In this document: piece after piece, positions 1-64,000 of the stretch | How the letters are laid out: every line of letters begins with the position of its first letter | Position numbering within the stretch: position 1 is the stretch's first letter | NCBI RefSeq assembly: GCF_027913035.1 | Contig: NZ_CP115775.1 | Location: 1,674,001-1,738,000 of the forward strand | Origin: Paracoccus albus | GTDB lineage: Bacteria > Pseudomonadota > Alphaproteobacteria > Rhodobacterales > Rhodobacteraceae | Reading direction: 5' to 3' | Length of the DNA stretch: 64,000 nucleotides | Notes under the pieces: model-generated | Seen by the model: the letters and a program-made list of their open reading frames with translations, nothing else | Databases searched by the model: none | Told to the model about the DNA's origin: nothing | Program-made: the position numbers and the translations under genes

Positions 1-400
1 GATCCGCATAAAGCGGCGGGAACAGCTCGTTGATCGCCTTCGACTCGCGGAAGAACGAGAACAGCTGTTCCTGATCCTGCGGCAGCAGATAAGGCACGAA
101 GAACACCTGCGCTTCCGGGATCAGCGCGCCGGTAAAGCCAGGGGACTGGTCGACGAACTGCAGAATGCCGGACTGCGCCTGTTCCATGATATCGGCGCTT
201 TCACCCAGTGTGCCAAAGGGGAAAAGCTGTACTTCGTGGTCGGAATTGGCTTCGACCTCTTCCTTGAACTTCTGAGCGTAGATGCCCTGAACTTCTTCCA
301 ATGCCTCTTCGAACGCATAGCGCCAGGTATCGGCCTGAGCGAGGCCACTGCCGAGCATAAGCGCGGTGACACTGGCAGCGGTGAGAGTCTTGTAAGTCAT
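1..400 (-). CDS. TRAP transporter substrate-binding protein, DctP family (3' part cut off by window edge)
   Basis: First 133 residues of a periplasmic solute-binding protein of a tripartite ATP-independent (TRAP) transporter. Residues 1-23 form a signal peptide (MTYKTLTAAS start, cleavage near LAQA-D). The following WRYAFEEALEEVQG and LFPFGTLGESADIMEQ stretches resemble the ligand-binding lobe of DctP proteins that take carboxylates. An AGGAGA ribosome site lies 5-10 bases ahead of the ATG at 400. The C-terminal lobe and any dctQM genes would lie left of the window. The ligand cannot be read from this fragment. The leader contains an 18-base palindrome (see 425-442). Confidence 0.8.
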   Translation of the reverse strand, partial: MTYKTLTAASVTALMLGSGLAQADTWRYAFEEALEEVQGIYAQKFKEEVEANSDHEVQLFPFGTLGESADIMEQAQSGILQFVDQSPGFTGALIPEAQVFFVPYLLPQDQEQLFSFFRESKAINELFPPLYAD

Positions 401-424
401 ATTGTCTCCTGTTGTCAGGTCGCC

Positions 425-442
425 CCGGCACCAAGGTGCCGG
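425..442. promoter_or_regulatory. Perfect GC-rich palindrome in the leader of the TRAP dctP gene
   Basis: CCGGCACC-AA-GGTGCCGG, arms of 8 bases, 25 bases upstream of the dctP start codon. It could be an operator or a small leader hairpin. The rest of 401-594 is AT-richer and probably holds the promoter; no gene is visible there. Confidence 0.4.
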
Positions 443-594
443 TGACTTCTACATTCCAACTCGGGGCGTTTCCGCCCGATCTCCGGCGTCGAGACTTCGA
501 CACAACGGGATATCAAGTCAATTTCTATATTAAATCATGACAATTCGACCGATGGGTGTCAAACAGGTTAGCCCGCATATCATTGAGGCTGCCC

Positions 595-1956
595 CTAATC
601 CGGCAGCAATGACGCCAATATAAGCAGCGCCTGCTCCAGTTCGGGCATACGCGGAGCGCCAAGTGAAAGCCGTAATGCCGGCGTAGAATCGGTGATCGCA
701 AATCCCGACCCAGGTGCCACCGCGACATCCTGTGCAAGTGCAGCCGAAAGGACAGCGCGTTCGTCGCAATCATCAGGCAAGGGCAGCCACCTGTGCAGCC
801 CTTGCGGAAACCCAAGACTGCGCCCGCCCAGAATCTTTTGCGCCATACGGTTACGTTGCACAAGCTGGCTGCGCTGCGCGGCAAGCAACTCATCCGCCAC
901 GCCGGATTCGATCCAGTCACGCGCGATTTCGGCAATCATCGGTGTTGCCATCCATGACATGGCAAGATGCCGGTTCAGCGCCCGTTCTGCCAGGCTTTCA
1001 GGCATTGCCAGAAAACCCATCCGCAGCCCCGGTGAAAGCGACTTCGACAGGCCGGTAAAATAGAAGCTGTGGTCGGGTGCGAAACTCGCAATCGGCGGCG
1101 GCCGGCGCAGCGCGACCGGGCCAAGCGCATCGTCTTCAAGAATGATCAACCCCGCCTCAACCGCCGCCCGCGCAAGTTCTTCCCGACGCGCGCGGTCCAC
1201 GATCCGCGCCATTGGACCTGCACCAGAGGGCAGCAGAAATACCGACTTCATCCGCCCGGCAGAGGCACGCGCAGCCGCTGTAAGCGCATCGGGCAGCATT
1301 CCGCGTTCGTCGCACGCAATACCACGCAGCCGAAGTTGCAGACTTGCCGCCGCGGGGCGCAGCGTGTGGCAGGTTGAACTTTCCGTCGCGATGATATCGC
1401 CGGGCTTTGCCACACACATCAGCGCCACGAACATCGCAGGCGTCGTGCCATTGGTGATCAATATGCGCTGCGCCGGGACCACCAGCCCGCAGCGCGCCAG
1501 CCAGTTCGCCGCCATCCCACCATAAAGCGCCATCGTCTGACGCGGGCGAAAGGAATACATTGCCGGGTCAGGCAGGTTTTCTGCCAGACGAAGCATGCTG
1601 CTGCGCCATGCTTCAGCGATCTGCGGCAGATCAACCGGGGTCATCATAGACAGGTCTATCGGCGGTCGTTCCGCAGGGGCGCGGAACCACGGCACCTCAA
1701 CCGTTTCGCGCGGTCCGGATTTGACAAAGCTGCCACGCCCGACTTCGCCAGAGATAAGATCGGCGCGGATCAGCTCTTCATAGGCGCGGCTGACAGTCTG
1801 CACGGAAAGGTCGAGTTGCCATGCAAGCTCTCGATGCGGGGGAAGGCGATCACCGGGACGCAGGCTGCCGGCATCAATCGCTGCGGCGACACCTTGCGCA
1901 AGGCTGCGGTAAGCGGGGCGTGTGATATCGGATTTCGTCAGCGGCCAGTGGGACAT
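595..1956 (-). CDS. MocR/PdxR-type transcriptional regulator (GntR winged helix fused to PLP aminotransferase-like domain)
   Basis: 453 residues. Residues about 10-75 are a GntR-type winged helix (PAYRSLAQ, LPPHRELA, SVQTVSRAYEEL). The rest is a fold-type I aminotransferase-like effector domain with the PLP-binding lysine in GLSKSLSPGLR. These proteins bind PLP and an amino compound and control amine catabolism or vitamin B6 genes; GabR, which controls gabTD in Bacillus, is the best-known relative. I chose the ATG at 1956 over the TTG 21 bases upstream; neither has a strong ribosome site. It is divergent from the Lrp gene (72-base gap) that precedes an aldehyde dehydrogenase and an aminotransferase, so it may control those genes or the TRAP gene downstream of it. 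Confidence 0.85.
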   Translation of the reverse strand: MSHWPLTKSDITRPAYRSLAQGVAAAIDAGSLRPGDRLPPHRELAWQLDLSVQTVSRAYEELIRADLISGEVGRGSFVKSGPRETVEVPWFRAPAERPPIDLSMMTPVDLPQIAEAWRSSMLRLAENLPDPAMYSFRPRQTMALYGGMAANWLARCGLVVPAQRILITNGTTPAMFVALMCVAKPGDIIATESSTCHTLRPAAASLQLRLRGIACDERGMLPDALTAAARASAGRMKSVFLLPSGAGPMARIVDRARREELARAAVEAGLIILEDDALGPVALRRPPPIASFAPDHSFYFTGLSKSLSPGLRMGFLAMPESLAERALNRHLAMSWMATPMIAEIARDWIESGVADELLAAQRSQLVQRNRMAQKILGGRSLGFPQGLHRWLPLPDDCDERAVLSAALAQDVAVAPGSGFAITDSTPALRLSLGAPRMPELEQALLILASLLPD

Positions 1957-2028
1957 GGCCTTAGTCAAGCGGGGCAAGGCCGGCTTGTCCAGATTGACAA
2001 AACCAGTCGCGGGCGAAAAAAGCAGGAT

Positions 2029-2508
2029 ATGAACCAGACCCGTCTTGATGACCGCGATATTGCGATACTTGCGACGCTCTCACGCGAGGGGCGGATTTCG
2101 AAGACTGATCTGGCGGCGCGGGTGAATCTTTCCCCAACCCCTTGCTGGGAAAGGATGAAACGGCTTGAGAAAGCTGGCCTCATCGCTGGCTACCGGGCAG
2201 AGGTCAACCTTGCCGCACTCGGTCCGCATGTTCAGGTTTTCGTCACGCTCGAACTGGAAAGTCATCGTGCCGAAAGCTTCCAGATATTCGAGCGGACAAT
2301 CGCACAGATCACCGAAATCACCGGTTGCTGGGCAATTGGCGGCGGCTACGACTACCTGCTGCAAGTGGTCAGCGAGGATGTTGCGGCGTTTCAGGATTTA
2401 ATGGACGGGCTGCTGGAAAGCCGGGCGGGTGTACGGCGCTATTACAGCTATATCGTCACCAAGCCGGTGAAGAATGAACCGCCCGCGAGCGCTCTGCTTC
2501 ACCTGTAG
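2029..2508 (+). CDS. Lrp/AsnC family transcriptional regulator
   Basis: 159 residues, normal length for the family. The N-terminal helix-turn-helix (RLDDRDIAILATLS, then LSPTPCWERMKRLE) is followed by an alpha/beta RAM effector domain (VFVTLELESH, GGYDYLLQV). The ATG at 2029 was chosen because the Lrp domain begins directly after it; the reading frame stays open further upstream. The gene is divergent from the MocR regulator and 160 bases ahead of the semialdehyde dehydrogenase, so it is the likely local regulator. Lrp proteins of this kind (for example DoeX in ectoine breakdown) often sense the amino acid being degraded. Which amino acid applies here is not visible. Confidence 0.85.
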   Translation: MNQTRLDDRDIAILATLSREGRISKTDLAARVNLSPTPCWERMKRLEKAGLIAGYRAEVNLAALGPHVQVFVTLELESHRAESFQIFERTIAQITEITGCWAIGGGYDYLLQVVSEDVAAFQDLMDGLLESRAGVRRYYSYIVTKPVKNEPPASALLHL

Positions 2509-2668
2509 GGTGCGCTTCAGCGCAGCTTGCACGACACATACCCACGCCGACAGAAAAAACCCCTGCTCACTCCAACCACAAAAGAAGAATCCTCCTCCAC
2601 CGCCGCCATCTTAAGTGAATTCGCCTGCCCCGTCCGGCGCATGATCTTCGCAATGATGGAGGTGCGCG

Positions 2669-4129
2669 ATGCTCGACGATCCCAAGACCAATCTGGCCGA
2701 CCGACTGTCCGATCCCGATCTGCTGGCCGATGCCGGTGATTTCGCGGGCGATGGCCGTCTGGCGGTCCGCGACCCGGCAAGCGGCGCCGTCGTGGCCAAG
2801 GTCACGACCAGCGACGCGGCTGGCGCCCGCGCCGCCGTCGACGCAGCCCAGCAGGCGTTCCCCGGTTGGGCGGGGATGTTGCCGCAGGACCGCGCCGATA
2901 TCCTGCATCGCTGGTATGATCTGATCATCGCCGCGAAAGAGGATCTGGCTTGTATCATGGTGGCCGAACAGGGCAAACCGATCAGCGAGGCGCGGGGTGA
3001 AATTGACTATGCCGCCAGCTTCGTGCAGTTTTACGCCGAAGAGGCCCTGCGCCCGAATATCGAAGGCGTCACAAGCCACCTGCCCGATGCCGAGATGGAG
3101 CTGTGGCGCGAACCCGTGGGCGTCGCAGCCCTGATCACGCCGTGGAACTTCCCCTGCGCCATGATCACCCGCAAGGCCGCCGCCGCGCTTGGTGCGGGCT
3201 GCACGGTTGTCGTTCACCCGTCGGCGGAAACCCCGCTTTCAGCGCTTGCCCTGTCGGTACTGGCACGGCGGGCCGGTTTCCCGGATGGCGTTTATAACAC
3301 CGTCATCGGCGATGCCGCGACCATTGTCGGGGAATGGACCGGCGACAAAAGGGTGCGGGCTCTGTCCTTTACCGGCTCGACCGAAGTCGGGCGGCTGCTC
3401 TATCGCCAATCGGCCGATACGGTAAAACGGCTGGTGATGGAGCTGGGTGGCCATGCGCCCTTCATCGTGTTCCAACGGGCCGACCTGGATCGCGCAGTCT
3501 CCGAAGGGATCAAGGCAAAATTCGCCACCTCAGGGCAGGATTGCCTTGGCGCGAACCGATTCTATATTCATCGCGACATCTATGACGAGTTCTGCACCCG
3601 TTTCACCAAGGCCGTCGAGGCGCTGAGCCTCGGGCGCGGGATGGACGATCCCGATATCGGCCCGCTGATCCACGACCGCCAGATCGACAAGCAGAAGGCG
3701 CATGTTCAGGATGCACTGGACAAGGGCGCGAAGCTGCTGACCGGGGGTGGGGTGGATGACAGCCTCGGGCCGCTGTTCTTCAAGCCGACCGTTCTGGCCG
3801 ATGTGCCGGATAACGCCGCGATCATGTCCGAAGAGACGTTCGGTCCGGTCGCAGCGCTGACCCCGTTCGACAGCGAAGAGGAGGTCTATGCCCGCGCCAA
3901 TGACAGCGAATACGGGCTGGTCGCCTATGTCCACAGCCTCGACCCGCGCCGGATCTACCGCGCCACGCGGGCGCTGCAATACGGCATGGTGGCAGTGAAC
4001 CGGACCAAGGTGACTGGCGCGCCCATTCCATTCGGCGGGATGAAACAGTCCGGCGTCGGGCGCGAAGGCGCAAGGCAGGGGCTGGAGGCCTTTACCGAGA
4101 TCAAATATGTCTGCCGTGACTGGGGTTAG
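2669..4129 (+). CDS. NAD(P)-dependent aldehyde dehydrogenase, succinate-semialdehyde dehydrogenase type
   Basis: 486 residues. ALDH signatures are present: TPWNFP, FTGSTEVG, catalytic Glu258 in MELGG, and nucleophile Cys292 in GQDCLGANR. The family oxidises succinate semialdehyde or a similar amine-derived aldehyde to the acid. The usual Lys of the VVKPAE cofactor motif is replaced by His183 (VVHPSAETPL), a change near the cofactor site worth noting. A GGAGG ribosome site precedes the ATG. The next gene, 128 bases on, is an aminotransferase that would make the aldehyde, so the pair probably turns an omega-amino acid or diamine into a dicarboxylate. Confidence 0.85.
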   Translation: MLDDPKTNLADRLSDPDLLADAGDFAGDGRLAVRDPASGAVVAKVTTSDAAGARAAVDAAQQAFPGWAGMLPQDRADILHRWYDLIIAAKEDLACIMVAEQGKPISEARGEIDYAASFVQFYAEEALRPNIEGVTSHLPDAEMELWREPVGVAALITPWNFPCAMITRKAAAALGAGCTVVVHPSAETPLSALALSVLARRAGFPDGVYNTVIGDAATIVGEWTGDKRVRALSFTGSTEVGRLLYRQSADTVKRLVMELGGHAPFIVFQRADLDRAVSEGIKAKFATSGQDCLGANRFYIHRDIYDEFCTRFTKAVEALSLGRGMDDPDIGPLIHDRQIDKQKAHVQDALDKGAKLLTGGGVDDSLGPLFFKPTVLADVPDNAAIMSEETFGPVAALTPFDSEEEVYARANDSEYGLVAYVHSLDPRRIYRATRALQYGMVAVNRTKVTGAPIPFGGMKQSGVGREGARQGLEAFTEIKYVCRDWG

Positions 4130-4186
4130 AGAGGGGGCAACGGATGAACGAAACACCCGGCCCGGTGTCAAGGGCGAAGCCCGCCG

Positions 4187-4218
4187 GGCCAGCGTCCGAC
4201 CACGGACGGACGTCGGCC
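4187..4218. repeat. Imperfect GC-rich hairpin between the dehydrogenase and aminotransferase genes
   Basis: GGCCAGCGTCCG pairs with CGGACGTCGGCC (two mismatches) around an 8-base loop. A smaller GGGC-GAA-GCCC hairpin lies just upstream at about 4172-4182. This could be an attenuator or mRNA-processing element between the two genes. No run of T follows, so it is not a classical terminator. Confidence 0.35.
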
Positions 4219-4257
4219 CTCTGCCGCACTTGGATATGAACGAAGAAGGAAGACAAC

Positions 4258-5628
4258 ATGCTGACCAATGACGAACTCGCCAAATGGGACCGCGAGAACT
4301 TCATGCACCCCTCGACCCATCTGTCGCAATTCGCACGGGGAGAGGCCGCGCAGCGCATCGTGACCGGCGGCGAGGGCGTGTTCATCACCGACCGCGACGG
4401 TAACCGCCTGCTGGACGGGTTCGCGGGGCTCTACTGCGTCAATGTCGGCTATGGCCGCACCGAAATCAGCGAGGCGATCGCAAAACAGGCGCATGAGCTG
4501 GCCTATTACCACGCCTATGCGGGCCACGGCTCCGAGGCGAATATCACCCTGTCCAAGATGGTGATGGATCGTGCGCCGGAAGGCATGGCGCGGGTCTACT
4601 TCGGGCTTGGCGGCTCGGACGCCAACGAAACCAACGTCAAGCTGGTCTGGTACTACAACAACATCCTCGGCCGGCCCGAGAAGAAGAAGATCATCTCCCG
4701 CTGGCGCGGCTATCACGGCTCGGGGCTCGTCACCGGCAGCCTGACCGGGCTGGAACTGTTCCACAAGAAATTCGATCTGCCGCTTGCACAGATCATCCAT
4801 ACCGAAGCCCCCTATTACTTCCGCCGCCCCGAAGCGGGGATGAGCGAGGATGAATTCTCGACATATTGCGCCGAAAAGCTGGAGGAACTGATCCTCTCCG
4901 AAGGCCCGGACACAATCGGCGCGTTCATCGGGGAACCGGTTCTGGGCACGGGCGGCATCGTGCCCCCGCCCGCCGGTTACTGGGAAAAAATTCAGGCGGT
5001 GCTGGCGAAATACGACATCCTGCTGATCGTGGATGAGGTCGTGACCGGTTTCGGACGTCTGGGGACCATGTTCGGATCGGATCATTACGGGCTGAAACCC
5101 GATCTGATCACCTGCGCCAAAGGCCTGACCTCGGCCTATGCGCCGCTATCCGCGACGATTGTCGGGCAGCGCATGTGGGATGTGCTGATGAAAGGCGCGG
5201 ATGAATTCGGCGTGCTGGGTCACGGCTGGACCTATTCGGCGCACCCGATCGGGGCGGCAGCGGGTATCGCAAACCTCAAGCTGATTGACGATCTGGGGCT
5301 GGTGAAGAATGCGGGCGAGGTCGGGGCCTATCTGAACAAGGCCATGGCTGACGCGGTTGGCGGTCATGCCAATGTCGGAGAGGTTCGCGGCGAAGGGATG
5401 CTGTGCGCGGTCGAACTGGTCGCGGATCGTGACAAGCGCAGCTTCCTTCCGGCATCCGATGGGACCGGCGCAAAGGTGGTCGGCGAAATGGTCAAGCGCG
5501 GCGTCATTGCACGGGCGATGCCACAGGGCGACATCCTTGGCTTTGCGCCGCCGCTGTGCCTGTCCAAAGGCGAAGCGGATCAGATCGTTGCAGCAACCAG
5601 CGATGCGATTAAAGCAGTGCTGGGATAA
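4258..5628 (+). CDS. Class III (omega) aminotransferase, PLP-dependent
   Basis: 456 residues. It has the class III fold with Asp259 in IVDEVVTGFGR, which contacts the PLP ring nitrogen, and Lys288 in TCAKGLTSAY, which forms the Schiff base. Members transfer the terminal amino group of putrescine, GABA, beta-alanine, taurine or diaminobutyrate to pyruvate or 2-oxoglutarate. A purine-rich GAAGGAAG ribosome site precedes the start. The preceding semialdehyde dehydrogenase suggests GABA, putrescine or diaminobutyrate as substrate. Ectoine-type DoeD is an alternative, but no ectoine hydrolase genes lie nearby. Confidence 0.85.
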   Translation: MLTNDELAKWDRENFMHPSTHLSQFARGEAAQRIVTGGEGVFITDRDGNRLLDGFAGLYCVNVGYGRTEISEAIAKQAHELAYYHAYAGHGSEANITLSKMVMDRAPEGMARVYFGLGGSDANETNVKLVWYYNNILGRPEKKKIISRWRGYHGSGLVTGSLTGLELFHKKFDLPLAQIIHTEAPYYFRRPEAGMSEDEFSTYCAEKLEELILSEGPDTIGAFIGEPVLGTGGIVPPPAGYWEKIQAVLAKYDILLIVDEVVTGFGRLGTMFGSDHYGLKPDLITCAKGLTSAYAPLSATIVGQRMWDVLMKGADEFGVLGHGWTYSAHPIGAAAGIANLKLIDDLGLVKNAGEVGAYLNKAMADAVGGHANVGEVRGEGMLCAVELVADRDKRSFLPASDGTGAKVVGEMVKRGVIARAMPQGDILGFAPPLCLSKGEADQIVAATSDAIKAVLG

Positions 5629-5654
5629 GCGAAGCTTTCACGTCACAGCCTTGC

Positions 5655-5692
5655 CCTGCCCGTCACGCAACCGTTCCGGTTCGACGGGCAGG
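5655..5692. terminator. Cruciform-like structure at the end of two convergent genes
   Basis: CCTGCCCGTC and GACGGGCAGG form a perfect 10-base stem; the loop contains a second perfect 5-base stem (AACCG/CGGTT). It lies between the convergent ends of the aminotransferase and the ABC ATPase genes, so it probably stops transcription from both sides. There is no T-run. Confidence 0.5.
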
Positions 5693-5718
5693 CATCAACC
5701 CAAAACCGGGCCGAGCGG

Positions 5719-6696
5719 CTATTTCCGCGACCCGTCCTCTCCAAATCGATGCGCATCGGCGGGGTCATGGATCAGTGAAAGCCGCTCTCCGCGTGCGGGA
5801 CTGAGCTGGCCCGGCAGCATCGCCAGCACCGGAACATCGTCGTCGGTGCGTGCGTGGATCAGCGTTTCTGCACCAAGGTTTTCGGCCATCTCGACCTGAA
5901 CGTCGATACCGCCTTCCCCGATGCGCAGATGCTGCGGCCTGATCCCGATCACGCCCCCATCAGCTTGCGGCAGGAAGTTCATGCGCGGCGCGCCGATAAA
6001 GCCCGCAACAAACCGGTTCGCAGGTGTGTTGAACAGGTTCAGCGGCGTATCGACCTGCTCGACCACGCCGCCGCGCAGGACAACAATGCGGTCTGCAAGG
6101 GTCATCGCCTCAATCTGGTCATGTGTGACGTAGATCATCGTTTTGCCAAGGCGGGCATGAAGGGCCGCAAGCTCTGCCCGCATGGTGCCGCGCAATTCGG
6201 CATCGAGGTTCGACAGCGGTTCGTCCAGCAGGAAGGCGGTCGGTTCACGCACGATGGAACGGCCAATCGCAACACGCTGGCGCTGACCGCCGGACAACTG
6301 CCCCGGACGCCGGTCAAGCAATGAACCAATCTCCAGCATCCGCGCGGCCTCGTCAATACGCTCGGCAATTTCGGCCTTTGGCATCCGGGTATTTTCCAGC
6401 CCGAAGGCCATGTTCTGCCGCACGGTCATATGTGGATAGAGCGCGTAAGACTGGAACACCATCGCAAGGCCACGATCGGCTGCCGAACGACGTGTCACAT
6501 CCTCCCCGTCAATCAGGATGCGGCCTGAGGTAGGCCGGTCGAGGCCAGAGATCAGGCGCAAAAGTGTGGACTTGCCGCAGCCGGACGGCCCGACGAAAAC
6601 GGTAAGCTCACCCTCCGGGATGCTCAGTGAGACATTCTTGATGACATCGACCGAGCCGAAGGATTTGCATATATTTTCAAGTTCGATCATGCCCAT
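5719..6696 (-). CDS. Sugar ABC transporter ATP-binding protein (MalK/UgpC type)
   Basis: 325 residues. The nucleotide-binding domain shows Walker A (GPSGCGKST, about residues 37-45), the Q-loop (MVFQSYALYPH), the ABC signature (LSGGQRQR), Walker B (AFLLDEPLSNLD) and the switch His (VTHDQ). A C-terminal MalK-type OB/TOBE regulatory domain follows. It energises uptake through the two permeases encoded just upstream. Its ATG overlaps the permease stop by one base. It is the last gene of the uronate-oligosaccharide operon. Confidence 0.95.
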   Translation of the reverse strand: MGMIELENICKSFGSVDVIKNVSLSIPEGELTVFVGPSGCGKSTLLRLISGLDRPTSGRILIDGEDVTRRSAADRGLAMVFQSYALYPHMTVRQNMAFGLENTRMPKAEIAERIDEAARMLEIGSLLDRRPGQLSGGQRQRVAIGRSIVREPTAFLLDEPLSNLDAELRGTMRAELAALHARLGKTMIYVTHDQIEAMTLADRIVVLRGGVVEQVDTPLNLFNTPANRFVAGFIGAPRMNFLPQADGGVIGIRPQHLRIGEGGIDVQVEMAENLGAETLIHARTDDDVPVLAMLPGQLSPARGERLSLIHDPADAHRFGEDGSRK

Positions 6697-7745
6697 TATT
6701 TAAGTCCCGTTCCGGCGATCCCAGCAGTGATGAAGCGTTGCAGAAAGACGAAGACCACGACCACCGGGATCATCGCCACGACTGTCATCGCAAGGATATA
6801 GTGCCATTGAACATTCAGCTCTCCGGCGAAGGTGTTCAGGCCGATCTGCAGCGTATAAAGCTCCATACGCGAAAGGACGACAAGCGGCCAAAGGAAGTCG
6901 TTCCACCGCCACACGACCGAGAAGATCGCCAGCACCGCCAGTGCAGGTGCTGCCAGCGGCAAAACGATGCGCCAATAGATCTGCCATTCGGATGCGTGAT
7001 CCATCCGCGCCGCATCCAGCAGCTCATCGGGGATGGTCAGCATATATTGCCGCAGCAGGAACACCCCCGTCGGCGTGGCCACGGTGGGCAGGATCACCCC
7101 CCACAGCGAGTTCAGCAGCCCGGTTGCGGACACCACGGAATAAAGCGGGACAAGGATCACCGACAGGGGCACCATCAGCGTCGCGATGATCAGCAACATC
7201 ACGGCATTGCGGCCCCGGAACTCATATTTCGACAGGGCAAATGCGGCCATTGAGTTTGTCAGCAAGGTGATGATCGTCGCCATCACCGTCACAAAGACGG
7301 AATTGCGCAGGAACAGGAAAAAATCGAACCGCATAAAGGGTTCAGAGTAGTTTTCCGTCGCGAAATCCACATCGCGAACCGCTGTGCGATCGGCAATATT
7401 AACGCGGGCAGGTTCCGCGTCCGGGGCCTCGGGGTCTACCATCTGGGCGACGATACCGACGCGGCGCAGTTCCGCCATTGTCTTGACAGTGCCATCCTCC
7501 AGCGTGACAGTGTAAAGCGGCTTTTCGGCGCCCTCGATCTCCACCGTTTGCTGGGCATAGGGCAGCATTGTCGGTGGAAACTCTGCCAAGGCGGCGGGTG
7601 TCTTGAAGCTGGACATGACCAGCCAGATTGCCGGGCCAAACATTATGATCGTGCCGCCGATCAGCCAGATCCACGTCGCGATGTCGGTCCAGTGCCAGCC
7701 CCGCCCGTCTCCGGTGCGACCCCGTCTTGCGATAAGCCAACGCAT
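6696..7745 (-). CDS. Sugar ABC transporter permease (MalG type) with a large periplasmic insert
   Basis: 349 residues. The start is the ATG at 7745, which overlaps the upstream TGA (TGATG). About six membrane segments are present, and the EAA-type loop (DELLDAARMDHASEWQIYWRIVLP) contacts the ATPase. Between the first and second membrane segments there is an insert of roughly 85 residues (from about FPPTMLPYA to ENYSEP), longer than in textbook MalG. It may help dock the binding protein. It pairs with the MalF-type permease encoded next to it. Confidence 0.9.
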   Translation of the reverse strand: MRWLIARRGRTGDGRGWHWTDIATWIWLIGGTIIMFGPAIWLVMSSFKTPAALAEFPPTMLPYAQQTVEIEGAEKPLYTVTLEDGTVKTMAELRRVGIVAQMVDPEAPDAEPARVNIADRTAVRDVDFATENYSEPFMRFDFFLFLRNSVFVTVMATIITLLTNSMAAFALSKYEFRGRNAVMLLIIATLMVPLSVILVPLYSVVSATGLLNSLWGVILPTVATPTGVFLLRQYMLTIPDELLDAARMDHASEWQIYWRIVLPLAAPALAVLAIFSVVWRWNDFLWPLVVLSRMELYTLQIGLNTFAGELNVQWHYILAMTVVAMIPVVVVFVFLQRFITAGIAGTGLK

Positions 7746-8743
7746 CAGCGGTTCCCCCCTGCACGACGGCTGAGCCAAAGCTGGATCAGCGTCAGAACGA
7801 CCAGAACCAATGCCATCAGGATAGAGGCCGCTGCCGCCAGACCCGGATTGCGCAGCAGGTTCGCAAAGCCGCTTTCATAGATATATTGCGTCATAAACAT
7901 CGTGGACGTGCCGGGGCCACCGCCGGTCAGAACATATGCTTCGTCGAAAATCTGAACCGCACGGATCAGCGCCAGCACCAGCACAACCAGCAGGTTGGGC
8001 ATCAGAAGCGGCAGCGTGATACGATAGAAGGTGCGGAAAGGCGGCGTGCCGTCCATCTCTGCAGCCTCATAAAGATCGCGGGGTATGGCTTGCAATCCGG
8101 CCAGCAGGATCAGCGTGTAAAAGCCCATATGCGCCCAGACACTGACCCCCACGGCCGCAGCAAAAGCCCAGAAACGGTCGGTCAGCCAATTCACCGGCTC
8201 AAGCCCAAGCTCGACCATCCCAAGGTTCGCGAGCCCCTGACGCTGCAATATCCAACGCCAGATCAACCCGACCACGACCGGGCTGAGAAGGACCGGGAAA
8301 AAGAAGACCGCCCGCCAGAACGCCTTGGCTGGAATGGCACGGTTCAGGATTATGGCAGTGATCATGGCCACCAGCGTCATGATACCGACCTGAAAGATCA
8401 CGAAACGCGCCGTATTCCAGACCGCCACCCAGAACATATCGTCGCGGCAGCTTCGCGGTTGCAGGTAATTCTCGCAATCCAGAAGGCGCTGATAGTGCTC
8501 GCTGCCGACATAGGGGCGGTCAGCCAGAAAGAACTCTACCCCTCCGGTGGTCGAATAAAGCGCGTTCATACCAAGCGGGATCAGCACGAAAACCGTGAAA
8601 ATCGCCATATTGGGCAGAAGGAACAGGGCGATCATGCCGCCCTGCCCGGTCATGCGTTGCCAGCCGCGCAACGGAATCCCGATGACCTGCGCGAGCCAGC
8701 GCAGGGGCGCGGTCAGGTAGTGTCCCACGCCCCCCTCCATCAT
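7745..8743 (-). CDS. Sugar ABC transporter permease (MalF type)
   Basis: 332 residues, about six membrane segments, with the EAA-type loop DLYEAAEMDGTPPFRTFYRITLP. It forms the inner-membrane channel with the neighbouring MalG-type protein. The first of two adjacent ATG codons (8743) overlaps the stop of the binding-protein gene (ATGA), so translation is probably coupled. A 40-residue stretch after the first membrane segment (GGVEFFLADRPYVG onwards) is periplasmic. Confidence 0.9.
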   Translation of the reverse strand: MMEGGVGHYLTAPLRWLAQVIGIPLRGWQRMTGQGGMIALFLLPNMAIFTVFVLIPLGMNALYSTTGGVEFFLADRPYVGSEHYQRLLDCENYLQPRSCRDDMFWVAVWNTARFVIFQVGIMTLVAMITAIILNRAIPAKAFWRAVFFFPVLLSPVVVGLIWRWILQRQGLANLGMVELGLEPVNWLTDRFWAFAAAVGVSVWAHMGFYTLILLAGLQAIPRDLYEAAEMDGTPPFRTFYRITLPLLMPNLLVVLVLALIRAVQIFDEAYVLTGGGPGTSTMFMTQYIYESGFANLLRNPGLAAAASILMALVLVVLTLIQLWLSRRAGGNR

Positions 8744-10014
8744 TGGCCAGAGCCAGCGGCGTTAACCTGCTCGGCCACATCGGCATCAATGCGCGGGAAG
8801 ATTTCTTCCACCGGCATTTCACCGGCCATTGCCTGACTGATACGATTGACCATGCCGCCGTAGACAGCGTTGGCATAGCGCCATGCCGGGATTTCATTCG
8901 CGGCAGGGATCAGTTCGCCGGTCGCTGCAACAAATTTCTCCAGCGCGGCCTTGGCCTGAGGGTCATCCGTCTGGAAATCCAACCCACCCGCTTCGATCAC
9001 GCCCTTATGTGCGGGCAGGAACAGCGTGCGTTCCGAGAATTCCTTGACGATATCCTCACGCGCAAGAAAGTCCATCACCTTGCCCACATCCTCGGGGTTC
9101 TGGGTGTTCTTGTTGGCCACAAGCGCCGCACCACCCGGCAGGCCAGAGCATCCGGCCGATCCGCATGGCGAGCCGATCGCCACCCAGTCGAACCCGTCGC
9201 CGATCTTCGTCGACAGGTTCGCAATCTGCCATGAACCGGAATAAAGCATGGCGATATTTGCGTTGATGAACTCATCCGCGCCGGACCGATAGGTCGTGCC
9301 CGCCGCGCTGACCCAGACATCCTTCATGTGCTGTCCGCTTTCGGTCCAGTCCACCAGCTTGGTGATAAAGGCCTGCGCGGCTTCATCCAGCGGAGCGGGC
9401 TTGCCATCTTCGCCTTTCAGAACCGCGCCCGACGACAGCAGCGGCCCCGTGATCCGGTGGCCCGAGCGGTCGATGACGAAAGCGGCGACAAGCTGCTGGC
9501 TTTCCTGCACTTCGGTTGCGGCAGCAACCCAGTCATCCCAGGTCGCCCCCTCACCGGGCATTTCGACGCCTGCCTGTTCGAACAGGGTCTTGTTGGCGAA
9601 GCCGCCGACAAGCGTAAGCTGCGTCATGAAGCCGGGGATGATCTCGCTGTCATCGGGGCGCATCCAGTCGAACTGAGCACCGAAATTCTCATTCCAATAG
9701 GCAGGGTCCTCGACATATGGCGTCAGGTCCAGCCAATGCTCGGCCTGTTCCTTCAGGTTGGTGACCCGCGCAATATCCGGCCCCTCACCCGCTGCGAGCT
9801 GGATCGGAAGCTGTTCCATAATTACCTGATAAGCGACATTGTCGAGCGTCACGGTAATGTCAGGGTTTTCCTCCATAAAGCGGTTGAGCAGGTCCTGCAT
9901 GACCTCGCCTTCCACGCCGTCGGAATACCACATCATGCGCACCTCGCCCGCCTGGGCCGATGCCGCGATGGCCAGCGACGAGGCCGTCGCCATAATCTTC
10001 AGAAACTTTGTCAT
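8740..10014 (-). CDS. Sugar ABC transporter substrate-binding protein (extracellular family 1)
   Basis: 424 residues with a signal peptide (residues 1-22, cleavage near AQA-G). The mature part has the family 1 pattern: EVRMMWYSDG at the start, LAAGEGPDIARV, and FLPAHKGV towards the end. It captures the sugar in the periplasm for the MalFGK-type transporter encoded downstream. Context with KduI and a GH105 hydrolase points to an unsaturated uronic-acid oligosaccharide rather than a neutral sugar; this is inference from neighbours. Confidence 0.9.
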   Translation of the reverse strand: MTKFLKIMATASSLAIAASAQAGEVRMMWYSDGVEGEVMQDLLNRFMEENPDITVTLDNVAYQVIMEQLPIQLAAGEGPDIARVTNLKEQAEHWLDLTPYVEDPAYWNENFGAQFDWMRPDDSEIIPGFMTQLTLVGGFANKTLFEQAGVEMPGEGATWDDWVAAATEVQESQQLVAAFVIDRSGHRITGPLLSSGAVLKGEDGKPAPLDEAAQAFITKLVDWTESGQHMKDVWVSAAGTTYRSGADEFINANIAMLYSGSWQIANLSTKIGDGFDWVAIGSPCGSAGCSGLPGGAALVANKNTQNPEDVGKVMDFLAREDIVKEFSERTLFLPAHKGVIEAGGLDFQTDDPQAKAALEKFVAATGELIPAANEIPAWRYANAVYGGMVNRISQAMAGEMPVEEIFPRIDADVAEQVNAAGSGQ

Positions 10015-10038
10015 TTTGCTTTTCCTCCCTTAACGTTG

Positions 10039-12486
10039 TCAGATTTGCGGCGGACCAACCTCCTGCCGCAGCCCCTCTAGCGACCAGTTTGCCGGATCAA
10101 GTACGCGCCCCTCGGCCTCGACTTTTCCGTCAGCATGGAACACGACTTCACCGTATTCGGCATCAGTGACGACAATGCGACCTTTCGCATCGCCGATCAA
10201 TGCCAGCTTTCCGGCGTCTTCGATAACTTTTGTGATGTTATCGGCCTCTTCCGTGACCCGAATGATCCAGTGTCCGTTACGCCCGTTCAAGCGAAGCTCG
10301 TTTCCCGCGCTCGGACCGTCCGCCACGCGGATCAACTTGCCCGAGGCGGCTAGCATGATCGCCGCCTTGTCCTGAACCGCCACGGCACAGGAACCCTCGA
10401 CCCTGGCCTGATCGAACATGCTTTCGGGAAACCAAGCATGGGTCAGATCCGGCTGCGGTTCCACCCCGTCAAAGACGACGATGGCAAGGCCGCGATATTG
10501 CTGAACACGCGGAATACTGGCAGAGCCCCCCCAGTAGGACGGCCGACCATAGCCCGAATGGATAAGTTCCCCCGGCTGGTTGATCCAGACCTGAGCCTGA
10601 GGGTTCGAACCGATACGCGCATGGATCAGCGTCTCCTGATAGCCCCAGTCGAACCAACGGTAATGCGCGGCCGAACCCATCGCCGTGTAGCGCGTTTTCC
10701 AGTGATAGAGATGCGCGAAACCACCCTCGCCCTGTGTAAAGCACCATTCCTGCCCATTGTCGCGCTGCCAGAGCGCACGGTCTTGCAGATCCGGCAATGC
10801 CAGCCCGTGATCGCGCAGACAAAGCGCCAGTTGTGGCAGGCAGTGGAAGCGCGCCCCGAAGCTGCCCTTGCCCCACAACAGCCGCGCAATGGCCGAAAGC
10901 TCCAGTGTTTCCCCGGCGCGGAGCGTATGCTCATAACTGCGACCCTGCGCCGCCGTCAGCACCCCCTGATGGGCGCTGTTGGCCACCATCTTGACCAGGC
11001 GCGCGATGGATTTGCCGGCGCGTTCACGGATATCGGCATCCGGCGCCAAGGCAAAAAGGGCGCATAATCCTTTTAGATCAATCGGAAAATACGGCGCGCT
11101 GTTGAACTCTGCCATTTCGCACTGCTCGAAATGATTCAGCCATGCCCGAACGCGTGCCGCACCGACCTGCGACTGCTCCTGCCCGTTTCTGCCAGAGCGG
11201 TGGAAGGTTGCATCCGGCAGTATTGAACCTGCCAGATAGGCAGCGGTATGAAACAGCAGGGCATGGTTTTCGCTGAAGTACCACTGCACATCATTGCCCG
11301 GCTCATCCATCCAATAGCGATAGGCAACTATGGTCCGGTCGATCTGCGCCAGGGTTTCCGTCGCCAGCCTGTCCGCGAACCGCATCCGCGACCACAACAA
11401 TGGCACGAGTGCGAAATCGGCGCAGTCCCAGCAATCCGCAATGGCCGGAAGGGCGCGCAGGATCATCGCATCGGCCTGCTCCCCGACCGCAAGCCGCGCA
11501 AGGGCGCATACTGTATCAGGCTCTGCCTTGTCGGCCACCGCGCGAAGTGCCTCATCCGCCCTTTCGGTCAGCGTCGCAGGCGCGGGACCGACGGGATGGG
11601 CTATCTCCACCCCAAGGCTGCGTGTCGCAGTGAAACCTTCGCAGCTGATCGTGAACCGGAAGTGCCGGAAATCAGCGGGGAAGTCCACGACAGTTCCCAG
11701 CACCAGTTTGTCCTGATCTGGTGCGAGGGGATATTCAAGTTCCATCCGCTCATGCGACATGAAATCGCCCTCGATCAGAACCCTGGCACTGCCAGCTGCC
11801 CCAAGCGTTGCGGGCAGATTAACAGCCACCTCACCCTGATCATAAGCGGGACGGTCGAAATGCATGCGTTCCAGCAGAGCTTCCACAGCGCGAACGGTTT
11901 CGGTGCTGCCTGAGAAGGGCAAGCCGGCCTCGGCCTCCGGACCGGAAAGATAAGCGAGGCGCAGCAGGAAGCGCGTGTCGCGCTCTGCCAGATCGTCAAA
12001 GAAGACGGATATCTCGTTTTCACCGTCGCGCAGCTCGACCTCGAACTCTGCCGCGCTGTTGTAGTTGCGAATATAGGGTGCCATCCAGCCCGCTTCTTGG
12101 CCATTCACATGCAGCACGGCCCCGCCGCATGTCGTCAGCCGAAAGCGAGCCGTATCGGCCTTTTCCGCGACCAGAACCGTTCGCGCCCATGCAGCGAGCC
12201 GGGTCGGACGAAACCAGAAGCCCGACAGGTCCAGAACATCCTGACCGAATGGCAGGATATTGGTCTGCCACGCTGCCGCACCACGAATATCTGGCCGCTT
12301 ATCGCGGAACCGCGCCGCAAATTCCGTGCGGCAGGGATATTCATGGGGGATGAAGTTCTTATCCTTGGTCAGGAAAAAGAACGGGTCCATCTCGCCATGC
12401 AGCGGCGCATCGGGAATGTCGAAACGTTCCTCTGCAATGTCGGACACCTGCCAGTATCGCAATGCGTCGCCGCGGTTCAACTTCAT
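10039..12486 (-). CDS. Unrecognised 815-residue protein of the uronate operon, probable carbohydrate-active enzyme
   Basis: I do not recognise a named family. Residues about 60-190 look like a galactose-binding-type beta-sandwich (WARTVLVAE, LHVNGQEAGW, ELRDGENEISVFF). Residues about 300-560 are helix-rich and resemble an alpha/alpha toroid, with conserved-looking polar clusters WYFSENHALLFHTA, EFNSAPYFPIDLKGL and RSYEHTL. The C-terminal third is beta-rich (WFDWGYQETLIHARIG, GYGRPSYWGG), as in heparinase-type lyases. No signal peptide is visible, so it is likely cytoplasmic. The start overlaps the kduI stop (ATGA). It could be a new lyase or hydrolase acting on the imported oligosaccharide. 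Confidence 0.6.
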   Translation of the reverse strand: MKLNRGDALRYWQVSDIAEERFDIPDAPLHGEMDPFFFLTKDKNFIPHEYPCRTEFAARFRDKRPDIRGAAAWQTNILPFGQDVLDLSGFWFRPTRLAAWARTVLVAEKADTARFRLTTCGGAVLHVNGQEAGWMAPYIRNYNSAAEFEVELRDGENEISVFFDDLAERDTRFLLRLAYLSGPEAEAGLPFSGSTETVRAVEALLERMHFDRPAYDQGEVAVNLPATLGAAGSARVLIEGDFMSHERMELEYPLAPDQDKLVLGTVVDFPADFRHFRFTISCEGFTATRSLGVEIAHPVGPAPATLTERADEALRAVADKAEPDTVCALARLAVGEQADAMILRALPAIADCWDCADFALVPLLWSRMRFADRLATETLAQIDRTIVAYRYWMDEPGNDVQWYFSENHALLFHTAAYLAGSILPDATFHRSGRNGQEQSQVGAARVRAWLNHFEQCEMAEFNSAPYFPIDLKGLCALFALAPDADIRERAGKSIARLVKMVANSAHQGVLTAAQGRSYEHTLRAGETLELSAIARLLWGKGSFGARFHCLPQLALCLRDHGLALPDLQDRALWQRDNGQEWCFTQGEGGFAHLYHWKTRYTAMGSAAHYRWFDWGYQETLIHARIGSNPQAQVWINQPGELIHSGYGRPSYWGGSASIPRVQQYRGLAIVVFDGVEPQPDLTHAWFPESMFDQARVEGSCAVAVQDKAAIMLAASGKLIRVADGPSAGNELRLNGRNGHWIIRVTEEADNITKVIEDAGKLALIGDAKGRIVVTDAEYGEVVFHADGKVEAEGRVLDPANWSLEGLRQEVGPPQI

Positions 12487-13319
12487 CTCAGTTCGCTCAC
12501 CGGGACGGGGGTCACGTCCTCATATGCCTGATTTTCGCCGGTCATGCCCCAGACAAAGCAATATGGCCCGGTGCCCGCGCCCATATGGATCGACCATGCG
12601 GGCGACAGGACAATGTCACCATGTTTCACGACAAGATGCCGGGTGTTGTCGGGACGGCCCATGAAGTGGAACACGCGGTCCTCCTCGGCCATGCCGAAAT
12701 AGCCATAGGCTTCCATGCGGCGCTCATGCAGATGCGGGGGCTGCGTGTTCCAGACCTGTCCTTCCGGCACATCGGTGATACCCATGAGCAGAAGGCAGGA
12801 CGGTCCCACCTCTGGATGGATATACATCCGAAGCTGACGGAAATTGCCGCGATTCTCTTGCCCGAATTCGACCATTTTGGCCTCTTCACGCGTGATAACG
12901 CGGGTTGGGTGATCAGCACCGGCAGGCACCGAATTCAGATAGAACCAGGCGGGATCACCGGCGTCATTGCTGCCAAGGCGAACCTTCTTTGCACCCCTGC
13001 CGACATACAGGCAGTCCCTGCTGCCGATTTCGAATTTCTGTCCATCGACTTCGGCCCATCCCGGCCCGCCCAGATTGGCTATGCCGGCCTCACGCGCATC
13101 GAAGAAATTCGGCGTACCAACCTCCGCGCCGTCACCGAATTCCAGCGGATCTGCGGTCGGGACTGCGCCCCCCACGATCATCCGGTCAAAATGGGTGTAG
13201 GTCATCCGCATCTCACTGGGTTTGAAATGGCCCTCAACCATGAACTCTGCCCGCAGACGATCCGTGTTCATATTGTCTATATCGCCCGGTGCCGCGCCGT
13301 AACGCACATCCATCATCAT
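12483..13319 (-). CDS. kduI: 5-dehydro-4-deoxy-D-glucuronate isomerase KduI
   Basis: 278 residues, the same length as E. coli KduI. It converts 5-keto-4-deoxyuronate, released from unsaturated uronates, to 2,5-diketo-3-deoxygluconate in the cytoplasm. The zinc ligands sit at the same positions as in E. coli: His196 and His198 (PPHLHERR), Glu203 (RMEAY) and His245 (WSIHMG). An AGGAGG site precedes the ATG at 13319, which overlaps the GH105 stop. KduD, the next enzyme, is not in the window. Confidence 0.93.
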   Translation of the reverse strand: MMMDVRYGAAPGDIDNMNTDRLRAEFMVEGHFKPSEMRMTYTHFDRMIVGGAVPTADPLEFGDGAEVGTPNFFDAREAGIANLGGPGWAEVDGQKFEIGSRDCLYVGRGAKKVRLGSNDAGDPAWFYLNSVPAGADHPTRVITREEAKMVEFGQENRGNFRQLRMYIHPEVGPSCLLLMGITDVPEGQVWNTQPPHLHERRMEAYGYFGMAEEDRVFHFMGRPDNTRHLVVKHGDIVLSPAWSIHMGAGTGPYCFVWGMTGENQAYEDVTPVPVSELR

Positions 13320-14398
13320 TCTGCCTCCTTCAAAGCTTCGACAAGCGCGAGCATCGCGAGCGACTGGCCATAGCCTGTCGGCTGGATCGGGATGTCGCGG
13401 TAAAATTGCAGATCGTGACCCATACGCGTTCCATAGCTGACACCGCCCACCACGCCGTCAGGACCGATCTGGCCCATCACATAGTCCAGAGCCTTCCGCC
13501 CCGCCTGCCGCGCGTCGTCGCCGAGCAGGCCAAGACGAGCGCCTTTCAGCAGGCCATAGGCGAACCCGGCGGTGGCACTGGTCTCAGGATAGCTGGTCGG
13601 ATCGTCCAGAAGGGTGCGCCACGCACCGTCTTCCATTTGCTGCGGGATCAATGCAGCCACCTGATCCCGCAACAGGTCCCGCAGGAACTCTGCCGCATCT
13701 GGCGCGATATCGGCCAGATCGAACAGGTCCAGCAGGCAAGCGGTGATCCACGCGTTGCCGCGCCCCCAACGGGCTCGGGCAAAGTTATGCCGTCCTTCGA
13801 ATGTCCAGCCGTGAAACCACAGCCCTGTCTCGCGGTCGGCCAGAAAATTGGCGTGGACAAGAAACTGCCGGACGGCTTCCTCGACCAACTCGCGACGCCC
13901 CGCCGCCTGCCCGTATGAGGCAAGGAACAGCGCGACCATGAACAGCGTGTCGTCCCAAAGTTCGCCCTTGTTCAGCCTGTCGGAAACATCGTGCTGAATA
14001 CCACCAAAAGGCGTACGCGGGGCCTCTTCCATAACCTTGCGGGCCCAATCGTTCAGTACCTTCTCGAACCGGTCTTCGCGGGTCTCTCGCCACAGGATCG
14101 ACAGGGCCAGCATAGGCGCCGTGGTGTTCACATTCATCGGAGGCAGGCCACGTGCCAGGGCGCGATCATACCAGCCTGTCAGTGTCTGGGTCAGCGCCGC
14201 GTCACGCCCCCGCGCCAGCCACAGTTGAACCAAGCCGTAAAGACCAACGCCCTGCGGCCATTCCCACGCATCGAAACTGACGTAGTCGCCGGGTGTACCG
14301 TCCAAGTTGGGTTCGTCGAACTTTCCGTCGAGCCGAAGGCTCTCAAAGCCGGCAACCAGCCGGGACAGCGCATTCTCGATGGTGGTACGATCCAGCAT
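13316..14398 (-). CDS. Glycoside hydrolase family 105, unsaturated rhamnogalacturonyl/glucuronyl hydrolase
   Basis: 360 residues, an alpha/alpha barrel. It shows GH105 marks: Asp149/Asp150 in ELWDDTLFM (position of the catalytic Asp), His196 in LWFHGW, and the RWGRGNAW motif at 210-217. It removes the 4,5-unsaturated uronic acid from the non-reducing end of oligosaccharides made by polysaccharide lyases, feeding KduI. There is no signal peptide, so it acts after import. The ATG at 14398 is the first start consistent with the domain; its ribosome site is weak. It is the first gene of the operon, divergent from LacI. Confidence 0.88.
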   Translation of the reverse strand: MLDRTTIENALSRLVAGFESLRLDGKFDEPNLDGTPGDYVSFDAWEWPQGVGLYGLVQLWLARGRDAALTQTLTGWYDRALARGLPPMNVNTTAPMLALSILWRETREDRFEKVLNDWARKVMEEAPRTPFGGIQHDVSDRLNKGELWDDTLFMVALFLASYGQAAGRRELVEEAVRQFLVHANFLADRETGLWFHGWTFEGRHNFARARWGRGNAWITACLLDLFDLADIAPDAAEFLRDLLRDQVAALIPQQMEDGAWRTLLDDPTSYPETSATAGFAYGLLKGARLGLLGDDARQAGRKALDYVMGQIGPDGVVGGVSYGTRMGHDLQFYRDIPIQPTGYGQSLAMLALVEALKEAE

Positions 14399-14426
14399 GA
14401 ATTGAATTATTCCGAGCAAGTATTGG

Positions 14427-14443
14427 TTTGCACAATATGCAAA
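14427..14443. promoter_or_regulatory. Candidate LacI-family operator
   Basis: TTTGCA-CAATA-TGCAAA, a perfect inverted repeat with 6-base arms, in the 64-base divergent space between the GH105 operon and its LacI regulator. Position and symmetry fit the operator for the adjacent regulator, covering both start regions. Confidence 0.55.
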
Positions 14444-14462
14444 TTTCTTGCAGCCTGACTGC

Positions 14463-15536
14463 ATGAGACCGGATGGAAAACGTGAAAAGATATCGCGAAG
14501 GGTTCGGCTGAAGGATATTGCCGAACGCTGCGCAGTCTCGACGGCGACGGTCTCCCGTGCCTTGTCCGGTCGCGGATATGTGCAGGCGGAATTGAGCGCG
14601 CAGATCCACGAGATGGCTCTTCGCCTGAACTATCCCCTACCTTCATCCCTAGCAGGGAGGCGCGTTCTTCTGGCGGTTTCCGGGCCGGCATTGGTCGATC
14701 TTGCCCGCAACCAGTTCACCCTTCATGTGCTGGAAGGGATCACCGAACGCTGTCAGACATTGCATATGTCGGTAGAGACAAGGCAGGTCTCTACTGTCGA
14801 AGACGAAATTCGTCTGCTTGCCGAAGCAGAGGATGACACTGTGGCGGGCGTGCTGATGGTCACGATTGACGACGACGCCCTGCTGGAACTGGCGCGAAAT
14901 TGCGCAAAGCCCGTCATCATGGTGAACGGCGATGACCCGGATATGGGTCTGTCATCTGTGACACCGTGCAACCGATCCGCCGCGGCAATGGCGGCGCAGC
15001 ACTTATGGGATCTCGGCCATCGCCGGATCGTCTTTCTGACCTGTCCGGGCCGACGCACAATCGCTCGCAGGTTAGAGGGCTGGCGGGATGTGCTGGCAGA
15101 TCATGCCGATCCTTCACTGATCGTAGAGGTAGCCGATTGGCAGCCGGAACTCGCGGATGCAGCGATAACAGAAAGGTTGGCCAAGCGCCGTGACTTCACA
15201 GCGATCCTTGCGACCGGCGACGCGCTAGCGATGGGCGCCTATCTGGCACTAAGCCGAAATGGCCTGACAATTCCGGGGGACGTATCGGTCATTTCAATTG
15301 ACGGGCTTCCACAGACGAAACTGCTGGACCCGCCCATGACCGTCATGGCCATCCCGATGCGAGAGGTCGGGGCAGCCGCGCTCGATCTGCTTTGCGAAAC
15401 GGCTGCCAATCCCAGCCTGCCGAGGCGGCGCATCGAACTGGCCTGCCAGCTGGTGGAAAGGGGATCCGCAGGCACGGTCAACGCTTGGTCAGAAACTGAT
15501 CTGCAAATGAGGCCGCCGGGTTGCCGGAAAAGCTGA
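14463..15536 (+). CDS. LacI family transcriptional regulator
   Basis: 357 residues. The N-terminal helix-turn-helix is clear (RLKDIAERCAVSTATVSRALS, residues about 15-35), followed by a periplasmic-binding-protein-like effector domain (VAGVLMVTI, LWDLGHRRIVFLTCPG, FTAILATGDALAMG, VSVISIDGLP). It is divergent from the uronate operon and so is very likely its repressor, released by a uronate intermediate. The ATG at 14463 was preferred to a TTG 15 bases upstream; neither has a good ribosome site. The C-terminus runs about 15 residues past the usual end. Confidence 0.88.
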   Translation: MRPDGKREKISRRVRLKDIAERCAVSTATVSRALSGRGYVQAELSAQIHEMALRLNYPLPSSLAGRRVLLAVSGPALVDLARNQFTLHVLEGITERCQTLHMSVETRQVSTVEDEIRLLAEAEDDTVAGVLMVTIDDDALLELARNCAKPVIMVNGDDPDMGLSSVTPCNRSAAAMAAQHLWDLGHRRIVFLTCPGRRTIARRLEGWRDVLADHADPSLIVEVADWQPELADAAITERLAKRRDFTAILATGDALAMGAYLALSRNGLTIPGDVSVISIDGLPQTKLLDPPMTVMAIPMREVGAAALDLLCETAANPSLPRRRIELACQLVERGSAGTVNAWSETDLQMRPPGCRKS

Positions 15537-15616
15537 GCGTTCGACCACCGCCCCTCGACGTCAACGCAACGATCGCGCAGGGTGCTCGAAGTTTCAAACA
15601 GTATGGGAGCAGGGTC

Positions 15617-16393
15617 ATGAAACTGGGATTTATCGGTACGGGTGATATCACAAAGGCCATCGTGACCGGGCTGATGTCCGCCGATTATCCGTTGGATGAG
15701 ATCATTCTTTCACCCCGAAACGCGCAGGTTTCGGCCCGGCTGGCCGCCGATCACCCTAAGGTCGTGGTCGCAAGTGACAACCAGCAGGTGGTCGACGGGG
15801 CGGATCTGGTTTTCCTTGCCGTCCGTCCACAAGTCGCGGAAAAGGTTATCCGCGCGCTTAAATTCCCGGCCGACAAGCAGATCGTCAGCCTGATCGCGAC
15901 TGTCACGCAGGAAACGTTGCAGGAGTGGACAGGAACCTCGCAGCCGATTCCGCGCGCTGTTCCCCTGCCCGCCGTTTCGGACCGGCAGGGCGCGACGGTT
16001 ATCTATCCGGCGGATGGGAAACTGCAAGAACTGTTCGGCACGCTCGGACCCGTGATAGAGGCAACGACGCTGGATGAGCTGGACGCACTTACCACCTCGG
16101 GCGCGGTCATGGGCCTGTACTTTGGCTTGCAAGAGACAATCGTTGCATGGCTCGCTGAGCGCGGGATCTCGGATCGGGATGCCCGGACATTCATCGGAAA
16201 GGTGTTTCTGGAACTGGGCCGGACCGCCGCGCGAGAGCCGGAGAAAGATTTTATCACCCTGCGGGAAGAGCATTCGACCGAAGGCGGCATCAACGAACAG
16301 ATGTTCCGCACGTTCACCGAGCAAGGCGGCACAGAAGCGCTGAATATCGCCCTGAACAGCGTGGCCGGACGGATCCTGTCGGGACGCGGGTAG
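15617..16393 (+). CDS. Pyrroline-5-carboxylate reductase family protein (ProC-like)
   Basis: 258 residues. The NAD(P)-binding start is KLGFIGTGDITKAIVTGL, with LSPRNAQVSARLA at the cofactor-specificity position and a C-terminal helical dimerisation region. The family reduces pyrroline-5-carboxylate to proline. This copy is somewhat short (E. coli ProC is 269 residues) and its conserved C-terminal TxPGG is not seen; the matching stretch reads EEHSTEGGINEQ. It may be a paralogue with another imine substrate. The reading frame is open further upstream, but the ATG at 15617 begins the Rossmann fold and has a GGGAGCAGG stretch ahead. It stands alone after lacI. Confidence 0.75.
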   Translation: MKLGFIGTGDITKAIVTGLMSADYPLDEIILSPRNAQVSARLAADHPKVVVASDNQQVVDGADLVFLAVRPQVAEKVIRALKFPADKQIVSLIATVTQETLQEWTGTSQPIPRAVPLPAVSDRQGATVIYPADGKLQELFGTLGPVIEATTLDELDALTTSGAVMGLYFGLQETIVAWLAERGISDRDARTFIGKVFLELGRTAAREPEKDFITLREEHSTEGGINEQMFRTFTEQGGTEALNIALNSVAGRILSGRG

Positions 16394-16407
16394 CGGTCCT
16401 GGACCGC
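16393..16407. repeat. Short palindrome directly after the ProC-like gene
   Basis: GCGGTCC-T-GGACCGC, beginning at the last base of the stop codon. It may help end transcription but has no T-run. The rest of 16408-16514 shows nothing recognisable. Confidence 0.3.
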
Positions 16408-16514
16408 GTGCCGGTCCAAAACCCTGCGCCTTTCCCTTGTCAATTTGTGGCGGTCGGTTCAGCGAAACAATCCGCGAAGAATGGCGTATCCGCCGCACCC
16501 TGATCGAACCTGAT

Positions 16515-17732
16515 CTAGTGCAGGATCGGCGCTGCGCGCGCCGGTCCAATCACCTCGCCATTGCGGCGCGCATGAAGCCAGACGATACCCAGCATCAGAA
16601 TACCGACCAGCGAAAAGCCGATGGCCACAACCCCGGAAGAACGCCAGCCCCATCCTGCATCAAGCGCCCAGCCTGCAACCAGCGGACCAAGCCCGTTCGC
16701 CGCGTTGAAGGCGGCATGGTTCATCGCGGCTGCCATGCTCTGCGCATTTCCTGCAATATCCATCAGCCGGGTCTGAAGTGGCACGAAAACGCCCGAACCC
16801 AGACCAAGCAGAAAGGCCGAGGCGATCATCGCCTGCCAGTTCCCGACAGCCCAGACGGCAAAGGCCTGCGTTATCATCATAAAGATGAACAGCCGGAAAC
16901 AGGCCCCGATGGGTCCCAAGGCGATGGTCATTCGCGCAGCCAGAATGCTTCCCAGCGTGCTGCCGATACCAAAAGCCGACAGCATGACCGGCACAGCCCA
17001 GTTCGGAGGAGTCGTCGTCACCAGCATCGCCTGCGTCAGGAAGGCGTATACCGCGAAAAGCCCCCCGCAGCCGATCATGCCGACAAGCAGTGTCAGAAGA
17101 ACCGCAGGATTGCTGAGAGCCTTCAGCTCCTCCATCGGTTGCGCATTCGGATCGACGCCGACACGCGGGGCCAGACGCAGGATCAGCACGGCCGCGATCA
17201 GCGCCAGCACACCGGGCAAGGCGAAGCCGCTGCGCCAGCCAAGAACGTCGACAAGGATGCCGGCAAATGGCACGCCCACGATATTCGCAACGGTCAGGCC
17301 CAGCATGACCTGAGTGACACCCTTGGCCCGCTTTTCTCGCGGAAGGGCATCGGCGGCGAACAGCATACCGACGCCAAGAAAGCCACCATGCGGCAGCCCC
17401 GCCAGAAAGCGCATCCCGACAAGGGTCGAATAGCCCGGCAGGATAGCCGCCAGCAGGTTCAGCACACCATAGGCGGCGATCAGCGCTGCCAGATAGCGCC
17501 GCCTTGGCAGCCTCGCACCCAAAAGCGTGGTGATCGGCGCACCAACCACGACACCGAATGCATAGGAGGAAATCACATGGCCGGCCTGTGCCTCGGACAG
17601 GCCCAGATCCTCTGCGAACCACGGAAGCAGGCCCATAGCGGCGAATTCGGACGTCCCGATGGCAAACGCCCCAAGCGCCAACGAAAGTATCACCAGCGTG
17701 AGGCTGGCCGGATTTGTATCTTTTTCGGTCAT
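16515..17732 (-). CDS. MFS transporter, DHA1 family (arabinose-efflux/AraJ type)
   Basis: 405 residues with 12 predicted membrane segments. The family loop between segments 2 and 3 is recognisable (TTLLGARLPRRRYL), as are LPHGGFLGVGM in segment 5 and the second-half repeat. Proteins of this type export sugars, drugs or metabolites by proton antiport; the substrate cannot be told. The ATG at 17732 was chosen because the 22 preceding codons of the open frame lack membrane or family features. It lies convergent to the ProC-like gene. Confidence 0.85.
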   Translation of the reverse strand: MTEKDTNPASLTLVILSLALGAFAIGTSEFAAMGLLPWFAEDLGLSEAQAGHVISSYAFGVVVGAPITTLLGARLPRRRYLAALIAAYGVLNLLAAILPGYSTLVGMRFLAGLPHGGFLGVGMLFAADALPREKRAKGVTQVMLGLTVANIVGVPFAGILVDVLGWRSGFALPGVLALIAAVLILRLAPRVGVDPNAQPMEELKALSNPAVLLTLLVGMIGCGGLFAVYAFLTQAMLVTTTPPNWAVPVMLSAFGIGSTLGSILAARMTIALGPIGACFRLFIFMMITQAFAVWAVGNWQAMIASAFLLGLGSGVFVPLQTRLMDIAGNAQSMAAAMNHAAFNAANGLGPLVAGWALDAGWGWRSSGVVAIGFSLVGILMLGIVWLHARRNGEVIGPARAAPILH

Positions 17733-17873
17733 GTCGACGGATTCAATTGTCTGAGGATTTGACCCCGGATAGCAGAACCACGCCGTTCGCGCTATCACTT
17801 CGCGCGAAGAGCCGCCATGCGTTCAGTTCAATGCTCGGGCTCTGGAAAAACCCGATGTCGCACCCGCCGGCTA

Positions 17874-19118
17874 TCAGTTTGCAGCCGCTGAGCTTCGCGC
17901 TTCTTTCACCCAGGCGACGATGGTCTGGCGGGCCTCATCATCCATCTGGATCGCGTTTGGCGGAGGCATTGCATGGGTTTTTCCGGCCTGAAGATAAATC
18001 TGGTCCGCATGTCGGGCGATGTCGGCAGGGGTTTCCAGATAAACCCCCTTCGGCGCCCATTGCAGGCGACCCCAGGACGGTTCACGGGCATGGCACATGG
18101 AACAATTCCCGATGACCACGTTCGCCGCATCCTCGAACCCACCCGCCGCAGCAAAGCGTTGCTCATAAACGGTCAGGTCACGCGCCGCTGATTCCTCATA
18201 GCTTTCGCCTGCGCGCGCCGTGGACAGCCAGGCAATTATCACCATCAACAGAACCGTTACGCCCCATGTCCAATGCGGCCCCTTGCCCGTCGCGTGCATC
18301 GTGTTGAAGTAGTGACGGATAGTGACGCCGGTCAGGAAGATCAGCGAGGCAATGATCCATGAATACTCCGTCGCGAAGGCCAGCGGATAGTGGTTCGACA
18401 GCATCAGGAACACGACCGGCAGGGTCAGATAGTTGTTATGGGTCGAACGCAGCTTGGCGATTTTGCCATATTTCGCATCCGGCGTCCGGCCCGCCTTCAG
18501 GTCCGCCACCACGATCCGCTGGTTCGGCATGATCTGGAAGAACACATTGGCCGTCATGATCGTCGCGGTAAACGCACCCAGATGCAGCAGCGCCGCCCGC
18601 CCGGTGAAAATCTGGTTATAGGCCCATGACATGAACACCAGGATCGCGAAAAGGATCAGCATCAGAACTGTAGGCCGGTTGCCCAATGCCGATTTGCACA
18701 GCTGGTCATAGGCCAGCCATCCGATGGTCAGCGAACCGCCAGAGATCAGGATAGCCTGCCACAGGGCCAGATCGGCTTTGCTGGGGTCGATCAAAAACAG
18801 CTCTCCACCGACCCAATAGACGATCATCAGCAGCGCCGCGCCCGATACCCAGGTCATATAGCTTTGCCACTTATGCCAGATAAGGTGTTCAGGCATATTT
18901 TCGGGCGCGACCAGGTATTTCTGGATGTGGTAGAACCCGCCGCCATGCACCTGCCACTCTTCGCCGTGACAGCCCTTTGGCATGTTCGGCGCGGGCCTCA
19001 GACCCAGATCGAGCGCGATGAAGAAGAACGATGCGCCGATCCAAGCCATTGCTGTGATAACGTGCAGCCATCGCACGGAAAATGCGATCCAGTCCCATAT
19101 GATTGCAAAATCGTACAT
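17874..19118 (-). CDS. puuD: Membrane urate hydroxylase PuuD with C-terminal cytochrome c domain
   Basis: 414 residues. The N-terminal 300 residues hold about eight membrane segments (WLHVITAMAWIGASFFF, WGVTVLLMVIIAWL). The C-terminal 100 residues are a cytochrome c domain with the heme site CSMCH and a later Met in HAMPPPN. The protein oxidises urate to 5-hydroxyisourate and passes electrons to the respiratory chain, replacing soluble uricase. An AGGAGG site stands before the ATG at 19118. The guanine deaminase and xanthine dehydrogenase genes further right provide the earlier steps. It is divergent from a LysR gene. Confidence 0.9.
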   Translation of the reverse strand: MYDFAIIWDWIAFSVRWLHVITAMAWIGASFFFIALDLGLRPAPNMPKGCHGEEWQVHGGGFYHIQKYLVAPENMPEHLIWHKWQSYMTWVSGAALLMIVYWVGGELFLIDPSKADLALWQAILISGGSLTIGWLAYDQLCKSALGNRPTVLMLILFAILVFMSWAYNQIFTGRAALLHLGAFTATIMTANVFFQIMPNQRIVVADLKAGRTPDAKYGKIAKLRSTHNNYLTLPVVFLMLSNHYPLAFATEYSWIIASLIFLTGVTIRHYFNTMHATGKGPHWTWGVTVLLMVIIAWLSTARAGESYEESAARDLTVYEQRFAAAGGFEDAANVVIGNCSMCHAREPSWGRLQWAPKGVYLETPADIARHADQIYLQAGKTHAMPPPNAIQMDDEARQTIVAWVKEARSSAAAN

Positions 19119-19159
19119 GGCGGCCCTCCTGGGAATCGTTGCTATACAGCAGCCTAGGC

Positions 19160-19171
19160 GAAAAGCTTTTC
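19160..19171. promoter_or_regulatory. Palindrome in the puuD-lysR divergent promoter region
   Basis: GAAAAGCTTTTC, a perfect 12-base palindrome in the 101-base gap between puuD and the LysR regulator. It is a plausible regulator site; no consensus is known to me. Confidence 0.3.
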
Positions 19172-19219
19172 TTCTGGTATCTATGCAAATCAGCAAGCAA
19201 CATCAAAAAAACCGGAACA

Positions 19220-20140
19220 ATGTCCTATTTCGACAATATCCGCACATTTGTTCGGGTCTATGAACTTGGCAGCATGTCTGCGGCGGGGCGTGACCTGCGT
19301 ATTTCTCCGGCGGTGACTTCATCGCGGATTGCCCAGCTTGAGACGCATCTGGGCGTCCGGCTGTTTCAGCGCACGACGCGGAACCTCAGCCCGACAGAGC
19401 AAGGCAAGGCCTTCTATCGCAGCGCGGCGGAGATTCTGGAGGCCGTCGCCAATGCCGAAGCCCAGATCGTCAACCTGACCGAAAACCCGAAAGGGTCCCT
19501 GTTTGTCGCTGCACCGTTGGGCGTCGGGCGACGGCTGATCGCCCCGCAGGTTGCTGCATTCCTGGACGAATACCCCGAGGTCAGCATGCGCCTGCGCCTG
19601 ACCGATCGCAAGGTCGACCTGACAAGCGAAGGGCTGGACCTCGCTTTCTTCCTTGGACAGCCAGAGGACAGCAATCTGCGCATTCGCAAGATTACAGACG
19701 TTGACCGGGTCCTGTGCGCCGCGCCGGCCTATATCGAAAGGCGGGGAATGCCAGCGGATGGCGATGCGCTGCTGGCCGAGAAGCACGAATGCCTGAACCT
19801 GCGTTTTCCGGGCGCGACAGAGTTTCAGTGGCTGCTGTCGACGCAGGACGGCCCAAGACGGTTCCGGGTATCGGGACGCTTTGAATGCGACGACGGTGAC
19901 GTTCTGACAGATTGGGCGCTAGCCGGTCATGGCATCGCGCTGAAACCGCTGTTTGAGGTTGCCGATCACCTGAAAAGTGGCGCTTTGGTTCAGGTGGCGC
20001 AGGCCACGCCGCCAGAGCCTATACAGATGGCTTGTCTGTATACGCATCGCAGGCGGCAGGACCCGAAGTCGCGGCTGTTCATGGATTTCGTAGTTGGAAA
20101 GATCGCATCCAAGATCAGGGCCACCAGCCTTGACGGCTGA
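19220..20140 (+). CDS. LysR family transcriptional regulator
   Basis: 306 residues. The N-terminal helix-turn-helix (MSAAGRDLRISPAVTSSRIAQLE, about residues 20-42) is followed by LGVRLFQRTTR and a two-lobed effector domain. This is the CrgA/DsdC-like subgroup that starts MSYFDNIRTFVRVYE. The ATG at 19220 has a short GGAA ahead and starts at the usual place. It is divergent from puuD and so may control urate oxidation; it is convergent with bhcR. The ligand is unknown. Confidence 0.85.
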   Translation: MSYFDNIRTFVRVYELGSMSAAGRDLRISPAVTSSRIAQLETHLGVRLFQRTTRNLSPTEQGKAFYRSAAEILEAVANAEAQIVNLTENPKGSLFVAAPLGVGRRLIAPQVAAFLDEYPEVSMRLRLTDRKVDLTSEGLDLAFFLGQPEDSNLRIRKITDVDRVLCAAPAYIERRGMPADGDALLAEKHECLNLRFPGATEFQWLLSTQDGPRRFRVSGRFECDDGDVLTDWALAGHGIALKPLFEVADHLKSGALVQVAQATPPEPIQMACLYTHRRRQDPKSRLFMDFVVGKIASKIRATSLDG

Positions 20141-20182
20141 GGGCAGCATTCAAGCGCAAGCGTGAAATCGCCCCGCAATGCG

Positions 20183-21058
20183 TCAACCGAGCGGCTCGCC
20201 ACCGATAGCAAGGGTCAGCTCGCGGGCTGCTGCGGCGACGCACCGGCCCAATTCCTCGATCTTGTCCGAGGTGATCCGGCTGGTCGGCCCGGAAACAGAG
20301 ATACCCGCCGCCGCTTCGCGGTGAATGTCGAAAACCGGCGCGGCGACGCAGCGCATTCCGGTGTTCCTCTCTTCATCGTCGACTGAATATCCACGCAGCA
20401 AGATGACACTAAGCTCCTCTGCCATGCGCGACGGATCAATGATGGTCTTTTCGGTGAAACTCTGCCGAGACACGCTTTGCAGATGTCTACTAGCCCGCTC
20501 ATTCGGCATATTGGCCAGCAGCGCTTTGCCGATGCCGGATGCGTGCATCGGCGACATGGTTCCCGGCGGAAAGAAGGCACGAATGCTGGCATGTGTCTCG
20601 ACCTGACTGACGAACAGGACCGATCCTTCACGCTCTATGCCCAGATTTGCCGTTTCTCCGGTCGTTTCCATCAACTGGCGCAGGATCGGACGGGCACGTT
20701 CGACAAGGCTTGTCCGGCGCAGGAAGCGCGAGCCCACAACGAAAGCACGTGGCCCGATATGCCAAAGCTGTTCAGCGGCGTCGAACTCTACCAGATCGCG
20801 CGCCGACAGGGTCACGAGGATCCGGTAAACCGTGGCTGGCGACTGGCCCAGTTCATTGGCGATGGCGGTCAGCGTGCAGCCGGAGTTCTCGCTGAGGAAC
20901 TCAAACACCTCCATGGCGCGATCCAGCGATTTGATCGTGTTCTGATCGGTAACATCGTGCCAGCCGCGCGGTCTGCCGCGTGCCTTCCGATCAGGTTCCT
21001 TGTCATTATCTTGAGGATCCAAAAAATCTCTCTCACAAAATATGAAACTGAATTTCAT
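20183..21058 (-). CDS. bhcR: IclR family regulator of the beta-hydroxyaspartate cycle, BhcR
   Basis: Up to 291 residues. The winged helix (LDRAMEVFEFLSENSGCTLTAIANELGQSPATVYRIL, about residues 43-80) and the IclR effector domain (HASGIGKALLANMP, GYSVDDEERNTGMRCVAAPVFD) are clear. In Paracoccus denitrificans the IclR gene at this place, BhcR, responds to glyoxylate and controls bhcABCD. The start is uncertain: the ATG at 21058 lies inside the probable operator and lacks a ribosome site. A TTG at about 21022, giving a protein starting at DPQDNDKEPD, is the alternative. It is divergent from bhcA. Confidence 0.88.
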   Translation of the reverse strand: MKFSFIFCERDFLDPQDNDKEPDRKARGRPRGWHDVTDQNTIKSLDRAMEVFEFLSENSGCTLTAIANELGQSPATVYRILVTLSARDLVEFDAAEQLWHIGPRAFVVGSRFLRRTSLVERARPILRQLMETTGETANLGIEREGSVLFVSQVETHASIRAFFPPGTMSPMHASGIGKALLANMPNERASRHLQSVSRQSFTEKTIIDPSRMAEELSVILLRGYSVDDEERNTGMRCVAAPVFDIHREAAAGISVSGPTSRITSDKIEELGRCVAAAARELTLAIGGEPLG

Positions 21059-21067
21059 GATATGAAA
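21042..21067. promoter_or_regulatory. Overlapping inverted repeats, candidate BhcR operator
   Basis: Three copies of the half-site ATGAAA/TTTCAT form two overlapping perfect repeats: ATGAAA-CTGAA-TTTCAT (21042-21058) and TTTCAT-GAT-ATGAAA (21053-21067). They sit at the bhcR 5' end, about 120 bases upstream of bhcA. The TGAAA-n-TTTCA form resembles sites bound by other IclR proteins. Confidence 0.55.
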
Positions 21068-21188
21068 AATTTAACTACCTGACAACAAATAACAATTCGG
21101 AGGATAAGCAAAATCTGCCTTGGTTTCAAAAAAATATCGGGTTCGCGGGCGCTCACATATGCTGACCGGAACGATGGAAGGAAACCCC

Positions 21189-22379
21189 ATGAGCTTTCAG
21201 AACCCTGTTTTCATTCCGGGTCCGACAAATATCCCGGAAAGCCTGCGTAAGGCTTGTGATATGCCGACAATCGACCACCGCTCTCCGCTGTTTGGTCAGA
21301 TACTGCATCCCGCGCGCGAAGGAGTACGCAAGGTACTGAAAAGCGATGTGGCAGAGGTCTTTATCTTCCCTTCGACCGGGACGGGTGGATGGGAAACCGC
21401 GCTGACAAACACCCTCTCGCCCGGCGATAAGGTATTGGCTGCCCGAAACGGCATGTTCAGCCACCGCTGGATAGACATGTGCCAGCGTCACGGGCTTGAC
21501 GTTCAGATCGTCGAAACCCCATGGGGCGAAGGGCTGCCCGCCGCTCGCTATGAAGAGATCCTGAGGGCTGACACCGGACACCGGGTCAAGGCCGTTCTGG
21601 CGACGCATAACGAGACCGCAACCGGCGTGAAATCCGACATTGCCGCGGTGCGCCGCGCACTGGAGGCGGCAGGTCATCCGGCATTGCTGTTCGTCGATGG
21701 CGTCAGCTCGATCGCGTCGATGGATTTCCGCTTCGATGAATGGGGCGTCGATATTGCCGTCACCGGATCGCAGAAAGGTTTCATGCTGCCGCCCGGATTG
21801 GCCATTGTCGGCTTCAGCAAAAAGGCGATGGACGCGACAGCAACGGCCGCCCTGCCCCGTACCTTCTTTGACGTGCGCGACATGGAAAAGGCCTATGCCA
21901 ATAATGCCTATCCCTACACGCCAGCCGTCGGTCTGCTGAACGGTCTGAACGAATCCTGCCGGATGCTGCTGGATGAAGGGTTGGAAAACGTCTTTGCCCG
22001 TCACCGCCGCATCGCCAATGGCGTTCGCGCCGCGGTTGACGCATGGGGCATGACGCTTTGCGCCGCCTCGCCCGATGTTTATTCGGACACGGTCAGCGCG
22101 ATACGCACGCCCGATGGTTTCAACGCAACCGATATCGTGACCCATGCGGCACAGACCTATGGCGTCGCATTCGGCGTCGGTCTGGGCGAGGTTGCTGGCA
22201 AGGTGTTCCGCATCGGCCATCTGGGCAGCCTGACCGATGTGATGGCACTGTCGGGCATCGCAACTGCTGAAATGGTCATGGCTGATCTTGGCCTGCCCGT
22301 CAGGCTTGGGTCGGGCGTTGCTGCCGCGCAGGAATTCTATCGCTCGAACCCGGCGCTCAGCCGCAAGGACGCAGCCTGA
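21189..22379 (+). CDS. bhcA: Aspartate-glyoxylate aminotransferase BhcA
   Basis: 396 residues, fold-type I PLP enzyme with Lys196 in VTGSQKGF and Asp170 in LFVDGVSS. It transfers the amino group of aspartate to glyoxylate, giving glycine and oxaloacetate, the entry step of the beta-hydroxyaspartate cycle. Start and length match the P. denitrificans enzyme closely (SFQNPVFIPGPTNIPE). An AAGGAAA site precedes the ATG at 21189. The gene order bhcABCD behind a divergent IclR gene is diagnostic; the stop lies 14 bases before the chosen bhcB start. Confidence 0.95.
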   Translation: MSFQNPVFIPGPTNIPESLRKACDMPTIDHRSPLFGQILHPAREGVRKVLKSDVAEVFIFPSTGTGGWETALTNTLSPGDKVLAARNGMFSHRWIDMCQRHGLDVQIVETPWGEGLPAARYEEILRADTGHRVKAVLATHNETATGVKSDIAAVRRALEAAGHPALLFVDGVSSIASMDFRFDEWGVDIAVTGSQKGFMLPPGLAIVGFSKKAMDATATAALPRTFFDVRDMEKAYANNAYPYTPAVGLLNGLNESCRMLLDEGLENVFARHRRIANGVRAAVDAWGMTLCAASPDVYSDTVSAIRTPDGFNATDIVTHAAQTYGVAFGVGLGEVAGKVFRIGHLGSLTDVMALSGIATAEMVMADLGLPVRLGSGVAAAQEFYRSNPALSRKDAA

Positions 22380-22393
22380 TGCGGGGCGGAGAC

Positions 22394-23344
22394 ATGCAGA
22401 TCCCCAACTATGACGACATGCTGGCCGCGCATGACCGGATCCGGCCGCATATCCGCCTGACGCCCGTCCGCAGTTCGGACTATCTCAACGATCTGACCGG
22501 CGCACAGCTGTTCTTCAAATGCGAGAATTTTCAGGAGCCGGGGGCCTTCAAGGTCCGCGGCGCCACCAATGCTGTTTTCGGTTTGACCAAAGAACAAGCG
22601 AAAAAAGGCGTCGCCACCCATTCATCGGGAAACCACGCCTCTTGCCTGTCCTACGCTGCCATGCGCCGGGGCATTCCGTGCCATGTCGTGATGCCGCGCA
22701 CCGCGCCGCAGGCGAAAAAGGATACAGTTCGTCGCTTCGGCGGCAAGATCACCGAGTGTGAGCCGTCTACATCATCCCGAGAAGAAGCCTTTGCGCGTGT
22801 GCAGGCGGAAACCGGTAGCGATTTCGTGCATCCGTACAACGACTCGCGCGTGATTGCCGGTCAGGGCACCTGTTCAAAAGAACTGATCGAGCAGGCAGAC
22901 GGGCTGGATATGATCGTCGCGCCCATCGGAGGCGGCGGAATGATTTCCGGCACCTGTCTGACATTGGCCACGCTTGCACCTGAAACGCAGGTGATCGCGG
23001 CTGAACCTGAAACGGCGGATGACGCCTTTCGCAGCTTCAAGGCGGGTCAGATCATTGCCGACGATGCGCCGAAATCGGTGGCCGACGGGCTGCTTGTGCC
23101 GCTGAAAGACCTGACATGGTATTTCGTGTCGAACCATGTGGCAGAGATATACACAGCCTCCGAGCAAGAGATCATCGACGCGATGAAGCTGATCTGGAAG
23201 CACCTGCGCATCGTGGCAGAGCCGTCAAGTTCTGTCCCGCTGGCAACCATTCTGAAAAACCCCGATGCCTTCATGGGCAAGCGCGTCGGCATCATTATCA
23301 CCGGCGGCAATGTCGATCTGGACAGGCTGCCCTGGACGAAGTGA
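22394..23344 (+). CDS. bhcB: Beta-hydroxyaspartate dehydratase BhcB
   Basis: 316 residues, a threonine-dehydratase-type PLP enzyme with Lys53 in EPGAFKVRGATN and the phosphate-binding glycine loop APIGGGGM. It dehydrates beta-hydroxyaspartate to iminosuccinate. The ATG at 22394 has a GGAG ribosome site. An in-frame ATG at 22379 overlaps the bhcA stop (TGATG) and would add five residues (MRGGD); the later start matches known BhcB proteins. Confidence 0.95.
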   Translation: MQIPNYDDMLAAHDRIRPHIRLTPVRSSDYLNDLTGAQLFFKCENFQEPGAFKVRGATNAVFGLTKEQAKKGVATHSSGNHASCLSYAAMRRGIPCHVVMPRTAPQAKKDTVRRFGGKITECEPSTSSREEAFARVQAETGSDFVHPYNDSRVIAGQGTCSKELIEQADGLDMIVAPIGGGGMISGTCLTLATLAPETQVIAAEPETADDAFRSFKAGQIIADDAPKSVADGLLVPLKDLTWYFVSNHVAEIYTASEQEIIDAMKLIWKHLRIVAEPSSSVPLATILKNPDAFMGKRVGIIITGGNVDLDRLPWTK

Positions 23345-23354
23345 GGACAGATCC

Positions 23355-24518
23355 ATGAATGCACCCGTCAATCTCGACCAATTGGATGTCGGCTTTGATA
23401 TCCCTGCCCTGCCCGGCATGGATGCGGCGGACATCCAGACGCCTTGCCTGATCCTCGATCTGGACGCGTTAGAGCGCAACATCAGGAAAATGGGCGAATA
23501 CGCCAGGGCGCACGGGATGCGCCACCGCGTCCACGGCAAGATGCACAAATCCGTCGATGTGGCGAAGCTACAGGAACGGCTGGGCGGCGCTGTCGGAGTT
23601 TGCTGCCAGAAAGTGTCAGAGGCAGAGGTCTTTGTCCGCGGTGGCATCAAGGACGTGCTGGTCTCTAATCAGGTGCGTGATCCTGCGAAGATAGACCGCT
23701 TGGCACAACTGCCGAAGCTTGGGGCGCGGATCATCGTCTGTGTCGATGATGTGCACAATGTGGCAGAGCTTTCCGCCGCCGCACAAAAACACGGCACTGA
23801 AATAGAGTGCTTCGTCGAAATCGACTGCGGCGCGGGTCGCTGCGGCGTGACCTCGACGGAGGATGTGGTCGAAATCGCGCAGGCCATCGATGCGGCAGAA
23901 AATCTGAAATTCAGCGGCATTCAGGCATATCAGGGCGCCATGCAGCATCTGGACAGCTATGCGGCCCGCAAGGAAAAGCTGGATATCGCGATTGCGATGG
24001 TCAAGGACGCTGTGGCCGGGCTGGAAGAGGTCGGACTGAAGCCGGAACTGGTATCGGGCGGCGGGACCGGATCGTATTACTTCGAGTCTAATTCAGGCGT
24101 GTTCAACGAGTTACAATGCGGCTCTTACGCGTTCATGGATGCGGATTATGGCCGGATTCTGGACAAGGACGGCAAGCGCATAGATCAGGGTGAATGGGAA
24201 AACGCCTTCTTCATCCTGACGCAAGTGATGAGCCATGCGAAAGTCGACAAAGCCATCTGCGATGCGGGACTGAAAGCGCAATCGGTCGATAGCGGTCTGC
24301 CCTTCATCTACGGACGCGACGATGTGGACTATGTCAAATGCTCGGATGAACATGGTGTCATTTCCGACCCCGACGGGGTCCTGAAGGTCGGCGAAAAGCT
24401 TCGGCTTGTACCGGGGCATTGTGACCCGACTGCCAATGTCCATGACTGGTATGTGGGCATTCGCGGCGACAAGGTCGAGGTGGTCTGGCCGGTCTCTGCC
24501 CGCGGCAAAGCCTATTGA
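23355..24518 (+). CDS. bhcC: Beta-hydroxyaspartate aldolase BhcC
   Basis: 387 residues, a fold-type III PLP enzyme of the D-threonine aldolase/DSD1 family. The PLP lysine lies in the HGKMHKS motif (residues 60-66), and glycine-rich SGGGTGSYYFE binds phosphate. It condenses glycine with a second glyoxylate to (2R,3S)-beta-hydroxyaspartate. It starts 10 bases after bhcB with a GAGGA site. The length equals that of the P. denitrificans enzyme. Confidence 0.95.
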   Translation: MNAPVNLDQLDVGFDIPALPGMDAADIQTPCLILDLDALERNIRKMGEYARAHGMRHRVHGKMHKSVDVAKLQERLGGAVGVCCQKVSEAEVFVRGGIKDVLVSNQVRDPAKIDRLAQLPKLGARIIVCVDDVHNVAELSAAAQKHGTEIECFVEIDCGAGRCGVTSTEDVVEIAQAIDAAENLKFSGIQAYQGAMQHLDSYAARKEKLDIAIAMVKDAVAGLEEVGLKPELVSGGGTGSYYFESNSGVFNELQCGSYAFMDADYGRILDKDGKRIDQGEWENAFFILTQVMSHAKVDKAICDAGLKAQSVDSGLPFIYGRDDVDYVKCSDEHGVISDPDGVLKVGEKLRLVPGHCDPTANVHDWYVGIRGDKVEVVWPVSARGKAY

Positions 24519-24616
24519 GGCTGTGACACAGATCCGGTCCATCTGGCCGGAGCAATGCCCCTGCGCCGAGCATATCCAACTGATCGCGCAGGGGTATTTT
24601 CATAAAGGAGAAAGAC

Positions 24617-25564
24617 ATGCTGATCGTGCCAGAGCGCGAGATCGCCGAGCTGATGACGCGGGAAGCCGCATTCGATGCCGTGGAACGGGTGTTCGCAGCA
24701 ATGGCGGCCGGAGAGGCCGATAATTTCCCGGTCATCCGTGAGGCCATTGGCCACGAGGATGCGCTTTATGGGTTCAAGGGCGGGTTCGACCGGGCCGGGC
24801 TGACTTTGGGGCTGAAGGCGGGCGGTTACTGGCCCGGCAATCTGTCAAAGCACGGGCTGATCAACCATCAGTCGACGGTCTTCCTGTTCGACCCGGACAC
24901 CGGCAGAGCCAAGGCGATGGTGGGCGGCAATCTGCTGACCGCGCTGCGCACGGCTGCCGCGTCATCGGTTTCGATCCGGCACCTTGCCCGCAAGGACGCG
25001 CGGGTTATCGGGATGATTGGCGCAGGCCATCAGGCGACGTACCAGCTGCGCGCCGCGTTGGAGCAGCGAGAGTTTGAGAAGGTCATCGGCTGGAACCTGC
25101 ATCCGGAAATGTTGTACAGTCTTGAGGCCATCGCTGCCGAAGCCGGTCTGCCTTTCGAAGCAGTCGGTCTGGATGTGATTATCTCCATCACCTCATCTTT
25201 CGATCCGATCCTGATGGCCGGTCAGGTCAGTCCGGGCACACATATCGCCTGCATGGGGACAGACACCAGGGGCAAGCAAGAGCTCGATCCGCAGCTATTG
25301 GTCCGCGCAAGTATCTATACGGATGAGGTCGCGCAATCCGTATCCATTGGCGAGGCACAGCACGCTGTGCAGATGGGGCTGATCGCGCAAAGCGATATCG
25401 CGCAACTTGGCGCGGTCATTAACGGCACCGATCCGGGTCGCAGTTCCGACGATCAGATCACGCTTTTTGATGGCACCGGAGTCGGTTTACAGGATCTGGC
25501 CGTTGCCGCGGCTGTCGTTGATCTGGCCATCGAAAAAGGCGTCGCGATTGAAGTTGACATCTGA
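24617..25564 (+). CDS. bhcD: Iminosuccinate reductase BhcD
   Basis: 315 residues, of the ornithine cyclodeaminase/mu-crystallin family. The Rossmann fold is seen at VIGMIGAGHQATYQ; substrate-side Lys and Arg lie in LGLKAGGYWPGN and LLTALRTAAAS. It reduces iminosuccinate to aspartate, closing the cycle so that two glyoxylate give one four-carbon acid without carbon loss. An AAAGGAGAA site precedes the ATG. It is the last gene of the operon, followed by a strong hairpin terminator. Confidence 0.95.
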   Translation: MLIVPEREIAELMTREAAFDAVERVFAAMAAGEADNFPVIREAIGHEDALYGFKGGFDRAGLTLGLKAGGYWPGNLSKHGLINHQSTVFLFDPDTGRAKAMVGGNLLTALRTAAASSVSIRHLARKDARVIGMIGAGHQATYQLRAALEQREFEKVIGWNLHPEMLYSLEAIAAEAGLPFEAVGLDVIISITSSFDPILMAGQVSPGTHIACMGTDTRGKQELDPQLLVRASIYTDEVAQSVSIGEAQHAVQMGLIAQSDIAQLGAVINGTDPGRSSDDQITLFDGTGVGLQDLAVAAAVVDLAIEKGVAIEVDI

Positions 25565-25592
25565 GGCGGCATTCGCTTGATCCCGGCAACTT

Positions 25593-25628
25593 AAAACGGG
25601 CGACCCCGGAGAAGGGCCGCCCGTTTTT
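25593..25628 (+). terminator. Rho-independent terminator after bhcABCD
   Basis: The stem AAACGGGCG...CGCCCGTTT is followed directly by five T residues. It ends the bhc operon; read from the other strand, with its A-run becoming T, it may also stop guaD. Confidence 0.8.
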
Positions 25629-25646
25629 CATAGCCGCGCTCGTGCC

Positions 25647-26954
25647 TCAGTCGGCTTTCATCGCCACGCCTGCGACATATACCTGCGCGATCGCGCGGTC
25701 ATCGCCCAGCGTTTGCAAGACGAAAAGTTCTTCTGAGAGCGTCCTGGCCCGATCCATACGCAGTGCCATTGCTGGCGTCGCACGCGCATCGAGAACGACA
25801 ATATCGGCCTCGCTGCCGGCGGCAAGCGTTCCTATCTTGTCCTCCAGTTCCAGGGCGACAGCATTGCCGCGCGTGATCCAGTGAAAAGCCCGCAGCGGGT
25901 GCAGTTTCTGCTTTTGCAGTTGCAGAACCTTGTAACCCTCTTTCAGCGTTTGCAGCATCGAGTAGCTGGTGCCGCCGCCGACATCGGTCGCGATCGCATT
26001 TGTGATTCCGCGCGCGCGCAAGCCCTGATCGTCAAACAGACCGCTGCCAAGAAACAGGTTGGATGTCGGGCAGAAAACTGGCTTTGCGCCTGTTTCGGCC
26101 AGAACGTCAATCTCACGAGGTTCCAGATGAATGGAATGCCCCAGCAGGGATTTTGGCGTCAGCAGCCCGTAACGTTCGTATACGCCCAGATAGTCTTGCG
26201 CATCCGGATAAAGCTCTCTCGTAAAGGCGATCTCGTCATGGTTTTCGCTGAGATGCGTCTGGATGTGGCAATCGGGATGTTCTGCCGCAAGCGCACCCGC
26301 CATTTCAAGCTGTTCCGGGCTTGAGGTGATGGCAAAGCGCGGTGTCACCGCATAAAGCGCCCGTCCCTTTCCATGCCATTTCCGGATCAGTGCCTTGCTG
26401 TCGTCATAGCTGGATTGTGGTGTGTCCAGCAGCCCATCGGGTGCATTGCGGTCCATCATGACCTTGCCGCCGATCATGCGCATATTGCGCTCTGCGGCTT
26501 CGGTGAAATAGGCCTCGGCGGAACTGCGATGGACAGAGCAATACGCCACGGCTGACGTCGTGCCATAGGACAATAGCAGATCGTAGAAATGGCCCGCCAT
26601 TGTCGCGCAATGCTCTGGATCGACAAAACGCATTTCTTCCGGGAAGGTGTAGTTGTTCAACCATTCCAGAAGCTGCGCACCCCAGCTTGCGATGACCTGC
26701 ACTTGCGGGAAATGGATGTGGGTGTCGACAAAGCCCGCCATCAGCAGATGCGGCCGGTGATCGACAATTACCGCATCCCGGGCCATCTCATTGACAGAGG
26801 CGAAATCTCCGGTCGCGAGGATGTGCCCTTCGGACATCAGGATCGCGCCATCCTCGATATAGCTGAAGGCAGAGGTATGGCTGTCATCCTCTGGCTCTGC
26901 GTGGAAATCGAGGATACGTCCCCGCAGCAGTGTCTGGCTGGCCGTCTGTGTCAT
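25647..26954 (-). CDS. guaD: Guanine deaminase GuaD
   Basis: 435 residues, amidohydrolase superfamily. The zinc motif HIHFPQ, the HLSENHDE stretch and VFCPTSNLFLGSG are typical of guanine deaminase. It hydrolyses guanine to xanthine and ammonia, giving the substrate of XdhAB. It lies downstream of the purine permease (147-base gap) in a minus-strand series xdhABC-permease-guaD. Confidence 0.92.
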   Translation of the reverse strand: MTQTASQTLLRGRILDFHAEPEDDSHTSAFSYIEDGAILMSEGHILATGDFASVNEMARDAVIVDHRPHLLMAGFVDTHIHFPQVQVIASWGAQLLEWLNNYTFPEEMRFVDPEHCATMAGHFYDLLLSYGTTSAVAYCSVHRSSAEAYFTEAAERNMRMIGGKVMMDRNAPDGLLDTPQSSYDDSKALIRKWHGKGRALYAVTPRFAITSSPEQLEMAGALAAEHPDCHIQTHLSENHDEIAFTRELYPDAQDYLGVYERYGLLTPKSLLGHSIHLEPREIDVLAETGAKPVFCPTSNLFLGSGLFDDQGLRARGITNAIATDVGGGTSYSMLQTLKEGYKVLQLQKQKLHPLRAFHWITRGNAVALELEDKIGTLAAGSEADIVVLDARATPAMALRMDRARTLSEELFVLQTLGDDRAIAQVYVAGVAMKAD

Positions 26955-27006
26955 TGGCTTTTCGTCCGGTGTGTTCAGATTGGATTGAATGTGACAAACG
27001 AATGGC

Positions 27007-27036
27007 GCGGACCGAAGCGCAGAACGTCAGGTCCGC
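27007..27036. terminator. Stem-loop between the purine permease and guaD
   Basis: GCGGACC and GGTCCGC form a perfect 7-base stem around a 16-base loop. It may reduce read-through from the permease or mark the guaD leader. The remaining bases of 26955-27101 show no gene. Confidence 0.3.
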
Positions 27037-27101
27037 AAGTTTTCCTGGCTTGCCGAACGGCCCAGACCGTTCAGCGGCAAATCAGCGGTCGTCAGGCCAG
27101 C

Positions 27102-28403
27102 TTACTCTGCAAAGAAGGCGAAGCGGATCACAAACAGAGCCGCGACAACCCAGGTTGCAACATGCACCTCTCTCGCGCGGCCGGTCAGCAATTTGATCAG
27201 CGCATAGCTGACAAAGCCGAACGCCAGACCGTTGGCGATGGAATAGGTGAAGGGCATCATCAGCGCGGTCAGCACCGCAGGCGCGGCCTCTGTCACGTCG
27301 TCCCAGGTGATTTCCGAGAACTCGCGGACCATCAGACAGGCGACGTAAAGCAGCGCCGGGGCCGTTGCATAACCCGGCACAGAACCCGCAAGCGGCGCGA
27401 AGAACATCGCCAGCAGGAACAGAACGGCGACGACAAGCGCAGTCAGCCCCGTGCGGCCACCCGCCTGCACACCCGATGCACTTTCCACATAGGCGGTGGT
27501 CGAGCTGGTGCCCAGAACCGATCCGGCAAGGATTGCGGTCGAATCCGCCATCAACGCGCGGCTGAGGCCTTTATTCGTATGTGCCGGCCCCTCGGTCAGC
27601 AGCCCTGCCCGCTTGGCAACGCCGATCAGGGTGCCCGTGGCGTCGAACACCTCGACCAGCACCATGACCAGAACGACGTGGAAGATGCCGGCGCTCAGCG
27701 CGCCCATCAGGTCGAGCTGCATGAAGGTCGGCGCGATGGATGGCGGCATGGACATGATGCCGCCGAACTGGCTGGCGCCCAACATGATCGACAGGACGGT
27801 GATCACAAGAATACCGATCAGAATGGCCCCACGCACCTTCAGCGCATCGAGCGCCGCGATAATGAAGAAACCGAGGACGGCCAGAAGGGTGCCCGTCTGC
27901 GTCAGATCACCAAGACCGACCAGAGTGGCGGGATTATCAGCGACGATGCCGGATGTCTTCAACGCAATCAGGCCAAGAAACATACCGATACCCGCCGCGA
28001 TGGCGCTGCGCATGGATTGCGGAATGCCCGCAATCAGCCAGCGGCGGATGCCCGTCACGGACAGAAACAGAAAGATGATACCAGAGATAAAGACTGCACC
28101 AAGCGCCTGCTGCCATGTAAAGCCAAGCGCACCCACCACGGTAAAAGCGAAGAAGGCATTCAGACCCATGCCCGGCGCCATACCGATGGGCCAGTTTGCC
28201 CAGATCGCCATGATTGCAGAACCAAGCGCTGCGGCAAGACAGGTCGCCACGAAAACCGCGTCACGATCCATGCCCGTCGTCGACAGGATCTCAGGGTTGA
28301 CGAAGATGATATAGGCCATTGTCAGGAAAGTGGTGACGCCCGCGATCACCTCTGTCCTGACGCTCGTATTGTGGTCCGTGAGACCGAAGTATTTTTCCAG
28401 CAT
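27102..28403 (-). CDS. NCS2 family purine permease (guanine/hypoxanthine, AzgA/PbuG type)
   Basis: 433 residues, about 12-14 membrane segments. The start MLEKYFGLTDHNTSVRTEVIAGVTTF and the motifs MAPGMGLNAFFAF and GTSSTTAYVESASG are characteristic of AzgA-like hypoxanthine/guanine proton symporters. A GGGAGGGG site precedes the ATG at 28403; four extra codons upstream are open but lack a site. It brings guanine or hypoxanthine to GuaD and XdhAB. Confidence 0.9.
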   Translation of the reverse strand: MLEKYFGLTDHNTSVRTEVIAGVTTFLTMAYIIFVNPEILSTTGMDRDAVFVATCLAAALGSAIMAIWANWPIGMAPGMGLNAFFAFTVVGALGFTWQQALGAVFISGIIFLFLSVTGIRRWLIAGIPQSMRSAIAAGIGMFLGLIALKTSGIVADNPATLVGLGDLTQTGTLLAVLGFFIIAALDALKVRGAILIGILVITVLSIMLGASQFGGIMSMPPSIAPTFMQLDLMGALSAGIFHVVLVMVLVEVFDATGTLIGVAKRAGLLTEGPAHTNKGLSRALMADSTAILAGSVLGTSSTTAYVESASGVQAGGRTGLTALVVAVLFLLAMFFAPLAGSVPGYATAPALLYVACLMVREFSEITWDDVTEAAPAVLTALMMPFTYSIANGLAFGFVSYALIKLLTGRAREVHVATWVVAALFVIRFAFFAE

Positions 28404-28681
28404 GTCCCCTCCCAAGGAAATCGTTCCGCCAGTGCGGTTGCTGTTTCAGGATATCGGATGCGCGCCAAAGCCCCGGCGAGTGCACCGATTGGCGCGCTTC
28501 CTTCAAAGGCTGACGGCAGGTTTCTGCGTGTCGTCCTGGCGCCTGCCGAGGAACGGCAGAAACGCAATTACAGGGCAACACCGTGAACGCCCTTCCTGAT
28601 CTCTCCCATCCCGCATCGGGATCTCCTTGCTTTAGGGCCGCGTCAGTTTCCTTCGGACGTTCGGCAGCCCGTGCTTCGTTT
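28404..28681. other. 278-base stretch between xdhC and the purine permease
   Basis: No convincing gene, RNA or terminator is seen here. No purine riboswitch fold was recognised ahead of the permease. The stretch probably holds the permease promoter. Confidence 0.4.
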
Positions 28682-29533
28682 TCACTCCGCCGCGTAAAGC
28701 GGCAGAGCTTCGTGGCTATTTCGTTGGCTGTGCATGTCGCCGGTCAGCCGCGCCATCACTTCCGCCGCGACAAATGCCGCGATAACGGCCGGACGTTTGT
28801 CGCGGCTGCCGCCTGTTCCGATCGGACAGACCAGATCGTCAAGTTGCAACGCGTCGCTTTGCCCGCGCGCCCAGCTTGCTAATTTAGCCCGCTTTGTCAC
28901 TGATCCGATCATCCCGACATAGGCGGCATCGCCGCGCGACAGCGCCGCCGATGCAAGCAGGAAGTCCAGCCCGTGATCATGGGTCAGCACAACGAAGGCA
29001 CTGCCGGGATTGGCTGCGGCAATATCCACCTCGGGCAGCACGGAATTGCGGGTTTCAACCGCGGCACGGTTCATGGCTAGCTCATCCAGTCGCGGATCAA
29101 TCAGGATCGTACGTACCGGCATATGTTGAAGAAGGTTGGCAAGCGCGCGCCCGACGTGACCGGCGCCCAGAACATAGACCTCCGCGTAGCAGGCCATCTC
29201 ATAGGCCGCGCGTTCCAAAGCGGCGTCGATATCGGCAGCCGTCATGCGTTTCAGATCAACCGTGATTCTGCCGCCGCAGCATTGCCCGATCTCCGGTCCC
29301 AGCCTGATCTCTATGCGGTCCGAGAGATGATGACCCGCAAGCATATTCCGCGCCGCTTCAATGGCACGATATTCCGCCTGCCCGCCCCCGATGGTGCCAT
29401 GCAACCCGTTTGCGCGGACAAACATCTCTGCGCCGACCTCGCGCGGGGAAGATCCGCGCACATCCGTGATCACCAGCCGCGCGACAGGCTCTGGCCGTTT
29501 CAGAAAATCGCTTAGATGGGCATGGTTCAGCAT
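28682..29533 (-). CDS. xdhC: Xanthine dehydrogenase accessory protein XdhC
   Basis: 283 residues. The XdhC motifs GSSPREVGAEM and GQCCGGRI (about residues 94-101) are present, followed by a Rossmann half (VYVLGAGHVGRAL) and FVVLTHDHGLD. XdhC binds the molybdenum cofactor, aids its sulfuration and inserts it into XdhB. The ATG at 29533 is two bases after the xdhB stop and has a GGGAG site. Confidence 0.93.
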   Translation of the reverse strand: MLNHAHLSDFLKRPEPVARLVITDVRGSSPREVGAEMFVRANGLHGTIGGGQAEYRAIEAARNMLAGHHLSDRIEIRLGPEIGQCCGGRITVDLKRMTAADIDAALERAAYEMACYAEVYVLGAGHVGRALANLLQHMPVRTILIDPRLDELAMNRAAVETRNSVLPEVDIAAANPGSAFVVLTHDHGLDFLLASAALSRGDAAYVGMIGSVTKRAKLASWARGQSDALQLDDLVCPIGTGGSRDKRPAVIAAFVAAEVMARLTGDMHSQRNSHEALPLYAAE

Positions 29534-29535
29534 GT

Positions 29536-31854
29536 TCAGCTCTCCCGCTTCAGGCGCTGAATGGCCATCAGAACACGCTCTGGCGTGGCTGGCGCATCCA
29601 GACGCGGACATTCACGGTAATCCGCCACGCTCGCCACCGCCATCGAGATCGCCTCGAAGACAGAGATCCCCAGCATGAACGGTGGCTCACCCACAGCCTT
29701 GGAACGCTTGATGGTCATCTCACGATTTTCGGACCAATCGGCGAGATCGACGTTGAAGATACGCGGCCGGTCACTGGCCAGAGGTATCTTATAGGTAGAA
29801 GGTGCATGTGTCCGCAGCCGGCCTTTGTCGTCCCACCAAAGTTCCTCGGTCGTCAGCCAGCCCATGCCCTGAATAAATGCGCCCTCGACCTGCCCCTTGT
29901 CGATGACCGGGTTCAGAGAGCAGCCCACATCGTGCAGGATATCGGTACGCTCGATCCGGTATTCGCCGGTCAGCGTATCAACGGACACTTCAGAACAGGC
30001 CGCGCCATAGGCGTAGTAATAGAACGGTCGCCCCTTACCCGCTGCGCGGTCCCAGTGAATATCCGGCGTCTTGTAAAACCCAGCTGCCGACAGGTGAACA
30101 CGCGCCTCATAGGCGTGCTGGATGAATTGCGCGAATGGCATGACCTCATCACCGATCTTCACGGCATTGGGCAGGAATGTGACCTTGTCCTGCGGCACGC
30201 CCCACTTATCTGACGCAAAGGACACCAACCGCGAGCGAAGCTGTGCGGCTGCGTCCAAGGCGGCCATACCGTTCAGGTCAGAGCCGCTGGACGCAGCTGT
30301 GGCCGAGGTGTTCGGCACTTTTTCGGTCGTCGTTTTGGTGATCTTGATCCGGTCGAAATCGACCTGAAAGGTATCGGCCACGACCTGCGCCACCTTGGTG
30401 TTCAGGCCCTGTCCCATCTCTGTCCCGCCATGATTCAGCATGATCGAGCCGTCTGTATAGATATGGATCAGCGCTCCCGCCTGATTGTAATTCGTCTTGG
30501 TGAAGGAAATGCCGAACTTCACGGGCGTCAGCGCGATTCCCCGCCGGATCAAGCCGCCTTTTGCGTTTGCGTCGAGCACCGCCCGGCGGCGCGCCTTGTA
30601 ATCGGACGTAATCTCAAGCTCATGCACAACCCGTTCGACAATATTGTCCTGAACCTGCTGATGATAGGGCGTGACGTCGCGTCCATCCGGGCCATAGAAA
30701 TTCGCGCGACGAACCTCCAGTGTGTCCTTGCCGAGCTTATAGGCGATTTCTTCGATCATCCGCTCTGCCGCGATCACCCCTTGCGGGCCGCCGAAGCCGC
30801 GAAATGCGGTGTTTGAAACCGTGTTGGTCTTTTGCGGGCAAGAGGTCAGGCGGACATGCGGGTAATAATAGGCGTTATCAGCGTGGAACAGGGCCCGATC
30901 CGTCACAGGACCCGACAGATCCGACGAGTATCCGCAACGCGCCGCGAAATGCCCGTCAACCGCGTGGATGCGACCGTCGTCATCAAACGCAACGTCATAG
31001 TCTATGACAAAGTCATGTCGTTTGCCGGTGACTGTCATATCCTGATCACGATCCGGCCGGATCTTGACGGGACGGTTCAGCCGCTTGGCCGCCAGTGCGG
31101 CCACCACGGCGAAGATGTTCATCTGGCTTTCCTTGCCGCCAAATCCGCCGCCCATTCTGCGGACATTGACCGTGACCGCGTTTGACGGCACCCCCAGAAC
31201 TTTCGCCACCATATGCTGGGCCTCGCTTGGATGCTGGGTCGAGCAATGCACGATCACATCATCATCCTCGCCCGGCATGGCGAAGGAAATCTGGCCCTCC
31301 AGATACATATGGTCCTGACCGCCAACCAGCATCCGGCCCTGAATGCGATGCGCGGCAGCTTGCTGACCCGACGCTATATCGCCCCTTTCCAACCTTAACG
31401 GGTCAGTGACCATCGGCATCCCGGCATCACCTGCGGCAATAGCGTCGACGGCGAAAGGAAGCGGTTCGAATGTCATCTCGGCACGTGCCGCTGCGCGGCG
31501 GGCGGCATCGCGCGATGTGGCGATGACCGCAAAGACCGGCTGGCCGTGATATTCGACCAGATCAACCGGGAAAACGGGTTCGTCATCACGATGATCGGGA
31601 CTGATATCGTTGATCCCGGGAATATCAGCCGCGGTCAGCACATCAACCACACCCGGCGCATTTCGCACAGCTTCCAGATCCATGGTAACGATCCGTCCAT
31701 GCGCGACATCGGCCACGCCCAGATATGCGTGCAGCGTATCGCGAGGCTCGGCAATATCGTCGGTATAGTCCGCCCGGCCGCTGACCTGCTTGACCGCACT
31801 GTCATGCTGCAAATCCTGATGAACGCCGCCGCTGATGATGGTATGATCTTTCAT
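29536..31854 (-). CDS. xdhB: Xanthine dehydrogenase, molybdopterin-binding subunit XdhB
   Basis: 772 residues. It carries the Moco-binding signatures MGGGFGGKESQ, AFRGFGGPQG and NTSATAASSGSDLNG and the catalytic base in KAVGEPPF. It hydroxylates hypoxanthine and xanthine to urate. A GGAGGGGATC site precedes the ATG at 31854, 13 bases after xdhA; the 49 open codons upstream overlap xdhA and were left out. Confidence 0.95.
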   Translation of the reverse strand: MKDHTIISGGVHQDLQHDSAVKQVSGRADYTDDIAEPRDTLHAYLGVADVAHGRIVTMDLEAVRNAPGVVDVLTAADIPGINDISPDHRDDEPVFPVDLVEYHGQPVFAVIATSRDAARRAAARAEMTFEPLPFAVDAIAAGDAGMPMVTDPLRLERGDIASGQQAAAHRIQGRMLVGGQDHMYLEGQISFAMPGEDDDVIVHCSTQHPSEAQHMVAKVLGVPSNAVTVNVRRMGGGFGGKESQMNIFAVVAALAAKRLNRPVKIRPDRDQDMTVTGKRHDFVIDYDVAFDDDGRIHAVDGHFAARCGYSSDLSGPVTDRALFHADNAYYYPHVRLTSCPQKTNTVSNTAFRGFGGPQGVIAAERMIEEIAYKLGKDTLEVRRANFYGPDGRDVTPYHQQVQDNIVERVVHELEITSDYKARRRAVLDANAKGGLIRRGIALTPVKFGISFTKTNYNQAGALIHIYTDGSIMLNHGGTEMGQGLNTKVAQVVADTFQVDFDRIKITKTTTEKVPNTSATAASSGSDLNGMAALDAAAQLRSRLVSFASDKWGVPQDKVTFLPNAVKIGDEVMPFAQFIQHAYEARVHLSAAGFYKTPDIHWDRAAGKGRPFYYYAYGAACSEVSVDTLTGEYRIERTDILHDVGCSLNPVIDKGQVEGAFIQGMGWLTTEELWWDDKGRLRTHAPSTYKIPLASDRPRIFNVDLADWSENREMTIKRSKAVGEPPFMLGISVFEAISMAVASVADYRECPRLDAPATPERVLMAIQRLKRES

Positions 31855-31867
31855 GATCCCCTCCGCC

Positions 31868-33331
31868 TCATGCGATTGCCAGACGGGCCGGCTGGTCCGT
31901 GCTGGCGTCATGTTCATAGAAAAAGCGAAGCAGCAGATTTCCCGCCACGGCCGCACGGTATTCGGCCGAGGCACGCCAGTCGGACAGCGATTTGAAATCA
32001 TTTCTGACCTCAGCCGCTGCGGCCTCGAAAGTCGCGAATGACCAGGGTTTCCCGATCAGCGATGCCTCTGCGCGATCTGCGCGCTTCGGGGTGGCCGCCA
32101 TACCGCCATAAGCGATCCGCGCATCAGCAATCTTCCCATCGTTAACCGTGACGCTGATACCGACCGCAACCGACGAAATGTCTTCGTCCCGGCGTTTGGA
32201 GACTTTGTAGGCGGCGTCGATCTGACCTGGCTCCGGGCGTGGGATGCGAATGCTGGCGACGAAATCGCCCTGTTCGCGGTCCTGCTTGCCGTAATCTATG
32301 AAGAACTCCTCAAGCGGAACAGTTCGCGTCCCGCCAACCTTTTGCAGCGTCACCTCGGCACGCAGAGAGATCAGGGCAGGTGGGGTGTCCCCGATGGGCG
32401 AACCATTGGCGATGTTGCCGCCGATGGTCCCCATATTGCGCACCTGCCAGCCCGCAATGCGGTCCCAATATTCGCCCAGATGCGGGAAGGCCGTGCGCAA
32501 TGCCGGTTCGGCCTCGCTATAGGTGACACCGGCACCGATGGTCAGATCCGTGTCTGAACGCACGATTGTTTTCAGCTGCTGCAGGTGGTTGATAAAAACC
32601 ACCGGAGAGATCGGCCGCAGGAATTTCGTCACCCACAGGCCGACGTCAGTGGCACCGGCAACAATCGTCGCCTTTGGATTATGCGAAAGAACCTCTGCCA
32701 GATCATTCAGATCGGCGGGAAGTATGGCGCGGTCATCTTCCGGGCCAGTTTCGATACGGCCCTGCTGCTGGATCGAGACAAGCCGGTCGGTGCTCGTCGC
32801 CCGCTCTTTGTTCAGGTAATCATTTGCGGGCGTGCCGTATGAGTTGACTGCAAGCGCCGCCTTGATGATCGGTTCATATCCGGTGCAGCGGCACAGATTG
32901 CCCTGAAGCGCGGTTTCCACCTGCACAGCCGTGGGCGTCGGATTGCCCATCCACAGCGCATAAAGCGACATGACGAAGCCTGGCGTGCAGAAACCACATT
33001 GGCTACCGTGATATTCGACCATAGCCTGCTGGACCGGATGCAGCCTGCCTTCCGGGCCCGCCAGATGTTCGACCGTGACGATATGGCAGCCATTCAGTGA
33101 CGCCAGAAAGCGGATGCAGGCGTTGACCGTTTCATAGCGCAATGCGCCGTCATGCAACCGTCCGACAAGCACGGTACAGGCACCGCAGTCGCCCTCGGCA
33201 CAGCCTTCCTTGGTGCCGGTCAGATTCCGGTCGATCCGCAGAAAATCCAGCAGCGTCTGAGTGGCCTTCACATCCTGAAGGACTACGTCACGACCGTTCA
33301 GGAGAAAGCGTATTTGGCTTTGATATGGCAT
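31868..33331 (-). CDS. xdhA: Xanthine dehydrogenase, FAD/iron-sulfur subunit XdhA
   Basis: 487 residues. The plant-type 2Fe-2S domain (EGCAEGDCGACT) is followed by a second 2Fe-2S domain (CGFCTPGF, NLCRCTGY), then the FAD domain (ATIVAGATDVGLWV, MGTIGGNIANGSPIGD). It takes electrons from XdhB and passes them to NAD. It is the first gene of the xdhABC operon. Confidence 0.95.
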   Translation of the reverse strand: MPYQSQIRFLLNGRDVVLQDVKATQTLLDFLRIDRNLTGTKEGCAEGDCGACTVLVGRLHDGALRYETVNACIRFLASLNGCHIVTVEHLAGPEGRLHPVQQAMVEYHGSQCGFCTPGFVMSLYALWMGNPTPTAVQVETALQGNLCRCTGYEPIIKAALAVNSYGTPANDYLNKERATSTDRLVSIQQQGRIETGPEDDRAILPADLNDLAEVLSHNPKATIVAGATDVGLWVTKFLRPISPVVFINHLQQLKTIVRSDTDLTIGAGVTYSEAEPALRTAFPHLGEYWDRIAGWQVRNMGTIGGNIANGSPIGDTPPALISLRAEVTLQKVGGTRTVPLEEFFIDYGKQDREQGDFVASIRIPRPEPGQIDAAYKVSKRRDEDISSVAVGISVTVNDGKIADARIAYGGMAATPKRADRAEASLIGKPWSFATFEAAAAEVRNDFKSLSDWRASAEYRAAVAGNLLLRFFYEHDASTDQPARLAIA

Positions 33332-33420
33332 CCACGCTCCGACAAGGGTTGGTTTGATCGAACCGGATCACGTTACACCCGGACGCCACCCCGACAAACG
33401 AGAGCATTCGCAAAGCACTT

Positions 33421-33435
33421 TCAATAATTTATTGA
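33421..33435. promoter_or_regulatory. Palindrome upstream of xdhA
   Basis: TCAATAA-T-TTATTGA, perfect with 7-base arms, about 90 bases before the xdhA start in a 151-base gap. Its T-N11-A core fits LysR-type sites, so the LysR near puuD is one candidate regulator; this is a guess. Confidence 0.4.
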
Positions 33436-33482
33436 TAATTAACGGTCGGTCGCTTGGATTGCTTGCACCGCCACGACGGAGA

Positions 33483-35084
33483 TCAACGTTTGACGACGAC
33501 CCCCGCCGCCTCACGGTCCCATGTGGCTTCGCTGAGGCCGCGCTCACGCAGCACGAATTTCTGCACTTTCCCATTTGCCGTCTTGGGAAGTTCGGACATG
33601 AATTCGACATATCGCGGGATCGAGAAATAAGACATTTTGCCTTCACAATGCCTGATGATCTCTACCGGATCCAGTGTCACACCTTCGCGCAGAACGATGG
33701 CGGTCATGACCTCATCCTCGGCCAGTTCTGACGCGACGGGAAATACAACGACCTCTGAAATCTGCGGATGCGACGACAGTACCTGCTCCACCTCGTAGGA
33801 AGAGATATTCTCACCGCGCCGCCTGATCGTGTCCTTCATGCGGTCAAGGAAGCGGTAATAGCCGTCCTCGGCCCGCACCATGCGATCGCCTGTGTGCAGC
33901 CAAAGATTGCGCCACGCCTCAATCGTTTTTTCCGGCATCCCGAAATAGCCAAGCGACATTGAGAAAGGTTCATCCGCGCGGATCACAAGTTCACCAGCCT
34001 CGCCATCCGGCAATTCGTTGTCCGCCTCATCGACGATACGGGCGTCGAAACCCTCCAGCAGTTTGCCCACCCAGCCCGGCTTGATGCTATCGACGGTAGA
34101 TCCGATCACCACATTGCTTTCCGTCGCACCATAACCGTCCAGCAGGACAACCCCGGTCCGGCGCGTAAACTCTGCCGCGGCGGGTGCCGGAACACCTGGG
34201 GCAAGGGCTACGCGCACGGAATGAGATTGCTCTTCCGCACTTTCGGCGCGCGACAGCAGCATTGGCACCATAGCACCCAGAACATAGGTCACGGTTGCAC
34301 CGGAGCCTGACATCGCATTCCAGAAACCGGAAACGGAAAACCGCGTCTCTACCACCTGATGGCACCCGTGCAGCAGTGCCTGAAAAAAACAGTTCAGCGC
34401 ATTCGTGTGAAACAGCGGCAAGGGCGTATGCAGGACATCGCCTTGCTTCAGCCCAAGCATCTGTCCCGTATAAACGCCCCACCAAAAAAATTGAGCATGT
34501 GGACAGACGACACCCTTAGACGGCCCGGTCGTACCCGAGGTGTAAAGGATGGTCAGCGGCGCGTCAGGGCGCAGATCCGCGGGCTGCGCCTCGGCTTCGG
34601 ATTGCGGCAGGTGTTGAGCCTCTATTCCCGCCAGTCTGGGCAATTCCGCCTCACCGATCACCCAGAGTCGAGAGATATCCAGCTTGTCCAGTTCCAGACC
34701 GTCCAGAACCTCCAGCAAGGTATCTTCGATAATCAGCAGCTTGGCGCCCGAATTCGACAGTATATGTTGAAGCTGAAAGCCGCGAGATGCCGTATTAATT
34801 GGCACAGACACCGCACCCATCCAGCCACAGCCCAGAAACAGCGGCATGAATTCGGCACGGTTGCCGCATAGAATCGCGACCCTGTCGCCGGCGGTAATGC
34901 CCGCCTCTGTCAGTGCCGAGGCGGCACGCGCGGCGGCCCTGCGCGTTTCACCGCATGTCAGGCGCAGCCCGTCACAGGAAAACAGTGGCGCATCGCCCAT
35001 TTGTTCTTCACGAGCGCTCAGCAGCTTCGTCAGAACACGATCCTGAAACGGAAACTCAGCCTTGAATTCTGCGATGCTCGTCAT
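33483..35084 (-). CDS. AMP-forming acyl/aryl-CoA ligase (CaiC-like)
   Basis: 533 residues of the ANL superfamily. The P-loop-like motif YTSGTTGPSKGV, the GYGATES motif, the LHTGDR hinge and the C-terminal catalytic Lys region (TANGKVQKF) are all present. It activates a carboxylic acid with ATP and CoA. The ATG at 35084 overlaps the previous stop (ATGA), so it closes a seven-gene series with a TRAP transporter. In the context of the indole/isatin genes it could activate indole-acetate or dioxindole-acetate; carnitine-like or other acids cannot be excluded. Confidence 0.85.
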   Translation of the reverse strand: MTSIAEFKAEFPFQDRVLTKLLSAREEQMGDAPLFSCDGLRLTCGETRRAAARAASALTEAGITAGDRVAILCGNRAEFMPLFLGCGWMGAVSVPINTASRGFQLQHILSNSGAKLLIIEDTLLEVLDGLELDKLDISRLWVIGEAELPRLAGIEAQHLPQSEAEAQPADLRPDAPLTILYTSGTTGPSKGVVCPHAQFFWWGVYTGQMLGLKQGDVLHTPLPLFHTNALNCFFQALLHGCHQVVETRFSVSGFWNAMSGSGATVTYVLGAMVPMLLSRAESAEEQSHSVRVALAPGVPAPAAAEFTRRTGVVLLDGYGATESNVVIGSTVDSIKPGWVGKLLEGFDARIVDEADNELPDGEAGELVIRADEPFSMSLGYFGMPEKTIEAWRNLWLHTGDRMVRAEDGYYRFLDRMKDTIRRRGENISSYEVEQVLSSHPQISEVVVFPVASELAEDEVMTAIVLREGVTLDPVEIIRHCEGKMSYFSIPRYVEFMSELPKTANGKVQKFVLRERGLSEATWDREAAGVVVKR

Positions 35085-35881
35085 TGGGAACCGTCCTTTT
35101 CTGTTCTGTGCTTGGCCAGCAAACCGCGGAAATCTGCTATTGCCTGAGCGCCCGCCCTGCCGCAAAACGCGCCGCGATTGGGCGACAGAGCGTTCAGCTC
35201 GTGCAGTTTGACCTGCATCTCCGCCTGCAGCAGCGCGACCGCGACGCAGTTCAGCACCGGCGCGTGATCCACACATAGCCCGCTTTCGCCGCTGATCAGT
35301 AATCCGGGCAGGACGCCAGCGGGAACAATCACGTCGCAACCAGCCGCGACCATCGGCGCCGCGATCTCTCGCAATGTGGAAATCATCCGTTCGCTCGCGC
35401 CACGATCACCGCGAAATGCATCGGCGAAATAACCTGGCGCGACATTCAGCCCGGCGACATGCGTGACCCGCGCGCCCAGCCCATAAAGATCGGCCTGTTC
35501 GTGATGCAAATGCCGAAATGTCTGATCCAGAGTGATCAGGCCAATCTGCCGACCCAGCTGGGCTGCGAAATGCAGACTTGCCTCTCCGACACCGGTAACT
35601 GGAATGCCTACTGCCGATTTCAGCTCCATCAGTCCGGGGTCCTGAAAGTGGCCCAGCACGATGGCGTCGAATCCCTCTGCCTCGGCATCAATGGACTGGT
35701 CGATGGCTTGAATGGCGCAGCGAAACTCCGACAGTCGGCTGAAGTCGCGGTCAGGCGGCGAGATGCCGCGCAAGACGACTTCTGTACCGGGCGATGCGAT
35801 CTCGTTCAGATAGGCCGACAGCTTCGCCATATAGTCTGGGTTCGAAGCACCGTCGATAAAGCTCTGCCAGCAGATGCGCAT
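35081..35881 (-). CDS. Asp/Glu/hydantoin racemase-fold protein without the usual catalytic cysteines
   Basis: 266 residues. The family layout is visible: ICWQSFID start, DAIVLGHFQDPGL, VTGVGEAS, QIGLITLD, CDVIVPAGVLPG. In hydantoin racemases the DAIVxxCFxDPGL and second-lobe VLGC cysteines do the chemistry. Here the first is His (LGHFQD) and the second site reads PAG. It is therefore unlikely to be an ordinary racemase and may be a decarboxylase, isomerase or hydrolase-like relative. It lies 13 bases after the Ohr gene and overlaps the CoA ligase. Confidence 0.7.
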   Translation of the reverse strand: MRICWQSFIDGASNPDYMAKLSAYLNEIASPGTEVVLRGISPPDRDFSRLSEFRCAIQAIDQSIDAEAEGFDAIVLGHFQDPGLMELKSAVGIPVTGVGEASLHFAAQLGRQIGLITLDQTFRHLHHEQADLYGLGARVTHVAGLNVAPGYFADAFRGDRGASERMISTLREIAAPMVAAGCDVIVPAGVLPGLLISGESGLCVDHAPVLNCVAVALLQAEMQVKLHELNALSPNRGAFCGRAGAQAIADFRGLLAKHRTEKDGSQ

Positions 35882-35894
35882 CGCGCCTTTCCCT

Positions 35895-36320
35895 TCAGGC
35901 CAGTGTCAGTTTGACATCAATATTGCCGCGCGTGGCGTTCGAATAGGGGCAGGTCTGATGCGCCTGTTCAACCAGCTTTTCCGCCTGTTCTTGGTCCATT
36001 CCGGGCAAATGCACGATCAATTCAACGGCAAGGCCATAGCCGGTCGGAACCTTGCCGATACCGACCTTCGCCGTGACCTGCACATCGTCCGGCACCGACA
36101 GTTTCGACTGACGGCCCGCAACTTTCAAAGCGCCGATGAAGCAGGCGGAATAGCCTGCGGCAAACAGCTCTTCGGGGTTCGTGCCTTCACCGCCGGGACC
36201 GCCCAACTCCGTCGGAACGGTCAGTTTCAGGGGAAAGCTTCCATCGGGCCGGTTTGCGCTTCCATCGCGCCCGCCGGTCGATGTCATTTCTGCTTCGTAG
36301 ATGATTTTTTCTGGTGTCAT
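35895..36320 (-). CDS. ohr: Organic hydroperoxide resistance protein, Ohr type (OsmC superfamily)
   Basis: 141 residues with the two peroxidatic cysteines of Ohr: one in GYSACFIGAL and one in TCPYSNATRGN. It reduces organic peroxides with lipoamide-type thiols in the cytoplasm. The start overlaps the preceding stop (ATGA). Its place inside a TRAP/CoA-ligase operon is unusual and suggests that the pathway makes reactive or peroxide by-products, as indole and aromatic oxygenation can. Confidence 0.9.
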   Translation of the reverse strand: MTPEKIIYEAEMTSTGGRDGSANRPDGSFPLKLTVPTELGGPGGEGTNPEELFAAGYSACFIGALKVAGRQSKLSVPDDVQVTAKVGIGKVPTGYGLAVELIVHLPGMDQEQAEKLVEQAHQTCPYSNATRGNIDVKLTLA

Positions 36321-36982
36321 GATATTGCTCTCCTGTCCGGTGAATGGGCCGGGTAAATAACTTCGGTTGTCATGACGTGGTGAAAGACGCCGCCTTCAAA
36401 TCGGGGATATTGCGCGACGTCGGCCCGCATCTCGTCGCGGACAGACGACTGAAGTGCCGCGCGCAGTTCCTGACTGCTGTCAAACACCACCCTGTTGCGC
36501 TGCATGTGCTTCGCGTGGGCTAGCGGAAGTGATGAGATCCAGTCGATCCGCGTCAGCATTTCGACACCGCGTATCCTTGGCAGACGACACATCAGCGGAA
36601 TGTGCTGGCTGCGATAATGGCGCAACCATTCTTCCGTGTTTTCGGCAGGCCCCGGATAATGCACCATGTAAGAGCAATGCGAACCTGGCGGCGTATCATC
36701 CTTATAGCGGCGCAGCAGAAATGCCTGCTGATCAGCCGCACCCTTTGTCAGATGACAAAGCGGATGATCGGCTTTTGCCGCCTCCTCCAACGCTGCGATA
36801 TCGTCGAACTCCAGTTGAAGGCATTGGGCCGGTTCACCCGTGTCCTGCGGAACGCCCTGAATCACTTCGGCCGACCGAAGCACAACCACGCGGCGCAACC
36901 CGGACACCCCGTCAAGTGAAGCGCTGCAAGGGGCCGCCGGAGCACTGTCAGATGGCCAGGTGATGAACAGGGCAAACGCCAT
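36317..36982 (-). CDS. EthD-like hypothetical protein
   Basis: 221 residues, two ferredoxin-like alpha/beta repeats. The second half contains MVHYPGPAENTEEWLRHYRSQHIPLM, which fits the dimeric EthD/stress-responsive alpha-beta barrel pattern, and FEGGVFHHVMTTEV near the end. Such proteins act as small isomerases, lyases or monooxygenases in aromatic pathways. The start is one base after the dctM stop. No precise function can be given. Confidence 0.6.
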   Translation of the reverse strand: MAFALFITWPSDSAPAAPCSASLDGVSGLRRVVVLRSAEVIQGVPQDTGEPAQCLQLEFDDIAALEEAAKADHPLCHLTKGAADQQAFLLRRYKDDTPPGSHCSYMVHYPGPAENTEEWLRHYRSQHIPLMCRLPRIRGVEMLTRIDWISSLPLAHAKHMQRNRVVFDSSQELRAALQSSVRDEMRADVAQYPRFEGGVFHHVMTTEVIYPAHSPDRRAIS

Positions 36983-36983
36983 C

Positions 36984-38294
36984 TCAAATCAACGAGGGCA
37001 AGAACAGCGCAAGCTGCGGGAAGACGACAACAATGCCGATAAGCACCAATGTCAGCAGAACATATGGCAGCGCGGCAAGTGCCACCGTCGCCAGCTTCAT
37101 ATCGCCGCCAGATGCGCCCAGCACGACGTAAAGCAACAATCCGAATGGCGGTGTCGCCAGCCCGACCTCAATCGCCAGCAGCAGGATCAGACCCAGCCAG
37201 ACGGTATCGAAGCCATATTGCGCCGCAAATGGCATGAAGATCGGCAGGGTGATCAGCATCATCGAAACCTGATCCATGAACATGCCCAGGATCAGCAGCG
37301 TGAAGACCATCAGAAGGATGATCCCATAACGCCCAAGCTCCAGCGAGATCACGGATTGAATGAACCCGTTAGACGCGCCCGAAAAGGCGAATATCTGCGA
37401 AAACGTCATGGATGCTGAGATAATCAGGAAAGTCATGCCGGTCACCTTCATCGCGTCGTCCAGCGACTGCCAGACAACCGACCAGCTGAACTTTCCGTAG
37501 ATCACCAGCAAGATGGCGACGCCCGCGCATCCAAGCGCTGCGGACTCCGTAGGTGTCGCAATGCCCATGATAATCGTACCGACAACGGTGAAGACAAGGA
37601 AGGACATGGGGATGATGTTGACCATCACCGCCTTGAACTTCTCTGCCCCGCTGATTTGCGGGACCGGATATTGTGGTGCCGCTTCCGGGTCGATGCGCGT
37701 TTGCGTCCAGATCAGCGCGCAGAACATGATGGTCAACAGAAGACCCGGCAGAATACCCGCGATCAACAGCGCACCCACATCGATTTGCGCCAGGGAACCA
37801 AGCAGAACCGCAAGCGTGGATGGCGGGATGATCACTGCAAGATTGCCCGCACCCAGCACGGGGCCATAGGCCATATGCGGCTTATATTGGCGCTTCATCA
37901 TTTCCGGCGCCATCAGTGACGACATCATGCCCGCATTGGCGAGACTGGATCCGGACAAAGCAGCGAATATGGCACCGGCCATCAGGACGACGTAAGACAG
38001 CCGCCCACGCAGGTTCCCGACAACGAGGTCGAGCGCATGGATCACGCGTTCCCCCAGGCCAGAGCGGAAGTAAAGGCTGCCCATGACCAGAAACATCGGC
38101 AAAGGTGCCAAGGCATAGGTCCCGACGGCTTCCGAGAAGTTGGAAACCATCTGTTCAATCCCGCGCACGCCACCGAAAAACAGCAGCAGACCGGCGATAT
38201 TGGTGGCGAGGAAAGCGAAGGCAACCGGCAGGCCCAGCCCCATCAGCGTGATGACCAGACCGACGAGAACGGCGAAGGGATATAGCCAATCCAT
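36984..38294 (-). CDS. TRAP transporter large membrane subunit, DctM type
   Basis: 436 residues with about 12-13 membrane segments and the family stretch FAALSGSSLANAGMMSSLMAPEM. It carries the sodium-driven transport path. The ATG at 38294 overlaps the dctQ stop (TGATG) and has a GGAGGGG site; a GTG one codon upstream is less likely. It is followed directly by the EthD-like gene, so the metabolic genes are in the transporter operon. Confidence 0.93.
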   Translation of the reverse strand: MDWLYPFAVLVGLVITLMGLGLPVAFAFLATNIAGLLLFFGGVRGIEQMVSNFSEAVGTYALAPLPMFLVMGSLYFRSGLGERVIHALDLVVGNLRGRLSYVVLMAGAIFAALSGSSLANAGMMSSLMAPEMMKRQYKPHMAYGPVLGAGNLAVIIPPSTLAVLLGSLAQIDVGALLIAGILPGLLLTIMFCALIWTQTRIDPEAAPQYPVPQISGAEKFKAVMVNIIPMSFLVFTVVGTIIMGIATPTESAALGCAGVAILLVIYGKFSWSVVWQSLDDAMKVTGMTFLIISASMTFSQIFAFSGASNGFIQSVISLELGRYGIILLMVFTLLILGMFMDQVSMMLITLPIFMPFAAQYGFDTVWLGLILLLAIEVGLATPPFGLLLYVVLGASGGDMKLATVALAALPYVLLTLVLIGIVVVFPQLALFLPSLI

Positions 38295-38806
38295 CACAGC
38301 CCCTCCGTCTCAAGCGCATTTGTATTGTAGATAGAGTCGCTGGTCAGCAGATAGCGCAGCCACTCCAACGCAGACAGAAGAAACCCGATCAGGATAGGCA
38401 GCAAGATCGCCCAACGCGGCATGTCAAATGTCCGGCTTTCGAAGCTGCCACGCGCGACGGCCTCGGCTATTGCGGCGGTCGTGATATAGCCCAGATACAG
38501 GCACAACCCGATGCAGATGATATAGACTGCAACCTCTAACGCCTTCTTGGCTGCTGGCGGGAAAAGGGCGCGCAGGAAAATCACAAAGACATGCCCCTTG
38601 ATGCGCACCAGCCAGGGCATTGAAAGGAAGGTTATATAAAGCAGGCTGTATTCCGTCGCCGAAATCGCCCATGTCATCGCCCGCCAACCGAAATTGCGCG
38701 CGACGACATCCGCAATTACCATCAGAATGACGACACCGATCAGCAGCTTGGCGGCCGATGCGCATAGCCACGAAATCCGGCCGATGAAATCAAAGAAAGC
38801 TTGCAT
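38294..38806 (-). CDS. TRAP transporter small membrane subunit, DctQ type
   Basis: 170 residues with four membrane segments and the short conserved pattern VIADVVARNF in the first and TEYSLLYITFLSMPWLVRIKGHV around the second. It links the binding protein to DctM. It lies 73 bases after dctP and overlaps dctM by one base. Confidence 0.9.
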   Translation of the reverse strand: MQAFFDFIGRISWLCASAAKLLIGVVILMVIADVVARNFGWRAMTWAISATEYSLLYITFLSMPWLVRIKGHVFVIFLRALFPPAAKKALEVAVYIICIGLCLYLGYITTAAIAEAVARGSFESRTFDMPRWAILLPILIGFLLSALEWLRYLLTSDSIYNTNALETEGL

Positions 38807-38879
38807 GACGTGATCCCGCCTTCACATCTTTTCGCATTCGCAAAGTGCTGCCCCGCCCTTTTGGGGGCGAGGCAGAAGC

Positions 38880-39857
38880 TCAGTTGAAAAGCTCGCGCAG
38901 TTCCTCGACATGCGTCGGGTCGCGGCTTTCCATTCGTTCCCAGCTGGACGCAGCTGCTGCTTCAAGGAATCGGTCACGACCTTCGCCCGTCATCTCGACC
39001 ACCTCCATGCCCTCTTCCTCCAGAAGGGCGCGGGTGTCCTGATCTTCCTTCATGATCGCCTCGGACGCCTCATGTTCGAACTCTTGCGCGGCCTGGTCGA
39101 GGATCGCCTTGGATTCATCCGAAAGGTCATTCCAGGCATCGAGGTTCATGGAAATCAGCACATCCATCCCGAAAAAGGCCGGGTCGACGCGATAGCGTGT
39201 GAACTTGTCCCATCCGAACGCCTTGTAACCAATAGACGGGTAAGCCAGCCCGTTGATCATCCCGCGTTCCAGTGCCGTATACGTGTCGCCCATCGGCATA
39301 ACCACGGCCTGCGCACCAATACTGTCGAAGAACTGTTTATACAGCGGCGAGGCTCGCAGCACGAGATCGTCAAACACCAGCATACCGTCATCGGCAAGCT
39401 GCGGTTCATCCACCGACCAGATATGGAAGCCCACGCCGGTATCGACCCACGCGATCAGCTTGGCGTTGCCCTTTTCCTGATATATCCGGTCGATCAACTC
39501 CCACCCGCCATTCTCACGCGCTTCCCAAGGCGTGATCGTCGCGGCAGAGAAGGCATCGCCTTCGGGGACGATTTCCAGATACAGGCCAGCCGGGTTGTTG
39601 ATCATGTCGATCAGTCCGCTTTGCTGGGCGGCACCAAGTTGGGTGTTCGGGATGACCTCTGGCCCGCCGCGCACGTCGATGCGGACCACGCCCTCTCCCA
39701 TTTCGTTCACCTTATCGACGAAGCGCAGGAAGCTTTGCGCAAACCCGACCTGTGTCGGCGTGAAATGAACTGCGTTGATCACATCCTCTGCATAGGCTGG
39801 TGCCGACACGGCCCCGGCAATTAGCGCCGCAAAGCTAGCTTTTCTTATGGCATTCAT
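38880..39857 (-). CDS. TRAP transporter substrate-binding protein, DctP family
   Basis: 325 residues with a signal peptide (residues 1-23, cleavage near AYA-E). The fold contains the DctP helix motif YTALERGMINGLAYPSIG with the usual position of a carboxylate-binding Arg region before it. The ATG at 39857 follows a GGGAGAGGG site. Ligand unknown; the neighbouring genes suggest an aromatic or indolic carboxylate. Confidence 0.88.
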   Translation of the reverse strand: MNAIRKASFAALIAGAVSAPAYAEDVINAVHFTPTQVGFAQSFLRFVDKVNEMGEGVVRIDVRGGPEVIPNTQLGAAQQSGLIDMINNPAGLYLEIVPEGDAFSAATITPWEARENGGWELIDRIYQEKGNAKLIAWVDTGVGFHIWSVDEPQLADDGMLVFDDLVLRASPLYKQFFDSIGAQAVVMPMGDTYTALERGMINGLAYPSIGYKAFGWDKFTRYRVDPAFFGMDVLISMNLDAWNDLSDESKAILDQAAQEFEHEASEAIMKEDQDTRALLEEEGMEVVEMTGEGRDRFLEAAAASSWERMESRDPTHVEELRELFN

Positions 39858-39939
39858 CTGACCCTCTCCCCCTGTCAGCATCGAATCGTTGTTGCTTAAT
39901 TCAGGAGTATACATGAAATGTCATAAAAACAAATTCAAA

Positions 39940-39954
39940 CTTAAAATATTTAAG
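39940..39954. promoter_or_regulatory. Inverted repeat upstream of the TRAP/CoA-ligase operon
   Basis: CTTAAA-ATA-TTTAAG, perfect 6-base arms, in the 199-base gap between the isatin hydrolase-type gene and dctP. A second palindrome, CCTGATCAGG, lies at 40011-40020. The AT-rich stretch around them probably holds the promoter. Confidence 0.35.
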
Positions 39955-40056
39955 CAGAAAGGAGGATCGACGTAGTTTTGCACGATCGTTAAGCATAAAT
40001 TCTCATCTTGCCTGATCAGGAGGCACAAACTGTCCGCACTGCCATCCTAGGACACA

Positions 40057-40830
40057 TCAGCCCTGCACAAGCGCCAGAACGCGTAGCGGGCTGCCGGTTC
40101 CGTTACGGATCTTGAGCGGTGGCGCGATCAGCATGGCCCCCGTCGGCGGCAGGTGATCAAGATTGCGGAGGCACTGAAGGCCGTATTTGCCTGCACCATG
40201 CAAGGTGAAATGCGCAGGATATGGCGGTGTGTAATGCGCACCCTGCCCCGCATCGGTTCCGACGGTTTCGGTTCCGAAACCTCTGATATCGCGATCTTCC
40301 ACCAGCAAGCGAATTGCATCCGGTGTCGGTCCGGGGGAATGAGGCCCATCCTCCTTCATATTCAGATAGGCATCGCCGCTGCGTTTGGACCAATCCGTCC
40401 GCATCAGCACCCAGCTGTCGGCGGGGATGCGGCCATGTTCTTCCTCCCACGCCAGGATGATTTCCGGCGTCAACTCAAAGTCGTCGTTCTGTGCCGCCCC
40501 TTCCGAACAGTCGATCACCACAACCGGCCCGACGAGCATGGCGGGATCAATCTCATCCACCGCGCCGTTGCGCACGTCGCGCCCGGAAATCCAGTGGCTG
40601 GGCGCATCGAAATGCGTTCCCGTATGTTCGCACATGGAAATATTGTTCCACTTCCACGCCGGACCACGATGGTCGTAGGCACTGATCTCCTCCATCCGGA
40701 AGCGGGCGCATTGGCCGAACTCCGGTGGGAGAATGATGACCGGAAAATCGGGATCCAGCGTATGCGTCAGGTCGACCACCTGCACGGCACCCTGTGACAG
40801 ACTGTTCGCAAGTTCGGAAAGTATGGTCAT
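40057..40830 (-). CDS. Isatin hydrolase-type metal-dependent cyclase family protein
   Basis: 257 residues. The metal site HTGTHFDAPSHW gives His69, His73 and Asp75 (HxxxHxD), with His79 next to it. Overall sequence (PPEFGQCARFRMEEIS, GFGTETVGTDAGQGAHY, NGTGSPLRV) looks to me like the manganese isatin hydrolases of Labrenzia and bradyrhizobia rather than kynurenine formamidase; this is from memory, not alignment. It would open isatin to isatinate. Its start overlaps the stop of the DUF35-SDR gene, and with the thiolase-like gene the three form one operon. Kynurenine formamidase is the main alternative. Confidence 0.72.
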   Translation of the reverse strand: MTILSELANSLSQGAVQVVDLTHTLDPDFPVIILPPEFGQCARFRMEEISAYDHRGPAWKWNNISMCEHTGTHFDAPSHWISGRDVRNGAVDEIDPAMLVGPVVVIDCSEGAAQNDDFELTPEIILAWEEEHGRIPADSWVLMRTDWSKRSGDAYLNMKEDGPHSPGPTPDAIRLLVEDRDIRGFGTETVGTDAGQGAHYTPPYPAHFTLHGAGKYGLQCLRNLDHLPPTGAMLIAPPLKIRNGTGSPLRVLALVQG

Positions 40831-42080
40831 CAGCCGCGCCCCATCGTCATTTCACGTTCCAGCACCTTCGGTCCGGCGCGGAAGCGTTCGATCATATCCT
40901 TGGCCACATCGCCGCAATAGACATCTTCCAGCCCGTCACGCAGCCCCTTTACAAGGTCCCTTGCGATTGCCTCGGGCAAGACCTTGGGCGGCGGGAAGGG
41001 CTGGTGCCAGTCATCCTCTGTCGGCCCGACGAAAAGGTTCACCACCCGAAGCCCACTGCTGCGAAATTCTGCCCGGAGGCTCTGGCTGAGCGACAGAGCC
41101 GCAGCCTGCGAGGCGGAAAAGCAGCCCAGTTCAGGCAGGTTCACCAAGGCATAGGCCGACAGGATATTCACGAATGCTGCCGCCGAATTCACTCCATCAG
41201 CCGTCCGCCCGCACATCCCCGGACCGAAGGCCTGTGCCAGACGAAGCTGGCCAAGATAGTTCACCTCCAGCTCTTTCTGAGCGAACACGGTATCACCACG
41301 CGACAGTGCGCCACCGGGACGAACAAAGCGGGCATTGTTGATCAGGATATCGACCTTGCCGCCGATCTCGCCCGAAAGTTCGCGCAGGCTGCTTGTGTCG
41401 GTTACATCCAGCGGCAGAACCTCCACGCCCGGCACGGCCTTTAATTCGGCGCGGATCGGATTGGGCCGCCAGCATTCGGACTCTCCTGCAAAGATCATGC
41501 TGGCGCCGGCCTTGTGCAGCGCTGCTGCGATGGCAGGTGCATTCTCGTTACGTGCATCCGTAATCAGCACGCGGCGGTGTTTCGGGTCCGAGGTCAGGGC
41601 ACGCAATTGCGGATCGTCCTCCATATTCGCGGTTGGATGTTCGGGCATGGCCAGAATGACGCCCTGCCCCGAGCGATCCAGCCGGTTCCACAGCACCACC
41701 CGTGCATTGGCTTCGACATCGCCGTGAACATGGCAGATGATGACCGGACCCACGTCCAGCTTGACAGATCCAGCCCGCCAGGGCGCTCGTTCACGAAAAT
41801 ACAGGTTGGTCGAGGTGCGCACCGTCGTTTCCGCCAAAAGCTGGCCTTTCGGCGAAACATCCTGCCAGTTCAGCGCCGTCGACAAGCAATTGCTGCATGC
41901 GTCACGGGCGGGATACAGCACTTCGCCGCACTCACCGCAGACCTGCAACATAAACCGGCCCTCTGCCGCCGCTGCCGTCAGACCCATGGATGCCCGGCTG
42001 CGCATTTCCGGCGGCAGCGTCGGCGAAACGGTGCGTTTTTGCGGGTTCTTCTTTGGCGGTGGCGTCAATGGCTGGGTCAT
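40830..42080 (-). CDS. DUF35 (zinc-ribbon/OB-fold) protein fused to a degenerate short-chain dehydrogenase domain
   Basis: 416 residues. Residues 45-150 are a DUF35/ChsH2-type acyl-CoA-associated domain: rubredoxin-like zinc ribbon Cys48, Cys51, Cys62, Cys65, then an OB-fold. Residues 168-400 follow the SDR fold (VLITDARNENAP, DILINNARFV, VNILSAYALV). The SDR catalytic pair is lost: YSASK is replaced by FSASQ (Phe321, Gln325), and the glycine-rich nucleotide loop is gone. The DUF35 part normally partners a thiolase-like enzyme, and such a gene directly precedes it with an ATGA overlap. The SDR half is probably structural or ligand-binding. Confidence 0.8.
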   Translation of the reverse strand: MTQPLTPPPKKNPQKRTVSPTLPPEMRSRASMGLTAAAAEGRFMLQVCGECGEVLYPARDACSNCLSTALNWQDVSPKGQLLAETTVRTSTNLYFRERAPWRAGSVKLDVGPVIICHVHGDVEANARVVLWNRLDRSGQGVILAMPEHPTANMEDDPQLRALTSDPKHRRVLITDARNENAPAIAAALHKAGASMIFAGESECWRPNPIRAELKAVPGVEVLPLDVTDTSSLRELSGEIGGKVDILINNARFVRPGGALSRGDTVFAQKELEVNYLGQLRLAQAFGPGMCGRTADGVNSAAAFVNILSAYALVNLPELGCFSASQAAALSLSQSLRAEFRSSGLRVVNLFVGPTEDDWHQPFPPPKVLPEAIARDLVKGLRDGLEDVYCGDVAKDMIERFRAGPKVLEREMTMGRG

Positions 42081-43249
42081 GCGCCTTGTCCTTTCAGGAT
42101 CGCAGCACCTGTGCAGAGCCCACGATCATAATTGATCATACCGAAGCCAGAGATCATCGCCCGTTGGGCACTTGCAACCTGCGTGCCGCCTGCTGTGCCG
42201 GTCAACTGGCGGATCGCTTCGACCAGTCCAATAAAACCGCCCGCAGCACCAGCCTGCCCACCCGACAACTGGCCGCCAGATGTATTGTGCGGAAAGTCGC
42301 CGTCAATGGTCAGGTCATGATCACGAACGAATTGCGGTGCCTCACCCTTGGCGCAAAAACCAAGATCTTCGATCTGCATCATGGATATAACGGGATAGTC
42401 GTCATAGGTTTGAAGCAGGTCGATATCGTCCGGTCCGCAATCCGCCTGCGCATAAAGATCGTCAATATCGACGGTCCAGCCACCACGAAGCTGGATCGGA
42501 TCTTCCTGATGCGCATTGTGGCGCTCAATCGTACCGGCAATTGTGGCATAGGGCAGGTTGCGCCGCTCTGCCTCGTCGATGGACATGACCAGAAATGCCT
42601 CCGCCCCGGCACACGGCATGACGCAGTCGAACAGGGCGATCGGATCCGCAATCGGTCGCGCATCAAGATACTGTTGCATTGTCAGCGGCTTTTTCATGAC
42701 CGCCCTTGGGTTCTTCAGCGCATTCTCACGTTGCGCGACACAGATACGCCCGAAATCTTCCCGCGTCGCGCCGTATTCCTGCATATACCGGTCGGTCAAA
42801 AGCGCAAAATTCGCATTCGGCCCGCCATAGCCATATGGATAGGCGGCGTCCGCGGCAAAGCGCGAAAAGCTGGACAGGAGTTGCCGGAAACTGTCGATAT
42901 GGTTGGTGTCGCCAGCCACGCAGGCCACGATACTTGCATCCCAGGCTTGCACCGCCCGTGCAGCACGGCGCAACGCAACAATCCCCGCCGCGCCACCCAT
43001 TGGAATATGGTCAAGCCAGCGAGGAGACAAACCAAGATGCTGCGTCAGACCAACCGCACTATCTGGAAAAAGCGTAAAGCTGGCCAGCGAAAGGCCGTCC
43101 AGATCTGCTTTTTTCAGACCCGCCGATTGCAGAGACTGCCGCAATGCCGTGGCGATCCACCAATGAGCTGTTTCAATGGAGTAGCGCTTGTATTCCGTCG
43201 AAGCAGGCGCAACCAGTGCGACGCCATCATATGATTGCCGCCCCATCAT
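42077..43249 (-). CDS. Thiolase-like (SCP-x/Ltp family) protein lacking thiolase catalytic residues, probable acyl-CoA aldolase subunit
   Basis: 390 residues of the lipid-transfer-protein thiolase group, shown by LLQTYDDYPVISMMQIEDLGFC and NTSGGQLSGGQ. The nucleophilic Cys is absent (PMGGAAGIVAL at 83-93), and the GGHP histidine is Gln332. Ltp2-type proteins lacking these residues work with DUF35 partners as retro-aldolases on beta-hydroxyacyl-CoA thioesters. The DUF35-SDR gene next to it fits this. The first of two adjacent ATG codons is used; the ribosome site is weak. A MarR gene lies upstream with a palindrome between. Confidence 0.8.
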   Translation of the reverse strand: MMGRQSYDGVALVAPASTEYKRYSIETAHWWIATALRQSLQSAGLKKADLDGLSLASFTLFPDSAVGLTQHLGLSPRWLDHIPMGGAAGIVALRRAARAVQAWDASIVACVAGDTNHIDSFRQLLSSFSRFAADAAYPYGYGGPNANFALLTDRYMQEYGATREDFGRICVAQRENALKNPRAVMKKPLTMQQYLDARPIADPIALFDCVMPCAGAEAFLVMSIDEAERRNLPYATIAGTIERHNAHQEDPIQLRGGWTVDIDDLYAQADCGPDDIDLLQTYDDYPVISMMQIEDLGFCAKGEAPQFVRDHDLTIDGDFPHNTSGGQLSGGQAGAAGGFIGLVEAIRQLTGTAGGTQVASAQRAMISGFGMINYDRGLCTGAAILKGQGA

Positions 43250-43388
43250 CGGGCCCGCATGTTATAGATGAACCCAGTCGTCATCACGATCCCCCCATGC
43301 CTGACGCAGCTAATCTCTGATACAGAAACGCTCGCTGCCAGCATCATGCGATGGGGCGATCCACCCCGTTCGCATAAAGATGATTATT

Positions 43389-43406
43389 CATACAATAGCT
43401 CATATG
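43389..43406. promoter_or_regulatory. Candidate MarR operator upstream of the thiolase-like operon
   Basis: CATACA-ATAGCT-CATATG, a partly symmetric repeat. It shares the ten bases TTCATACAAT exactly with the site at 44052-44069. On the minus strand a possible -35 (TTGCCA, 43405-43410) touches it, so binding would block the promoter of the thiolase, DUF35-SDR and isatin hydrolase-type genes. Confidence 0.5.
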
Positions 43407-43450
43407 GCAAGCATATTCGAACAGCCGGCCTTTGCGGGGCGCATATAAGG

Positions 43451-43987
43451 TCAGAGTTTTTGCAGATTACCGAGCACGCGCTGCAATGCAGAGAGCATAG
43501 CGGCCTGTTCCTGCGCGCTCAGCCCTTCGACCATCGCTTCATTCACACGCGATATCTCCGGATAGATGCGGTCAAATAGCTGCCGGCCCGGTTCGGTCAG
43601 GCTGATCATTCGCAACCGGCTGTCGGTATCGCCTGCCTGCCGCTGGACGATGCCCTGCCCTTCAAGGCTATCCAAAGCCCGGCTCATCGTCGGCTGCTCG
43701 GCAATGGCCCAGTTGCACAGTTCAGAGACGGTCAGGCTGCCGAAGCTGCGCAGCGATACGATGATTCGCATCTTCAGCGTAGAAACCCCAGCAGAACGCA
43801 GTCGCGACTGAAGAACCTGATGATAACGGTGTACAACATGGTTCAGGGTGAACGACGGCATGGTGTCCAGATCGAAGACCGGACCATCGTTGTCGATATC
43901 GGGGAACTTCATCATAAAAAGACTGGCCTTTCCGAAAGCGTGCCACAGAGTTCCCGGGATCTGCGCCGGCACAGAGACGTGTTGCAT
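43451..43987 (-). CDS. MarR family transcriptional regulator
   Basis: 178 residues as drawn. The winged helix (LTVSELCNWAIAEQPTMSRALDSLEGQGIVQRQ, then DTDSRLRMISLTEPG) is typical. The start is uncertain: ATG codons at 43987, 43915 and 43912 are all open and none has a clear ribosome site; the MarR fold begins about residue 45. It lies between two operons that carry related palindromes in front, so it probably controls both, released by an indolic or aromatic acid. Confidence 0.85.
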   Translation of the reverse strand: MQHVSVPAQIPGTLWHAFGKASLFMMKFPDIDNDGPVFDLDTMPSFTLNHVVHRYHQVLQSRLRSAGVSTLKMRIIVSLRSFGSLTVSELCNWAIAEQPTMSRALDSLEGQGIVQRQAGDTDSRLRMISLTEPGRQLFDRIYPEISRVNEAMVEGLSAQEQAAMLSALQRVLGNLQKL

Positions 43988-44030
43988 CGTGCATGGGAAT
44001 AGCAGCGTTCGAAGGCAAAACGCAATCTAC

Positions 44031-44059
44031 TTGCAATTTCATATGATTTTTCATACAAT
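44031..44059 (+). promoter_or_regulatory. Candidate sigma-70 promoter of the oxidoreductase operon
   Basis: TTGCAA (44031-44036), a 17-base spacer, and TACAAT (44054-44059). The -10 box lies inside the palindrome at 44052-44069, so a repressor there would block it. Confidence 0.5.
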
Positions 44060-44069
44060 GTGCTGTATG
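44052..44069. promoter_or_regulatory. Candidate MarR operator upstream of the oxidoreductase genes
   Basis: CATACA-ATGTGC-TGTATG, a perfect inverted repeat with 6-base arms, overlapping the -10 box. It is the better copy of the pair with 43389-43406. Confidence 0.6.
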
Positions 44070-44133
44070 CAACATAAATGGCTGGCGCGTCACTTCAGCG
44101 CCAACCGAATGAACCATATACTCAGGGAAAACC

Positions 44134-46281
44134 ATGGCAGAGCGTTCATTCAAGGCCGAAGTCGAGCACTTGAAGCTTGGAGAAGGCGAGATATTCACCG
44201 GCGAGGGCATCCTTGCCATCACCAAGTCACTGCTGGAATCAGGCGTCGGGTATGTCGGCGGATACCAAGGCGCGCCGATTTCGCACCTGATGGATGTTCT
44301 GGCGGATGCCGAAGAGCTGCTGACCGGGCTGGGCGTCAAATACGAAGCAAATGCGAATGAAGCGGCCGCGGCGGCTATGCTGGCGGCTTCGGTGCATTAT
44401 CCGATCCGTGGTGCGGTGACGTTCAAAGGCTCTGTCGGCGTCAACGTCGCATCGGACGCGCTCGCCAATCTCGCATCATCGGGCGTGACCGGCGGTGCGC
44501 TGATCATTGTGGGCGAGGATTATGGCGAAGGTTCCTCTATCATGCAGGAGCGGACACACGCCTTCGCCATGAAGTCGCAATTCTGGCTGCTGGACCCGCG
44601 GCCCAACCTGCCCTCTATCGTGAAATCGGTCAGCGACGGTTTCGATCTGTCCGAGGCATCGAACACGCCGGTCATGCTGATGGTGCGCATCCGGTCCTGC
44701 CACGTTACCGGATCTTTCGAGTGCCGCGACAACAAGCCCCCCGAATTTACCGTCAAGGATGCGCTTGCCAATCCACGGTCTGACTTCTCGCGCGTGGTGC
44801 TGCCGCCGATGTCCTATGCGCATGAGCAGGACAAGATAAACAACCGCTGGCCGGCCGCAGAGGCTTTTATCCGCGAGCGCAAGCTGAATGAGCGGTTCGG
44901 GCCGGACGATGCGCCTGTCGGTATCGTCATGCAGGGTGGCATGTATAACGGCGTCATTCGCGCGCTGCAGCAGCTTGGCCTGGCGGATATCTATGGCAAC
45001 ACCGACATTCCGCTATATGTGCTGAATGTGACCTACCCTTTGGTGAACAGCGAATTTCTGGAATTCTGCGAGGGGAAGGAACAAATACTGGTTGTCGAGG
45101 AAGGCCAGCCGGAGTTCATCGAAAACCAGTTGAGCGCATTCCTGTATCGCGCAAAGTCGGACGTCATGCTGCACGGCAAGGACATCTTTCCGATGGCCGG
45201 CGAATATACCGGAACGGTGATGCGCGAATCCATTGCGACATTCCTGAAAGACGCCGCGCCCGGAATGCTGGCCGATGCGCTGCGCGCGCCGAATTCCGCG
45301 CCGCCCGAAATACCGGATCTTTCGAAAACCGTTCCGATCCGTCCGCCCGGTTTCTGCACCGGGTGCCCTGAACGGCCGATCTTCGCCGCCATGAAACTGG
45401 TCGAACAGGAACTGGGCAAACATCAGATTGCCGCCGATATCGGCTGCCACCTGTTCGCTTCCCTGCCGCCATTCGAGATCGGCGGCGCAACGATGGGATA
45501 CGGGCTGGGACCTGCGGCCAATGGCGCATTCGACGGGGGCGGCGACAAGCGGTCGGTCGCGATCATTGGCGATGGCGGTTTCTGGCACAACGGTTTGTCG
45601 TCATCCTTCACCAATATGGCGTTCAACAAATCCGATGGCGTGGCGATTGTCGTAGACAATTTCTATTCTGCGGCGACGGGTGGACAGGACGTCATGTCCT
45701 CACGCGCAAACAACGAGACGAAGTCGACGAAAAACCCGATCTCAAAAGCTCTGGCCGGGATCGGCATCAATTGGGTCCGGCAGATCGACCGCACATATGA
45801 TGTCGGCAAAATGCGGGACACCATCCGAGAGGCACTGACGACCAAGGAAAAAGGGCCGAAGGTCATCGTTGCCTCCTCTGAATGTATGCTGAACCGGCAG
45901 CGTCGCGAAAAGCCGCTGCGCAACAAGGCCATCAAGGAAGGCCGTCGCGTCGATGTTCCGCGCTTCGGCGTGGACGAAGATGTGTGCACTGGCGATCATG
46001 CCTGTATGCGCCTGTCCGGCTGCCCGTCCCTGTCGCTGAAAACGCTCGACGACCCGTTGCGTGATGATCCCGTGGCCAGCATCGACCAAAGCTGCGTGGG
46101 CTGCGGCAATTGCGGCGAGGTGGCAGATGCGGCAATCCTCTGCCCCAGCTTCTACCGCGCCGATGTGATTCACAACCCCGGCAAGTTTGAGATCTGGCGC
46201 GCAGGCGTCCGCGCCAAGTTCCGCAACTATCTGACAGAGCGGCGCACGAAACGCCGCCTTGATCTGGGAGCATCGTCATGA
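44134..46281 (+). CDS. Indolepyruvate:ferredoxin oxidoreductase-like alpha subunit (TPP and iron-sulfur)
   Basis: 715 residues. The pyrimidine-binding half comes first (GGYQGAPISHLMD, YEANANEAAAAAML). The TPP-binding half follows, with GFCTGCPERP, DIGCHLF and the GDGGFWHNG...VVDN motif. The C-terminal ferredoxin domain has cysteines in DVCTGDHACMRLSGCPS and SCVGCGNCGEV...LCP, for two 4Fe-4S clusters. The family decarboxylates aryl 2-oxoacids to acyl-CoA while reducing ferredoxin. Known substrates are indolepyruvate and phenylpyruvate. In this context isatinate (2-aminophenylglyoxylate) is a possible substrate, giving anthraniloyl-CoA. Confidence 0.88.
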   Translation: MAERSFKAEVEHLKLGEGEIFTGEGILAITKSLLESGVGYVGGYQGAPISHLMDVLADAEELLTGLGVKYEANANEAAAAAMLAASVHYPIRGAVTFKGSVGVNVASDALANLASSGVTGGALIIVGEDYGEGSSIMQERTHAFAMKSQFWLLDPRPNLPSIVKSVSDGFDLSEASNTPVMLMVRIRSCHVTGSFECRDNKPPEFTVKDALANPRSDFSRVVLPPMSYAHEQDKINNRWPAAEAFIRERKLNERFGPDDAPVGIVMQGGMYNGVIRALQQLGLADIYGNTDIPLYVLNVTYPLVNSEFLEFCEGKEQILVVEEGQPEFIENQLSAFLYRAKSDVMLHGKDIFPMAGEYTGTVMRESIATFLKDAAPGMLADALRAPNSAPPEIPDLSKTVPIRPPGFCTGCPERPIFAAMKLVEQELGKHQIAADIGCHLFASLPPFEIGGATMGYGLGPAANGAFDGGGDKRSVAIIGDGGFWHNGLSSSFTNMAFNKSDGVAIVVDNFYSAATGGQDVMSSRANNETKSTKNPISKALAGIGINWVRQIDRTYDVGKMRDTIREALTTKEKGPKVIVASSECMLNRQRREKPLRNKAIKEGRRVDVPRFGVDEDVCTGDHACMRLSGCPSLSLKTLDDPLRDDPVASIDQSCVGCGNCGEVADAAILCPSFYRADVIHNPGKFEIWRAGVRAKFRNYLTERRTKRRLDLGASS

Positions 46282-47819
46282 ACGCCCATGTCAAAACCAC
46301 AGGCGAAGGCAGCGACCAGTCCGCCGGTATCATCAAGCTGGCGATCCTTGCCGTGGGCGGTCAGGGCGGTGGCGTGCTGACCAGCTGGATCGAATCCGTG
46401 GCGCGGGCGAATGGATACGCCGCGCAGGCAACCAGCGTCGCCGGCGTTGCCCAACGCACAGGCGCGACGGTCTATTATGTCGAGATGGCACCGGAGGGTC
46501 CGCAAAAGCCGGTATTCTCACTGATGCCCGCTGCCGGTGATGTCGACATCATGATCACGGCAGAGATGATGGAGGCTGGCCGGTCGATCATGCGCGGATT
46601 TGTGACGCCGGATCGGACAGTGCTGATCACCTCCTCGCATCGAGCGCTTGCCGTTTCAGAAAAGATGGTTCCCGGTGACGGTATCGCATCAAGTGAAGAG
46701 GTCATTGCGGCGGCGCAAATCGCCGCACGCAAACTGATCTGCGAGGATTTTGACAAGCTCGCAGTCGCCAACGGATCGGTCATTTCCGCAACCTTGTTCG
46801 GCGCGCTTGCGGGCTCTGGCGCCCTACCCTTCACACGAGACGCCTTTGAAGATGCGATCCGCACCAGCGGCAAAGGAGTTGATGCCAGCCTTCGCGCTTT
46901 TGCCGCCGCCTTTGACGTCGCTGCAAATGGCGGCCCCGCACCAAAAGCTGAAACGGCTGCTCACAGTCCTGCCCAACAGGCAATCGGCGGCCCCGACAGG
47001 CTGCAAGCTCAGTTTCACGAACTGGCAAGCCGCACGAACGATCTTCGCCCTGAAGCAAGAGAAATGGCACTGACGGGACTGCGCAAAGTTGTTGATTTTC
47101 AGGACATCGCATATGGCGCCGAATACCTCGACCGCGTGCAGAAAATTGCCGAGATCGACCGGACCGATGCTCGCATGACGCGAGAGGCGGCGAAATACAT
47201 CGCCAATGCGATGACCTATGACGACATCATCCGGGTGGCCGATGCAAAAACGCGCGACGGGCGCGACCGGCGCATCGCCGATGAAATGCGCCTGAAGGAT
47301 GGCCAGCTTATGCAGGTGACAGAGTTCCTGCACCCCCGCGCCGAAGAGATCGTGTCCCTTCTTCCCGCCAAGATGGGCGCTCGCTGGCAAAGCAATCCGC
47401 GGCGCATGAAACTTGTCGACAGATTGTTCAATCGCGGGCGCCGTATCCGCACGGACGGTATCATCGGCTTCGGGATGCTCTATCTGCTTGGTGGGGCGAA
47501 ATCATGGCGCCGCCGCACCCTGCGCCACGCCGAAGAGATGGCGCATCTGGACAGCTGGTTGGGGCGCGTTCATGCCGCCGCCGCGCATGATCAGGAAACA
47601 GCGATCGAGCTGCTGCGCTGTCAGCGGCTGATAAAGGGTTACTCTGACACTCATGCGCGCGGTCAGTCAAAGTTCGCTCGAGTCATGGATGGGGCGTCAA
47701 TGGTCGAAGGTCGAGCCGATGCGGCGGACTGGATACGCCGGATGCGCGAAGCCGCCCTTCAGGACGAGAAGGGAGAGGCATTGGACGGCGCGCTACAGAC
47801 CGTCCGCAGTTTTGCCTGA
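46278..47819 (+). CDS. Indolepyruvate oxidoreductase-like beta subunit with C-terminal DUF6537-type extension
   Basis: 513 residues. Residues about 18-215 are the gamma-type domain of 2-oxoacid:ferredoxin oxidoreductases (LAILAVGGQGGGVLTSWI, VAQRTGATVYYVEM). The remaining 300 residues are an alpha-helical extension (DFQDIAYGAEYLDRVQKI, NPRRMKLVDRLFNRGRRIRTDG) found in large alphaproteobacterial versions of this enzyme. It overlaps the alpha gene (ATGA), so the two are made together and form one complex. Confidence 0.85.
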   Translation: MNAHVKTTGEGSDQSAGIIKLAILAVGGQGGGVLTSWIESVARANGYAAQATSVAGVAQRTGATVYYVEMAPEGPQKPVFSLMPAAGDVDIMITAEMMEAGRSIMRGFVTPDRTVLITSSHRALAVSEKMVPGDGIASSEEVIAAAQIAARKLICEDFDKLAVANGSVISATLFGALAGSGALPFTRDAFEDAIRTSGKGVDASLRAFAAAFDVAANGGPAPKAETAAHSPAQQAIGGPDRLQAQFHELASRTNDLRPEAREMALTGLRKVVDFQDIAYGAEYLDRVQKIAEIDRTDARMTREAAKYIANAMTYDDIIRVADAKTRDGRDRRIADEMRLKDGQLMQVTEFLHPRAEEIVSLLPAKMGARWQSNPRRMKLVDRLFNRGRRIRTDGIIGFGMLYLLGGAKSWRRRTLRHAEEMAHLDSWLGRVHAAAAHDQETAIELLRCQRLIKGYSDTHARGQSKFARVMDGASMVEGRADAADWIRRMREAALQDEKGEALDGALQTVRSFA

Positions 47820-47828
47820 CTTACCCGC

Positions 47829-47850
47829 GATGCCCGTTGCAGCGGGCATC
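47829..47850. terminator. Stem-loop between convergent oxidoreductase and MarR genes
   Basis: GATGCCCG-TTGCAG-CGGGCATC, a perfect 8-base stem with a 6-base loop, 10 bases after the beta-subunit stop and 10 before the MarR stop. It probably serves both directions; no T-run. Confidence 0.55.
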
Positions 47851-47859
47851 ACCGGACTT

Positions 47860-48369
47860 TCAACCGGCTGCTGAAAGGCTGTCACGCAGCCTGCGAAAGG
47901 TGTCACGCATACGGTCAAGGTCCTGATCGTCAAGCTCTGACAACAGGCCACCGATCATCTGCAGGTGGTCAGAGGCGAGAAGATCGAAGAACTCTGCCCC
48001 CTCTGGCGTCAGACGAACCGATACGCGTCTGCGATCTTCATCTGACAGGATGCGTTCGACCATGCCGTCTTGCACCAGCCGGTTAACCACTGCTGTCGCA
48101 TTGCCATTGGAGATCAACAACATTCGCGACAGTTCTGACATCGTCAGCCCTTCGCTGCGGCGATGAAGCATGGCCATCACGTCAAAGCGCGGCAGGGTCG
48201 TATCATGCTCTACCCGAAGATATTCGCGCAGGCGGTTCTCAATCTGCCGGGTCACACCCAGCATCCTGATCCAAAGCCGCAACCTGCGGGTAGCCAGCGG
48301 ATCAGCGGCTGCCGGATTGTCATTCAGACCTGCACGATCAGATCCCATCGCTGCCCCCAGTGATTTCAT
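47860..48369 (-). CDS. MarR family transcriptional regulator
   Basis: 169 residues. The winged helix (LTMSELSRMLLISNGNATAVVNRLVQDGMVERI and the DEDRRRVSVRLTPEG wing) is clear. It lies 82 bases downstream of the SDR gene of the oxygenase operon and may be co-transcribed or have its own promoter. The ATG at 48369 has no clear ribosome site; the ATG at 48348 with a GGGGGC ahead is possible. It is a likely regulator of the ring-oxygenase genes. Confidence 0.87.
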   Translation of the reverse strand: MKSLGAAMGSDRAGLNDNPAAADPLATRRLRLWIRMLGVTRQIENRLREYLRVEHDTTLPRFDVMAMLHRRSEGLTMSELSRMLLISNGNATAVVNRLVQDGMVERILSDEDRRRVSVRLTPEGAEFFDLLASDHLQMIGGLLSELDDQDLDRMRDTFRRLRDSLSAAG

Positions 48370-48402
48370 TCTTATACTGTTTCCATTCTCTCTATGGGCA
48401 AA

Positions 48403-48416
48403 ATTCTTTCAAGAAT
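48403..48416. promoter_or_regulatory. Palindrome upstream of the second MarR gene
   Basis: ATTCTT-TC-AAGAAT, perfect 6-base arms, in the short AT-rich gap before the MarR gene. A candidate autoregulatory site. Confidence 0.45.
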
Positions 48417-48451
48417 AAAAATTTTAAGCTGCGACAAGATGCTTTTCTCCC

Positions 48452-49171
48452 TCAGATCGGCACCGTACCTATGCTTGCCCCTCCGCAGACGAACAGGGTC
48501 TGCCCGGTGATAAAGCCAGCATCGGGATCGGCCAGAAACATGAATGTCCGCGTGACATCTCGAACCGTGCCCAATCGCCCCACGGGAATACGCTTGGCAA
48601 GATCGGCTTCCTGATCACTGCCCTTTGGTACAATACCCCAGAAGTTATCCGTCAGTATCGGACCGGGTGCGACGACGTTGACCGTTATTCCATGCTCGGC
48701 CAGTTCGAGTGCCCAGGTCCGCGCCATGCCGATCATACCGGCCTTTGACGCGGAATAGGCGGTTCGGGTTTTTGCCCCAAGCGCTGCGCGGGAGGCATTG
48801 AACAGGATGCGCCCAAAGCCGCGGGCCTTCATTGCAGGCAGGAACGCCTGCGCCAAAGTCAGCGCCGACGCAAGATGAAGCTGAGTCAGTGCCAGCATTT
48901 CATCCGGCCGCGCGTCCTCGATCAGGTTTGGCAGGATAATCCCGGCATTGTGGATGAAATGCGTGACCTCGTGCTTCGCAGCGACATCCGCCGCGGCTTG
49001 TGCGACCGCAGCCGGATCGGACAGATCGCAGATCACATGCTCAACCTCCGCCGCCTCGCCCGGATGCCGCGCCAGCGAGATCACCTTCCAGCCCCGCGCG
49101 GTCATGTCGGCCGCCAGATCCGCGCCAATCCCCTTGTTTCCGCCGGTGATGACGGCTGTGTATTCGCTCAT
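48452..49171 (-). CDS. Short-chain dehydrogenase/reductase of the ring-oxygenase operon
   Basis: 239 residues. The cofactor loop TGGNKGIG, the HNAG motif and the catalytic AYSASK (with Ser of FNAS) are all intact. NAD(P)-dependent; its place after the oxygenase beta gene (ATGA overlap) suggests it oxidises the dihydrodiol or hydroxylated product, as in dihydrodiol dehydrogenases. The exact substrate is not visible. Confidence 0.85.
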   Translation of the reverse strand: MSEYTAVITGGNKGIGADLAADMTARGWKVISLARHPGEAAEVEHVICDLSDPAAVAQAAADVAAKHEVTHFIHNAGIILPNLIEDARPDEMLALTQLHLASALTLAQAFLPAMKARGFGRILFNASRAALGAKTRTAYSASKAGMIGMARTWALELAEHGITVNVVAPGPILTDNFWGIVPKGSDQEADLAKRIPVGRLGTVRDVTRTFMFLADPDAGFITGQTLFVCGGASIGTVPI

Positions 49172-49635
49172 GGCAGCAACTGAATATTACCGAAGGCCGC
49201 ATCGCAGTTGAGGATATCGACACGCTTGCCTGCGATTTTGATCCCGCCATCCGTCGCCTTCAGATCATGCGTCACTGTCAAGGCCAGCAATTGCTGTTCA
49301 TCCAGCCGCGTTTCGACATAGTGCATCTTGGTCATGACCTTCGCTGCATCGTCGGAAATCTCGACGATGCGCGGGCGGTTCAGCACATGGTGGCAGCGGC
49401 TTTTCGGTTTCTGACTGAAGGTCCGCGCCCCGGCCAGCCTTTCGATCCGAAGGCGCAGCATGAAGTTGTCCTCATACAGCAGTGAGGTTTCGTTGATCGG
49501 GTCCTGCTGGTTCCAGTTCAGCGGCATCCAATAGACCGCATCGGGCAGCCAAAGCTCCAGCCATTCGTGAAACTGGCCCTCATCCAGCATCCACGCCTCG
49601 TCATAGATGAAATCGGTGACCTCTTCGCGGTTCAT
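49168..49635 (-). CDS. Aromatic-ring-hydroxylating dioxygenase, beta subunit
   Basis: 155 residues of the NTF2-like small-subunit family (VTDFIYDEAWMLDEGQFHEWLELW, PDAVYWMPL, RIERLAGARTFSQ, SRCHHVLNRPRI). It supports the hexameric structure of the oxygenase. The start at 49635 overlaps the alpha stop (ATGA), and its own stop overlaps the SDR start. Confidence 0.9.
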   Translation of the reverse strand: MNREEVTDFIYDEAWMLDEGQFHEWLELWLPDAVYWMPLNWNQQDPINETSLLYEDNFMLRLRIERLAGARTFSQKPKSRCHHVLNRPRIVEISDDAAKVMTKMHYVETRLDEQQLLALTVTHDLKATDGGIKIAGKRVDILNCDAAFGNIQLLP

Positions 49636-50954
49636 GCCGCACCCCCGATCATGAAGCGTTTCCAGGCATCGAACTGGTTGCGCATCTGGCGTTCGGTCGT
49701 GCCATTCAACTCGGCGGTTTCGGTGAAATCCTCGTCGTCCTCGTAAAGCCGCTGAATATTCACCCATTCGAGGCCGTCGGACATCAGCCCTTCCTGCGCG
49801 CGCTCATACATTTCCAGATCATCATGCCCGACCATCGAGGTCGGCGCGTTGATCATCCGGTTATACATGGCCGTCCGCGCGGTCAGCTCGGAGGGCGCAC
49901 CGTCGAGGCTGAAGATCCAGCTTTCGACCAGCGTCTTGTCCGGGCCGAGCGGGATGAAGTTCCGCAATTGCTGGATCGGTCCCTTGATCATGATATTCGG
50001 GAAATAGACCGTGTTGTGCCGGTTCTCGCCCAGGATTTCCTGCGCGCGTTCCTCGCCATAGGCTTCGACCATTGCATCGTAATAGCCGGGGATGTCCGAA
50101 TAGTCGGAATGGATCGAATGATGCACACCGGTATGACCGTGACCGTTCGGCCATGTGCGGATACCCATGTTTTCAAAGAACTCATAGGGCGACATAAAGG
50201 GTGCGATGATCTGCATCGCGGGCGGCGTGGGTGTGCCTTCGGGTTTGTCCATCTCCTCCCAGATTTTCACCGCGGTGCCAGCACTGGATTCGTGGGCAAC
50301 CATCGGGTGGCAGGTATCCGTCTGGTTTTCGACCAGCATCTTCCAGTTGCATTTGTGCATATAGCGCAGCGGCGCACCCGCAACCGTCAGCTTCCCGACA
50401 GGAGAGCGGTCGACCATATTATCCAGCGATGACAGGGATTCCCCGAAGAAATCTTCGAAGCTGATCCCTTCCGTCGCCAGCCGCGCGAAGATGAAGCCGC
50501 GATAGTTCTTCATGTCGCCCACCGGGGCGAGGCCCTTCGCGGCTTCCGTATCTTCCAGACCCGTGCCCTCATATCCCTTCTTCAGCGGGATCGCGAGCAG
50601 ACAGCCGTCGGTCTTGAACGACCAAGCGTGATACGGGCACCGGAAGAATTTGCCGGTATTGCCCGCCTTGTCGATGACGATCTTCGTGCCCTTGTGGGGG
50701 CAACGGTTATACATGACATAGATTTCGTCATTGCTGTGGCGCACCATAAGCAAAGGCTGATCACCGATCTGCGCGGTGATATAGTCTCCCTTGTTCGGCG
50801 TCTGGCTTTCATGGCCGATATAGACCCAGCAGTTCGGAAAGAGATGCTTCATTTCCAGCCGATAGACCTCCGGACTGGTATAAACATCGCGATGAACCTG
50901 TTGGGGGCGGATCAAATCGTTGACCCGTTCCTGCAGCGTTGTGGTATCTGTCAT
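49632..50954 (-). CDS. Rieske non-heme iron oxygenase, alpha subunit
   Basis: 440 residues. The Rieske 2Fe-2S cluster is bound by CPHKG (Cys85, His87) and CPYHAW (Cys106, His109). The catalytic iron is held by His215 and His220 in ENQTDTCHPMVAH, with Asp212 as the bridge to the neighbouring subunit's cluster. The second position usually Tyr before the first His is Cys. The family adds O2 to aromatic rings. With the isatin and anthraniloyl-CoA genes nearby, an indole-acetate oxygenase (IadDE-like) is the best guess, but benzoate-like substrates are possible. Confidence 0.9.
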   Translation of the reverse strand: MTDTTTLQERVNDLIRPQQVHRDVYTSPEVYRLEMKHLFPNCWVYIGHESQTPNKGDYITAQIGDQPLLMVRHSNDEIYVMYNRCPHKGTKIVIDKAGNTGKFFRCPYHAWSFKTDGCLLAIPLKKGYEGTGLEDTEAAKGLAPVGDMKNYRGFIFARLATEGISFEDFFGESLSSLDNMVDRSPVGKLTVAGAPLRYMHKCNWKMLVENQTDTCHPMVAHESSAGTAVKIWEEMDKPEGTPTPPAMQIIAPFMSPYEFFENMGIRTWPNGHGHTGVHHSIHSDYSDIPGYYDAMVEAYGEERAQEILGENRHNTVYFPNIMIKGPIQQLRNFIPLGPDKTLVESWIFSLDGAPSELTARTAMYNRMINAPTSMVGHDDLEMYERAQEGLMSDGLEWVNIQRLYEDDEDFTETAELNGTTERQMRNQFDAWKRFMIGGAA

Positions 50955-50966
50955 GGCTGAAATCTC

Positions 50967-51923
50967 CTAAAGATCTAGCTTGAGACGGTCTGTCAGCGCG
51001 CGGCTGACGCAAATCTGCATGACCTTGCCAGAGTCACGCTCTTCCTTGGAAAGTACGACATCGCGGTGGTCCGGCGTGCCTTCAAGAACATCCGTCTGGC
51101 AAATCCCGCAATCACCGCGCTGACAGTCATAGATCAGATCAATGCCTGCTTCCTCCAACGCCTCGATGATCGTCTTGTCCGCCGGCACGGTAATGACCTG
51201 CCCGGTGGATGCGACCTCAACCTCGAACGGTTTGTCACCGCTTTGGTGAGAGGTGTTCTCGAACAGCTCGGCGTGAAATTGCGCTTCGGGGCGACCGGCA
51301 GCCTCCATCGCCGCGCGGGTGGCGTCGATCATGGGCTTCGGCCCGCAGACATAGATATGCGTCTCGGGATCCGCGCCGTTGACCAAATCTGCAACAGGCA
51401 CAGGCCCGCCCGCCTGATCGTCATGATGCAGGCTGATCCGGTCGCCGTGACAACCACTCAGCCGGTCGGCAAAGGCGGCCGCTGCGGCCGATCTGCTGGC
51501 ATAGACCATCCTGAAATCGCGCGAACCCGCGGCAAGTGCCGTCGCCATAGCGATCAGCGGTGTCACCCCGATTCCCCCGGCCAGCAGCAGCACCGGCCCG
51601 TCGCCACCATCCAGCGGAAAGTGGTTCTTCGGTCCCGACGCCGAGATTTCATCGCCCGGCCTCAACCCGTGCATGAAGCGAGAGCCACCGTCCCCCTCGT
51701 CCTCAAGGCGCACGCCCAGTACGTAAGTTTCTGGCGATGCCGCATTGCCGGAAAAATCAATCAGTGAATAGGCGTTATGCCGGTCGCCGGGCAACGCCAC
51801 TTCGATATGCGCGCCCGCCTCATATCCCGGCAGAGCCGCACCATCCGCCGATGCAAGTTCGATTTCACGGATCAGTTCGCCGGCATCTTCGACGCGCTGA
51901 ACGACTAGCTTGAGATCGGACAT
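50967..51923 (-). CDS. Oxygenase reductase (FMN, NADH and plant-type 2Fe-2S domains)
   Basis: 318 residues arranged as in phthalate dioxygenase reductase: flavin-binding barrel (HNAYSLIDFSG), NAD-binding part (LLLAGGIGVTPLIAM, YVCGPKPMIDA), then a C-terminal ferredoxin with cysteines 267, 272, 275 and 305. It passes electrons from NADH to the Rieske oxygenase encoded 12 bases downstream. The ATG at 51923 was chosen; a second ATG at 51932 is possible. Confidence 0.9.
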   Translation of the reverse strand: MSDLKLVVQRVEDAGELIREIELASADGAALPGYEAGAHIEVALPGDRHNAYSLIDFSGNAASPETYVLGVRLEDEGDGGSRFMHGLRPGDEISASGPKNHFPLDGGDGPVLLLAGGIGVTPLIAMATALAAGSRDFRMVYASRSAAAAAFADRLSGCHGDRISLHHDDQAGGPVPVADLVNGADPETHIYVCGPKPMIDATRAAMEAAGRPEAQFHAELFENTSHQSGDKPFEVEVASTGQVITVPADKTIIEALEEAGIDLIYDCQRGDCGICQTDVLEGTPDHRDVVLSKEERDSGKVMQICVSRALTDRLKLDL

Positions 51924-51998
51924 AAAACCCATCCATCGCTGGTTATGCGTTGGCCAAATTATCGGCATTTGCCCGACTTCCCGTCAAGCTTTAAATTT

Positions 51999-52023
51999 GA
52001 AATAATGAATTTTCATAAATTTC
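51999..52023. promoter_or_regulatory. AT-rich inverted repeat between the oxygenase and TRAP operons
   Basis: The perfect core ATGAA-TT-TTCAT (52005-52016) is flanked by near-symmetric GAAAT and ATTTC. It lies midway in the 169-base divergent gap, so one regulator could control both the oxygenase and the transporter genes. Confidence 0.5.
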
Positions 52024-52092
52024 TTGCTTGAAACACCAATGGGTGTAATCTGGCTTTAGGGAATCGCCCCACAGGGCCAGGGAGAACGAAAC

Positions 52093-53118
52093 ATGCAACT
52101 TAGCAGGAAGACACTCGCCGCTGCGCTTATCGCGCTCGCCATGTCCACCGCAGGCAGCGTGCAGGCGCAGGAAACAACCTTGCGGCTCTCAAACTGGCTG
52201 CCGCCCTCGCATCCGGTCGTGAAAGACATCATGGTCCCCTGGGCTGAACAGGTGGCCGAGGCGACCGAAGGCCGGGTAGAGGTGCAAATCCTCGACGCGC
52301 CGCTTGGTCCGCCGCCTGCCCATTTCGACCTTGTGTCCAGCGGGGCTGCCGATATCGGTTTCTCGGCCCACAGCTATACGCCCGGACGCTTTACGCTGAC
52401 GGAAATTGCCGAATTGCCGTTCCTGACCCCCAGCTCCGAAGCGAATTCGGTTGCGCTGTGGAATGTCTGGTCGAACATGCTCGCCGAACAGAATGAACAC
52501 GCGGGCGTCAAGGTGCTTGCACTGTTCGGCCACGGTCCGGGCCACCTGTTCACGACCGACCGCGCTGTCAGCCCGATGTCGGAACTGGAAGGTGCAAAGA
52601 TCCGTGTCGCGGGTGCAATTACCGACCAGCTTGTGCAGGGGCTTGGTATGGTGTCGGTCCAGGCGCCTTCTTCCGAAAGCTATGAACTTCTGTCGAACGG
52701 GGTGGCCGACGGGATCGTGTTCCCCTATGAATCCGTACCGTTCTTTCGGCTGGACGATGTTGTCACGAACGGCCTTCGCGTCGATGGCGGGTTGTATAAC
52801 GTGTCATTCTTCTTCGTGATGAATCAGGCAAAATTCGACAGTCTTTCGGAGGAGGACCGCGCAGCCATCGACAGCGTATCGGGTGAAGCCCTTGTGCGCA
52901 TGGCCGGTCAGGCATGGGATGCCGCCGATGCTGCCGGACTGGCCGCGTTGGAAGGCAAAGTCACCTTCCACGACGCAACCGAAGAAGAGCGCGCCACGAT
53001 CGAGGAAGATGCGAATGCCATCTACGACCGTGTTCGTGCCGGCTACGAAGCCAAAGGCGTTGACTTCGATGCAGCACTGGCAATGTTCAGGGAAGAACTG
53101 GAAAAGGCCGCCCCGTGA
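52093..53118 (+). CDS. TRAP transporter substrate-binding protein, DctP family
   Basis: 341 residues with a signal peptide (residues 1-25, cleavage near VQA-Q). The mature part has LRLSNWLPPSHPV and the ESYELLSNGVADGIVFPYE stretch of the family. It is related to, but not closely like, the DctP at 38880. It is divergent from the oxygenase operon and first of a four-gene series ending in a MarR gene, so its ligand is probably the aromatic substrate. Confidence 0.9.
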   Translation: MQLSRKTLAAALIALAMSTAGSVQAQETTLRLSNWLPPSHPVVKDIMVPWAEQVAEATEGRVEVQILDAPLGPPPAHFDLVSSGAADIGFSAHSYTPGRFTLTEIAELPFLTPSSEANSVALWNVWSNMLAEQNEHAGVKVLALFGHGPGHLFTTDRAVSPMSELEGAKIRVAGAITDQLVQGLGMVSVQAPSSESYELLSNGVADGIVFPYESVPFFRLDDVVTNGLRVDGGLYNVSFFFVMNQAKFDSLSEEDRAAIDSVSGEALVRMAGQAWDAADAAGLAALEGKVTFHDATEEERATIEEDANAIYDRVRAGYEAKGVDFDAALAMFREELEKAAP

Positions 53119-53594
53119 ACATCGAAACCTTGCGGATGCAGGTCCGCACCGTATCGGCGGTCATCCTTGGGGTGATGCTGCTGGCGCTGACCTGCATCAC
53201 GGTGCTGGATGTAACTGGGCGCTATATCTTCAATGCGCCCCTGCCCGGCGGGACCGAATTGACAGAGCTGCTGGTCATGGGCGTCATCTTTGCCGGCCTG
53301 CCCGCGATCAGTCTGGATGACGGCCACGTCACTGCAGATATTCTCTCACAGCAACTGTCAGATCGAGGCCGCAGCATACAGCTGTTCCTTGCCCGCCTGT
53401 GTGCCGTGATCGCGCTGATCCTCGTCTCTATCGAGATGTGGAAACATGGCGCAAGGCTCAGCAGCTATAACCAGACAACCGTCTTTCTTCACATCCCGGT
53501 GGGCATCATCGCGCAATTCGCAGCCGGGATTTGCGCGACCTCGGCACTGATTGTCGCTGTGCTGGCACTGACGCGCGCGCCGCATGGAAACTAG
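53115..53594 (+). CDS. TRAP transporter small membrane subunit, DctQ type
   Basis: 159 residues, four membrane segments (LGVMLLALTCITVLDVTGRYIF first; LPAISLDDGHVTADIL loop). It starts with GTG at 53115, overlapping the dctP stop (GTGA), so translation is coupled. Confidence 0.88.
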   Translation: MNIETLRMQVRTVSAVILGVMLLALTCITVLDVTGRYIFNAPLPGGTELTELLVMGVIFAGLPAISLDDGHVTADILSQQLSDRGRSIQLFLARLCAVIALILVSIEMWKHGARLSSYNQTTVFLHIPVGIIAQFAAGICATSALIVAVLALTRAPHGN

Positions 53595-53605
53595 GTAGCA
53601 ACCGC

Positions 53606-54892
53606 ATGGACTGGCCGATTGGAACCGCAATTCTGTTCGCGATGCTGTTTGCCGGCATACCCATCGGCTATGCGCTGACGCTTGTCGGCTTTGTCGGGGT
53701 CGCCAGCATTATCGGGATGGACCCGGCACTGGCGATGATCGGGCAGGTCTATGTCGACAGCGGACGAAGCTACACCCTCTCGGTCGTGCCGCTGTTCCTG
53801 CTGATGGGGAATATGATCGTCCAATCGAAGATTGCAGATGAGATTTACGATGCTGCCAATGCCTGGCTGCGCCACCGTAAGGGCGGGTTGGCGATGGCGA
53901 CAGTGGTTGCCTGCGGCGGCTTCGGATCGGTCTGCGGTTCGTCGCTGGCAACTGCTGCGACAATGGGCAAGATCGCCCTGCCCGCCATGCGCCGACACGG
54001 CTATTCCGACCGCTTGGCAACAGGGTCCATCGCGGCGGGCGGCACACTTGGCATCATCATCCCGCCCTCTGTGATCCTTGTGATCTATGGCATCCTGACC
54101 CAGCAGGATATCGGCAAGCTATTCCTCGCCGGGATCATCCCCGGACTGCTTGGGGTCATCGGCTATATGCTGGCCGTTCGCCTGTCACTCATTATAAGCC
54201 GCGAAGAAATCACGCCGCTGTCAAAGCTCAGCCTGACCGAAAGGCTGGTTGCAACGCGCGGCGTCGCGCCTGCACTCGCACTTTTCGCTTTCGTGCTGGG
54301 CGGCATCTATCTGGGCGTTTTCACTGCGACCGAAGCCGCCGGCATGGGCGCAGGCGCGTCGATCCTGCTGACCGCGTTTCGTGGTCGGCTGACGCCGCGG
54401 GCAACGCTGGCAACCCTGTTCGATACGGGCAAAACCACCGCGGTGATGTTCTTTGTCCTGTTCGGTGCACTGTATTTCCTGAACTACGTCAACCTCTCGG
54501 GCCTCTCGACCGATATCCGTGGCTGGGTGCTGGGGCTGGATATGCCGCCCATCGGGGTGATCCTGATGATCATGCTGATGCTGCTGGTGCTGGGCAGCCT
54601 GCTGGAAAGCCTGTCCATGGTCATGCTGGTCACACCGATCCTGTTTCCGATCGTCACCGCACTTGGCTTTGACCCCATCTGGTTCGGCGTGTTTCTTGTC
54701 GTCGCAACAGAGCTGAGCTATATCACCCCGCCGATGGGCATGAATGTCTTTGTGCTGCGCGTGGTGGCCAAGGACGTGCCAATCGGGCAAATCTTCCGGG
54801 GCGTGGTTCCCTTCGTCATTATGGATGTGATACGGCTGATGCTCCTGATCGGCTTCCCCATTCTGGTTCTGCTGATCCCGAACGCGATGTAA
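53606..54892 (+). CDS. TRAP transporter large membrane subunit, DctM type
   Basis: 428 residues with about 12 membrane segments and the motifs SVCGSSLATAATMGKIALPAM and GSIAAGGTLGIIIPPS. The ATG at 53606 lies 11 bases after dctQ. It completes the second full TRAP system of the window. Confidence 0.92.
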   Translation: MDWPIGTAILFAMLFAGIPIGYALTLVGFVGVASIIGMDPALAMIGQVYVDSGRSYTLSVVPLFLLMGNMIVQSKIADEIYDAANAWLRHRKGGLAMATVVACGGFGSVCGSSLATAATMGKIALPAMRRHGYSDRLATGSIAAGGTLGIIIPPSVILVIYGILTQQDIGKLFLAGIIPGLLGVIGYMLAVRLSLIISREEITPLSKLSLTERLVATRGVAPALALFAFVLGGIYLGVFTATEAAGMGAGASILLTAFRGRLTPRATLATLFDTGKTTAVMFFVLFGALYFLNYVNLSGLSTDIRGWVLGLDMPPIGVILMIMLMLLVLGSLLESLSMVMLVTPILFPIVTALGFDPIWFGVFLVVATELSYITPPMGMNVFVLRVVAKDVPIGQIFRGVVPFVIMDVIRLMLLIGFPILVLLIPNAM

Positions 54893-54901
54893 GGGCGTGG
54901 C

Positions 54902-55351
54902 GTGCACGAAGCGAGTTCCGAGAAGGCCGGTTTTCTGGACAACTACACTCTGTTCCTGATGGCCGTCGCGAGCGCGAAGGTCAGCAAGAGCTTTCACGAA
55001 ATCGCTGCAGCACAGGGCCTGTCCGTCGCCGAATGGCGGGTGCTCGCCTGCCTGCATGATCTGGGAACGGCGACGGTCTCTGAACTGTCGCGCCTGTCCT
55101 TGCTGGAGCAATCGCGCCTGACCCATCTGATCGGCCGCATTCAGACCCGCGGCCTTGTCAGGCGTTACCGCGACAGTAAGAACCGCAGAAGCGTGCAGGT
55201 GAAACTGACGCCTGAAGGGGCAGAGCTTGCAGCGAACCTTGTCCACCAGGCCAAAGAGCATGAGCGCCGCGCCGTCATCGAACGCCTTGGCAAGGCAGAT
55301 ACCGAACGGCTGCACAGATTGCTGCGCAAACTGATGGAAAAGCCGGCCTGA
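54902..55351 (+). CDS. MarR family transcriptional regulator
   Basis: 149 residues. The winged helix (ATVSELSRLSLLEQSRLTHLIGRIQTRGLVRRYRD) and wing (KNRRSVQVKLTPEG) are clear. It starts with GTG at 54902, nine bases after dctM, so it is in the TRAP operon. It is convergent with the anthraniloyl-CoA operon. Candidate targets are the divergent site at 51999-52023 and the site at 62658-62678. Confidence 0.87.
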   Translation: MHEASSEKAGFLDNYTLFLMAVASAKVSKSFHEIAAAQGLSVAEWRVLACLHDLGTATVSELSRLSLLEQSRLTHLIGRIQTRGLVRRYRDSKNRRSVQVKLTPEGAELAANLVHQAKEHERRAVIERLGKADTERLHRLLRKLMEKPA

Positions 55352-55362
55352 AGGCCCCGTTC

Positions 55363-55388
55363 AAGCTGACGCAGCCCCGCCGCAGCTT
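55363..55388. terminator. Weak stem-loop between convergent MarR and RidA genes
   Basis: AAGCTG and CAGCTT form a 6-base stem around a 14-base GC-rich loop. Position fits a shared terminator; there is no T-run. Confidence 0.3.
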
Positions 55389-55394
55389 ATCGGA

Positions 55395-55793
55395 TCAATC
55401 CGGGATGATCGCTGTTGCTTCAATCTCGACCTTGGCACGATCCTCGACCAGGGCAACCACCTGAACAAGCGCCATCGCCGGATAGGATTTGCCGATGGTA
55501 TTCCGATATGCTTGTCCGATCTGCTTGAGCGACGACAGATATTCAGCCTTGTCGGTCACATACCAGGTCAGCCGAACAAGATGTTCCGGTCGCGCTCCAG
55601 CCTCTGCCAAAATCGCGACGATGCTGGACAGCGCTGCCTCCACCTGACTGGCGAAATCGTCCGTCTCGAACTCTTGCTCGGCGTTCCATCCGACGACGCC
55701 ACCGGTAAAGACCATTCTTCCCGATGCGGCAATGCCGTTCGAATAGCCCGGCGTCGCCTTCCAGCCCCTGGGGTGCAGCACCTCATGTATCAT
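55395..55793 (-). CDS. RidA/YjgF family enamine/imine deaminase
   Basis: 132 residues. The pattern GYSNGIAASGRMVFTGGVVGWN is typical, and the substrate-binding Arg lies in LVRLTWYV. These proteins hydrolyse enamines and imines to ketones and ammonia. As the last gene of the anthraniloyl-CoA operon (11-base overlap with the thioesterase), it could release ammonia from the 2-amino-cyclohexene-type CoA intermediates made by the monooxygenase/reductase. Confidence 0.85.
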   Translation of the reverse strand: MIHEVLHPRGWKATPGYSNGIAASGRMVFTGGVVGWNAEQEFETDDFASQVEAALSSIVAILAEAGARPEHLVRLTWYVTDKAEYLSSLKQIGQAYRNTIGKSYPAMALVQVVALVEDRAKVEIEATAIIPD

Positions 55794-56202
55794 CGGTCAG
55801 CTCCTTGAATTCGATAAGTTTGTCCCGCACCTCGTCTGGCCATGGCGTGGCTTTGCCGCCATTGCTGATCCAGACGATTGTCGATGTCGCACGCACACGT
55901 TCCTGCCGATCCGCATGGGCCAGAAGGTCCAGCGTCGCACTGGATGTTCCGACGTTCTGAATCCGCAGGCTGAAATCGAGCATATCGCCGAGTCGCGACG
56001 GCGCGCTGAATGTGGCCTCAATCCTGACGGTCGGAACGCCCGTACCCTCTTCCATATGCATCCGGCGAAACGGATAACCGACGACTTCGGCAAAGAAGTT
56101 CTCCACCACCGAATTCGTCATCTCGAAATAGCGGGGGTAGAAGACGATGCCCGCCGGGTCGCAGTGATTGAATTCAACCTGAATGAAACGGTGATAGCTC
56201 AT
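55783..56202 (-). CDS. Acyl-CoA thioesterase, 4-hydroxybenzoyl-CoA thioesterase type
   Basis: 139 residues, hot-dog fold. The motif [17 protein letters not shown] carries the catalytic Asp15, as in the Pseudomonas 4-hydroxybenzoyl-CoA thioesterase. It hydrolyses an aromatic or alicyclic acyl-CoA, perhaps to free CoA from dead-end intermediates. It overlaps both neighbours (ATGA with the dehydrogenase; 11 bases with ridA). Confidence 0.87.
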
Positions 56203-57323
56203 GACATCACACTGCGCGCGATCACCAAACGCTGAACATCGCTTGCACCTTCATAGATGCGCAAGGCACGAATATCGCGGTAGAGTTCTTCGACCTTGAC
56301 GCCGTGACGCACGCCATCGCCGCCATGCAGCTGGACGGCCATATCAATGACCTCCTGTGCAGCCTCCGTCGCATAAAGCTTGGCCATCGCGGCTTCACGG
56401 CTGATCCGGGCCGCACCCTGATCCTTGGTCCAGGCAGCGCGATAGACCAGCAAGGCAGCCGCATCGATCTTCAGCGCCATATCGGCCAGATGCCCCTGCA
56501 CCATCTGAAGCGAAGCCAGCGCCTCCCCCTGGATCTCGCGGCCTGCCGTCCGCGCAAGTGCCTCGTCAAAAGCGCGCCGCGCCATGCCAAGTGCCGCCGC
56601 CCCGACCGTGGGCCGGAAGACATCCAGAACCGACATCGCCAGCTTGAAACCTTCGCCCGCTTTCCCGATCAGCGCCGAATCCGGCAAGAACATGTCGTCC
56701 ATACGCAACGTGGCAAGCGGATGCGGCGCGATCACCTCAATCCGTTCCGCTATCGACAGCCCTTCACTATCGGCCGGCATCAGGAAGGCGGACAGACCGC
56801 GCGCGCCCGGCGCCTCTCCGGTTCGGGCGAAAACAACGTAAAGATCGGCAATTCCGCCATTGGAAATATAGGTCTTCTCGCCATTCAGCCGATAACCCCC
56901 ATCCACCTTTTCAGCAGTCGTCGCGGTTGCCGCAACGTCTGATCCCGATCCCGGCTCCGTCAGCGCAAATGCCGAAATCGCCGCGCCTGAACGGGTTTTA
57001 TCAAGCCATTGCCGCTGCTCCGCAGTGCCAAAAAGGCTGATCGCACCCATGCCCAGCCCCTGCATCGCGAAGGAAAAATCGGCAAGTGCATCATGCCGGG
57101 CCAATGTCTCGCGGATAAGGCAAAGCGAACGCACATCAATCTTGTCGCCACCCGAATGTTGCAGCCAGCCGGCCTTGCCCATTGCGGCCACCATACCCCG
57201 GCAGGCATCATCGACATCGCTATGATCGACCGGCAGGTTCCTGTCGGCCCAGGCATCCAGCCCCTCGGCCAACTCACGATGGCGAGCCTCGAAAAACGGC
57301 CAGTCCAGAAAGCTACGATCCAT
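56199..57323 (-). CDS. Acyl-CoA dehydrogenase
   Basis: 374 residues. FAD/acyl-CoA motifs are [11 protein letters not shown] and [10 protein letters not shown]; the C-terminal [14 protein letters not shown] contains the catalytic Glu position. It makes an alpha,beta-double bond in an acyl-CoA and passes electrons to ETF. It is the second such enzyme in the operon, so the pathway has at least two dehydrogenation steps. It lies 53 bases after the enoyl-CoA hydratase gene, across a strong palindrome. Confidence 0.88.
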
Positions 57324-57351
57324 TCTTCTTCACCCCAATACCCCAGGGGGT

Positions 57352-57369
57352 CCGGGGGCTGGCCCCCGG
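57352..57369. repeat. Perfect GC palindrome between hydratase and dehydrogenase genes
   Basis: CCGGGGGC-TG-GCCCCCGG, 8-base arms. Such G/C-run palindromes recur in intergenic DNA of Rhodobacterales and resemble REP elements; here it may stabilise or process the operon mRNA. Confidence 0.5.
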
Positions 57370-57376
57370 CCCTGCA

Positions 57377-58189
57377 TCAGTTACCTTCGAAAACCGGCTT
57401 TTCCTTCGCCACGAAAGCGCGATAGGCCCGCTCAAAATCGCGGGTCTGCATACAAATGGCCTGCGCCTGCGCTTCGGCCTCAATCGCCTGTTCCAGACCC
57501 ATGTTCCATTCCTGGTTCAGCTGGGTCTTGGTAATGCCATGTGCGAATGTCGGGCCGGCAGCGATCCGATGCGCCAGCCTCAGCGCCTCGTCCTCCAGGG
57601 CATCGGTCGCGTGCAGAGCATTCCAGAACCCCCAACGCTCGCCCTCATCCGCGCTCATGACACGGCCCGTATAAAGCAGATCAGCCGCCCTGCCCTGACC
57701 GATGATCCGCGGCAGCATGGCGCAAGCCCCCATGTCACAGCCGGCCAGACCGACCCGCGTGAACAGAAAGGCGCATTTCGCATCCGGCGTCGCCAGCCGC
57801 AGGTCCGAGGCCATTGCGATGATCGCGCCCGCGCCGACGCAGATACCATCGACCGACGCAATAATGGGCTTGCCGCATCCGATCATCGCCTTGACCAGAT
57901 CACCCGTCATGCGGGTGAATTCCAGCAGACCCCTCATATCCATCCCGACCAAGGGGCCGATAATGTCATGCACATCCCCGCCCGAGCAGAAATTTCCGCC
58001 GTTCGAGGCAAAGACCACCACGTCGATATCGCTGGCATAGACAAGCGCGCGGAACGTGTCGCGCAACTCGGCATAGCTGTCGAAGGTTAGCGGATTCTTC
58101 CGGTCCGGCCGGTCCAGACGGATGATCGCGACGCGGTCGCGCACCTCCCAGAGGAAGTGCCGGGGTTTAATCCCTGCCATCTCGGTCAT
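57377..58189 (-). CDS. Enoyl-CoA hydratase/isomerase family protein
   Basis: 270 residues, crotonase fold. The oxyanion-hole stretches [14 protein letters not shown] and [17 protein letters not shown] are present. It hydrates or rearranges the CoA-bound ring or chain intermediates after anthraniloyl-CoA reduction. A GGAGGA site precedes the ATG at 58189. The family is broad (hydratases, isomerases, ring hydrolases), so the exact step is open. Confidence 0.88.
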
Positions 58190-58228
58190 GTCATTCCTCC
58201 TGTCAGGATCATTACTGAACAACGCATG

Positions 58229-58969
58229 TCAGACCTCACCGCCCGCGATTGCGATTGCCTGTCCGTTCACTGCAGCAGCGCCTTCGCTACACAACCACAA
58301 TGCAGCCGCACTGACCTCCTCCGGTTGAACCAACCTGCCCTGCGGGTTTGTCGCCGTCAGCGCCTTCATTGCAGCCTCACGTTCGCCACCGGTCTTTTCC
58401 ATAATGTTGGCAATGGAGCGCTCTGTCATTTCGGTGTCCAGAAAACCGGGACACAACGCGTTGGCCGTAATGTCACGCTTTGCGATTTCCAGTGCCAGAC
58501 TGCGGATCATGCCGATCACACCATGCTTCGCGCCAGCGTAAGGCGCGACATAGCGATAGCCCTTCAGCCCGGCAGTCGAGGCGACCGCAATCAGCCGCCC
58601 CCAGCCGGGCATCTGGATCAGCCCTTCGCGCAATGTCAGGAATGTGCCCGTCAGATTGACCGACAGCATCGCATTCCAGTGATCCAGATCGACGCGGTGA
58701 AACGGTGCGCTGTCTGATGCACCCGCATTGGCGATGACGATGTCACAGGTTCCGGCCTCGGCGAACATTGCCTTGACGCTCGCCTCATCCGTCACATCCG
58801 CAGTCACCGCGCGCGCGCCAGGCAGGGCTGAGGCGACAGCTTCCAGCGGCTCGACCCGGCGGCCGGTGATGACCACACGCGCACCGGCACGGCTGAAGGC
58901 CCGTGCCAGTTCCGCGCCGACACCCGTCCCGCCGCCGGTAATCAGAACCTGTTTCCCCGATAGCGACAT
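58229..58969 (-). CDS. Short-chain dehydrogenase, 3-hydroxyacyl-CoA dehydrogenase-like
   Basis: 246 residues with intact catalytic residues: cofactor loop TGGGTGVG, NAGAS, Ser in VASTAG and APYAGAK with Tyr and Lys. Close in layout to 3-hydroxybutyrate/3-hydroxyacyl-CoA dehydrogenases. It fits the alcohol-to-ketone step of the beta-oxidation-like sequence. It lies 39 bases ahead of the hydratase gene and 8 bases after the glutaryl-CoA dehydrogenase-like gene. Confidence 0.87.
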   Translation of the reverse strand: MSLSGKQVLITGGGTGVGAELARAFSRAGARVVITGRRVEPLEAVASALPGARAVTADVTDEASVKAMFAEAGTCDIVIANAGASDSAPFHRVDLDHWNAMLSVNLTGTFLTLREGLIQMPGWGRLIAVASTAGLKGYRYVAPYAGAKHGVIGMIRSLALEIAKRDITANALCPGFLDTEMTERSIANIMEKTGGEREAAMKALTATNPQGRLVQPEEVSAAALWLCSEGAAAVNGQAIAIAGGEV

Positions 58970-58977
58970 AGCCTGCC

Positions 58978-60165
58978 TCAGAAAAACGCCTGCAACCCGG
59001 TCTGCGCCCGACCGAGGATGAGCGCGTGAACGTCATGGGCACCTTCATAGGTATTCACCGTCTCAAGGTTGCACATGTGACGGAAGACCGGGAATTCGTC
59101 CGAAATGCCGTTGCCGCCATGCATATCCCGCGCCATCCGCGCGATATCGAGCGCCTTGCCGCAATTGTTCCGCTTGATGATAGAGATCATCTCGGGCGCC
59201 ATCTTGCCCTCTTCGAACAGCCGGCCCACACGCAGCGCGGCCTGAAGGCCAAGGGAGATTTCGGTCATCATATCGGCCAGCTTCTTCTGGAAAAGCTGCG
59301 TCTGCGCCAGCGGCTTGTTGAATTGCTTGCGGTCCAGCCCATATTGCCGCGCCGCGTGCCAGCAGGCCTCTGCCGCGCCCATGGAGCCCCAGGCGATGCC
59401 GTAGCGCGCGCGGTTCAGACAGCCGAACGGACCGGCCAGCCCCTCAATCTCGGGGAACATGGCGCTTTCCGGCACCTCGACATTATCCATAACGATTTCG
59501 CCGGTGATCGAGGCGCGCAGGCTCAGCTTGCCTTCGATCTTCGGTGCGGACAGCCCTTTCATGCCCTTTTCCAGCACGAAACCGCGGATTTTATTGTCAT
59601 GCGCTTCGGATTTGGCCCAGACGACGAACACATCGGCAATAGGAGAGTTCGAGATCCACATCTTCGAGCCGTTCAGGACATAGCCCCCATCCGTCTTTTT
59701 GGCCCGCGTTTTCATGCCCCCCGGATCAGAACCTGCATCGGGCTCGGTCAGGCCAAAACAGCCGATCCACTCGCCCGAGGCCAGCTTCGGCAGGTATTTC
59801 TTCTTCTGCTCTTCCGAGCCATAGGCATTGATCGGATGAATCACCAGCGAGGACTGCACGGACATCATCGAGCGGTAGCCGCTATCCACGCGCTCGACCT
59901 CACGCGCGACAAGACCGTAAGACACATAACCCGCACCGATCCCGCCATATTCTTCCGGCAGCGTGACACCAAGCAGCCCCAACTCTCCCATTTCACTAAA
60001 GATCGCGGGATCGGTGTTTTCGTTCCGAAACGCCTCACGCACACGCGGTTGCAGCTTTGATTGCGCATAGGCGTTTGCGGTGTCGCGGATCATCCGCTCT
60101 TCCTCGGTCAGCTGCTGCTCTAGCAGAAACGGGTCATCCCACACGAGCTTGTTGCTGTCTTTCAT
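58978..60165 (-). CDS. Acyl-CoA dehydrogenase of the glutaryl-CoA dehydrogenase type
   Basis: 395 residues. It carries glutaryl-CoA dehydrogenase marks: [34 protein letters not shown], and the C-terminal [17 protein letters not shown] with the catalytic Glu. It would oxidise and decarboxylate glutaryl-CoA to crotonyl-CoA, a plausible late step of ring degradation, or act on a ring acyl-CoA. The second ATG (60165) is chosen because the GAGGA site abuts the first ATG at 60171. Confidence 0.88.
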
Positions 60166-60240
60166 GGTCATTCCTCTTTTCTCACGGTCAGTCTGACCCG
60201 GTTTGTCACTGTCGGCAGCGCAGAGCCAGCGTTTTCCAGC

Positions 60241-62589
60241 CTAACCGCGCATATGGCGGCCCGGCGCAGCTTTTCGCTGTAATTCTAGCAACTTCTCTCG
60301 CGATTTTTCGGCCTCTCGGAAGGCTTGCATCGCCCCGCTGATATATTGCTTCGGCCAGGACTTCTTGTTCAGAGCCCCATACCAGGCAGCCGCCTGATTG
60401 GCGAAGAAAGGGTTCCACAGGTGGGGGCGACCGACGGCCACCAGATCGGCGCGCCGGGTGTGCAGGATGGTGTTGACCTGCGCGGCCTCGGTAATCGCGC
60501 CGACAGCCATCGTCGCTATTTTCGGGACGTTCCGGACAGCTTCGGCCAGATGGGTCTGGAACATGCGACCATAAACAGGTTCCTGATCCGGCACTGTCTG
60601 GCCCGCCGATACGTCAATCAGGTCGCAGCCAGCGTCGCGGAACGCCTCGGCAATGGCCAGCAAGTCGTCCTCGGTCAGGCCGCCCTCTTTCCAGTCGGTA
60701 CCGGACACACGCACCGACATCGGCCGATCCTCGGGCCAGACGGCCCTCATCGCCTCGAACACCTCCAACGGATAGCGCACACGGTTTTCAAGGCTGCCGC
60801 CATACTCGTCGCTGCGTTGGTTGGTCAGTGGCGACAGGAAGGAAGCCAGCAGATAGCCATGCGCACAATGCAGTTCCAGCATGTCAAACCCGGCCCGCGC
60901 AGCGCGTTCGGTCGCCTGTACGAACTCGGCCTTGACACGGTCCATGCCGGCGCGGTCAAGCTCCGCCGGGACCTGACTTTCACCCTCGAACCAAGGGATC
61001 GCCGAAGCAGAGACAAGCGGCCAGTTCGCGCCTTCATCCGCAATCGGATGATCCGCCGCCTCCCAGCCAAGCTGGGTAGAGCCCTTGCGCCCCGCATGAC
61101 CCAACTGCATCGCGACCTTGGCACCGGTATTGTCATGAATGAAATCCACGATTTCTTTCCAACGCCGCTCATGCTCATCGGTCCACATGCCCGGACAGCC
61201 TTCGGTGATGCGGGCATCGGCGGAAGGACAGGTCATCTCGGTATAGATCAGCCCCATGCCACCCGTCGCATGCCCGCAATAATGCACCTTCAGCCAATCT
61301 GTGGGATTGCCGTCCTTATCTGCGCTGTATTGCGCCATTGGCGACATCACCACCCGGTTCATGACCTCCATCCCGCGCAGCTTGAAGCGAGAGAACATCG
61401 GCGTCGGCCGCGTCTCGCGCAGATCCTCGCCGGTTTCGCGCAGATGGCGGGCATACCATTCGTCATCTGCCCTGCGCACGAATTCCGGGTCGCGCACGAT
61501 CAGATTGTCATATGTGATCGACTTGGCCCGGCACATGACGACCATGGCGAACTGATACGGCTCCATATCCCATGACCGGTTCATGTGTTCGAACCACGCC
61601 AGCGAGACGTCGGCATTGTGCTGAATAATCTGGCACGGGGTGCGGCGCGCGTCGTCATAAGCCTGAAACGCCGCCTGCACATCGGTTTCTGCATGTTCCA
61701 GCAACGCATCCGACAGCGCGATTGCACATTCCATGGCCAGCTTTGTGCCTGACCCGATAGAGAAATGCGCGCTCGCCTTCGCGTCACCCAGGATAACGAT
61801 ATTATCAACAAACCAGTTTTCGCAGAACACCCGCGGAAAGTTGCGCCAGTTCGACCGGTTCAGCAGCAGGGGATGACCGTCCAACTCTTCGGCAAAGATC
61901 TTCTCAAGCTTCGCCTTGGAGCCTTCCTCGTCATATTCCTCGAAACCGTGAGCCTGCCAGGTTTCCTCATCCATCTCGAACACCCAGGTCGAGCGGTCGT
62001 CCTGATACTGATAGCAATGCGCGACCATCGGGCCGTGCTCTGTCTCGCGGAAGAAATAGTTGAACTCATCCATCGGCCGGCTGGAGCCCATCCAGCAGAA
62101 ACGGTTCGACTTCCACACCGTGCTCGGCTGGAAACCTTCCTTGTAATATTCACGGATCGCAGAGTTGATGCCATCCCCCGCAACAATCACATCGGAATCG
62201 GCAAAGCGGGTTTTCAGGTTTTCCGGCCTGATCTCTACCCCGAACTCCATCTTCACGCCCAGTTCGGCGCAACGATCCTGTAAAATCGTCAGCAAGGTTT
62301 GACGAGAGGTGCCGCAGAAGCCGTTGCCCCCACAGCGCATTTCCTGCCCCTTGAAATGAACGGCAACGTCATCCCAATAGGCGAATTTGTCGCGGATACG
62401 TTCGAATACCGGCTTATCGCGGTTCAGGAATTCATCCAGCGTTTCATCCGAAAACACGACGCCGAAGCCGAAAGTGTCATCACGCTGGTTGCGCTCATAA
62501 ACCTCGACCTCCCAGTCGGGACGCGCCTTCTTCGTCAGAAGTGCCGTATAAAGCCCGCCAGGTCCGCCACCTATCACCGTGATTTTCAA
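60241..62589 (-). CDS. Anthraniloyl-CoA (2-aminobenzoyl-CoA) monooxygenase/reductase
   Basis: 782 residues, a fusion. Residues 1-390 are a flavin monooxygenase like salicylate hydroxylases (KITVIGGGPGGLY, VAGDGINSAIR, VILGDAKASAHFS). Residues about 395-780 are an old-yellow-enzyme type reductase (VMSPMAQYSA, QLGHAGRKGS, LHCAHGYLLASFLSPLTN). This fusion is known for 2-aminobenzoyl-CoA monooxygenase/reductase and salicylyl-CoA hydroxylase: it hydroxylates and then reduces the ring. RidA and beta-oxidation genes downstream favour anthraniloyl-CoA. The TTG at 62589 is the likely start: CAGGAG stands six bases upstream, and the protein then begins at the FAD motif. An ATG 48 bases earlier is the alternative. 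Confidence 0.88.
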   Translation of the reverse strand: MKITVIGGGPGGLYTALLTKKARPDWEVEVYERNQRDDTFGFGVVFSDETLDEFLNRDKPVFERIRDKFAYWDDVAVHFKGQEMRCGGNGFCGTSRQTLLTILQDRCAELGVKMEFGVEIRPENLKTRFADSDVIVAGDGINSAIREYYKEGFQPSTVWKSNRFCWMGSSRPMDEFNYFFRETEHGPMVAHCYQYQDDRSTWVFEMDEETWQAHGFEEYDEEGSKAKLEKIFAEELDGHPLLLNRSNWRNFPRVFCENWFVDNIVILGDAKASAHFSIGSGTKLAMECAIALSDALLEHAETDVQAAFQAYDDARRTPCQIIQHNADVSLAWFEHMNRSWDMEPYQFAMVVMCRAKSITYDNLIVRDPEFVRRADDEWYARHLRETGEDLRETRPTPMFSRFKLRGMEVMNRVVMSPMAQYSADKDGNPTDWLKVHYCGHATGGMGLIYTEMTCPSADARITEGCPGMWTDEHERRWKEIVDFIHDNTGAKVAMQLGHAGRKGSTQLGWEAADHPIADEGANWPLVSASAIPWFEGESQVPAELDRAGMDRVKAEFVQATERAARAGFDMLELHCAHGYLLASFLSPLTNQRSDEYGGSLENRVRYPLEVFEAMRAVWPEDRPMSVRVSGTDWKEGGLTEDDLLAIAEAFRDAGCDLIDVSAGQTVPDQEPVYGRMFQTHLAEAVRNVPKIATMAVGAITEAAQVNTILHTRRADLVAVGRPHLWNPFFANQAAAWYGALNKKSWPKQYISGAMQAFREAEKSREKLLELQRKAAPGRHMRG

Positions 62590-62657
62590 AGCCGTCTCCT
62601 GCGAATCGAACAACCAGCACTTCGCAAGACGTACCACATTCGGGCTTCTATTTTAAG

Positions 62658-62678
62658 TTCAAAATATCTGATTTTGAA
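62658..62678. promoter_or_regulatory. Inverted repeat upstream of the anthraniloyl-CoA operon
   Basis: TTCAAAAT-ATCTG-ATTTTGAA, perfect 8-base arms, next to a possible minus-strand -10 box (TAAAAT, 62650-62655). The longest perfect operator-like repeat in the window; a MarR protein is the likely binder. Confidence 0.6.
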
Positions 62679-62730
62679 ATTTTCTGCCTTGGCATTAACC
62701 TCTCAGACCGGACCGCCCGCCAACTACGCA

Positions 62731-62768
62731 AGAAAAAACCCCGGCCGCATTACTGCTTTGCCGGGGTT
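62731..62768 (-). terminator. Rho-independent terminator after the DUF1127 gene
   Basis: On the minus strand AACCCCGGC and GCCGGGGTT form a 9-base stem followed by a T-rich run (TTTTTTCT). It ends the DUF1127 transcript before the anthraniloyl-CoA operon promoter. Confidence 0.8.
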
Positions 62769-62795
62769 CGGTTTGGTTTCGCCGAGGCGTCTTGT

Positions 62796-62975
62796 TCAGG
62801 CACTTTTCTGCACCAGCGTCTCAATGTCGGCACGGCACAAGCCGATATCGTTCAGCTCACGCTCGGTCAGACGGTTCAGTTCGGCGCGAGTTTCGCGGCG
62901 ATGCTGCCAGACGCGCAGGGCAGCGGCAATGCGCGCAAACGGGCCTTGGGCTGCGTTCATGCTAATCATGGTCAT
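62796..62975 (-). CDS. Small DUF1127 protein
   Basis: 59 residues. The C-terminal signature (RAELNRLTERELNDIGL) identifies DUF1127. Short members in Rhodobacterales are stress-linked, and one has been tied to RNA turnover in Rhodobacter. The ATG at 62975 has a GAGGA site; a longer open frame upstream lacks family features. It is a single-gene transcript with its own terminator and a structured upstream region. Confidence 0.85.
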   Translation of the reverse strand: MTMISMNAAQGPFARIAAALRVWQHRRETRAELNRLTERELNDIGLCRADIETLVQKSA

Positions 62976-63063
62976 ATCAATATCCTCACTTCCTTCTGCG
63001 CCAGGATCGGCGCTTTTCATCGAGTGAGACAAAGATAGGGTTACGCTGCAGCCGCAACCAGCC

Positions 63064-63114
63064 ATTAAAACCGCAAAGCCGCTATGCATTCGGCTCATAA
63101 ATTACGGTTTTAAT
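63064..63114. promoter_or_regulatory. Nested long-arm inverted repeat upstream of the DUF1127 gene
   Basis: ATTAAAACCG (63064-63073) pairs perfectly with CGGTTTTAAT (63105-63114). Inside, AGCCG (63077-63081) pairs with CGGCT (63091-63095). It lies 90-140 bases before the DUF1127 start in a 217-base gap without other genes, as a leader structure, operator pair or small RNA. Confidence 0.45.
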
Positions 63115-63192
63115 AGAATTTTAATCACGCAAACGTCACACCCGGTCGCGATCTCGGCGTATGAATGTGATCGCTATCGCTGCGCTGCAGCA

Positions 63193-63909
63193 TCACCAGT
63201 CACCCAAATGCTCCTGAAACAGGGTCAATGCTGAAACCGCAGCCGTATCTGCCCGCAAAATGCGCGGTCCAAGGCTGATCGGCGTCACGAACGTCGCGTC
63301 ACTCAGGCGCTTTCGCTCCGCGGGGGAAAAACCTCCCTCAGGTCCGATCAGCAGGGCCCATTTCCCGCGATCCAGTTGCGACAGCGTATCCGCCGGACCA
63401 AATCGCGACTCATCGGCCCAAAGGATGCGACGACTGGCATCCCAATTCTGCAAAAGGCCGGAAAGCTGTTCCATCGCCGCAACCTCCGGCACAAATGTGC
63501 CGCCGCATTGTTCGGCAGCCTCGACGGCATGGGCCTGAAGACGGTCCTGCCGGATACGTTCTGAATTGGTGAAATCCGTCTGTATCGGGACGATGCGGGA
63601 AGCGCCGAGTTCGGCCGCCTTCTCGACGATGAAATCGGTGCGGGCCTTTTTGATCGGCGCAAAAAGCAGCCAGAGATCGGGCGGGTCGAGTTGAGGCCTG
63701 ATCTGCCCCAGCAGCGACAATTCACCCCCGCGCTTTGATGCAGCGACGATCTCGGCTTCCCAGCCGCCGTCTTTACCGTTGAAAACCTCGATCACGGTGC
63801 CTGGCTTCAGCCGCATCACACCTGAAATGTAATGCGCCTGATCCGCGTTAAGCGCTACGGCTTGCCCAGAGGCAAGCGGGTGATCTATGAACAGCCTGAC
63901 TTTTGACAT
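63193..63909 (-). CDS. rsmE: 16S rRNA (uracil-1498-N3)-methyltransferase RsmE
   Basis: 238 residues. An N-terminal PUA-like part (RLFIDHPL, AHYISGVMRL) is followed by a SPOUT knot methyltransferase domain with LLIGPEGGFSPAE and LGPRILRADTAAVSAL, which bind S-adenosylmethionine. It methylates U1498 of 16S rRNA. It is divergent from ubiA, an arrangement usual in Rhodobacterales. Confidence 0.93.
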   Translation of the reverse strand: MSKVRLFIDHPLASGQAVALNADQAHYISGVMRLKPGTVIEVFNGKDGGWEAEIVAASKRGGELSLLGQIRPQLDPPDLWLLFAPIKKARTDFIVEKAAELGASRIVPIQTDFTNSERIRQDRLQAHAVEAAEQCGGTFVPEVAAMEQLSGLLQNWDASRRILWADESRFGPADTLSQLDRGKWALLIGPEGGFSPAERKRLSDATFVTPISLGPRILRADTAAVSALTLFQEHLGDW

Positions 63910-63920
63910 GGGATATTCCT

Positions 63921-64000
63921 ATGAAACCCGCCCTGCAAATACCAGACGCCGTGCGCGATGCCGTCAACGGAAACTGGGTCGATAACGCCGCCCCCGCACA
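63921..64000 (+). CDS. ubiA: Start of 4-hydroxybenzoate polyprenyltransferase UbiA (cut by window edge)
   Basis: The first 26 codons read MKPALQIPDAVRDAVNGNWV then DNAAPA, resembling the N-terminus of alphaproteobacterial UbiA before its first membrane segment. The start lies 11 bases from the divergent rsmE start codon. UbiA attaches the polyprenyl tail in ubiquinone synthesis. Only the extreme N-terminus is seen, so the call leans on gene context. Confidence 0.55.
   Translation, partial: MKPALQIPDAVRDAVNGNWVDNAAPA

Follow-up and report, generated by a model that had tools for sequence, protein, structure and literature searches.

The region 33483–62637 of the window (the whole 64,000-nucleotide stretch of Paracoccus albus DNA that was analysed) was identified by profile, structure-sequence and homologue searches as an iad-type locus, i.e. 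one for the plant hormone (auxin) indole-3-acetate (IAA). It encodes an IadD-like Rieske oxygenase, an isatin hydrolase, IadG, IadH and IadJ, IorAB (IadAB), two TRAP transporters, three MarR regulators, and an anthraniloyl-CoA monooxygenase/reductase cluster. We consider it likely that the island represents a complete, rewired iad-type pathway for IAA, in which the ring is taken to isatin, isatinate and then anthraniloyl-CoA with the aid of a retro-aldolase, IadGH, and an isatinate-using IorAB. The iad system itself is already known, and the sequence suggests a rearranged version with other chemistry for some steps. What is new here are the step assignments for IadGH and IorAB and the IadF-less, rewired arrangement.

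Organisation of the island

All gene types listed in the first-pass annotation (Rieske oxygenase with reductase, CoA ligase, isatin hydrolase, 2-oxoacid oxidoreductase, two TRAP systems, three MarR regulators and the monooxygenase/beta-oxidation genes) were recovered by profile search. Since the main enzymes score hundreds of bits and the gene order recurs in Paracoccus relatives, these assignments are not due to chance. The proposed indole-acid route via isatin and anthraniloyl-CoA is supported at the sequence level, but instead of a single simple route the island appears to combine two modules: the block 33483–43249 with ligase, TRAP 1, EthD-like and racemase-like genes would be the second. 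The island has IadAB, IadCDE, IadG, IadH, IadI, IadJ and presumably MarR control in common with the Variovorax paradoxus CL14 locus and other loci of iad type (PMC9613470, PMC10374108, PMC12633357). Conversely, the island has several transcription blocks and an attached anthraniloyl-CoA cluster, and it encodes TRAP systems, whereas the Variovorax locus has the ABC binding protein IadK2. Marine canonical operons (R. pomeroyi, Roseibium and P. saliphilus) hold orthologs of the island genes at 45–85% identity, albeit in a single run C-D-E-F-G-H-I-J that includes IadF.

Ring oxygenation

The Rieske block lies on the minus strand and comprises IadC, an FNR/ferredoxin-type reductase (50967–51968; PF00175, PF00111), the alpha subunit IadD (49632–50954), the beta subunit IadE (49168–49635; PF00866, start corrected to the ATG at residue 45 of the reading frame), and the SDR IadJ (48452–49171). 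A benzoate or phthalate affiliation of the oxygenase had been named beforehand as the outcome at odds with an indolic role. The best matches are to IadD, with 561 bits to 9o71 (IadDE of Variovorax paradoxus CL014) and 559 bits to 7yls/8h2t, which we take to be IadD structures, whereas other chains among the matches listed reach at most 143 bits; the benzoate dioxygenase profile, whose cut-off is 781 bits, gave 197.5. Rieske and iron-site motifs are conserved in an alignment of 25 rows, and the island has the neighbouring IadD- and IadE-like subunits that mark iad-like loci (PMC9613470). IadJ looks active, with TGGNKGIG and YSASK intact, and is 52–78% identical to the SDR closing six canonical iad operons. 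By homology to steps shown in Variovorax by others, IadCDE would oxygenate IAA and IadJ would dehydrogenate the product to dioxindole-3-acetate.

Proposed side-chain cleavage by IadG and IadH

The thiolase-fold protein IadG (42077–43249, minus strand) finds its solved matches in the order 9myr (CtSal), 4u4e and Ltp2 (6ok1). It had been described as Cys-less with a DUF35 partner. Seven cysteines are present, and it is the nucleophilic one that is missing, replaced by Gly86; likewise, DUF35 is present, but within IadH (40830–42080, minus strand), a single protein of 416 residues in which the zinc ribbon and OB fold (PF12172, PF01796) are fused to a degenerate SDR domain (PF00106). Gly86 and a YDDY motif, aligning with YDHF of Ltp2 and YDCY of CtSal, occur in 20/20 rows (16 distinct). 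Features sought in a retro-aldolase are thus found: a missing nucleophile, the tyrosine of YDxY/F, and a DUF35 partner encoded next door. This tyrosine is the base in the steroid side-chain aldolases Sal and Ltp2 (PMC12329534); Y282 is its proposed counterpart here. Sal-Shy and Ltp2-ChsH2 share the Cys-less thiolase fold, the tyrosine and the fusion of DUF35 to another domain, while they differ from IadG-IadH in the third motif residue, in a hydratase rather than a degenerate SDR as partner domain, and in that the substrate proposed for IadG-IadH is indolic. The third residue counts against the retro-aldolase reading. Further active-site residues are Cys in Sal and His together with a second Tyr in Ltp2; at the place of this Cys or His, IadG has Asp in 20/20 rows, and it is therefore filed neither as Sal nor as Ltp2. 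Exchange of Cys304 in CtSal for Ala, Ser or His abolished activity (PMC12329534).

The SDR domain of IadH was considered as a classical dehydrogenase and rejected: of the YxxxK residues, Lys is kept in 0 of 139 rows (136 distinct) and Tyr in 9, and TGxxxGxG has Asp in place of its first Gly in 136. An IadG lacking its nucleophile next to an IadH lacking its catalytic Lys predicts retro-aldol cleavage of dioxindole-acetyl-CoA into isatin and acetyl-CoA in place of the published thiolase/reductive step. On these residues, IadG would split the tertiary beta-hydroxyacyl-CoA, with IadH as the scaffold that holds it through its DUF35 part.

The published scheme treats IadG as a ketothiolase that works with IadH, taken as an alcohol dehydrogenase, to strip the side chain reductively to dioxindole; the route ends in free anthranilate and IadAB is dispensable. 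This is the authors' inference from annotation, in line with the accumulation of C8H7NO2 in an iadI deletion and with the return of anthranilic acid upon restoring iadC-K2 alone (PMC12633357). We regard the scheme as improbable, given the missing nucleophile in 20/20 rows of IadG and the missing Lys in 139/139 rows of IadH. Redox balance points the same way. The product following the IadI step in Variovorax is C8H7NO3 (PMC12633357), which corresponds to isatin plus water, whereas hydrolysis of dioxindole would give C8H9NO3. This argues for isatin ahead of IadI, and a reductive product would need re-oxidation before C8H7NO3 can arise. Still, the build-up of C8H7NO2, the formula of dioxindole, in strains without iadI (PMC12633357) counts against the retro-aldol scheme, which can account for it only by assuming that some isatin is reduced in a side reaction.

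Proposed route from isatin to anthraniloyl-CoA

IadI (40057–40830, minus strand) carries the metal motif HTGTHFDAPSH and matches 5nnb, a solved isatin hydrolase A, with 498 bits; compared with isatin hydrolases A and B (PMC6117287), the metal site is shared and no relevant difference was noticed. On this strong homology, it would open isatin to isatinate. The next enzyme is proposed to be IorAB, a TPP-dependent 2-oxoacid:ferredoxin oxidoreductase of alpha (IorA/IadA, 44134–46281; PF02775) and beta subunits (IorB/IadB, 46278–47819; both plus strand), which would act as a CoA-acylating isatinate oxidoreductase. IorA retains the ferredoxin-type Cys motifs in the forms that are most frequent across 88 aligned rows. 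IadA and IadB are exclusive markers of iad-like loci (PMC9613470), and IorAB supplies both. IorA relatives stand beside isatin hydrolase in 70 of 80 loci and beside a Rieske gene in 4, the latter count being limited by the 10-kb flanks, as at least three more loci (L004, L005, L011) have a Rieske gene just outside. In a draw of 210 alphaproteobacteria, all seven genomes (this one included) whose isatin hydrolase is at least 50% identical have an IorA relative. The family is broader, since 24 of the 31 genomes with an IorA relative lack such a hydrolase. The linkage to isatin hydrolase and seldom to Rieske genes suggests that IorAB probably converts isatinate to anthraniloyl-CoA. By linkage and reaction logic, IorAB would decarboxylate and oxidise isatinate (2-aminophenylglyoxylate) with CoA, reducing ferredoxin.

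Annotation instead reads IorAB as an indolepyruvate:ferredoxin oxidoreductase, yielding indole-3-acetyl-CoA or IAA from tryptophan, and the beta subunit does pass NF006179 (675.6 bits, cut-off 348). The alpha subunit, however, reaches 274.8 bits with TIGR03336, far under its cut-off of 650.9, and indolepyruvate has no obvious role next to the usual neighbour, isatin hydrolase, where mostly no Rieske gene lies within the stretch. This role appears unlikely to us. In favour of the isatinate role, strong build-up of C8H7NO3 was confined to a Variovorax strain with genes 77-53 deleted and iadC-K2 restored, which lacks iadA (gene 72) and, judged by gene order, iadB as well (PMC12633357). Against it, anthranilic acid was fully restored in this same strain. 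IadAB is thus not the sole way past isatinate in Variovorax.

The minus-strand cluster at the island's end comprises a RidA-family enamine/imine hydrolase (55395–55793; PF01042), a 4HBT thioesterase (55783–56202; PF13279), an acyl-CoA dehydrogenase (56199–57323; PF00441), an enoyl-CoA hydratase (57377–58222; NF006107, 484.9 bits, cut-off 330), an SDR with TGGGTGVG and YAGAK proposed as 3-hydroxyacyl-CoA dehydrogenase (58229–58969; PF13561), and a second acyl-CoA dehydrogenase (58978–60171; PF02771), possibly glutaryl-CoA dehydrogenase-like although NF045552 gave 227 bits, below the cut-off of 470. The anthraniloyl-CoA (or salicylyl-CoA) monooxygenase/reductase (60241–62637) combines FAD_binding_3 and old-yellow-enzyme domains and scores 1026.5 bits with NF006101 (salicylyl-CoA 5-hydroxylase/oxidoreductase), just under the cut-off of 1078. 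Its reading frame extends to a GTG at 62637; the end given earlier, 62589, is another possible start. By homology, these proteins would carry anthraniloyl-CoA to central metabolism. Gene linkage supports anthraniloyl-CoA as the end of the route, and an Azospirillum gene run reads IorAB-IadCDE-ligase-SDR-monooxygenase-beta-oxidation. The aerobic 2-aminobenzoyl-CoA pathway (PMC6221969) has the monooxygenase/reductase in common, here beside beta-oxidation genes; unlike that pathway, the island cluster has no internal CoA ligase gene, and its substrate is proposed to arrive CoA-bound from IorAB. The genome also holds a benzoate-CoA-ligase-like gene whose relatives lie in the anthraniloyl-CoA cluster of six loci, so free anthranilate may be used by the host as well.

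The middle steps of the iad pathway have so far been inferred from annotation (PMC12633357), yet root bacteria are already being engineered to carry it. Should IadGH act as a retro-aldolase and IadAB oxidise isatinate, the route would yield acetyl-CoA, reduced ferredoxin and anthraniloyl-CoA, free anthranilate would be avoidable, and the needs of an engineered strain would change; with IadGH, the thiolase-fold aldolases known so far from steroid breakdown would also gain an indolic branch.

The second module

The AMP-binding CoA ligase (33483–35084, minus strand; PF00501) passes NF004808 (PRK06155) with 804 bits, above the cut-off of 722. Its reading frame opens further upstream; the PRK06155 match starts at residue 90 of 618, and the ATG is residue 86. 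The ligase is 32–33% identical to two IadF proteins that are 56–57% identical to each other. No canonical IadF ortholog was found in a search of the genome, and none lies between IadE and IadG as in the canonical iadCDEFGHIJ operon, another difference from Variovorax CL14. We propose that this ligase from another clade stands in for IadF, where it would form the CoA ester of dioxindole-3-acetate or a related acid.

The gene is grouped with TRAP 1, consisting of a large permease (DctM, 36984–38297; PF06808, TIGR00786), a small permease (DctQ, 38294–38806; PF04290) and a solute-binding protein (DctP, 38880–39914; PF03480), and with two genes absent from the first-pass annotation, a racemase-like (35081–35881; PF01177) and an EthD-like one (36317–36982; all minus strand). 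The former lacks the cysteine pair of Asp/Glu racemases in the alignment, with GHFQD and PAG/PGG at what we take to be the catalytic places (10 aligned rows, the window twice and duplicates included). The latter is a two-domain alpha-beta-barrel protein and, speculatively, a cofactor-free oxygenase.

There is nearly an even chance that the module simply belongs to the IAA pathway and has moved, with a neutral ligase swap and TRAP 1, EthD-like and racemase-like genes as bystanders. Paracoccus-type relatives fit this: L004, L005 and L011 carry the module, the contig of L003 ends inside it, and all four have an IadD Rieske protein at 88–94% identity. Conversely, the same ligase accompanies iadGHI on three plasmids whose sequences gave no Rieske hit at an E-value cut-off of 1e-20 (two of these plasmids also carry an IadF-like ligase at 48%), and both ligase types share one Azospirillum plasmid. 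A bolder and rather doubtful possibility is that 33483–43249 serves as a stand-alone path for plant auxin waste (oxindole-3-acetate or dioxindole-3-acetate). After import by TRAP 1, oxindole-3-acetate would be hydroxylated at its acidic C3 by the EthD-like protein; the racemase-like protein would deal with the stereochemistry at C3 without using Cys, and ligase and IadGHI would lead to isatin. In that case, the breakdown of auxin and that of oxidised auxin would meet in the island on a shared trunk from isatin to anthraniloyl-CoA.

Regulation and uptake

An operator-like inverted repeat (44050–44069, no strand assigned) lies upstream of iorA, and a weak operator-like site (43387–43406, likewise), one mismatch from it by a pattern drawn from the window itself, upstream of iadG; in Paracoccus relatives, the repeat was not recovered in full. 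MarR regulators 1 (43451–43987; PF01047) and 2 (47860–48369; PF12802, best solved match 3boq) are on the minus strand. On the plus strand, TRAP 2 (52093–54892; P 52093–53118, PF03480; Q 53115–53594, PF04290; M 53531–54892, PF06808) would take up IAA. The presence of two unlike TRAP systems could indicate that another indolic acid is the true substrate, which we find distinctly unlikely: the gene content agrees with that of iad loci, MarR 3 resembles IadR, and R. pomeroyi, with canonical iad order on its megaplasmid record, is among the reported IAA degraders (the tested strain, ATCC 700808, being presumably DSS-3). MarR 3 (54902–55351, plus strand) has as closest solved match 3CDH, the IAA-binding IadR of R. 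pomeroyi (111 bits), and gives 84.6 bits with 7KFO, also an IAA-binding IadR. In an alignment read by eye, S28 and R46 of MarR_73 correspond to S28 and R46 in MarR 3.

Gene layout and assignment to the iad loci

The elements from which the first-pass annotation had proposed an indole-3-acetate (IAA) degradation island running through isatin and anthraniloyl-CoA were recovered in the window by gene calls and domain scans. A minus-strand block, read from 43249 down to 33483, holds IadG, IadH, isatin hydrolase (IadI), the P, Q and M genes of a first TRAP transporter, an EthD-like protein, a racemase-like protein and a CoA ligase, and IorAB (IadAB) starts at 44134 on the plus strand. The reductase, the Rieske alpha and beta subunits and an SDR form a second minus-strand block (51968 down to 48452), from which the second TRAP transporter and MarR 3 diverge. 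The third block (62637 down to 55395) comprises a CoA monooxygenase/reductase, two acyl-CoA dehydrogenases, an SDR, an enoyl-CoA hydratase, a thioesterase and RidA.

Comparison of the Rieske alpha subunit with IadD proteins, as proposed in the same annotation, bore out the indole assignment. The subunit scores 561 bits to 9o71, which is IadDE from V. paradoxus CL014, and 559 bits to 7yls/8h2t, which we take to be IadD as well, while the next chain after the IadD structures reaches 143 bits. The isatin hydrolase scores 498 bits to the solved isatin hydrolase A. IadA and IadB, described as exclusive markers of iad-like loci in PMC9613470, are both present in the window. Judged by sequence, the island belongs to the iad loci, a kind already known, of which this member is a clear variant; the comparison yields sharp, testable reassignments for IadG, IadH and IadAB. 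The orthologs follow the order C-D-E-F-G-H-I-J in R. pomeroyi, Roseibium, P. saliphilus and the genomes of loci L049, L061 and L080. The closest named IorA relatives, among the best 80 of 471, are from Paracoccus (88–89% identity), so the host is probably a Paracoccus-like member of Rhodobacterales.

Two further loci are worth recording. In Roseibium, a cytochrome P450/oxidoreductase fusion (17801-20119 of L107) lies directly past the iad operon and its TRAP genes. A Pantoea plasmid (L100, 13045-20089) carries an IadD-like Rieske protein (54%) with beta subunit and reductase, adjoined by genes for an FAD oxidoreductase, an amidase and an aromatic amino acid transporter; this stretch gave no IadG, IadH or IadI match and perhaps represents a different indole route.

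IadG and IadH as a putative retro-aldolase

Among solved structures, IadG scores highest with 9myr (177.6 bits), a structure of the bile-acid aldolase CtSal together with its DUF35 partner; Ltp2 (6ok1) ranks third. The Cys of the thiolase motif CAS in 7yvy, presumably the nucleophile, aligns with Gly86 of IadG. Both Gly at this place and the motif YDDY occur in 20 of 20 IadG rows (the window protein and 19 locus hits; 16 distinct sequences, same-genome duplicates included). According to PMC12329534, Ltp2 (motif YDHF) and Sal (YDCY) each bind a DUF35 domain, the Tyr is the base that starts retro-aldol cleavage, Sal with its Gly at the Cys place is incapable of thiolysis, and CtSal activity is abolished when Cys304 is replaced by Ala, Ser or His. 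The third residue of the IadG motif, Asp, differs from that of both known aldolases. Because of this difference, and because CtSal needs Cys304, IadG is filed neither as Sal nor as Ltp2, and any catalytic acid assigned to it is putative.

IadH combines a DUF35 and an SDR domain. Among the matches listed (139 rows, 136 distinct, duplicates of the same genomes included; best 120 of 2669 in the protein search), the Lys of YxxxK is found in 0 of 139 rows and the Tyr in 9; at the first Gly position of TGxxxGxG, 136 rows have Asp. IadJ, unlike IadH, retains both motifs. The predicted structure of IadH is poor (pLDDT 62.3) and was left out of the conclusions.

PMC12633357 assigns a ketothiolase and an alcohol dehydrogenase (“reductive removal”) from annotation. 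The Gly and YDDY of IadG and the lost SDR motifs of IadH render this assignment doubtful. Dioxindole-3-acetyl-CoA, a tertiary beta-hydroxyacyl-CoA, would be converted directly into isatin and acetyl-CoA by retro-aldol cleavage. The formula reported there after the IadI step, C8H7NO3, fits isatin plus water.

Linkage and proposed role of IorAB

IorA loci of the best 80 of 471 relatives were inspected with 10-kb flanks. An isatin hydrolase (at least 40% identity) is present in 70 of the 80, and in 48 of the 51 with complete flanks, at a median gap of 2.1 kb to IorA; two of the ten loci without it (L049, L080) show one in longer sequence (L097, L096). CoA monooxygenase was found in 17 of the 80 and a Rieske protein (at least 40%) in at least 4, a lower bound because the Rieske gene lies just past the flank in the Paracoccus loci L004, L005 and L011. 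Of 210 alphaproteobacterial genomes drawn for comparison, seven, counting the own genome, encode an isatin hydrolase of at least 50% identity. An IorA relative is present in every one of the seven (against 31 of the full 210) and a CoA monooxygenase in six (39 of 210); isatin hydrolase and IorA are at most 3.4 kb apart in four and on different contigs in three. Conversely, 24 of the 31 IorA genomes have no isatin hydrolase at this threshold. Azospirillum thermophilum carries IorAB, IadCDE, an IadF, an SDR and the CoA monooxygenase cluster as one gene run. P. saliphilus has two isatin hydrolases in its locus L101 (8401-9192 and 20066-20848): one (69%) belongs to the iad operon, and the other (51%) is a neighbour of MarR-IorAB.

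Isatinate is 2-aminophenylglyoxylate, and the oxidation of phenylglyoxylate gives benzoyl-CoA. The reaction proposed for IorAB, from isatinate to anthraniloyl-CoA, would therefore be the ortho-amino analogue of that oxidation. In PMC12633357, Variovorax with iadC-K2 and without iadA still formed anthranilic acid, which argues against this role, but strong build-up of C8H7NO3 and C7H7NO was seen only there, which argues for it. From gene order, iadB probably also lies within this deletion. Among open-access papers, covered in part, none turned up that connects isatinate with an IOR-type enzyme or with anthraniloyl-CoA, or that gives IadAB this role. A TPP-binding protein or aldehyde dehydrogenase is encoded near iadGHI in A. 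pusense (L105, 6323-7969) and Shinella (L103, 5470-6981); these genes could provide a further path to anthranilate, in which isatinate is decarboxylated to 2-aminobenzaldehyde (C7H7NO).

The view that an anthranilate-CoA ligase is unneeded, none being linked, is weakened by a benzoate-CoA-ligase-like gene elsewhere in the own genome (L111, C1:1453044-1454435; 359.5 bits against a cut-off of 375.25), which adjoins a lipase-family alpha/beta hydrolase gene. As its relatives (71–78%) sit within the anthraniloyl-CoA clusters of L024, L066, L069, L071, L078 and L079, L111 may encode an anthranilate-CoA ligase. No such ligase was detected in the clusters of L004, L005, L011 and L099, nor by domain scan in the window.

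The CoA ligase and a possible second module

When the own genome (3.76 Mb, 5 contigs, 99.99% complete) was searched with canonical IadF, the best match was the CoA ligase at 33483-35084 itself (35%, 227 bits), and four Paracoccus-type relatives gave matches of 34–36%. Relatives of this ligase (53–58%) lie beside or near iadGHI on plasmids of Neorhizobium, Shinella, Azospirillum and Agrobacterium pusense, the last of which also has racemase-like (57%) and EthD-like (40%) genes. Five plasmid records (W01–W05, from these four and Novosphingobium) were searched as plasmids only, apart from their chromosomes: W01, W02 and W04 gave zero Rieske matches at E 1e-20, W05 gave matches of 28–34% only, and W03 contains an IadD at 68%. 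An IadF-like ligase (48%) is encoded on W01 and W02 as well. Six genomes of the 210-genome draw have IadG at 59% or higher; in one of them (G194), none of the Rieske matches listed exceeds 38%. The pairing of ligase and iadGHI on plasmids, three of them without a Rieske match at this threshold, and the lack of a close Rieske protein among the G194 matches suggest, at sequence level, that 33483-43249 may be a second module fed by an entry compound of its own. Such a module without Rieske genes in the three Paracoccus of L004, L005 and L011 was ruled out by whole-genome search. Their genomes, and that of L003, contain the Rieske protein at 88–94% on the same contigs, the block lying directly beyond the ligase in L004 and L005 and about 13 kb away in L011.

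The EthD-like protein is rare, with 18 proteins including the window's own, and its alignment of 17 rows shows 54 invariant columns. The model is a two-domain alpha-beta barrel whose predicted fold is related to those of putative monooxygenases and of an anthrone-oxidase-like protein. The matches are remote, mostly at 4–18% identity, and sulfur oxygenase reductases tie; a common fold of this kind, itself predicted, shows no function. The racemase-like protein is devoid of the catalytic Cys pair at the place where we assume it to lie.

Regulators and surroundings

The top match of MarR 3 among solved structures is 3CDH (111 bits), followed by 7kki/7kfo (85 bits). PMC9613470 identifies 3CDH as the IadR of R. 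pomeroyi, which bound IAA most tightly of those measured there, and 7KFO as Variovorax MarR_73 with IAA; Ser28 and Arg46 are given as contact residues. MarR 3 keeps both residues at the same numbers in an alignment compared by eye. MarR 2 reaches only 28.5 bits against 7kfo. An inverted repeat lies upstream of iorA, with a near copy upstream of iadG. None of the relatives showed the complete repeat, and a half-site occurs once, in L004. The pattern, derived from the window itself, has 4 matches against 0.43 expected, two of the four being one site on both strands, and is a weak candidate operator.

XdhAB (29536-33331) was ruled out as an indoleacetate hydroxylase, the small subunit scoring 646 bits against a cut-off of 467 for TIGR02963 and thus being xanthine dehydrogenase. 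Purine-degradation genes extend over 17874-33331, including a urate oxidase that may contain a cytochrome c part (17874-19196), an XdhC-like gene (28682-29611) and the xanthine dehydrogenase. ABC transporter genes within 5719-14464 share their strand with an 815-aa protein without Pfam match (10039-12486) and a GH88 hydrolase (13316-14464).
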